In this document: positions 1 through 29,277 of the stretch, one piece after another | Numbering within the stretch: the stretch's first letter is position 1 | Layout of the letters: each line of letters begins with the position of its first letter | Virus record (IMG/VR): IMGVR_UViG_3300004457_000015 | Location: 1 to 29,277 of that record | DNA: 29,277 nt | Direction: 5' to 3' (one strand) | DNA from: a virus | Position numbers and translations under genes: made by a program | The notes under the pieces: generated by a model | What the model was told of the DNA's origin: nothing | The model's input: the letters and a program-made list of their open reading frames with translations, nothing else | Database searches by the model: none

Positions 1-1516
1 TTTGAATATCATCAGGTAAAATTACAACATCGTCATTATAATAATCTTTAATATAATAATCATTTTCTGGTTCTTCATCTTCAATTTCAGTATTAAGAAC
101 CATATATCCTTCATGCCCAGCATAACCAGACATATAACGATGATACTGACAGTAGTAGTAAATTCTATTGGTCTCGTCAGCATTCATAATGAATAATGCT
201 TGGAACGGATTTTCATAATCGGTTCCAAGAGCACCTGATGCTCCAGTACTATTATAATATAAAGTACCAGAATTTAATATACCATCTTGTGTGGTACTAA
301 ATTGCATTGGATGCCCAAAAGGAAAAGTCTCACTAACTTGATTGGATGCATCTGCCTGATTCCAAATGATTACATAATTCTTCTGAACTTGAATATTTTC
401 TGGAGCAAGATAGTATTGTCCTGGAACAAAGGGTCCAAATTCTTCAGCTTCTACACCAAAGTCAATATAAAAAATACCTGCAGGAAATGTTATAGGTTCT
501 GCAGAAACGGTAAAGGAAAATCCTGTAGAACCTAATAACCTATCATCCAGAGAAAATACCCCAGACACTTGTCTAATATAAACTGAGGTGATTACATTAT
601 TGCCATCCCTTATAATTTTAGCAATTTCTCCAGATATTGTATTGTCCCCAATTTTTAATATCGTTCTTCCTACCTCAATAGGATTGAGAACTTCATCGAT
701 ATTAGATACTGTTAATAATACATTATCAGTTTCAGTTTTTACATTCCAAGTAAAAACTTCATGTAATCCCCAGTCTAGTACTCCATGAGTAGTTTTAAAA
801 TGCTCAATTAATTTAGATGTTTGATAGTAATAAGTTTGATTGTCAATAATTCCATCATATACATCAGTATTTTTAGGATTATCATTATAAACAGTATCTA
901 ATTCAAATCCTTCTGGAGCATCACCTACTGCATTTCCCCATTCTGGTGTATGGAGTAATGTGCCATTGGCCATAATGCCAAGGGATTTATTTTTTTGAAA
1001 TGGTCTACCTACCCCAAAAGGTACTTGCTTACCACCTCTATAGACGAAAACTTGATCAAAAGTTCTATCTGCAATAGAACCTGCTCCACCAGAACGTTCC
1101 GAGAAAATATCAGCGGGTTTGGGGTCATTATCAGAAACAATTCTAAGTCTATCTGTATCAGTCTGGAAAGTTCCTGAAGTTAATGAGTTTGGATGATTTT
1201 GCCAAATTCTATTAATATCAAAAGAATTTACAACGCCAGTAGTTTCTGCCGAAGGGATGATATTAAGTCTTAAGGGATCATATCCCCTACCCCTACTAAG
1301 AACACGTACATGAACAATCTTACCTGAAGGACCGTCAATAATAGGATATAATAAACATTCTTCACTAGGTATCCCACAACCAGTGACTGTTAATCTTGGA
1401 GGATCTGTAGGATCATATCCACTTCCAGGATTAATAACCTCTACTGCGCGAACGCCAAATAATGTGTCAAAGATTGGTTTAATCTTTGCGCCAGACCCAG
1501 GAACTGTTCTTGCCAT
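1..1516 (-). CDS. Virion structural protein with cupredoxin-like domain, partial (C-terminus beyond left edge)
   Basis: My own translation from the ATG at 1516 (MARTVPGSGAKIKPIF...) stays open for 505 codons to the left edge, so the C-terminus is missing. The first 100 residues hold two Gly-x-Gly-Tyr-Asp beta repeats (NPGSGYDPTDPP and SRGRGYDP), the unit also found in the giant protein upstream. At about residues 400-470 there is a cupredoxin-like segment: His402 in GHPMQF, then YYYCQYHRYMSG, giving Cys456, His459 and Met462. The region after it is acidic (EIEDEEPEND). The start is 8 nt after the stop of the 408-aa fibre gene, with no strong Shine-Dalgarno, so it probably shares that transcript. 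Probably a tail or baseplate-associated structural protein. I do not recognise a named family for the whole protein, and copper binding is inferred from ligand spacing only. Confidence 0.85.
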   Translation of the reverse strand, partial: MARTVPGSGAKIKPIFDTLFGVRAVEVINPGSGYDPTDPPRLTVTGCGIPSEECLLYPIIDGPSGKIVHVRVLSRGRGYDPLRLNIIPSAETTGVVNSFDINRIWQNHPNSLTSGTFQTDTDRLRIVSDNDPKPADIFSERSGGAGSIADRTFDQVFVYRGGKQVPFGVGRPFQKNKSLGIMANGTLLHTPEWGNAVGDAPEGFELDTVYNDNPKNTDVYDGIIDNQTYYYQTSKLIEHFKTTHGVLDWGLHEVFTWNVKTETDNVLLTVSNIDEVLNPIEVGRTILKIGDNTISGEIAKIIRDGNNVITSVYIRQVSGVFSLDDRLLGSTGFSFTVSAEPITFPAGIFYIDFGVEAEEFGPFVPGQYYLAPENIQVQKNYVIIWNQADASNQVSETFPFGHPMQFSTTQDGILNSGTLYYNSTGASGALGTDYENPFQALFIMNADETNRIYYYCQYHRYMSGYAGHEGYMVLNTEIEDEEPENDYYIKDYYNDDVVILPDDIQ

Positions 1517-1524
1517 TTACTTTA

Positions 1525-2751
1525 TTAGTTTACTACGACGATAGTGCCAGCCATGGCGGCGTGTACTGTACACTGATAATACAGTGTTGTAGGAGCATCC
1601 ATGGGAACAGTCCAATAAAGAACTGAAGTGCCATTACCAGACTGACCAGTCGTGTATGGATTTCCAGAAAGTCCTGTTGTTGATTGAATTCTAAATGGAT
1701 GACTTGCGCCATTTGAACTATTATCAAAGGCGTAAGTAAATCCTCTATAAACGTAAATAGTTGGGTCGTCTTGTGTGACTGGAAATCCAGCGCCACTGAA
1801 AGTGAAGTGGTTGAATCCATTAGAACCTAATTCAAACCAAGTTAAAGGACTTTGACTTCTAACCCAATTTGTACCATTATAATAGAAACTATCACCTTGC
1901 ACCAAACTAGTCATATCGACATTAGATAGAGTATCCAATGTGCTTGGAACAACTCCAGAAAAATTAATTGTTAAAGTGTCGCCAACTACTGCGGTAGTAA
2001 TATCACTACCACCTGCAATAATTAATGTGTCGGTTCCTGTATTTGCAGTAGTACTGCCAGTATCACCAGTAACAGTTTGGAATAAATTTAATGCGGTGAG
2101 ACCAGACTGGTCGTCTTGAGGAATCCACTTACTAGAAGAAGCACTCCACTTTAATACTTGGTCATTAGTCGGTGCAGTAGTTGTTGTATCTACGTCACTT
2201 AAAAAATCAATACTTGAATATTCCGTTGCCAACTTCGCTGCAGTATCACCAACACCACCTGTAGTTACATTGATATTGACATATGGATTATCATCACCAT
2301 CAACAGTAAAGAAATAACCAGTATAAGTTGCTGCTGCAGGAGCTACACCAAGACTAGTGTATTCGTTAATATATTTAATTTTTGTAGGAAAATCTACTGT
2401 TCCATCAGCACCCTCAAAAGTTGAAGTAACAGAACCTGCAATAATCCTCACATCCCCAGTGCCATTCGGAGATAAAGAAACATTTCCATTACTAGATGAT
2501 GTAATAATATTATTATTTACATCTAGTGCCGTTGTTAGAAGACCCAGATCTCCAGGTACAAAGCTGCTTCCGTTATACTTCAACACTTGGTTTGTTGCAG
2601 CATTACTAACGTTAAGTGTTAGATTAGTTCCGTTACCAAAAGCAGTGTAAATTTCATCAAAGTTATCATTAATTTTATCACCACCAACACGGAGGGTATC
2701 CCCCGTGTTGTCATTTGCTGTAGTACCTAAACCAAGTGATTGTTTTGTCAT
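1525..2751 (-). CDS. Tail-fibre-like structural protein with C-terminal cupredoxin-like domain
   Basis: 408 residues. The N-terminus (MTKQSLGLGTTANDNTGDTL, then a GGDKINDNFDEIY stretch) is typical of short fibre or tail proteins of marine T4-like phages. Three units of the type Q-V-L-K-Y/W-(N)G-S-S-x-W occur at about residues 55, 195 and 290 (NQVLKYNGSSFVPG, DQVLKWSASSSKWIP, GDSFYYNGTNWVRS), a pattern common in trimeric fibres. The last 75 residues look like a cupredoxin: GFTYAFDNSSNGASHPFRI with His351, then YYQCTVHAAMAGTIVVV with Cys394, His397 and Met400. The gene sits directly downstream of the giant wedge-type gene and has its own late promoter. It is likely a virion appendage. The cupredoxin fold is well supported by pattern, but bound copper or a redox role is unproven. 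Confidence 0.9.
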   Translation of the reverse strand: MTKQSLGLGTTANDNTGDTLRVGGDKINDNFDEIYTAFGNGTNLTLNVSNAATNQVLKYNGSSFVPGDLGLLTTALDVNNNIITSSSNGNVSLSPNGTGDVRIIAGSVTSTFEGADGTVDFPTKIKYINEYTSLGVAPAAATYTGYFFTVDGDDNPYVNINVTTGGVGDTAAKLATEYSSIDFLSDVDTTTTAPTNDQVLKWSASSSKWIPQDDQSGLTALNLFQTVTGDTGSTTANTGTDTLIIAGGSDITTAVVGDTLTINFSGVVPSTLDTLSNVDMTSLVQGDSFYYNGTNWVRSQSPLTWFELGSNGFNHFTFSGAGFPVTQDDPTIYVYRGFTYAFDNSSNGASHPFRIQSTTGLSGNPYTTGQSGNGTSVLYWTVPMDAPTTLYYQCTVHAAMAGTIVVVN

Positions 2752-2768
2752 CGTTGTAGGTTTTTAGT

Positions 2769-2776
2769 TATTTATA
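2769..2776 (-). promoter_or_regulatory. T4-type late promoter (TATAAATA) for the 408-aa fibre gene
   Basis: Read on the minus strand the octamer is TATAAATA, the exact T4 late promoter box. It lies in the 27-nt gap between the stop of the giant gene (2779) and the ATG at 2751. The start of transcription would fall about 6 nt downstream, leaving a leader of only about 12 nt without a clear Shine-Dalgarno. No -35 element is expected for this promoter class, which depends on the phage late sigma factor gp55 and the sliding clamp. Confidence 0.75.
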
Positions 2777-2778
2777 TG

Positions 2779-5700
2779 TTATGGAAGGACTTCAGGATCG
2801 ATAATCTCTTCACCGTAATCAGCGAGATTTGGTGCTGTCCAGTCATCAGGAACTTCACTTTCAACTAACACATCAGGATTCTTGTAACTACTACCACCAG
2901 AATTAACTTCCACTGTAGAAATACCTACGATTGCCTTAATCTGTGCGTTGAATCCACTAATAGAGTCAACTCTCACGACAGGTCGTGAAGTATAACCAGA
3001 ACCTGGTGCAGTAATGCTAACGGTTTCAATAAATCCACTAGTAAGAACTGCTGTAGCTTCGGCATTTTGTCCGAATACAGACCCAAGATAATCGAATGTA
3101 ATCAACGAGTTAGACGACTCAATAACTGCAACCTCGCGGTCCTCAGTTTCACCTTCAATAGAAAGGAAATCGCCTGGTTCGATAGGAGGAACAACTTCCG
3201 AGGCATCAACGTCAGCTTCAGAACCAACATATGAGAATGCTACGAATGTGGAACCCACGCGAGGAATTTCAGAGAAGATAATCCTCGAACCAACAATACT
3301 AAAACCAACTCCAGGTTCTTGAATAACACCATTCAAGGAGACAATGATATTATTTTCTGGTCTGATGGTACTAGATCTAACACCATCTGTAAGTGTCAAT
3401 GAATAGAACACCTCATCTCTCTTGAGGTTAAATGATTGGCGTAAAGAATCAAACTCAAATCCAATATTATCCAGTTGTCTCAATTTACCAACATAGAATC
3501 CCGTAAAGGTAGATCCGATATCAGGAGGTTCAGCGAACTGAATCTTATCGGAGAATGCATTATATGCATTACCTGCACCAGGAGGTTGTAAAATACCATT
3601 GATAAAGATTAACATATGACCAGCAGGGTCAGGTAAATATGATGTTCCGTTATTGATAGTAAGATTGAAGGTAGTTTCTATACCATCAAATCCTTTAGAT
3701 GCTCTCTTGACGCGAGCATTTGAATTGACAAGATCTAGAATTACCGACTTATAATTGTCAGCGGCAATAACGTAATCATTTGCAGTCCAAGTTCCAACAA
3801 TTTCATTTAAGAAGAGACGCTTATTAATACCAACAGCAGTGATGTTATTAATTCTAGCTGATGCTCCACCCGCAACAGTGATTTTTGTAGATATTGTTGC
3901 AAGTGCTTCATAATTTACACCTCCTCCACCAGTACCAAAGTCTGCGATTTGTTCGGTGATTGCGAAATCCCCATCAATAGGCGCAATATAAACATAGTTA
4001 CTGACAGTATCAACTCCTGTAATAATAGCTCGCTTACTAGCATCCTTACCACCAACATACTTGTAAACATAATTGCCTACAGTGAAATCAGCGGCACTAT
4101 TTACACCCAAGCGAACATAACCACCCGAGATAATTCTATCTCCAATTGTAACGTCGAGTCCTTGATATGACTGAACTTCAAGGTATAAGTCAGTTGTGCC
4201 GCCATATACAACAGCGGTTTTATCAAAGACACCCAATAATGTCTCAGTATCTACAGTCAATCTACCACCAGAATTATCAAGAACTGCTGCTTCAGTTTTC
4301 AAGAATGCTGTAGGTTGTGCTGTTTGACCAGAAGTATAACCAAGGAAAGGAATATTATCAGTAAAATCACCTACAAGTTTAATAACATGTAGTCTATCTT
4401 CAATTGAACTCAACGTTGCCGTAGTAGTATTTGCCTGACCTTCAATAATATCAGAGATTTGCCAGGTTCCTGCTGTAACTTCAACATCCAGATACTTATA
4501 ATTTTCATCTTCATGGAATTGATATACTGTACCAGTTATAGTGGCATCACCCTGTTTCTGAACTGCTTCACCCATCGTGAATGGACCATCAGTAATATCC
4601 CCATCAATACGGAATCTCTTATAAACTTTAGCGATTTTCGCCTCATTTACATTGACTCTCTTAATTTCAGCATTGGTATCACTATACAAACCATAGAAGA
4701 AGTCTGCTCTACCAAGACCACCAGAAATTCCAGGAGGAACGTATGTAATGCCATATTCCTTAGATGGAACTACAATACCACTGTTTTGAGTGATACTAAC
4801 ATAATATGTTGCATTATCTAATTGCTGTCTGAAGAAGTCTATATTTTCTCTAGCAATTCTTAAGAATGGGTCGGTTTCATATCCCGCTCTCCAAGTAGCA
4901 TTATCAAATGCCAAGAATGTTGATTGTGGTGCTGGAGAAGTTAAGGTTCCGTCAAGTGCAGATTCTAGATATGATTCTAGGACTTCTAAAGTATATCTCT
5001 TAGCGTTATATTCTGAATTAGAATAGAATACCTCGCCACCAACAGATGTATACGCATCAAATGATCCCTTATTGAGTTTAGCACCCCAAAGATAAATGCC
5101 GTCATTACCATTTCCTGCAAATGTGGGGTTATTAGTAGGACCTCGCATGATAATTTGATTTCTGATACTACTAAATCCGAATGAGAATTCAATAGTTGCA
5201 TAAACTCTAAACCACCCATTACCATAAGGAATAACCGACACACCTGTAGGTTCTGTAGTAGCAACCTGGAATGTCAAATTATCTTGACCTGATACGCCAC
5301 CAATACTAACACCATCAATCAGTATTTCAGAATCCAGAATCCATTCGGAACCGCCATCAGTAATGGTAATTACTGCAGTATTCGGTGCGTTCTCATGGTC
5401 AATAACAATATCAAATACACCACCCAATCCACCAATTGATGAACCAGTAACTCCTGTATAAGTTCCTGTCATAGCAGTTCTGGTATTAACTGTAATTTCT
5501 TTAACAGTTAATAGTTCTCTGTTTTTAACAATGATTCCACCCTCAGGTTGGAAGATAGAACCAATATCACCATTGTTAAGATCGATATCAAAGAATAATC
5601 TCTGCTGACCAGCAGTTCCGATATCTAATGTTACGTCATATCTGACATTTTCATATTCACCCTTCTTAATGAAGGTAGATATTGTATAAGTTTGTGATTC

Positions 5701-8700
5701 GCCTTCACTAAAGGAACCTTCGTCAAAAGAGTTGGATGCATTATCAAATGTGAGACTTCCATCATCGAATGTATTGGAAGAAGATAGCGCATAATCTCTA
5801 AAGGTTATATGAGTATCATTATCAGCAGTTGCTCTTAGTTTATCTGCAGTAAGTGTGCCATCTGGTGATACCGCAGTATTAGCAGCATATGTTGTTCTAG
5901 TCTGACCCCAGTTAACTTGGAATGCTTCAGGATTAGTAAACAGGTTTGTAGTTGAGAATTCTCCTTCAATTGGAGAAGTAATCAATCTAGCATCAGCAAA
6001 TGTCTGAATATTACCAACATTAGTATAATAATCAAACTCAGCACCAACTCCACTAGCGTTGATGTCAGCAACCGTTCCACTAGTGCCTCCAGTTAAAGTA
6101 TCTGCATCAGCAAATAGTGTGCCTGTAATACTTCCAATAAAGATTACTGATTCAACATCCTCTAAGACAGTTGCGGTTCCACCACCACTAGAAGTAACAG
6201 TTTCTCCTTTAGCAAATCTTGCAGTATCAAGAACAACGTTAACGTTTGTGATCGTTGCTGCAGTATCAGGATTACCGCCACTAATCGTAACAGTTGGAGG
6301 AGTTGCAGGAACATATCCTCTACCACGTTCGGTAATAATGATATTTTCAAGTGCTCTTAAAGTGCTAAATGTTGCTGTGGGATCGACAGTTGTTCCAGAA
6401 TCAGAAGGGGAATTAGCGAAACTAAGAGTTACTGTACCTTCAAATTTCTTACTATTGCTTGCTAAACCAAGTCTAGTAACAGCATAGTGATCATATAAGA
6501 ATCCATCAGTATAAGTTGGTTGAATGATTCTAAATCGTGTTGCCTCAGTTTTTGCAGCAACAGGAACTGCTACAGTAACTGGAGTTAGTGTGGAGAAATT
6601 AGTGTAGTTTGCTGCACCACCATTAGAACCGCCGTAAATCAAGGTTGCAGCATCAGTCCAAGTACCACCCTGGTTAGTAGAATATTGGAACTTCAAGTCT
6701 TCATTATCACCAGGTGCAGAAGCACCATTAGAACCAGTACCAGCAATGACATATACTCTGATAGTGTCTAAGTTTTCGGTATTAGTATCAGATACTGTTG
6801 CTTCACGAGTACCACTTGCAGCGCCAAACTTAATATGTCTGACTCCAGTCTTAAATCCGCCAACACTACCAATAGCAGAACCACTATCGGTAACTTCAGT
6901 ACCACTACCAAATCCAATAAAATCATCAGCATCGAATACTCGACCATCATAGGTAAGAGAATCAACAACACCTCCCGAAATAGTTGCAGTAATACCATCA
7001 TTAAGAACATTAGATCCAGTCATGGTAACAACTGGAGGCATATCAAATCCAGAACCACCAGTATTAATAGTGATAGTATCAATTAAACCAGATTCCTCTA
7101 ATACCGCTGTTGCTGTTGCTGTAACTCCACCAGATACAGGTGCAGGGACTGTAACTGTAGGAGTGGTTCTATAACCAGCACCTGAAGTAAACTGCAGTTC
7201 ACTGATAACACCCTGTTTGGTAACAGAAATTCTTCTTGATTGCTGAGTATTAGCAGAAGTAACATCGGTAATTACAAAATCATGAGAGAGATTGTCGATA
7301 ATTCCATCAACATAATCATCATAAACCCAAGTGCCTACTCCAAACTCACTGTTAATTGTTAACGCAAGTTCTGTCTTGTAGTAATTTTTATTGAAGAGAA
7401 TCTGTTGAGCAGCATATCTACCTTTGATACCTGCAGGAGAAAGAATTTTGACTGCAATATCAATTAACTCACCAAACTTTGCTTTAACTGGTTCAATGTC
7501 AGTGACAGATATTGCATCACGATATGCAGATTCGGATGTATGTACTGCAGCATACTGCCCAGCAGATACTACGGTTCCAGCATTATAAAGAACATTTTCT
7601 ATAGCGGAAATGCCAAGTGCTCTCAATCTCTCAATTGCAAAAATTGTAGATGTTAACTGCTCTTCGATATGGTCAATAGAAAGATTTGCAGTCAAGTACA
7701 ATTCAATTGCTTCAATTGTACTATTAGTACCACCAGTTTGAAGGTCGGAAATAGCACTGAGGAGAATGAGTTTGAGATCTCTCTCACATTTTGTTTTACC
7801 TGCAGTTCCAACACCAGGATAATCGAATGCTCTATATGTAATACCATTTAAGATATAAGTAAACTCGGCATCGGTGAGTCCTGTTGCTTCAGAAGCAATA
7901 TATTCTTTGTTGAAGTATAATCTATCTGCTGCAGTTGCAAAATCAGCACCAGTAGGAGCAATAAGATCATTTATCTGAGTAACTAAAGTATCAATTGCAG
8001 ATTGAACATTTGCACAATCACCTGCATCATTTGTAATACCCCAATCACCAATAATTAATGCGGTAGTATTTGCAGAAGTTAAGTCACCAGTAATTGCTTG
8101 TTTGGAATAGAAACCTAGACGCTCATGAGCATAAACTGATTGGAATAACTGCAATCTAACATGCTGAATTTCATTATTATTACCTAGGTAGAACTTGCCA
8201 GCAGTAAGTGTCTTTTTATTACCACCATTTTCAATATCGCCAGCAATACCATCAAGAATTAATCCAAGGTCTTGCTTACATCTTTCAGTTCCAGAACCAC
8301 TACCATCAGTGTTTCTTGGCATATCCAGAGAAAGGTCTGGATATCTAGAAATCATATCTGCTGCTGCTTTATCAACAATTGCTGTCCTATTGTAACGAAT
8401 AAGATTTGCAGCATCACGGAATCTATATTGTGTAGATTCATCAATTTTATTAGTATAGAGAGTGTCGCTATCATTGAGGACATAATCGCCATCAAAGGGA
8501 ACTTCTAAGTATTCATCTACTGTAGCACCAATAAATTCAACAGTAGGAGCAACTCTAGTGATTGTTCCTAGGTGATCGACTGGGGTAGCAAGATTAGCGT
8601 TAGTTAAGGTATCAATTACGATATCAAGCAAATTATCTGCCGTGGTCTTAACATCAGCACAATCTCCTGTAGTATAATTTAACTTACTAATAGAATTGGA

Positions 8701-11700
8701 AGAAGCAGAAACAAATACATGAGTATATCTTTGACCCTCAGGAGAAATACCAACATTAACTGTAATTGTAGTAGCAGCTACTGCAGTAATAGCAAGAACT
8801 TTATTGTAGAAGGGGTCATCAATTCTAGGATATGAATGTTGAGTTTCATTATTATCAGAACTGCATGTAAAAGTAAGACCTCCTGCAGCAATAGAAATCT
8901 GGTCCGAAGTGGTTAAAGTATGACTACCAATGGTCAGAACCATTTCGCCCGTTGCAGAATCGTATGTTGCTCCTGTAGGAGTGAATTGCGAGTATACAGT
9001 ATTATCAGAATCTGTGAGAGTAGTATCAGTAAATTGTGATACTCCATGAGAACCAGATACACTCCAAAGAACATTATTGACAATATATGGAATAATATCT
9101 CCAACTTTATTGTATGCCCATACAGTTTCGTCAATTTCAGTCTCAACGTGGTTGAGTGTTATAGCATTAAGGTCTGTCCTGTCAACATAAAGTGCTGCAG
9201 CATCCCAAATATGATTATTTGAACCGTTACGAAGATCTTCAACAATAGATTGAACGATATCCTCAATGTCATCTTCACAATTTACATTACCACCTGGAAT
9301 TGTTAGAGAAGGATACTGTTGGGTTAGGAGGTAAACTGTTTCTTTAGCAATGAAGTTTTTATTCTTCTCTAATAAAGTTGCAGCATCCAAGTATCTGTGA
9401 GAATTTCCAGTAAATCCAGCAACTACTGCACTACCGTTAGCATCTGTGGTTGCTTTAATTGCATCATTGTTAAAGAATTCACCCTTAGTAAAGTCTTCAG
9501 TACCAGACCAGTCTTGGACAGATGTTGCTCCCTGAGATTCGTCAAAGTGAAGTAATAGTTTTGTATTTGTATCACCTTGGAACATGCCATTACGTGGAGT
9601 AAAGGCAGTAGCATAGCGACCAATATTGGAAACTCTGAATTCGTCAATGTATCCAGCAAAATTATTACTACCAGTGTAATCAGAACCAATATACAAAGGT
9701 CTAGTTGTTCCATAATTGGTGACATCAGCGGTGTCTGTACCTTGCTGTACACCATCCAAATACAGTCTAACAACACCTGCAGTTCTAGAGACTGCAACAT
9801 GATACCAAGTGTCTACTAGGAGCGTTGTAGTGCCATTGATAGTGATTCCACCATTAGTTCTATTGTACTGAATAGTATTGCCATTAAGAACCAACTGTGC
9901 TGCAGCATCACCAACCGCAGACCTAAAGTCGCAAATAACTTTTGTTCCTGCAGCAATGGTAGTTGTTTTGATGTAACATTCAACAGTGAACTCACCTGTA
10001 CCAAAACCAAAATTAGATGATGTTGCAATATCTAGATATTCATCAATAGGAATTGCGCCTACATTAACTGTAATTGTGGTAGCGGTAACTGCACTAATAG
10101 CACGAGCACTACCAGAGGCAGGATCACTAGAACGAGGATATGTGTAATTATTAGTATTATTATCAGACCCACAAGTGAATGTAAGTGTATTATCGGTAAT
10201 AGTTACTGTATCCGACGTGGTAAGTGCGTGCGAACCAATCTCTAACAATAAGACTCCAGTAAATGGGTCATATGTTGTTCCTGTAGCTGCAGTATATGTA
10301 AGAGACCCATCAGAAATAGAATCTGCAGTTCCACTTACAAATGCATGAACATCAGTTCCTTTAGACAGAGCAAGAGAACCAGAACCATACTTTTTATTGT
10401 AAGTATTGATTTGAGCACCAGCATTAAAGTTGACTGTATGAGCATCTGTTCCAGACGTTAAACTATTACCAACTTTACCAAGGTAAACCAAACTTTGTGC
10501 TTGATTAAATCCAATAACTTCTGCTTTAGTGTCTCTAGTACGAATAGTTTGTCCAACGCTAAAGAATCCATTTCCGAATTCATTAGTTAATGAAAGTTTT
10601 CTTACAGAAAGATCTTCATTATCAGTGAAATTGCCACTTTCGTTACCAAATTCTAATTTGTAGTTTCTAATGTACTCACCTTCGGTCAAAGCACCTGAAG
10701 CAGTATCATAAGGAATTACATAATGATTTACATTTTCATTTTCAGGGAATTTGCTATTGAAATCGGTTACATTATCACCAAATTCAACAATAGAAACTTG
10801 AGACCTTGAGACATCATCAATAACAACATTAGGATATGTAATAGAAGCAATTCTATCAAACAACAGACCGAAGAATGTAGAACCTTCAGAAATTTCTACT
10901 TGTTCAACTACTTCTAAAGTAGTTGGGTCTGTATACGGTGCGGTAGATGTGATTCTAGCAACAACACCAGATTGTGAAGCAATAATAACATCATTCAATT
11001 GAATATCAAATAATCCAGGAGTGGATTGATATGTACCTGTAGTCTTGCTTAAAATGAGGTCATTAGTAATAGTAATATTTGTGCCGTAGAAAGGAGAATT
11101 CTCTTGATGTTGTAAAGAAGTGGTTCCTAACTGCGCTCTAGTAACATTGATAGTCGTAGATTCTGAATTAGTAGTAATAGAATTAACTTCTACAATCTCA
11201 CTTCCGATTTGATAGTTATCACCAACTACAAATGCATCGCTTGGAACAGCTGCTGGATTATTTAAATCCGAATCTGTTGCAATAACTTCCAAATCGGTAG
11301 TAGAAATACCTACAGTATAGCGCAACTTAGCAACAGGTGTTTCTGCACCTTTCTCAAGATTGACATCTTCAACAGTAGCAATATCACCTGTCAAGTTCTT
11401 AATAGATTCGCCAAAGATAAACAACCCATTATTCACAACTGCTGTCGAACTTGCAAATAATGCACTAAATCCAGTAACATTACCCAGAACCAGTTCACTA
11501 GCAAGGAATTGAGTTCCTTCAGTAAAGAATCCAAATATTGTATTACCAACAACTGAGGTTACTGTGAGTCTAGACCCAGAACTAACACCATTAATAGAAT
11601 TACCTACAAGAGGGAAAATACCACTGATACTAGTAAATTCGATACTAATAGTAGCAATCTGAGAAATTTCAACATTTACATACTTAACACTTGCGGGAGG

Positions 11701-14700
11701 TTGAGGTGCTTCAGCAAATACAATAGAATCACTTTGAATTTGGAAGGAAGTGTCTGGTGTTTGTACAACACCATTCAAAATAACCATCAATTGATTTGCA
11801 TTTGCAATAACTGATTGACCATTATTTACAGTGAGTGGGAACGCTGTTCTAACGCCATCAAAAAGATTGGAGACATCATCAATTCTTTGAACAACCGAAG
11901 TTAGAATATTCTCCGAAGAAGTTAGTCTTTTTTGACGGAAAAGAATTTCACTATTATTGAAATCTTCATAAATCGGTTCTACCAGAGTGAAATTCTGAAT
12001 ATTAGGAACAATTGCCTCATTAGCAAGTTCAACGGACTTGGTTAATTCAAAATCAGTTACCTTATTAGGAATTGTAGTAAATTCATTAATACTCAGTTCG
12101 CCAAAAACCTTAAAGGATGCTGGATGAACATTTCTAATTAGAATATCTTTCCACTCACTAATTGATACTGAAGACTTAACTGCATAAGAGAAATCTTGAT
12201 AGTAATACGAGTCTTGAATCTTTTGTACAATCTCAGAAGGTTTACCAACATCATCAATAAATTGACCTGTCGTCTTAGTAATAGGACCAACTTCAAGAAC
12301 ACCTCTTGCAATCTTCAGGTCAGAAATATTACCAGAAGACTTGGAAATAACGCCAGTAACGCTATTATTTAAATTGAAGGTTCCTGTATAATCAACAATC
12401 TTAAGAATTCTAGGTCCAACTTGCCATCCAGAGTTAGTAGAAACATATCCAGTTGCTGTTGCTGTTTCTAATGCATCGCCTTGGTAAACTAGTTCGCCTT
12501 CTAAGAAGGTTGACGTTATAACATTACCAACTGCAGCACCACCGAAGGAGAAAGTAAGTACTTGTTGGCGACCAGTACCAGGATTAACGAATGATAATGC
12601 ATCACCCAATTCTGCGTTTGCTGATGTAATTGCAATTTTTAACTGATCGTCCTCAAGAGAGTTTGCAGCACCAGCAATAGCATAATAAGTATTCGTTGTA
12701 GTAAGTCTACCGACAGCACCAGATGCAATAGGAAGTTCTGCGCCATCGCCAATATCAACTACTGCCAAAGTAATTTCAGCACCATTTTGGATTCCATGAG
12801 GGAAAGCAAACTGCAATAATCCCAAGTCTTGGTTAACAGTATAGTTAAAGGAAGATTTAAGTTGAACTGTGGGTTCTGAAGAATATCCTGATCCAGGGTC
12901 TTTAACTTCAATTGTACTCAATCTACCATTCTTAATGGTTGCTTCTGCGATTGCTCCACTTCCACCACCACCTGTGATAACAACTGTTGGTGCTTGGGTA
13001 TAACCAGAACCAGGGTCTGTAACAGCGATATTATCAAGAATACTAGTATTGGTTAGTTGAGCGTTAATTGGGAACGAAATTTCAGGTCTTAAAGTGTAAT
13101 CATGAGGATAGTCAAAACCAAAGTTGTTATTTTTAAGATTTTTAATCTTACCAATTTCAGTACCTAAAGTAAAGATAGAAGCACCTGTACCAAAGGATGG
13201 GATAACAACCTCCAATTCAGCACCCGAACCTGTCAATCCAGCACCAAGAATTCCAGAAATTGATTCAATATCAATTGTTGCTGTGGTATATCCTTTACCA
13301 GGACTCGTGACAGTTACTCTTTGAATTTGACCAGGAATTGCTCCCCCTTCATCATCTGTTCCGTCAGCAACTACAATTTCTACAAGACCGCCTTCGCCAT
13401 CACCAGAAATAGGAACACCCGAATAAGTATTAACTGCATATTCAGTACCAGGGGCATTAATGCTAACTCTCTCAATGTTTCTAGTCGATTGAATAGTATT
13501 AATAATAGGCAATTTATTATAGAATCCACCAGAATTGACGATTCTTATATCGCCAATAGAACCAACTGCTTTCTTAGAACTTGTAGTGTAAGTAGAATTG
13601 AGAATGGTTGCTGCACCTTCTGGTTGATTAAGCAGTTTGAATTCAAAAACGTTATCTCCACTAGTAATTGTTCCTCCAGAAGTATCAGTAACTACAAATG
13701 TACCAACGTATGGAGAGAATGTAACATCAAGATAACTATCTCCAATAACAGGAGAGTCTGCACCTGTTCTTGAGGGATCAAAGTAGTAGGAAATATTAGT
13801 AATAACATCCTGTTCCACTTTTAGTTTTACTGTAGGTGTTGGCGCACCGCCGCCAGTAACACCTGGAGTTCCAACTCTCTCGATAGAGTTAAAGGAATAC
13901 TCCAACTTATACAGAGGGTCTTTAGAGAAAGATAAGTTTCCACCCACCAGTGAAGAATGACTTAAGTCAAACAAATACTGATGACCATAATACATTTTCA
14001 AAACAGGTGATTTAATAAAGAAGTTAACCAGTGCTGCACTATCTGCAGGAGAAGATACTGCTACTGTAGGTAGTTTGTAGGTAAATTCGATTGGACTAAT
14101 AACTCTTTCTACTGGGAAGGAACCATCATATTCATCATAAGTCAGTGAATTTACCGTTCTTGTGGGATTGCCATCAATGAACATTTGCTGACCAACAGTC
14201 AAATAATGTAAAGAGTCACTAATGACATATACACTATCGCTATTTGAAACTGCAGTTACTTGTAAAATCTTAGAGAGATTAGCAATTAAGGTAATCTTAG
14301 TTACACCCGTAAGATTTGTAATTTGAATCGTTGAGTATGCTGAATTGTAAGATACATCACCAGAACTTACATTAACAACAGATCCAACAACAAATGCAGA
14401 TGAACCCGAGACTTCATCAATTCTGATTGAATAGTCATCATCGGCATAATCTTTAAAATGAGCAAACTCGTCAAGATTATTGGTTCCCCCAATAATACTA
14501 GGAGCGTCATAAGTAGAAAGATCGATATCAAATGTTCCTGGTGTAGTATTAACTACTTGAGGGAACGTATATAAAATATCGTTAATGTCGCTTGGAATAA
14601 TACCTACTAGACCATATGTGCTTTGCTCATTAAATTGTACTGTTGCTAAGTTTCCAATATTAGTATCATTCGTCCATGAATTATTATTAACTGCCAAGTA

Positions 14701-17700
14701 GACTTTATTATTGGTTGAATCTACTGATGTAATATATCCACTATTGACAAAAGTGCTTCCTGTACGAAGTTCAAGTTTTGACCCTACTGTAAAATTGAAT
14801 CCCTGGTTAATAGTTAACTCTTGAATATTGTCAATTTTAACTGTATTGAATGTTTTGAAGTAGTATCTATCGGCAACTGATGCCTCAACCTTAAGTTTTT
14901 GAGAACCTGGAGATGGAATTGTAGCGGTTCTAGAACTCCAAATATCTCTGGAGTACGTGACAGTTGTGGTATTTTCTGTCATAGTTGTTGCAACTTCGCT
15001 GTAATCAAGCGACTGCAATCCTGGGTCACCTAAACTGTAACCAACATTAACCATTGTAATTGCATTTTCAGTTACAGGTGTAACTGCAGTTCTGGTCCAT
15101 CCAAGTTGAGTATTTGCGCCAGCTGCTGTTACACCCAATCTAGTGGCATCAGAATTTTTATCAGTCTTTAATACAAATCCATTATAAGCAATAAGATCGT
15201 ATCTATATTGCTGTTCAGTAAACCAAGTAGTATCGGTCCAGGTATATGCAAGAGGAACTGCATCTGCAACAGGAAGAGCTAAAGGATTTCCAAAATCTGT
15301 AGGGGCAGTAGGAAGTACATAACGATTCCTAATGCGAATATCATCAAGGAAGAATTGACCTTGATTATCAGAATTGAAAGCACCAGATGTAGTAAATCCT
15401 GGAGCATTACCAAAATGAATATCCTTAGAACCTAATTGAGTATTAGCAACAGTACCACTAATAACTTCAATGCCATTTACATAAGCTTTAAATAGATTTT
15501 CCGTTTTAGTTAGTGATATTAATTGCCAAGTGTCATTAGCAAACAATCCTGTTTGTGACGATACTGCAGCAACTCCTCCACTAAATTTATTGGTATTATC
15601 AGTTACAACTAATTCTAATCTACCTTCGTTTGCACTACCATCAGTATTGTAGTATAACCAAACACCACCTGTTGTATCTTCACCGTCACCAATCGCAAGT
15701 AAAGTATTGTAGTCTGCATTGAGAGTATCGGCATTGCTATTGTCATCATCCTTGTAGATAAGGAAATCGATAGTAAAATCGCCACCAAGATTGTTACCTA
15801 GACTAGAACCAGGAATTTTTGCTGCCGAATTTTCCCATGTAGAACTCTGTCCAGTTTGGAATCCATATATCTTAAGATATCCACCAGTACCATCTACAGC
15901 AATAGAACCATTCAATCCAAGAGTGGTCATTGTATGATGACCTGTCGTATCAGAAAGATCGGTATCAAACTCGAAGATACCCTCATTCCTATTCCAATAC
16001 GTTTGACCACCAATGTAGACATCGCCCGAATTATCAACATTCAAGGTTTCGGCTACAATACCTTCAACATTATTTTCAGTAAAACTATTAACTGTATGAG
16101 TTAAGATTTTACCTTTATAATCAATTTTAACATTAGCAACAGTTTGTTTTTCTGTAGTATTATCTACCCTGGTGTAAACTAGGTTTAAATGTCCAAAAAT
16201 ATCAATTTTTGCTCTTGGCACCAAGTTAATATCTCTTCCAGGAACAGCATACGAATAACTCCAAATACTAACACCATCAGAAGATTTGAATTTACCAACC
16301 CAGAAACTTTCCCTATTAATATCATTAGATTTTAATTGGAGAGTCGCAGAGACGTATAATTCATCAAATTCGTCAATTGCAATACTAGGATTTAATAGAC
16401 TGTATACGTTATTAGAGACTTTTCTAATCCAAGAAATATCAATACTACTAATCCCTACTAATGCTTTACCAAAGACGAGATCTTTATCTGCCTCAGCAAC
16501 CCCTGTAGATGTCTCCATTAAGAAGTATGGTTGACCATCAGACCCTAAAATAATATCAAGAACCTTTTCATTCTGGGTATTAGATGTAAGTTTTCTCTTT
16601 ACACTAAAGGTTCCTGCAGAATCAATTACTGCAATGAAACCATCGTATGGATTTGTAGAGTTTGTATTTGTATATCCAGAGATAATTAAACTATCAGTTC
16701 CATATCTAAGAATCTTAGTTACATTATCAGAACGAGTTCCTCCAGAAATACCAGCATATGCTCTTTGCCACTCTAAAGTTGCAGACAATCCATCATTAGA
16801 TTCTGTATACTTACAAATTATAATATCGGGATTATATGCATCTAAAATAGCAGCATTTGGTTTATTAATACCTACGACCCAAATAGTTTTATTCTCGACG
16901 TAAATACTTTGAAATTCTGTGTAGGCAAGACCCGAAGAAAGTTTTAAAGTTTTATTCCACTCACTAACACCAGATACAGAAAGTTTTGAGATAATAGCAA
17001 TTGTATCTCCACTACTATCCGTAGTTTTACCACAAATGTAGGATTCTTTACTTTCAGAAATAAAAGTGTCATTAATAATTACATCATCTTCATTCGATAT
17101 CGAAGTGATATAATAATCAGATTTTTTGAATACTTGAGGATGAGAAAGTATAACTCTTGGGTTGGTTGTATATCCATTGCCAGAATTTACAATGGTAACC
17201 TTGCTAACAGAACCAACTGAATCAACAACTGCTTCCAACTCTCCACTTACCCCATCACCATCAATAATAATAGTTGGGGGAATATCTTCATTATAACCAC
17301 TACCAGATTGAGTGATATTAATCGTCTCAATGCCTTTAAGTTGTCTGACTACAAATTGCTTATTTGTGGTCTCTATATTTTCAGTATAATCAACAAAAAT
17401 ACTATCTCCAATAATAAGATTATGGGGAACCGATGTTTGAATAACACCATAGTTTTCTGAATTTTTATATTCAAAATCATAAGATGTGATAGATTCACCT
17501 TTAATCTTAGAAACTCTAGCAGATGCACCACTACCACCTGTTTCAGAATTATCAAAAATTAGTTTATCGTCAACTTGATAACTTACACCAGCATTTTCAA
17601 TTACAAATCCCGTTACAGATGCATTTTCAAATTTACTAATTGTTTCAACTTCGATATCAACTTTAGAATCAGTTTTTACCTTAGGGAAATAATCATAAAT

Positions 17701-20700
17701 TTGAAGAGGAGGTTCTTCTAAAATTTGATCGGGGTCATCAGTCTCATCTTGAGAGATGATCCCATCTCTATTTTCATCTTCAACATCAAATAGAAGTAAT
17801 GTGCCATCTTCCAATGTTAATGAATTTGTAGACGCATTGGGAGTTCTTTCAACATCAATATCAACATTTTCATAAGGATCGCGATAACGTACAACCCCTG
17901 TTGGAATATTCTGCTGAATAGCAGATTCGGAAAGATTTAAATTATCTACAATAGAATTGAAACTAGGACCAATAATATAGGGATATGTAGCATTACCTGC
18001 TTCAGTAGAATCAATAGTAACAAAATAGCAATATGTGCCGTCTGGAAATTCGGGTGTTTTGCAGAAACGACCGTTATATTGGTCTAAAGCTCCCAAACCA
18101 AAGACGTATTCATAATCTTCAACAAAAGTTCCTGCAGGATCGACACTTAAAAGGGAACCTTCAGTTCTAACAGGAGATGGATTTGAAGAACTAAGAACTA
18201 AATCAGACTTTAATCTGTAAGAAGTAGAGATTCTAATAACATTGGATGATTGATCTGTAGGATCTTCATACCCGTAGGGTCCGTATATTGGAGTTCCATC
18301 AAATGCCCAACCAATAATAGGAGAGTGATCATTATTAGATTCTAATGATGCTTCAGTGATAACACCATTAGTACTAACTAGATTATCCCCAAGAATGAAT
18401 CTGAGTCTTTGTGGATTTGATAAATGTGCATACTCTCCACCATACTGGTTATTATATCCTTCAAACACTGCCCCTTGAGAACTATCAAAAGTAGCAGATT
18501 CTTGTAGGTTATATGTCCATTGGAATACGTTTGCATCAAATTGTGCTTCACTACCAACAGAAACTAGAGTAATGACCGTAGTTCCTTGAACATAGTTAAT
18601 GCCCCTGTTTAAAAGTTCAATACTAGTAACTCTACCAGCATTTTCCCCAGCAGTATCAATAATTGCTCTAGCCTCAGCACCAAAACCAACACCTTGGATT
18701 TGAACTTCTGGTGCTGTAGTATATCCAGAACCAGCAGAAATAATTGCTACAGAAATAATCCTTCCATTATTGATAATGGCTTGAGCAACAGCACCAGAAC
18801 CAGAACTCAATGATACTGTAGGTTGAGAAGTGTATGAACTACCTTGAGATGAAATATTGACTTCTTTGATAGGACCACGAACAGATGCTGTTCCAGTTGC
18901 GCCAGTACCTTCACCACCAACAATAGTAATAAATGGTTGTGAAGTATATCCAGAACCACCATTAGTGATTAAAATGTTAGAAACTTGTCCTTTTGTAATG
19001 ATAGCAGTTGCCGCTGCACCACTTCCTCCACCACCAACAATGGAGATGAGAGGAGAACTTGTATATCCAGAACCAGGAGTATCTACAGAAATATCGCTGA
19101 TAGATCCATTTACAACAACAGTTGCCGCTGCACCACTTCCTCCACCATCAGAAATAGTTAAACTTGGTGGAGATGCTGCGTCATAATTTTTACCTGCATT
19201 TACAATCCCAATGGATGTTAAGGGTCCAAAAGTTTTTGATAATACAGACTTATAAGACCAAACAGATACACCATTAACCCAAGTACCAATAGGACCTGGA
19301 GCAATTAAACTCTTAGTTGAAATTGTAGTTGTAGATTTTGGAAATCTATTCAGTTTACGTTGATTCCCTGGTAACAAAGCAGACCCAGGAAAAGGTCCAA
19401 TATTATAATTGGGAATACCCGTTGAAGCAACATAAACATAATTATCATTAAAGAATGAATTCAGTACGTTTGTAGTGTATACAGAAATATTTTTATTAAT
19501 TGCAGTATCTGTAGACTTGCCTTTATTCAAGTCAACAGACACCAAAATATTTCCTTGAGGAGCAACCAACGCTGGTTGTGGAAGGAGATACTGGAAGACA
19601 AGATCGCTATCTCTAGAAGTTACTTCAAATGTTCCATTATAAATGATTGGATTTGCACCATAAATGGTAACTTGATCTCCGACTAATACTCCATGAGGAT
19701 TATTACAAGTTACAGTTGCCGATTGATTATTATCTCCACCAAAAGTGATTCCTGAAATACTAATCAGTTTTTTGACATTATACAACCAGGTTGTCAATAA
19801 AGATTCCTGACTAGTGCCGCCAAGTTTGGCAACAGTCAATTTATCACCTGGAAGATAGTAAGAACCACTGTCAGTAAGATTTGTTCGTTGGGCATCAACA
19901 ATACCAACAATGTTCATTACAACTTCTTGAAGCGTTCCTTTGTTCAGATACACTCTGAAATTGGAAGTAACTTCTGTTGCAGAATCCCAGACTTTAGGAT
20001 CTGCTCCAATCGAACCAGCAAAGTTTCTAGTACACTCAATAAACTGGTTTAAAGATTTTTCTTTATAACGAACTACTTCTGTGGTGCCAATTACAAATTC
20101 ACCATTTCTTTCTGGCCAACCAATAGTAGAGTCAACAGTAATAATACTGGTTTCTCCATCTAAAGGTTCTGCAAGTTTTGTTTTGTAAGGAACAATGAAG
20201 GAACCTGCAATAGTTTCTTCAGAAAGAACTAATTCATAGATTGTAGTATTTGAAGTATTGATTGCGATGTAATTTTCTACAAGAGCACTCGCATCTTGTA
20301 CATTCACGTCAGCAATATCTGCAGATTGTGAAATTAGCGCATCTTGAATATTTCTAGGATCACCACTAACTAAGGTTGCACGCAAAATGGTGTTAATAGA
20401 CCAAGTTGCTGCTGATGGTTTGATAATTTGGTCTTTAGGATAAGAAACATCAACTGTTTCTCCGTACAATAACTTAAATAAGTATGCAATACTAAATTCA
20501 GTACCTTTTGTTTCATAGAATCTTTTAATAGTCTTAATTGATGTTCTAACATCAATTGACTTATAGTCAAGTTCTGGTACGTCAGGAAGATATTGTTCGA
20601 CATACTTGTCAAGTAATCTTTTTATAAACAGTGCATCTAGACATTTTACTTCTGCACCTACTTCAGCAGTGGCAGCAGCAGTATTTGCAGAAAATACTGC

Positions 20701-22593
20701 ATTACCTTCTTCATCATACGATGTAATGCCACTAGATGCCCTTGCACACCCAATGAACTGTGCTTTGTTATAGTTTCTACCCGATTGGAGGACAGCAAAC
20801 CCTGTAATCTCATTTACACCAATCTCACAAGATGCTTGTCCTTCAGGTGGACTTTGAATAAGAACTACAGGGGGATTTGAACTATCATATCCAGAACCAA
20901 AGTTAGTGATGTTGATATCAGTAATTCTACCATTAAAGATAGACGCTACTGCAGTAGCACCTGTACCAGTTCCACTATCAATAATATACACAGAAGGTAC
21001 ATCTTCATAACCATTGCCACCGTCAAGTAGTTCAATGGATGTAAGTCTTCCGTCAATATCAATTACACTCTCTAATATTTGAGCACCTGTTGGTTGAATC
21101 AGTTTAATTCTAGGTGTAGTGGTGTATCCTTGTCCACGATTATTGATGACAACACCAGTTAATTTTCCATCAGTAATTACCGTAGTAAACGATGGATTAA
21201 TTGGATTACTTCCAGTTGGTGCATCAATATAAATTAGTGGTGGTGTACCATATCCTTCACCTTCAGAGATAATAGGAATTGCACCAGAAATACTCCCATC
21301 AACAATAGTTACAGGACCTACTTCTGCTCCACCTGGTTGCTTGAATGTAATTCTTGGAATGAATGTATATCCGCTACCAGAACTTTCCAGGTCTAATTGG
21401 GAAATACTTCCATCAACTACTGTTGCTTTGATTGAAGCATCAACAGAATCTGCCAGAGTTGGCGATTCAATGTTTACAATAGGTGGATTTGTTTCACTAT
21501 ATCCCCTGCCACCGCTAAGAAGTTGTAAATTTTTAATTCCATTAATTAATGCTTCTGCTGCACCACCTAACCCAACATCTCCAGTAGAGTTGACTGTGAT
21601 TTTAGGAGGATTTGCAAATCTATATTCAGAACCCGTATTATTAATTTTAACAGCGGTAAGAGCCCCATTATCATCAATTCTTGCATACGCAGATGCTCCA
21701 GAACCAAAAGAGGGAATCGGTGCTTCAATAGAAAGTAAAGTTAAACTTCTGCCGCTAAGAGGAGCAAAGTTTCTAAAGATGAATAAATCTTTATCAAAAA
21801 CAAAATCTTTTTTGGGTACAAGTAACTCATTATCATAATATGCAAGAATATATTCATCGGACTCAGGAATATATGGTAATGAATTATTAGTAATTCTAAA
21901 TTCTTTGACACCATCACCAAAAGATGGCGAAATGTTGTCTAGAGTAGCAATACTATTTTCTACAAAACCGCTGAGAAAATTGATACTAGATAATTCTTCG
22001 CTATCTGCAGGAACAACTGCTCTTGGTGCGGTAGTAAATACAATATTCCCATTGTCTACAGTGAAATCTACGTCGGGAATGAGATATTCATTATAAATCC
22101 GAACAATGAGATGTTTTGCACTTGGAGGAACAATTGGTCTATCTTGAGAAGTTAATTCAAAACTTCTAGTAGTGCCATCAAATAATCTAAGTGGACTTTG
22201 TAGTTCTACCCATTTTAATTTAACCTGGTCGTAAGAAATGCCAGGACCTAATGAAATATTTGGTGAGGATTGACTTTTTTCATAAAAAATAACTTCATCA
22301 CCAATCAGAATGCTTCCATTCTCTTCTAAGAAAACTTCGACGTTTTCAACAGAAATTACATCATCTGTTGTACCAATAACTTGAGAAACCTTCGTTTTTC
22401 CATCTAAGATATCAACATCTAATTTGTCGATATCTAAGTAATTTAAAAAGTTGTTAAGAATGTTTTGTCCTAATCCCGTTTTCTCCTGGGATTTGTAGTA
22501 ATACTCAATAAATTTCGAGAACAATTCATATTCAGACCCAATAAACCCAGGGAGTTGATTAGGAATTGCTTGAGAGACCTTATTAATACTCAT
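2779..22593 (-). CDS. Giant (6604-aa) gp7-like baseplate wedge / multidomain adhesin protein
   Basis: One uninterrupted frame of 6604 codons. Residues 14-33 (LPGFIGSEYELFSKFIEYYY) and about 675-720 (RFYETKGTEFSIAYLFKLLY, then VSYPKD) are hallmarks I associate with wedge proteins encoded next to gp6 in T4-like phages. Position after gp6 also fits T4 gene 7, though T4 gp7 has only about 1030 residues. In order: tail modules 130-290, Gly-Ser-Gly-Tyr repeats 293-616 and 1120-1335, YHYH domain 1420-1545, EF-hand loop 1606-1617, beta-propeller 1822-2205, LamG-like 2240-2430, a YYYQDFSYAV motif near 3455, a second LamG 4190-4340, helical repeats 4400-5110, jelly roll 5235-5378, carbohydrate-binding-like module 5545-5855, tail modules 6292-6455. 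The start is 4 nt after the gp6 stop with no obvious Shine-Dalgarno, so translation is probably coupled. Wedge role inferred from N-terminus and order; receptor or glycan binding inferred from modules. Some phages may encode these parts as separate genes. Confidence 0.93.
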   Translation of the reverse strand: MSINKVSQAIPNQLPGFIGSEYELFSKFIEYYYKSQEKTGLGQNILNNFLNYLDIDKLDVDILDGKTKVSQVIGTTDDVISVENVEVFLEENGSILIGDEVIFYEKSQSSPNISLGPGISYDQVKLKWVELQSPLRLFDGTTRSFELTSQDRPIVPPSAKHLIVRIYNEYLIPDVDFTVDNGNIVFTTAPRAVVPADSEELSSINFLSGFVENSIATLDNISPSFGDGVKEFRITNNSLPYIPESDEYILAYYDNELLVPKKDFVFDKDLFIFRNFAPLSGRSLTLLSIEAPIPSFGSGASAYARIDDNGALTAVKINNTGSEYRFANPPKITVNSTGDVGLGGAAEALINGIKNLQLLSGGRGYSETNPPIVNIESPTLADSVDASIKATVVDGSISQLDLESSGSGYTFIPRITFKQPGGAEVGPVTIVDGSISGAIPIISEGEGYGTPPLIYIDAPTGSNPINPSFTTVITDGKLTGVVINNRGQGYTTTPRIKLIQPTGAQILESVIDIDGRLTSIELLDGGNGYEDVPSVYIIDSGTGTGATAVASIFNGRITDINITNFGSGYDSSNPPVVLIQSPPEGQASCEIGVNEITGFAVLQSGRNYNKAQFIGCARASSGITSYDEEGNAVFSANTAAATAEVGAEVKCLDALFIKRLLDKYVEQYLPDVPELDYKSIDVRTSIKTIKRFYETKGTEFSIAYLFKLLYGETVDVSYPKDQIIKPSAATWSINTILRATLVSGDPRNIQDALISQSADIADVNVQDASALVENYIAINTSNTTIYELVLSEETIAGSFIVPYKTKLAEPLDGETSIITVDSTIGWPERNGEFVIGTTEVVRYKEKSLNQFIECTRNFAGSIGADPKVWDSATEVTSNFRVYLNKGTLQEVVMNIVGIVDAQRTNLTDSGSYYLPGDKLTVAKLGGTSQESLLTTWLYNVKKLISISGITFGGDNNQSATVTCNNPHGVLVGDQVTIYGANPIIYNGTFEVTSRDSDLVFQYLLPQPALVAPQGNILVSVDLNKGKSTDTAINKNISVYTTNVLNSFFNDNYVYVASTGIPNYNIGPFPGSALLPGNQRKLNRFPKSTTTISTKSLIAPGPIGTWVNGVSVWSYKSVLSKTFGPLTSIGIVNAGKNYDAASPPSLTISDGGGSGAAATVVVNGSISDISVDTPGSGYTSSPLISIVGGGGSGAAATAIITKGQVSNILITNGGSGYTSQPFITIVGGEGTGATGTASVRGPIKEVNISSQGSSYTSQPTVSLSSGSGAVAQAIINNGRIISVAIISAGSGYTTAPEVQIQGVGFGAEARAIIDTAGENAGRVTSIELLNRGINYVQGTTVITLVSVGSEAQFDANVFQWTYNLQESATFDSSQGAVFEGYNNQYGGEYAHLSNPQRLRFILGDNLVSTNGVITEASLESNNDHSPIIGWAFDGTPIYGPYGYEDPTDQSSNVIRISTSYRLKSDLVLSSSNPSPVRTEGSLLSVDPAGTFVEDYEYVFGLGALDQYNGRFCKTPEFPDGTYCYFVTIDSTEAGNATYPYIIGPSFNSIVDNLNLSESAIQQNIPTGVVRYRDPYENVDIDVERTPNASTNSLTLEDGTLLLFDVEDENRDGIISQDETDDPDQILEEPPLQIYDYFPKVKTDSKVDIEVETISKFENASVTGFVIENAGVSYQVDDKLIFDNSETGGSGASARVSKIKGESITSYDFEYKNSENYGVIQTSVPHNLIIGDSIFVDYTENIETTNKQFVVRQLKGIETINITQSGSGYNEDIPPTIIIDGDGVSGELEAVVDSVGSVSKVTIVNSGNGYTTNPRVILSHPQVFKKSDYYITSISNEDDVIINDTFISESKESYICGKTTDSSGDTIAIISKLSVSGVSEWNKTLKLSSGLAYTEFQSIYVENKTIWVVGINKPNAAILDAYNPDIIICKYTESNDGLSATLEWQRAYAGISGGTRSDNVTKILRYGTDSLIISGYTNTNSTNPYDGFIAVIDSAGTFSVKRKLTSNTQNEKVLDIILGSDGQPYFLMETSTGVAEADKDLVFGKALVGISSIDISWIRKVSNNVYSLLNPSIAIDEFDELYVSATLQLKSNDINRESFWVGKFKSSDGVSIWSYSYAVPGRDINLVPRAKIDIFGHLNLVYTRVDNTTEKQTVANVKIDYKGKILTHTVNSFTENNVEGIVAETLNVDNSGDVYIGGQTYWNRNEGIFEFDTDLSDTTGHHTMTTLGLNGSIAVDGTGGYLKIYGFQTGQSSTWENSAAKIPGSSLGNNLGGDFTIDFLIYKDDDNSNADTLNADYNTLLAIGDGEDTTGGVWLYYNTDGSANEGRLELVVTDNTNKFSGGVAAVSSQTGLFANDTWQLISLTKTENLFKAYVNGIEVISGTVANTQLGSKDIHFGNAPGFTTSGAFNSDNQGQFFLDDIRIRNRYVLPTAPTDFGNPLALPVADAVPLAYTWTDTTWFTEQQYRYDLIAYNGFVLKTDKNSDATRLGVTAAGANTQLGWTRTAVTPVTENAITMVNVGYSLGDPGLQSLDYSEVATTMTENTTTVTYSRDIWSSRTATIPSPGSQKLKVEASVADRYYFKTFNTVKIDNIQELTINQGFNFTVGSKLELRTGSTFVNSGYITSVDSTNNKVYLAVNNNSWTNDTNIGNLATVQFNEQSTYGLVGIIPSDINDILYTFPQVVNTTPGTFDIDLSTYDAPSIIGGTNNLDEFAHFKDYADDDYSIRIDEVSGSSAFVVGSVVNVSSGDVSYNSAYSTIQITNLTGVTKITLIANLSKILQVTAVSNSDSVYVISDSLHYLTVGQQMFIDGNPTRTVNSLTYDEYDGSFPVERVISPIEFTYKLPTVAVSSPADSAALVNFFIKSPVLKMYYGHQYLFDLSHSSLVGGNLSFSKDPLYKLEYSFNSIERVGTPGVTGGGAPTPTVKLKVEQDVITNISYYFDPSRTGADSPVIGDSYLDVTFSPYVGTFVVTDTSGGTITSGDNVFEFKLLNQPEGAATILNSTYTTSSKKAVGSIGDIRIVNSGGFYNKLPIINTIQSTRNIERVSINAPGTEYAVNTYSGVPISGDGEGGLVEIVVADGTDDEGGAIPGQIQRVTVTSPGKGYTTATIDIESISGILGAGLTGSGAELEVVIPSFGTGASIFTLGTEIGKIKNLKNNNFGFDYPHDYTLRPEISFPINAQLTNTSILDNIAVTDPGSGYTQAPTVVITGGGGSGAIAEATIKNGRLSTIEVKDPGSGYSSEPTVQLKSSFNYTVNQDLGLLQFAFPHGIQNGAEITLAVVDIGDGAELPIASGAVGRLTTTNTYYAIAGAANSLEDDQLKIAITSANAELGDALSFVNPGTGRQQVLTFSFGGAAVGNVITSTFLEGELVYQGDALETATATGYVSTNSGWQVGPRILKIVDYTGTFNLNNSVTGVISKSSGNISDLKIARGVLEVGPITKTTGQFIDDVGKPSEIVQKIQDSYYYQDFSYAVKSSVSISEWKDILIRNVHPASFKVFGELSINEFTTIPNKVTDFELTKSVELANEAIVPNIQNFTLVEPIYEDFNNSEILFRQKRLTSSENILTSVVQRIDDVSNLFDGVRTAFPLTVNNGQSVIANANQLMVILNGVVQTPDTSFQIQSDSIVFAEAPQPPASVKYVNVEISQIATISIEFTSISGIFPLVGNSINGVSSGSRLTVTSVVGNTIFGFFTEGTQFLASELVLGNVTGFSALFASSTAVVNNGLFIFGESIKNLTGDIATVEDVNLEKGAETPVAKLRYTVGISTTDLEVIATDSDLNNPAAVPSDAFVVGDNYQIGSEIVEVNSITTNSESTTINVTRAQLGTTSLQHQENSPFYGTNITITNDLILSKTTGTYQSTPGLFDIQLNDVIIASQSGVVARITSTAPYTDPTTLEVVEQVEISEGSTFFGLLFDRIASITYPNVVIDDVSRSQVSIVEFGDNVTDFNSKFPENENVNHYVIPYDTASGALTEGEYIRNYKLEFGNESGNFTDNEDLSVRKLSLTNEFGNGFFSVGQTIRTRDTKAEVIGFNQAQSLVYLGKVGNSLTSGTDAHTVNFNAGAQINTYNKKYGSGSLALSKGTDVHAFVSGTADSISDGSLTYTAATGTTYDPFTGVLLLEIGSHALTTSDTVTITDNTLTFTCGSDNNTNNYTYPRSSDPASGSARAISAVTATTITVNVGAIPIDEYLDIATSSNFGFGTGEFTVECYIKTTTIAAGTKVICDFRSAVGDAAAQLVLNGNTIQYNRTNGGITINGTTTLLVDTWYHVAVSRTAGVVRLYLDGVQQGTDTADVTNYGTTRPLYIGSDYTGSNNFAGYIDEFRVSNIGRYATAFTPRNGMFQGDTNTKLLLHFDESQGATSVQDWSGTEDFTKGEFFNNDAIKATTDANGSAVVAGFTGNSHRYLDAATLLEKNKNFIAKETVYLLTQQYPSLTIPGGNVNCEDDIEDIVQSIVEDLRNGSNNHIWDAAALYVDRTDLNAITLNHVETEIDETVWAYNKVGDIIPYIVNNVLWSVSGSHGVSQFTDTTLTDSDNTVYSQFTPTGATYDSATGEMVLTIGSHTLTTSDQISIAAGGLTFTCSSDNNETQHSYPRIDDPFYNKVLAITAVAATTITVNVGISPEGQRYTHVFVSASSNSISKLNYTTGDCADVKTTADNLLDIVIDTLTNANLATPVDHLGTITRVAPTVEFIGATVDEYLEVPFDGDYVLNDSDTLYTNKIDESTQYRFRDAANLIRYNRTAIVDKAAADMISRYPDLSLDMPRNTDGSGSGTERCKQDLGLILDGIAGDIENGGNKKTLTAGKFYLGNNNEIQHVRLQLFQSVYAHERLGFYSKQAITGDLTSANTTALIIGDWGITNDAGDCANVQSAIDTLVTQINDLIAPTGADFATAADRLYFNKEYIASEATGLTDAEFTYILNGITYRAFDYPGVGTAGKTKCERDLKLILLSAISDLQTGGTNSTIEAIELYLTANLSIDHIEEQLTSTIFAIERLRALGISAIENVLYNAGTVVSAGQYAAVHTSESAYRDAISVTDIEPVKAKFGELIDIAVKILSPAGIKGRYAAQQILFNKNYYKTELALTINSEFGVGTWVYDDYVDGIIDNLSHDFVITDVTSANTQQSRRISVTKQGVISELQFTSGAGYRTTPTVTVPAPVSGGVTATATAVLEESGLIDTITINTGGSGFDMPPVVTMTGSNVLNDGITATISGGVVDSLTYDGRVFDADDFIGFGSGTEVTDSGSAIGSVGGFKTGVRHIKFGAASGTREATVSDTNTENLDTIRVYVIAGTGSNGASAPGDNEDLKFQYSTNQGGTWTDAATLIYGGSNGGAANYTNFSTLTPVTVAVPVAAKTEATRFRIIQPTYTDGFLYDHYAVTRLGLASNSKKFEGTVTLSFANSPSDSGTTVDPTATFSTLRALENIIITERGRGYVPATPPTVTISGGNPDTAATITNVNVVLDTARFAKGETVTSSGGGTATVLEDVESVIFIGSITGTLFADADTLTGGTSGTVADINASGVGAEFDYYTNVGNIQTFADARLITSPIEGEFSTTNLFTNPEAFQVNWGQTRTTYAANTAVSPDGTLTADKLRATADNDTHITFRDYALSSSNTFDDGSLTFDNASNSFDEGSFSEGESQTYTISTFIKKGEYENVRYDVTLDIGTAGQQRLFFDIDLNNGDIGSIFQPEGGIIVKNRELLTVKEITVNTRTAMTGTYTGVTGSSIGGLGGVFDIVIDHENAPNTAVITITDGGSEWILDSEILIDGVSIGGVSGQDNLTFQVATTEPTGVSVIPYGNGWFRVYATIEFSFGFSSIRNQIIMRGPTNNPTFAGNGNDGIYLWGAKLNKGSFDAYTSVGGEVFYSNSEYNAKRYTLEVLESYLESALDGTLTSPAPQSTFLAFDNATWRAGYETDPFLRIARENIDFFRQQLDNATYYVSITQNSGIVVPSKEYGITYVPPGISGGLGRADFFYGLYSDTNAEIKRVNVNEAKIAKVYKRFRIDGDITDGPFTMGEAVQKQGDATITGTVYQFHEDENYKYLDVEVTAGTWQISDIIEGQANTTTATLSSIEDRLHVIKLVGDFTDNIPFLGYTSGQTAQPTAFLKTEAAVLDNSGGRLTVDTETLLGVFDKTAVVYGGTTDLYLEVQSYQGLDVTIGDRIISGGYVRLGVNSAADFTVGNYVYKYVGGKDASKRAIITGVDTVSNYVYIAPIDGDFAITEQIADFGTGGGGVNYEALATISTKITVAGGASARINNITAVGINKRLFLNEIVGTWTANDYVIAADNYKSVILDLVNSNARVKRASKGFDGIETTFNLTINNGTSYLPDPAGHMLIFINGILQPPGAGNAYNAFSDKIQFAEPPDIGSTFTGFYVGKLRQLDNIGFEFDSLRQSFNLKRDEVFYSLTLTDGVRSSTIRPENNIIVSLNGVIQEPGVGFSIVGSRIIFSEIPRVGSTFVAFSYVGSEADVDASEVVPPIEPGDFLSIEGETEDREVAVIESSNSLITFDYLGSVFGQNAEATAVLTSGFIETVSITAPGSGYTSRPVVRVDSISGFNAQIKAIVGISTVEVNSGGSSYKNPDVLVESEVPDDWTAPNLADYGEEIIDPEVLP
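3229..3720 (-). repeat. C-terminal pair of F-D-G/S tail modules in the giant protein
   Basis: Residues about 6292-6455. Two tandem modules: one has FDGIETTFNLT, MLIFINGILQPPG and KIQFAEPP; the other has FDSLRQSFNL, IIVSLNGVIQEPG and RIIFSEIP. Related single modules occur at about residues 130-190, 222-290 and 3570-3645, so the unit brackets both ends of the protein. Confidence 0.75.
5029..5961 (-). other. Phage-type carbohydrate-binding-like module in the giant protein
   Basis: Residues about 5545-5855. NLFTNPEAFQVNWGQ, AVSPDGTLTADKLRAT, YTISTFIKKGEYENVRYDV, GNGWFRVYATIEF and DGIYLWGAKLNKGSFDAY reproduce the order of beta-sandwich modules common in phage tail proteins (N-L-h-x-x-S/P-E-x-F, A-P-D-G-T-x-T-A-D-K-L, G-W-x-R-V, W-G-A-x-L-x-x-G). 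The module is longer than usual because of an insertion of about 100 residues near 5640-5780. Confidence 0.75.
6460..6891 (-). other. Jelly-roll (galactose-binding-like) domain in the giant protein
   Basis: Residues about 5235-5378. TIRVYVIAGTGSNG, DLKFQYSTNQGGTWTDAATL, a VAVPVAAKTEATRFRI strand and DHYAVTRLGL resemble beta-sandwich modules such as reelin-type or galactose-binding-like domains. Fold-level call only. Confidence 0.5.
7264..9396 (-). repeat. Four alpha-helical repeats in the giant protein
   Basis: Residues about 4400-5110. Units begin at about 4402 (LLEKNKNFIAKETVYLL), 4726 (LIRYNRTAIVDKAAADMI), 4887 (LYFNKEYIASEATGL) and 5063 (ILFNKNYYKTELALTI). Three have a Tyr-Pro and then a conserved Cys followed by acidic/Leu residues (NCEDDIEDIV, RCKQDLGLIL, KCERDLKLIL), a D-(L/I)-x-x-G-(G/S)-x-N step and an (A/I)-x-x-(F/L)-Y-L/V helix. 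The fourth is truncated. This helical stretch is unlike the beta-rich remainder. I do not recognise a named family. Confidence 0.75.
8719..9030 (-). repeat. Duplicated beta module, copy B
   Basis: Residues about 4522-4625 of the giant protein. It carries GATYDSATGEMVLTIGSH, LTFTCSSDNN and AATTITVNVG, aligned with copy A. Each copy retains one Cys followed by Ser/Asp/Asn. Confidence 0.85.
9574..10026 (-). other. LamG-like domain 2 in the giant protein
   Basis: Residues about 4190-4340. FGTGEFTVECYIK, TWYHVAVSRTAGVVRLYLDG and FAGYIDEFRVSNIGRY are classical LamG/Laminin_G_3 strands. LLLHFDE follows near residue 4350, which often ends this module in marine phage tail proteins. One copy of the duplicated beta module lies just before it. 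Confidence 0.85.
10030..10329 (-). repeat. Duplicated beta module, copy A
   Basis: Residues about 4089-4188 of the giant protein. Shares with copy B (8719-9030) the series ATYDxxTGxxxLxIGSHxLTTSD, LTFTCxSDNN, YPRxxDP, then AIxAVxATTITVNVG. The pair flanks LamG domain 2 and helical repeat 1. Confidence 0.85.
15304..15876 (-). other. LamG/concanavalin-like domain 1 in the giant protein
   Basis: Residues about 2240-2430. GGDFTIDFLIYK, then DNTNKFSGG, WQLISLTKTENLFKAYVNG and FFLDDIRIRN follow the strand order of LamG-type lectin folds (FTIEFW, W-H-h-A, hYVNG, hhDDhRI). This fold usually binds glycans or proteins. Confidence 0.7.
15979..17130 (-). other. Beta-propeller-like region (SBBP-like repeats) in the giant protein
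   Basis: Residues about 1822-2205. Repeats of about 50-60 residues alternate WxxxL/Y strands (GVSEWNKTLKL, ATLEWQRAYAG, ISWIRKV, SIWSYSYAV) with G-x-x-Y/L-I-S-G-x-T style strands (DSLIISGYTN, ELYVSATLQL, DVYIGGQTYW). This is the look of bacterial seven-bladed propellers of the SBBP type. Blade number not resolved by eye. Confidence 0.6.
17743..17778 (-). other. EF-hand-like calcium-binding loop in the giant protein
   Basis: Residues 1606-1617 read DENRDGIISQDE. This matches the 12-residue loop D-x-(D/N)-x-D-G-x-I-x-x-x-E at positions 1, 3, 5, 6, 8 and 12. It sits in an acidic stretch after the YHYH domain. Flanking helices are not obvious, so it may be a dockerin-like or stand-alone loop that stiffens a linker. 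Confidence 0.6.
17959..18336 (-). other. YHYH-type domain inside the giant protein
   Basis: Residues about 1420-1545. DHSPIIGWAFDGTPIYGPYG is the hallmark of the YHYH family. It is followed by LDQYNGRFCKTPEFPDGTY and YPYIIG in the family order. The namesake Tyr-His-Tyr-His is Tyr1521-Cys-Tyr-Phe here. The biochemical function of the family is not known to me. Confidence 0.85.
18589..19236 (-). repeat. Gly-Ser-Gly-Tyr beta-repeat block II (protein-level repeat)
   Basis: Residues about 1120-1335, with six units closer to each other than in block I: NAGKNYDAASPPSLTI, TPGSGYTSSPLISIVGGGGS, NGGSGYTSQPFITIVGGEGT, SQGSSYTSQPTVSL, SAGSGYTTAPEVQI and LNRGINYVQ. The first units share nearly identical GGGGSGAAAT linkers, which suggests recent tandem duplication. 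Further single units occur near residues 1750-1815, 3030-3120, 3185-3235 and 6520-6575. Confidence 0.82.
20374..20601 (-). other. gp7-like wedge signature region of the giant protein
   Basis: Residues about 665-740. Contains YLPDVPELDYKSID, RFYETKGTEFSIAYLFKLLY and VSYPKDQIIKPS. Phage proteins at this genome position commonly carry the order aromatic-x-x-Lys-Gly-Thr-Glu, then Leu-Phe-(K/R)-x-Leu-(Y/F), then Tyr-Pro-Lys. It ties the giant gene to the baseplate wedge rather than to a stand-alone adhesin. Confidence 0.65.
20746..21717 (-). repeat. Gly-Ser-Gly-Tyr beta-repeat block I (protein-level repeat)
   Basis: Residues about 293-616. About eight degenerate units, each with a strand, a turn of the type (S/G)-G-x-G-Y-x-x-x-P-x-(I/V), a Gly/Ala-rich stretch (GTGTGATAVAS) and a strand ending in G-x-(I/L)-(T/S)-x-(I/L). 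Examples are ESSGSGYTFIPRITF, NNRGQGYTTTPRIKL and TNFGSGYDSSNPPVVLI. The block separates the two gp7-like segments and looks like an insertion. Confidence 0.8.
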
Positions 22594-22597
22594 CTAA

Positions 22598-24634
22598 CTA
22601 CGTGAAACAGGCGGATGTGTTTAGAGAACCAGAGTTATCGATATCACCAACATCAATAGTTGTTGGGATTACATTATATACCTTAGGCGTCAAACTATTT
22701 AGTGGGATTGTAGATGGCAATTGAGTTCCAATTGGGGATACTGAAATTTCAGGATTGACTATATTAATGATTGTTCCAGGGTCAGAACCAGGAATAACTG
22801 AATTATTTGAAGGAATTACCAATACAGGGATTTGTAGTCCATCGCTCAATAATGTAGCATCAGCGACTGCACCAGATCCAGTGCTCACATCGGTAACAAC
22901 AATTGCATCATCAGGGGGGACACCATCTCCCGTATTGATAACACTAATTGGACCAAAACAAATTTCACCAGTAGAGTAATTTACAGTTCCTGCAGAATTA
23001 CTAGTATAAACTTTTCTATTTCCCGAATTGTAATAGGTTCTTAAATTGCCATAACCATCATCTTCAAACTGCTGGTCAACACCAGGTCTATCAGAAGTTC
23101 GGAAATTGCCAGATTGAATGACAGGTTCCTTCTTACATTCGGTATTATCATCGGCATCTTGAGATGGAGCACTATTATAAATTGGAGAACCAGTACTGAT
23201 GCAATAAGTGTTAGTTTGGTTAGTATTTGGATTAATATATTTTAACACCGTAATCTGTAGAGACACGTCACTAATGCACTTATTAGAAAGAACAATTGCT
23301 CTTTCTAAAGATTGTGAACTAAATGTTGCGTTAAAATTATTAATTTGAGTTTGAGTCGCCCACTGATTAACAGAACCTGAAATATCAGTTTTAATTTGTG
23401 TACTAGTTGCTCCACAACCAGTATCGTATGTAACAAATATTTTAGGATTTACATAGATATTGTCTGGATCTCTAATTACAGGTTCAATAGCTGCCATTGA
23501 ATACTGTCTTAACTGTTCAGAAATAGACTTTTTAGTCTGGTCATTTAACAATGAACCAGTTCTAGTTTTAATTGCAACAAATACTTTTCCATAAATTGGA
23601 GGATTTAACGAATCTCCACCGTATGCAACAACTGCTTGAGCATTATCATAAAGATTTTTAGTAATTACTTCATAATCCTGCGCTGTAACTGCTCGATATT
23701 GAGCAGAATATGCTCTAGGTGCATTAAATTTAATAGATTCTACAGATTCTGGATTAGTACCCAATTGAGATTTTGCTTTTATTGTCATATCAAAAGCATT
23801 TGGTGTATATCCACTACCATTAGAGTCCGTTACAGAACCAATAAACGCAAATGCCTGGACATTATTTGCTTCAACGCCAGAAGTAGTGATATACGTCAGT
23901 TCTACGACCTCTCCATCCTTCACAGAACGTCCTACAACATCATCACCGAACTTAACCTCATATCGCATATCATCCGTCTCAGAGAGGAAATACGCCCTAG
24001 TTTGAGAAGTTAAGTTAGTAATATTTTCAACTTTAGAATATAAGTCAGAAGTAACAGATGTTTCGTTTGCTTTTACTCTTACTGAAAGAGTAGAAATATC
24101 AGCATCTTGAGATTGAAGAATATATCTTTGTTTTGCAAAGGTGTTAACAATATAACTATAATTGATTAATGCACCTTCATAGATTTCAACATTATCAAAT
24201 GATGCTGCACCAGTAGATGGATTTACAGATGTTGTAATATCATTGATAATATTCCAAATATAATTACCACCAGTACAAATAGCACCCTTTTTAATCGTAA
24301 TAGTAGAAGGGTAGAATCCACCAACCAATACAGTGTTTATATCTAACTTTAAACAGGCCCTAGATGACCTAATTGATTTTGGAGTATAATTTAAAAGTTT
24401 TGCTGCCTGAACTACATTATCTCTTAAAGTTGCAGACGGCAAAAATGCTTCATTCATTGCCATATTGGCAGTAAATGCAGAATAATAAGTATTATATGCT
24501 AATGTGTCAATAAGATACGAAAGAGACGATCCATCGAAATCGTAATCTGTAAACTCTTCCCTAGTTCTTAGATAAGACTTGATTGAAGACTTAATGTCTT
24601 CAAAATCTAATGCTGTTAAATTATTTGGTTGCAT
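22598..24634 (-). CDS. gp6: Baseplate wedge subunit gp6 (Baseplate_J-like)
   Basis: 678 residues; T4 gp6 has 660. In T4, gp6 forms the inner ring of the baseplate, joining wedges together and holding gp7, gp25 and gp53. The N-terminus shows the family pattern: LDFEDIKSSIKSYLR, DYDFDGSSLSYLIDTLAYNT, then NMAMNEAFLPSATLRDNVV and AKLLNYTPKS (residues 10-88). The centre (about 308-355) has YRAVTAQDYEVITKNLY and a Gly-Gly/Pro-x-x-G-K-V stretch, as in Baseplate_J proteins. Near residues 562-600 there is one Gly/Ser/Ala-rich unit (INTGDGVPPDDA, GSGAVADATL) of the repeat type seen in the giant protein, absent from T4 gp6 as far as I know. Its ATG shares one base with the gp25 stop (TAATG), so translation is coupled. 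The giant gene starts 4 nt after its stop. Confidence 0.95.
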   Translation of the reverse strand: MQPNNLTALDFEDIKSSIKSYLRTREEFTDYDFDGSSLSYLIDTLAYNTYYSAFTANMAMNEAFLPSATLRDNVVQAAKLLNYTPKSIRSSRACLKLDINTVLVGGFYPSTITIKKGAICTGGNYIWNIINDITTSVNPSTGAASFDNVEIYEGALINYSYIVNTFAKQRYILQSQDADISTLSVRVKANETSVTSDLYSKVENITNLTSQTRAYFLSETDDMRYEVKFGDDVVGRSVKDGEVVELTYITTSGVEANNVQAFAFIGSVTDSNGSGYTPNAFDMTIKAKSQLGTNPESVESIKFNAPRAYSAQYRAVTAQDYEVITKNLYDNAQAVVAYGGDSLNPPIYGKVFVAIKTRTGSLLNDQTKKSISEQLRQYSMAAIEPVIRDPDNIYVNPKIFVTYDTGCGATSTQIKTDISGSVNQWATQTQINNFNATFSSQSLERAIVLSNKCISDVSLQITVLKYINPNTNQTNTYCISTGSPIYNSAPSQDADDNTECKKEPVIQSGNFRTSDRPGVDQQFEDDGYGNLRTYYNSGNRKVYTSNSAGTVNYSTGEICFGPISVINTGDGVPPDDAIVVTDVSTGSGAVADATLLSDGLQIPVLVIPSNNSVIPGSDPGTIINIVNPEISVSPIGTQLPSTIPLNSLTPKVYNVIPTTIDVGDIDNSGSLNTSACFT

Positions 24635-25053
24635 TATTCGGGTCTCTGTAAAACAAATGAAATCGATTCGTTGATCGGTATACCAATTATCTTATAAACT
24701 ATAGTAACAGAAATTTTGTTGTTCTCATAAATTGGAACAATATCAATTTTATTGAGACGAACTCTTTTTTCAAATTGTTTTATAGTAATCTCAATTTCTT
24801 CTCTAATTGCATCTATAGTAAATGCATCTAGGGGTTCAAATAATAATTCAGAAACCCTAGATCCAATCAAGGGTTGAAAAGGTTTTTCACCAGGAACAGT
24901 CATAATTAAATTTTTGACTGATTGCTTAATCGCATTTTCATTAGTAAGAACACTCACGTCATCAGTAAATTTATTTCTAGCAAAAGAAATACCAAAATCT
25001 TTAAAAGACTTTGAGTATTTTACTTCTTTTGACGTGATTTTCTTGAGGGTCAT
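24634..25053 (-). CDS. gp25: Baseplate wedge subunit gp25 (gp25/TssE family)
   Basis: 139 residues, near the usual 130-140. gp25 sits at the base of the sheath, links the wedges to the tail tube and starts sheath assembly; TssE is its type VI secretion counterpart. Visible family features are FGISFARNKFTDDVSVLTNE, NAIKQSVKNLI, the MTVPGEKPFQPLIGSRVSEL block and LLFEPLD. The C-terminal QFEKRVRL (residues 93-100) aligns with the family's Glu-Pro-Arg motif but reads Glu-Lys-Arg. The last residues fit the family's final strands. A late promoter box lies 22 nt upstream of the ATG. The stop codon overlaps the gp6 start by one base. The start at 25053 is chosen because MTLKK follows the late promoter leader directly. 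Confidence 0.96.
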   Translation of the reverse strand: MTLKKITSKEVKYSKSFKDFGISFARNKFTDDVSVLTNENAIKQSVKNLIMTVPGEKPFQPLIGSRVSELLFEPLDAFTIDAIREEIEITIKQFEKRVRLNKIDIVPIYENNKISVTIVYKIIGIPINESISFVLQRPE

Positions 25054-25074
25054 TCTAATATACCGCCGTATATT

Positions 25075-25081
25075 TATTTAG
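25075..25081 (-). promoter_or_regulatory. Late promoter (CTAAATA, within CTAAATAAATA) for gp25-gp6-giant
   Basis: On the minus strand the 37-nt gap between the 49-aa gene and gp25 contains CCTAAATAAATATACGGCGG. CTAAATA is the cyanophage-style form of the T4 late box TATAAATA. The leader to the gp25 ATG would be about 15 nt and includes a weak Shine-Dalgarno-like GGCGG. It would let the wedge genes be transcribed apart from the PAAR/837-aa genes. Confidence 0.7.
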
Positions 25082-25089
25082 GCGTTAAA

Positions 25090-25239
25090 TTAACCTTTGC
25101 CTTGACCTCTATAACGTTTGCGAGCATTGTTTCTACTCGATGATGCATACTTAGTATGAGCACCATTTCCTTGACGAGTCTTTTTTGGTTGTGACTCGAT
25201 ACAGTTTTGACCGTTGAATGATTTAGAACGTGTTGCCAT
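25090..25239 (-). CDS. Small highly basic protein between PAAR and gp25 (49 aa)
   Basis: Short gene found by reading the gap between the PAAR gene and gp25. The product starts MATRSKSFNGQNCIE, has SQPKKTRQGNGAHTKYASSS in the middle and ends NNARKRYRGQGKG. About a quarter of its residues are Lys or Arg and it has few hydrophobic residues, so it is probably disordered or nucleic-acid- or virion-bound. The ATG shares one base with the PAAR stop (TAATG), and the PAAR frame supplies a GGAGG-like sequence (GCGTCAGGAGGCGCAG) just upstream. The exact fit between two conserved baseplate genes and the ribosome-binding sequence support a real gene. Similar short basic proteins are, from memory, found here in other marine T4-like phages. 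Function unknown. Confidence 0.8.
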   Translation of the reverse strand: MATRSKSFNGQNCIESQPKKTRQGNGAHTKYASSSRNNARKRYRGQGKG

Positions 25240-25808
25240 TAAGTTACTGCGCCTCCTGACGCTTCAATGAATACATTTGGACTACTGCCTGTTATGACAG
25301 AATTGCATGGAAATGCTGTAGTTTTATCCCCCAAAGGATCCCCAAATCGGGTACACCTTTGTCCTCTAACAAAAACCGTTGTTACGGTAGAGAATGCTTT
25401 ACGTGCATGACCAATAGGTAGTTCTCGACCTCCAGCAGTACCTTGAGTACACCAGAATGCTGGAGAATTCAATGTGACGAAACATTTATCCCCAGTTGAT
25501 GTAGTTGTATGTTGGGTTGGCGTTGGATGAGGAGTTAGAATATCCTGGTCGAGTATAGGTATCATACCATTAACGACTACTGCTCCTACTATATCAGTTG
25601 GTGGTTTAACAAGTGGAAGTTGTGCTATTGGTGGCCAAAGCGTGACTGCATCCATTGCAATGACAGGCATTGCCTTAATACGAGGATCTAAGGGGATATG
25701 AGGACACCCACCTAAGGTTCCTCCACCAAGTCCTGGATGATGTGAAGAACCAGAACCTAGACCATGCCCTGAACATGTCCCCATATAGAGACCCATTCCC
25801 ATTGTCAT
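25239..25808 (-). CDS. PAAR-like baseplate spike tip protein
   Basis: 189 residues, rich in Gly, Pro, His, Cys and Thr. The C-terminus has the PAAR/DUF4150 pattern: FVRGQRCTRFGDPLGDK, then ITGSSPNVFIEASGG (about residues 145-186). The N-terminus (MTMGMGLYMGTCSGHGLGSG) and the SGHG, SSHHPG and CPHIP stretches hold several His and Cys residues that could bind a metal, as PAAR cones do with zinc or iron. PAAR proteins cap the central spike and pierce the host surface (T4 gp5.4, about 97 residues; this one is twice as long). A strong GGAGG lies 8 nt before the ATG, overlapping the end of the 837-aa gene 3 nt upstream. Adjacency to gp25/gp6 fits. The N-terminal Gly/His part is unassigned. Confidence 0.8.
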   Translation of the reverse strand: MTMGMGLYMGTCSGHGLGSGSSHHPGLGGGTLGGCPHIPLDPRIKAMPVIAMDAVTLWPPIAQLPLVKPPTDIVGAVVVNGMIPILDQDILTPHPTPTQHTTTSTGDKCFVTLNSPAFWCTQGTAGGRELPIGHARKAFSTVTTVFVRGQRCTRFGDPLGDKTTAFPCNSVITGSSPNVFIEASGGAVT

Positions 25809-25811
25809 TTG

Positions 25812-28325
25812 TTAAACCTCCAATAGTGGATTGCCATATGCTTTTCCTGCTGCCACTGCATTTTGTGCAGATCTTGACATATCATGAAGAAATAGCATTT
25901 CCCCCTTAACTGCCCAAGATTTACACCCAGGACCAAAGGGTCCTGTCATGGTGCAAGATGATGCTGCTGCAGTAGTGGTTCCCGTTTCTGGATCAGTACC
26001 TGAAGTAGGTCCAGGTACAACAGTTACGGGTGGGGGACACGCTGTGGTATTAATACCTTCCGTTGCAGGTCTACAACTTAGTGTGACGCTAATAGTTGCT
26101 CTAGAATTGGTATCAGGACTATATTGCTTGATAATATATTTAGTATTCTCCGACCCATAAGGTAAGTTTCCAATCCTACCCTGAACCGTTTCAACTAAAG
26201 CGTCCTGTACATCATTATACGAAGGAACTACATCTTGAGTAATACCTCGTAAAAGATTATTCGTTCGCTCTTTAATGCGTAACTCTTCCTCTACGATTTC
26301 ATTTGCCAAATCTTTTTTAGTCAATTTGCCTAAATGAGTCATATCGGAAGGTTTATTCATTATATCATACAATGGGGCAATAACACCAGCACTATACAAC
26401 GATTGTGGTTGTATATCTTTTCTTCTAGATTCGGGATCATACTTAACATCTACATTACCTCTGTTCGTAGTGAAGGTAATATCCTTTGGATTTGAATCAA
26501 TAGAGTCTTTAATCAAGGTCATATCAGGATTTGGAGTCGGAGAAGCGTCATAATACTTCTTATATCGTTCTGTATGACCTTCTTCATACGCTGCATTCGG
26601 ATATGTTGTCGTATCCCTAATCAAAGTATTAGAAACAAAAATTGCAGGAGGGTCTTTATCATCATAAAGACTGCCACCATCAACAATTTGAATCGAAACT
26701 AACTGCCCAGCACTAAAAATACCCTGAACAACTGCTTCTCGACCTACTTTTGAAGTTGGACCAACAACACTTAACTTTGGTTCGTTGCCATTAAACTCCG
26801 ATCTCCGCAATTTACTACCTGCATATTCAATATTATACCCAGTTACCACACCATTTGTAACAGTTGTAGTCACTCGCGGCAATTTTACACCATTAAAAAT
26901 GTCTGGAGACGATTCTTCGCGACTTAAAGTCATGTATTGGAGTGATTTTTGTATAAATTCATACTTACCAATCAAACATGCACGGTCTGGAATGCCATAA
27001 CCCGCTTTTGCGACTATAACATGCGCTCTATCAGAGACATATGTCTGCTCTTTTATGAAATTATTGCCATTTCCTGACAAATAAATGACATGATAAGGAA
27101 AATTATCCAGATCTGTATGATAAGCACGCAACACTTGATGACCATTTACGGTATCACCCGTCCTAATGATGTCAAATCCGCTACTTTGTCCCGTTAAAGA
27201 GTCAACTGGTCCAACATTAATCACCTTTAAGTCCAAAGTTAGCGTTGTCTCAGTGTTATCTGGCAACAAATAGGGATAATTTAGTGTAAATGTATCATTG
27301 ATTTGATATCCACTGCCAGCATTCAATACTTCCATGACTTCCCATTGAGTACCAGAGAATACTAAAGTAGCACCAGTATCATCAAAGATAGGTGTGATTC
27401 TAAGTTTGATACGAAATCCACTTTTTGTTGCAGTTTCAAACTCTTGGTCAAATACTTCAAAGTCCCCAAATGATTCGTCGCCTAATTGCCATGGATTTTG
27501 TGTCGAATTATATACCTGCCCAATCCCTAATGCCTCAGTATATACAGTTTCATATGTACCACCATTATAAGAAACTGCAAACTCAGTGACTCCATCAGGT
27601 AATTGTGTACTTAACGAACTATATTGAAATACTAATTTCTTACTTTCTGTACCAATTCCAAATAAATCTGGGTTTGGACAATCATCATCTCTAGTTAAAT
27701 CTTGACCATCATACTTATATTTTACATCAGTTACACCAGGAGTACATTCATGTGCTGTACATGGTTTACATGTTGTTGTAGTTTCTGTTGTTGATGATGA
27801 ACTCGCTGGTACTTGAGGAGTCCCTTGTGTAGTAGTTGTTGTCGTTCGAGTACAGGTTTGAATATAATATACTGGATCTCCAGCAATACCTGCATTATTA
27901 GATGTATCAAAAAGATATGTTATCCAAGTATCGCTTGACTGCCAATCAAAAGATAACCCAGTCGGAATCCAATCATAAGCAATCTCAGAACCCCCGCTAC
28001 CAAGTCCTAATAAAAATGTATTACATCCAGCACCACGTACCTTCCCACAGTGTGCTAATGATGCTGCAGCACCCCCATCAGCAGCAACTCCATTCCCCCT
28101 TCCACTTACAGGTGTTGATGTTGTTGAAATCGGAATCGTACTACTATTATGCATCACTGCATTACCAGTACGATCTGGTATATTATAATTACCTTTTCTA
28201 AACTGAGTTACAGGATACTCAGTATACTTCATAGAAGTACCCTCTCCAGGAACTGCTGAAGAAGGTAGAAATTTTTGACAGTGATTACTCGTCTCGCAAT
28301 AATCGCCGTTATTTGTGCATCCCAT
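25812..28325 (-). CDS. Cys- and Thr-rich virion structural protein (837 aa), unknown
   Basis: No named family recognised. The N-terminus is Cys-rich (MGCTNNGDYCETSNHCQKF). Residues about 150-200 form a Thr/Ser-rich linker with Cys residues (CTRTTTTTTQGTPQVP, TTETTTTCKPCTAHECTPG). Residues 330-345 (VLNAGSGYQINDTFTL) and 537-562 (IQIVDGGSLYDDKDPP) carry the Gly-Ser-Gly-Tyr beta repeat found in gp6 and the giant protein. Residues 755-808 form a second Pro/Thr/Cys-rich linker (TTACPPPVTVVPGP, PFGPGCKSW). A helical segment (KKDLANEIVEEELRIKERTN) lies near residue 665. The start overlaps the 91-aa gene by 17 nt, and PAAR follows 3 nt after its stop. By position it may be a hub, spike-associated or peripheral baseplate protein. 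It does not look like T4 gp5: no lysozyme domain and no hexapeptide beta-helix repeats. Confidence 0.88.
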   Translation of the reverse strand: MGCTNNGDYCETSNHCQKFLPSSAVPGEGTSMKYTEYPVTQFRKGNYNIPDRTGNAVMHNSSTIPISTTSTPVSGRGNGVAADGGAAASLAHCGKVRGAGCNTFLLGLGSGGSEIAYDWIPTGLSFDWQSSDTWITYLFDTSNNAGIAGDPVYYIQTCTRTTTTTTQGTPQVPASSSSTTETTTTCKPCTAHECTPGVTDVKYKYDGQDLTRDDDCPNPDLFGIGTESKKLVFQYSSLSTQLPDGVTEFAVSYNGGTYETVYTEALGIGQVYNSTQNPWQLGDESFGDFEVFDQEFETATKSGFRIKLRITPIFDDTGATLVFSGTQWEVMEVLNAGSGYQINDTFTLNYPYLLPDNTETTLTLDLKVINVGPVDSLTGQSSGFDIIRTGDTVNGHQVLRAYHTDLDNFPYHVIYLSGNGNNFIKEQTYVSDRAHVIVAKAGYGIPDRACLIGKYEFIQKSLQYMTLSREESSPDIFNGVKLPRVTTTVTNGVVTGYNIEYAGSKLRRSEFNGNEPKLSVVGPTSKVGREAVVQGIFSAGQLVSIQIVDGGSLYDDKDPPAIFVSNTLIRDTTTYPNAAYEEGHTERYKKYYDASPTPNPDMTLIKDSIDSNPKDITFTTNRGNVDVKYDPESRRKDIQPQSLYSAGVIAPLYDIMNKPSDMTHLGKLTKKDLANEIVEEELRIKERTNNLLRGITQDVVPSYNDVQDALVETVQGRIGNLPYGSENTKYIIKQYSPDTNSRATISVTLSCRPATEGINTTACPPPVTVVPGPTSGTDPETGTTTAAASSCTMTGPFGPGCKSWAVKGEMLFLHDMSRSAQNAVAAGKAYGNPLLEV

Positions 28326-28584
28326 TTTCTAATCTGTCTAAACGTGAGTAAATATAATCTAAATTATCCTTTAGAGTAATGTGGTCCGCGCTACCGACAG
28401 GTTTGTAATATGTCTTGTCTGGTGTGGGTATATTACCGATTGCTTCCTCAACATCTTTAAGTCTTGTCGCAATCTTTACAAACATTTCATTGATTAATGC
28501 ATGTGATTCCTCATTGTCCTTTAACAATAAGGCGATTTCTTCATTCGTTATCATTTGATTTTTTGATTCTGAAACTGTTGCCAT
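28309..28584 (-). CDS. Small helical / coiled-coil protein (91 aa), unknown
   Basis: The sequence MATVSESKNQMITNEEIALLLKDNEESHALINEMFVKI... is largely predicted helix with heptad-like Leu/Ile spacing (ALLLKDNEESHALINEMFVK, ATRLKDVEEAIGNI), a Pro/Tyr-rich middle (PTPDKTYYKPVG) and a second helix (LKDNLDYIYSRLDRLENGMH). Strong Shine-Dalgarno (AGGTAGGAGAAG) directly before the ATG. Its 5' end overlaps the AbrB-like gene by 44 nt and its 3' end overlaps the 837-aa gene by 17 nt, so the three are probably translated together. Possibly a small structural or assembly factor; no family recognised. Confidence 0.8.
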   Translation of the reverse strand: MATVSESKNQMITNEEIALLLKDNEESHALINEMFVKIATRLKDVEEAIGNIPTPDKTYYKPVGSADHITLKDNLDYIYSRLDRLENGMHK

Positions 28585-28714
28585 CTTCTCCTACCTCATA
28601 GTCTAGTTCTGTTCCAATATCCCATCCCAATTCCTCACATACACTCCATGGAATATTAAGGATTAAATCTCCAAAATCATCTTCTTCTAGTATTGTTGTG
28701 AATCTATGGGACAT
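28541..28714 (-). CDS. Small AbrB/MazE-like protein (57 aa)
   Basis: Short gene found by reading upstream of the 91-aa gene. It starts MSHRFTTILEEDDFGDLILN; its core is IPWSVCEELGWDIGTELDYE and it ends with GNSFRIKKSNDNE. The order (D/E-F-G-D-L)-(h-L-x-I-P)-x(5)-L-G-W-x-x-G-(D/T)-x-L-x-(W/Y) and a closing S-F-x-I-K-K match the swapped-hairpin AbrB/MazE/SpoVT fold, which binds DNA as a dimer. Phages of this group carry many short proteins with this signature. The start lies 7 nt after the stop of the 72-aa gene, and the reading frame overlaps the next gene by 44 nt. No Shine-Dalgarno of note precedes it. DNA binding is inferred from the fold, not shown. Confidence 0.75.
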   Translation of the reverse strand: MSHRFTTILEEDDFGDLILNIPWSVCEELGWDIGTELDYEVGEDGNSFRIKKSNDNE

Positions 28715-28721
28715 AACTCTA

Positions 28722-28940
28722 TTACATGCGATTGATTACCTGTGGATTATTAGTGGGATTGTCTTCTTTCCACTCCGTCCATAGTGTATATAGATCTTCT
28801 ACAACCTGAGAGGCATAAGATGATGCATAATAGTCTGCACACTCGTACATACGAGGGTCTAGAAATGCCTCTGACCTTATCAGTTGCTCAATTGCCCATA
28901 CACGAGTCTCCTGTCTCTCTACACGGGTCTTAGCATCCAT
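28722..28940 (-). CDS. Small hypothetical protein (72 aa)
   Basis: The product starts MDAKTRVERQETRVWAIEQL and has LIRSEAFLDPRMYECADYYA and a Trp-rich helix (LYTLWTEWKEDNP). It looks mainly helical, charged and soluble, without signal or membrane segments. A Shine-Dalgarno-like GAGG sits about 7 nt before the ATG. It is the first gene after the long leader and sigma-70 promoter on the right. No family recognised; it could be an early-type accessory protein read into the structural genes behind it. Confidence 0.7.
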   Translation of the reverse strand: MDAKTRVERQETRVWAIEQLIRSEAFLDPRMYECADYYASSYASQVVEDLYTLWTEWKEDNPTNNPQVINRM

Positions 28941-28987
28941 TTTTTTACCTCAGAAATTTTTTTAGATGGACAACAGAACTTTATCGA

Positions 28988-28993
28988 ATTATA
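28988..28993 (-). promoter_or_regulatory. Possible second -10 box (TATAAT)
   Basis: On the minus strand the context is CTTAGATATAATTCG, about 48 nt before the 72-aa ATG. There is no good -35 at 17-18 nt upstream, so it could be chance or a promoter activated by a phage or host factor. Confidence 0.3.
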
Positions 28994-29070
28994 TCTAAGG
29001 CGTCTGGGAACCTTTGTAGGTTAGGGTAGTGGCTTATTTTATATTTAAGGGGGCCCAATATACTGCCAAA

Positions 29071-29100
29071 GTAACATTTAGTACTGCCGCTAAGTGTTAC
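29071..29100 (-). other. Imperfect hairpin in the leader
   Basis: GTAACACTTAG on one side and CTAAATGTTAC on the other, pairing over 10 of 11 positions with an 8-nt loop (CGGCAGTA). A second copy of TACTGCC (plus strand) occurs 21 nt away (29061-29067 and 29082-29088). No U-run follows on the minus strand, so it is not a classical terminator. Confidence 0.5.
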
Positions 29101-29126
29101 TCACAGGACCTCCGATTACCTCTACT

Positions 29127-29156
29127 ATTATACATCACCCTCTGTAGATTTGTCAA
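29127..29156 (-). promoter_or_regulatory. Consensus sigma-70 promoter (TTGACA-N18-TATAAT)
   Basis: -35 TTGACA at 29151-29156 and -10 TATAAT at 29127-29132, both perfect, with 18-nt spacing and a TG just before the -10 (GATGTATAAT). It points left, toward the 72-aa gene. The -10 overlaps the stop codon of the gene entering from the right. This class is used by the unmodified host polymerase, so these small genes may be expressed early. Confidence 0.7.
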
Positions 29157-29277
29157 CTACGTCCCAGAACCATCCGATAGTCTTGATGTAATCAAAGGTA
29201 GACATTCTCGGAGTATTTGGGTAACTATCTCCCCGAGAGTTTCTAATACCATCGATGTACTTCTCAAGGTCATAGAC
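29128..29277 (-). CDS. Partial small protein entering from the right edge
   Basis: Open from the right edge to the stop at 29128: 49 residues beginning VYDLEKYIDGIRNSRGDSYP, with TFDYIKTIGWFWDVVDKST near the end. The start lies outside the window, so only the C-terminus is seen. It is aromatic-rich and mixed-charge, and I do not recognise a family. The frame has no stops over its whole length, and its end coincides with a promoter, a common compact arrangement in phages. Confidence 0.55.
   Translation of the reverse strand, partial: VYDLEKYIDGIRNSRGDSYPNTPRMSTFDYIKTIGWFWDVVDKSTEGDV

Follow-up and report, generated by a model that had tools for sequence, protein, structure and literature searches.

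The stretch of DNA analyzed here (the window; 29,277 bases from an IMG/VR virus record) contains a frame of 6604 codons on the minus strand, running uninterrupted from its ATG to its stop (22593..2779). The earlier note had described one unbroken frame directly after gp6, and this is borne out, with no internal stop and the ATG 4 bases past the end of gp6, although the note was silent on the strand. The product has 6604 aa, with a computed mass of 707 kDa and a computed pI of 4.4. The window has no N bases, and a search for tandem DNA repeats in it found none. Its minus-strand gene order is phrog_699, phrog_719, PAAR, gp25, gp6, the giant frame, gp9 and phrog_708. The baseplate wedge genes gp25 (24634..25053; PF04965) and gp6 (22598..24634; phrog_219, E 2e-227, and PF21379) precede the giant gp7-slot virion protein (2779..22593), which matches PHROG 701 end to end. 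It is followed by a gp9-like wedge/tail-fibre connector (1525..2751; phrog_677, PF07880) and by the next wedge subunit, cut by the window end (2..1516; phrog_708), all of them on the minus strand. The gene between phrog_719 and gp25 (25239-25808) encodes a PAAR-type spike-tip protein.

The order 25-6-7 (25-6-giant-9 in the window) holds in the window and in the relatives checked, and short relatives of 896-1006 aa occupy the same slot. Two profiles were compared with the PDB, one of aa 610-940 from 17 phages and one of the N-terminal halves of the short relatives, and T4-type gp7 was the only credible match of both (E 9e-6 and 3e-5, respectively), over a short match of about 30-100 residues. 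The match with E 9e-6 corresponds to a gp7-type domain (aa 610-940; 19774..20766, minus strand) with the motif FYxTKGT..LLYGE at aa 692-712; a PF23786 match at aa 676-723 stays below the cut-off. A helical segment (aa 1-62; 22408..22593, minus strand) begins all relatives and aligns in the correct order, below threshold, with about residues 647-682 of T4 gp7. Slot order and profile matches thus support the earlier reading of this part as gp7. However, the first 750 residues find no support as one wedge unit, since aa 130-610 (20764..22206, minus strand) form a beta-repeat insertion, with GxGY repeats and two NG-type modules, which is missing in the short relatives. In the alignment of these short forms, the N-terminal 120 residues and the equivalent of aa 610-940 adjoin directly. 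The AlphaFold model of aa 1-950 gives a confident beta fold for aa 130-610, but pLDDT stays under 50 in aa 1-62 and 659-734, and no gp7 came up in Foldseek. Such a model may be what is expected if the gp7 core helices fold only together with gp6.

T4 gp7 (PDB 5HX2/5IV5) and the giant share the FYxTKG domain, the order of this domain and the N-terminal helical segment, and a position after gp6 and ahead of the later wedge genes. They differ in that T4 gp7 has 1032 aa, with extra domains on the N-terminal side and the motif at 731-759, whereas in the giant the motif at about 692-712 is followed by some 5700 residues. Unlike in T4, there is no separate gp8 in this window. The gp7 domain ranges more widely than cyanophages, being found also in Sinorhizobium, Agrobacterium, Pseudomonas and Methylophilales phages.

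The giant frame belongs to a kind of protein already known, PHROG 701, which fills the gp7 slot in Kyanoviridae. All six overlapping pieces of the window protein match this PHROG in order, from position 1 to 6135 of 6136, and aa 1-780 have matches in 475 phage records, the closest relative being ACG-2014g with 89.9% identity over these residues. Giants are found in the same slot in ACG-2014g (7019 aa), S-RIM50 (6405 aa), Syn9 (6076 aa), P-SSM7 (7124 aa) and P-SSM4 (7312 aa), and more distant phages have shorter proteins there (Melnitz-1, 896 aa; phiN3, 1006 aa; ME01, 1942 aa; S-PM2, 3048 aa; others, 4107-4225 aa), so that the lengths form a graded series from T4-like to giant. The records of several relatives are already annotated as "gp7" or "baseplate wedge initiator", and the giant chain, whose length and direct link between wedge and adhesins the earlier note had singled out as most unusual, is the standard gp7 of the phage family. 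In CsCl-purified virions of S-SZBM1, 71 peptides of a 6619-aa, 724-kDa homologue were detected, covering 13.5% of it (PMC9146016, Table 1); the S-SZBM1 frame as translated here has the same length, 6619 aa. The Kyanoviridae giants (YP_009133644 of ACG-2014g, YP_009302175 of S-RIM50, YP_214641 of P-SSM4 gp7, and S-SZBM1_208) lie after gp6 as in the window, and have the same N- and C-terminal parts, the same kinds of modules and a similar length (about 6000-7300 aa), but module number and order differ from the window protein in aa 4000-6000.

Along the chain, a YHYH domain (aa 1355-1530; 18004..18531; PF14240, E 3.9e-33), a laminin-G/concanavalin-like domain (aa 4192-4323; 9625..10020; PF13385, E 1e-19) and a Reelin-subrepeat-B-like beta domain (aa 5255-5372; 6478..6831; PF21471, E 2.4e-13) were recognized, all on the minus strand. 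Identity to S-RIM50, P-SSM7 and Syn9 is mostly 55-85% over aa 1-4000, with a dip to 41-62% at 2001-2500, and 68-84% in the conserved C-terminal part (aa 6250-6604; 2782..3846, minus strand). Between aa 5001 and 5750 it falls to 8-54%, and the large insertions of the relatives all lie within aa 4251-5000 (415 residues in ACG-2014g; 642, 104 and 218 in P-SSM7). The profile of identity and insertions against four relatives thus delimits a variable region with gain and loss of modules at aa 4001-6000 (4594..10593, minus strand); conservation in aa 750-4000 and 6250-6604 is close to that of the wedge part. Since low identity and insertions are restricted in this way, the exchangeable part comprises about 2000 residues and not 5800, and the earlier view that most of the 5800 residues beyond the wedge part look like receptor- or glycan-binding modules is not supported. 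The variable region is likely the host-facing part of the giant. It also contains a pair of domains 45-48% identical to each other (aa 4071-4211 and 4513-4651; about 8641-10383) with the motif TC[GS]SDNN.

Three modules of the variable region, missed by the earlier note, are related to phycobiliproteins: M1 (aa 4396-4498; 9100..9408), M2 (aa 4707-4880; 7954..8475) and M3 (aa 4869-4990; 7624..7989), all on the minus strand. PF00502 (Phycobilisome) matches at about aa 4391-4440 with E 1.5e-7, over the cut-off in the context of a 1101-aa piece, the tightly cut M1 being below it; M2 alone gives E 0.0048. When PF00502 was run over the whole window record, only M1 and M2 were matched, and among 14 control genomes a single one, Synechococcus elongatus, had a match. 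In the window protein, iterated searching recovered these three copies (4396-4498, 4707-4830 and 4869-4990), and the phage loci gathered at that stage yielded 256 copies. PF00502 matches are nearly full-length in S-H38 (14-139 of 155) and S-BM3 (20-151 of 155). A profile of 41 M2-M3 sequences from the window and its IMG/VR relatives had 28 PDB matches to E 1, and 27 of them are phycobiliproteins or engineered derivatives. For a profile of 23 M1-type modules, the best 60 of 95 PDB matches to E 0.1 are all phycobiliproteins (top E 2.8e-6). In single pairwise hhalign comparisons against 107 CpcB/CpcA-type sequences, M2 reached 45.8 and M3 35.0, while the maxima of 100 block-shuffled controls were 21.5 and 22.4 and the reversed sequences gave 15.5 and 16.1.

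The fold points in the same direction. A template-free AlphaFold model of M2-M3 built from phage sequences only has a pTM of 0.77, with the caveat that phycobiliproteins were in the training of AlphaFold. Compared with 350,542 PDB chains, its best 50 matches are phycobiliproteins without exception, for the most part chains of phycoerythrin and phycocyanin, with TM up to 0.72 by target length; the E-values of single Foldseek matches are modest (0.02-0.1), and it is the consistency of the list that is striking. From sequence profiles and predicted structure, the homology of M1-M3 to phycobiliproteins, together with a phycobiliprotein fold, is well supported. With beta-type phycobiliproteins (CpcB, CpeB; PF00502) the modules share the predicted fold, the helix motifs and the Cys84 and Asp87 positions, to which M1-type modules add the PGGN loop and M2 a Cys at the Cys153 position. 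They differ in having only 16-25% identity and no recognized N-terminal helical hairpin, in being embedded in a virion protein, in their inserted domains and in lacking a known chromophore. The best PDB sequence match of the M2/M3 profile (E 0.0025) is smURFP, an allophycocyanin-derived fluorescent protein that is also without the N-terminal helices but is an engineered stand-alone protein binding biliverdin. In the window protein, the second TC[GS]SDNN domain sits within M1, ahead of the presumed last helix of the module. In the ACG-2014g giant, the 415-residue insertion relative to the window protein (about aa 4434-4844) splits M1 between the first helices and the Cys84-like helix.

In the HMMER and hhalign alignments, the Cys of the phage modules falls on the bilin-binding Cys84. 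Of 79 non-redundant modules, 73 have a Cys84-like and 75 an Asp87-like residue, and all three window modules have both (the Cys at aa 4439 in M1, 4772 in M2 and 4936, within CERD, in M3). A second Cys (aa 4860 in the window) is invariant in M2 (41/41). In local hhalign comparisons of 33 two-Cys modules with 55 beta-type sequences, it lines up with Cys153 of CpcB, and both share the context GIT..GDC.

Modules were found in 364 of 50,697 phage records, all of them cyanophages except one marine single-cell virus, and they occur in varying numbers in the giant gp7 and the tail-fibre proteins of hundreds of cyanophages. We found no relevant report of phycobiliprotein-like domains in phage virions in the open-access literature, most subscription journals being outside the search, and the occurrence of a repeated phycobiliprotein-derived module among the virion proteins of a very large marine phage group appears to be undescribed.

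We suggest that a Macariavirus-like cyanophage (Kyanoviridae) has its gp7 equivalent in this frame, with a conserved body and a variable region carrying three phycobiliprotein-homologous modules, an explanation that we consider very probable as a whole. Judging from the matches and the gene order, the giant is probably held in the wedge beside gp6 by its T4-gp7-type core (aa 1-62 and about 610-940). The body, to about aa 4000, and the C-terminus would be structural, as their conservation suggests, and the region of about 4000-6000, with its three modules, would face the host. Most likely, a phycobiliprotein domain of the cyanobacterial host was captured and then duplicated, serving the tail as a compact helical unit; the sequences are too diverged for an easy tree of the direction of transfer. 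With the Cys84/Asp87 pair kept, some copies may bind a bilin, but we think that the modules are mostly an exapted scaffold, with scaffold or adhesin spacer as the default role. Tail architecture would then have been built from a light-harvesting protein of the host, and the modules connect two questions, namely what the substrate of phage-encoded phycobilin lyases is and why adsorption of some cyanophages requires light.

One alternative concerns the cysteines, which could be structural, forming disulfides within or between modules, so that the phycobiliprotein ancestry would be real and bilin binding lost at once. We give this reading a considerable chance, somewhat short of even. Both M2 cysteines are invariant together, a Cys153-like residue never occurs without a Cys84-like one (0/72), and virion surface proteins are extracellular, all of which is consistent with disulfides. 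On the other hand, 34 modules have the Cys84-like but no Cys153-like residue, so a Cys84-Cys153 pair within the module cannot be the whole reason for the conservation, and the Asp87-like residue is conserved equally.

It is also conceivable, but in our view unlikely, that the modules are working biliproteins carrying bilins on the conserved cysteines, perhaps loaded by the phage T-type lyase CpeT, in which case the tail would be coloured and possibly light-responsive. Conservation of the Cys84- and Asp87-like residues, aligned on the bilin site, would fit this, as would the invariant second Cys of M2, given that T-type lyases serve the class of sites at the Cys153 position (PMC10452541, review). 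CpeT was found in 16 of 25 phage records tested, all 16 being among the 21 with modules and none among the 4 without, and in S-PM2 and ACG-2014h cpeT lies 1.5-2 kb upstream of a module-bearing tail-fibre gene. The association is nevertheless confounded by relatedness and host type, five module carriers are without CpeT, and cpeT is far from the giant in most phages. A search for CpeS near the modules gave only ME01, a phage in which no module was detected, and a bilin reductase is present in only 3 of 17 phages.

Loss of the Cys84-like residue is commoner in Prochlorococcus phages (9 of 26 modules) than in Synechococcus phages (1 of 35), as would suit a bilin site, with Fisher P of 0.001 by module and 0.013 by phage, both confounded by relatedness. 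Six of the nine losses come from the sister phages P-SSM3 and P-SSM4, in which all three modules are without the Cys84-like residue and a search for the Cys153-like one found none. Against a bilin site, however, P-HM2, which grows on MED4, keeps every module cysteine, and the Pro-to-Cys loop is shorter in M1-type modules, which are also without the Arg pair before the Cys. The associations with CpeT and host type are leads and not evidence of a chromophore. Since some cyanophages need light for adsorption (PMC5082946), a coloured tail might bear on this step; that cyanophage tails have bilin-loaded modules, with CpeT as the loader and the chromophore serving stability, attachment or light-dependent adsorption, is a speculation to which we give little probability.

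An artefact of assembly or annotation, or a chain cleaved into separate functional proteins, is about as improbable. PHROGs include an N-terminal-only (1266) and a C-terminal-only (3007) family, which would agree with separate products, and some records thus carry the giant split. The frame itself is not an assembly accident, because a separate IMG/VR contig (3300004448_000031) has 100% identity to the window protein in both stretches compared, with aa 1 placed at 7831 and aa 4690 placed at 21898, a spacing of exactly 4689 codons. This second contig, together with the intact frames of the isolates ACG-2014g, S-RIM50, P-SSM7 and P-SSM4, rules out the misassembly that the earlier note had allowed for, and the S-SZBM1 virion peptides were assigned to a 724-kDa product. 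The baseplate gene run of S-H38 includes, two genes after the giant, an annotated subtilisin-like serine protease (locus 17778-19430), a candidate for processing the giant of this phage.

Convergence of helical bundles, for which only the 16-25% identity speaks, is very improbable and was rejected, since the shuffled and reversed hhalign controls fail, the specificity is database-wide in both sequence and fold, and the ungapped DAxxxI..N...I...A motif, PxLxxPGGN and CxRD are all in register.

Two records of module-bearing proteins deserve mention. In S-PM2 (NC_006820.1, 168556-170625 and 173312-173383), 16 tRNA genes are annotated inside the module-bearing tail-fibre frame, but ARAGORN placed none of the 16 inside it, its six finds being upstream (locus 602-1430); the record thus appears to have misplaced tRNA coordinates. 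In P-RSM6 (NC_020855.1, 103907-129628), a 25.7-kb gene annotated as a virion structural protein (about 8570 aa) has six modules, and its product is longer than any giant gp7 seen in this analysis.
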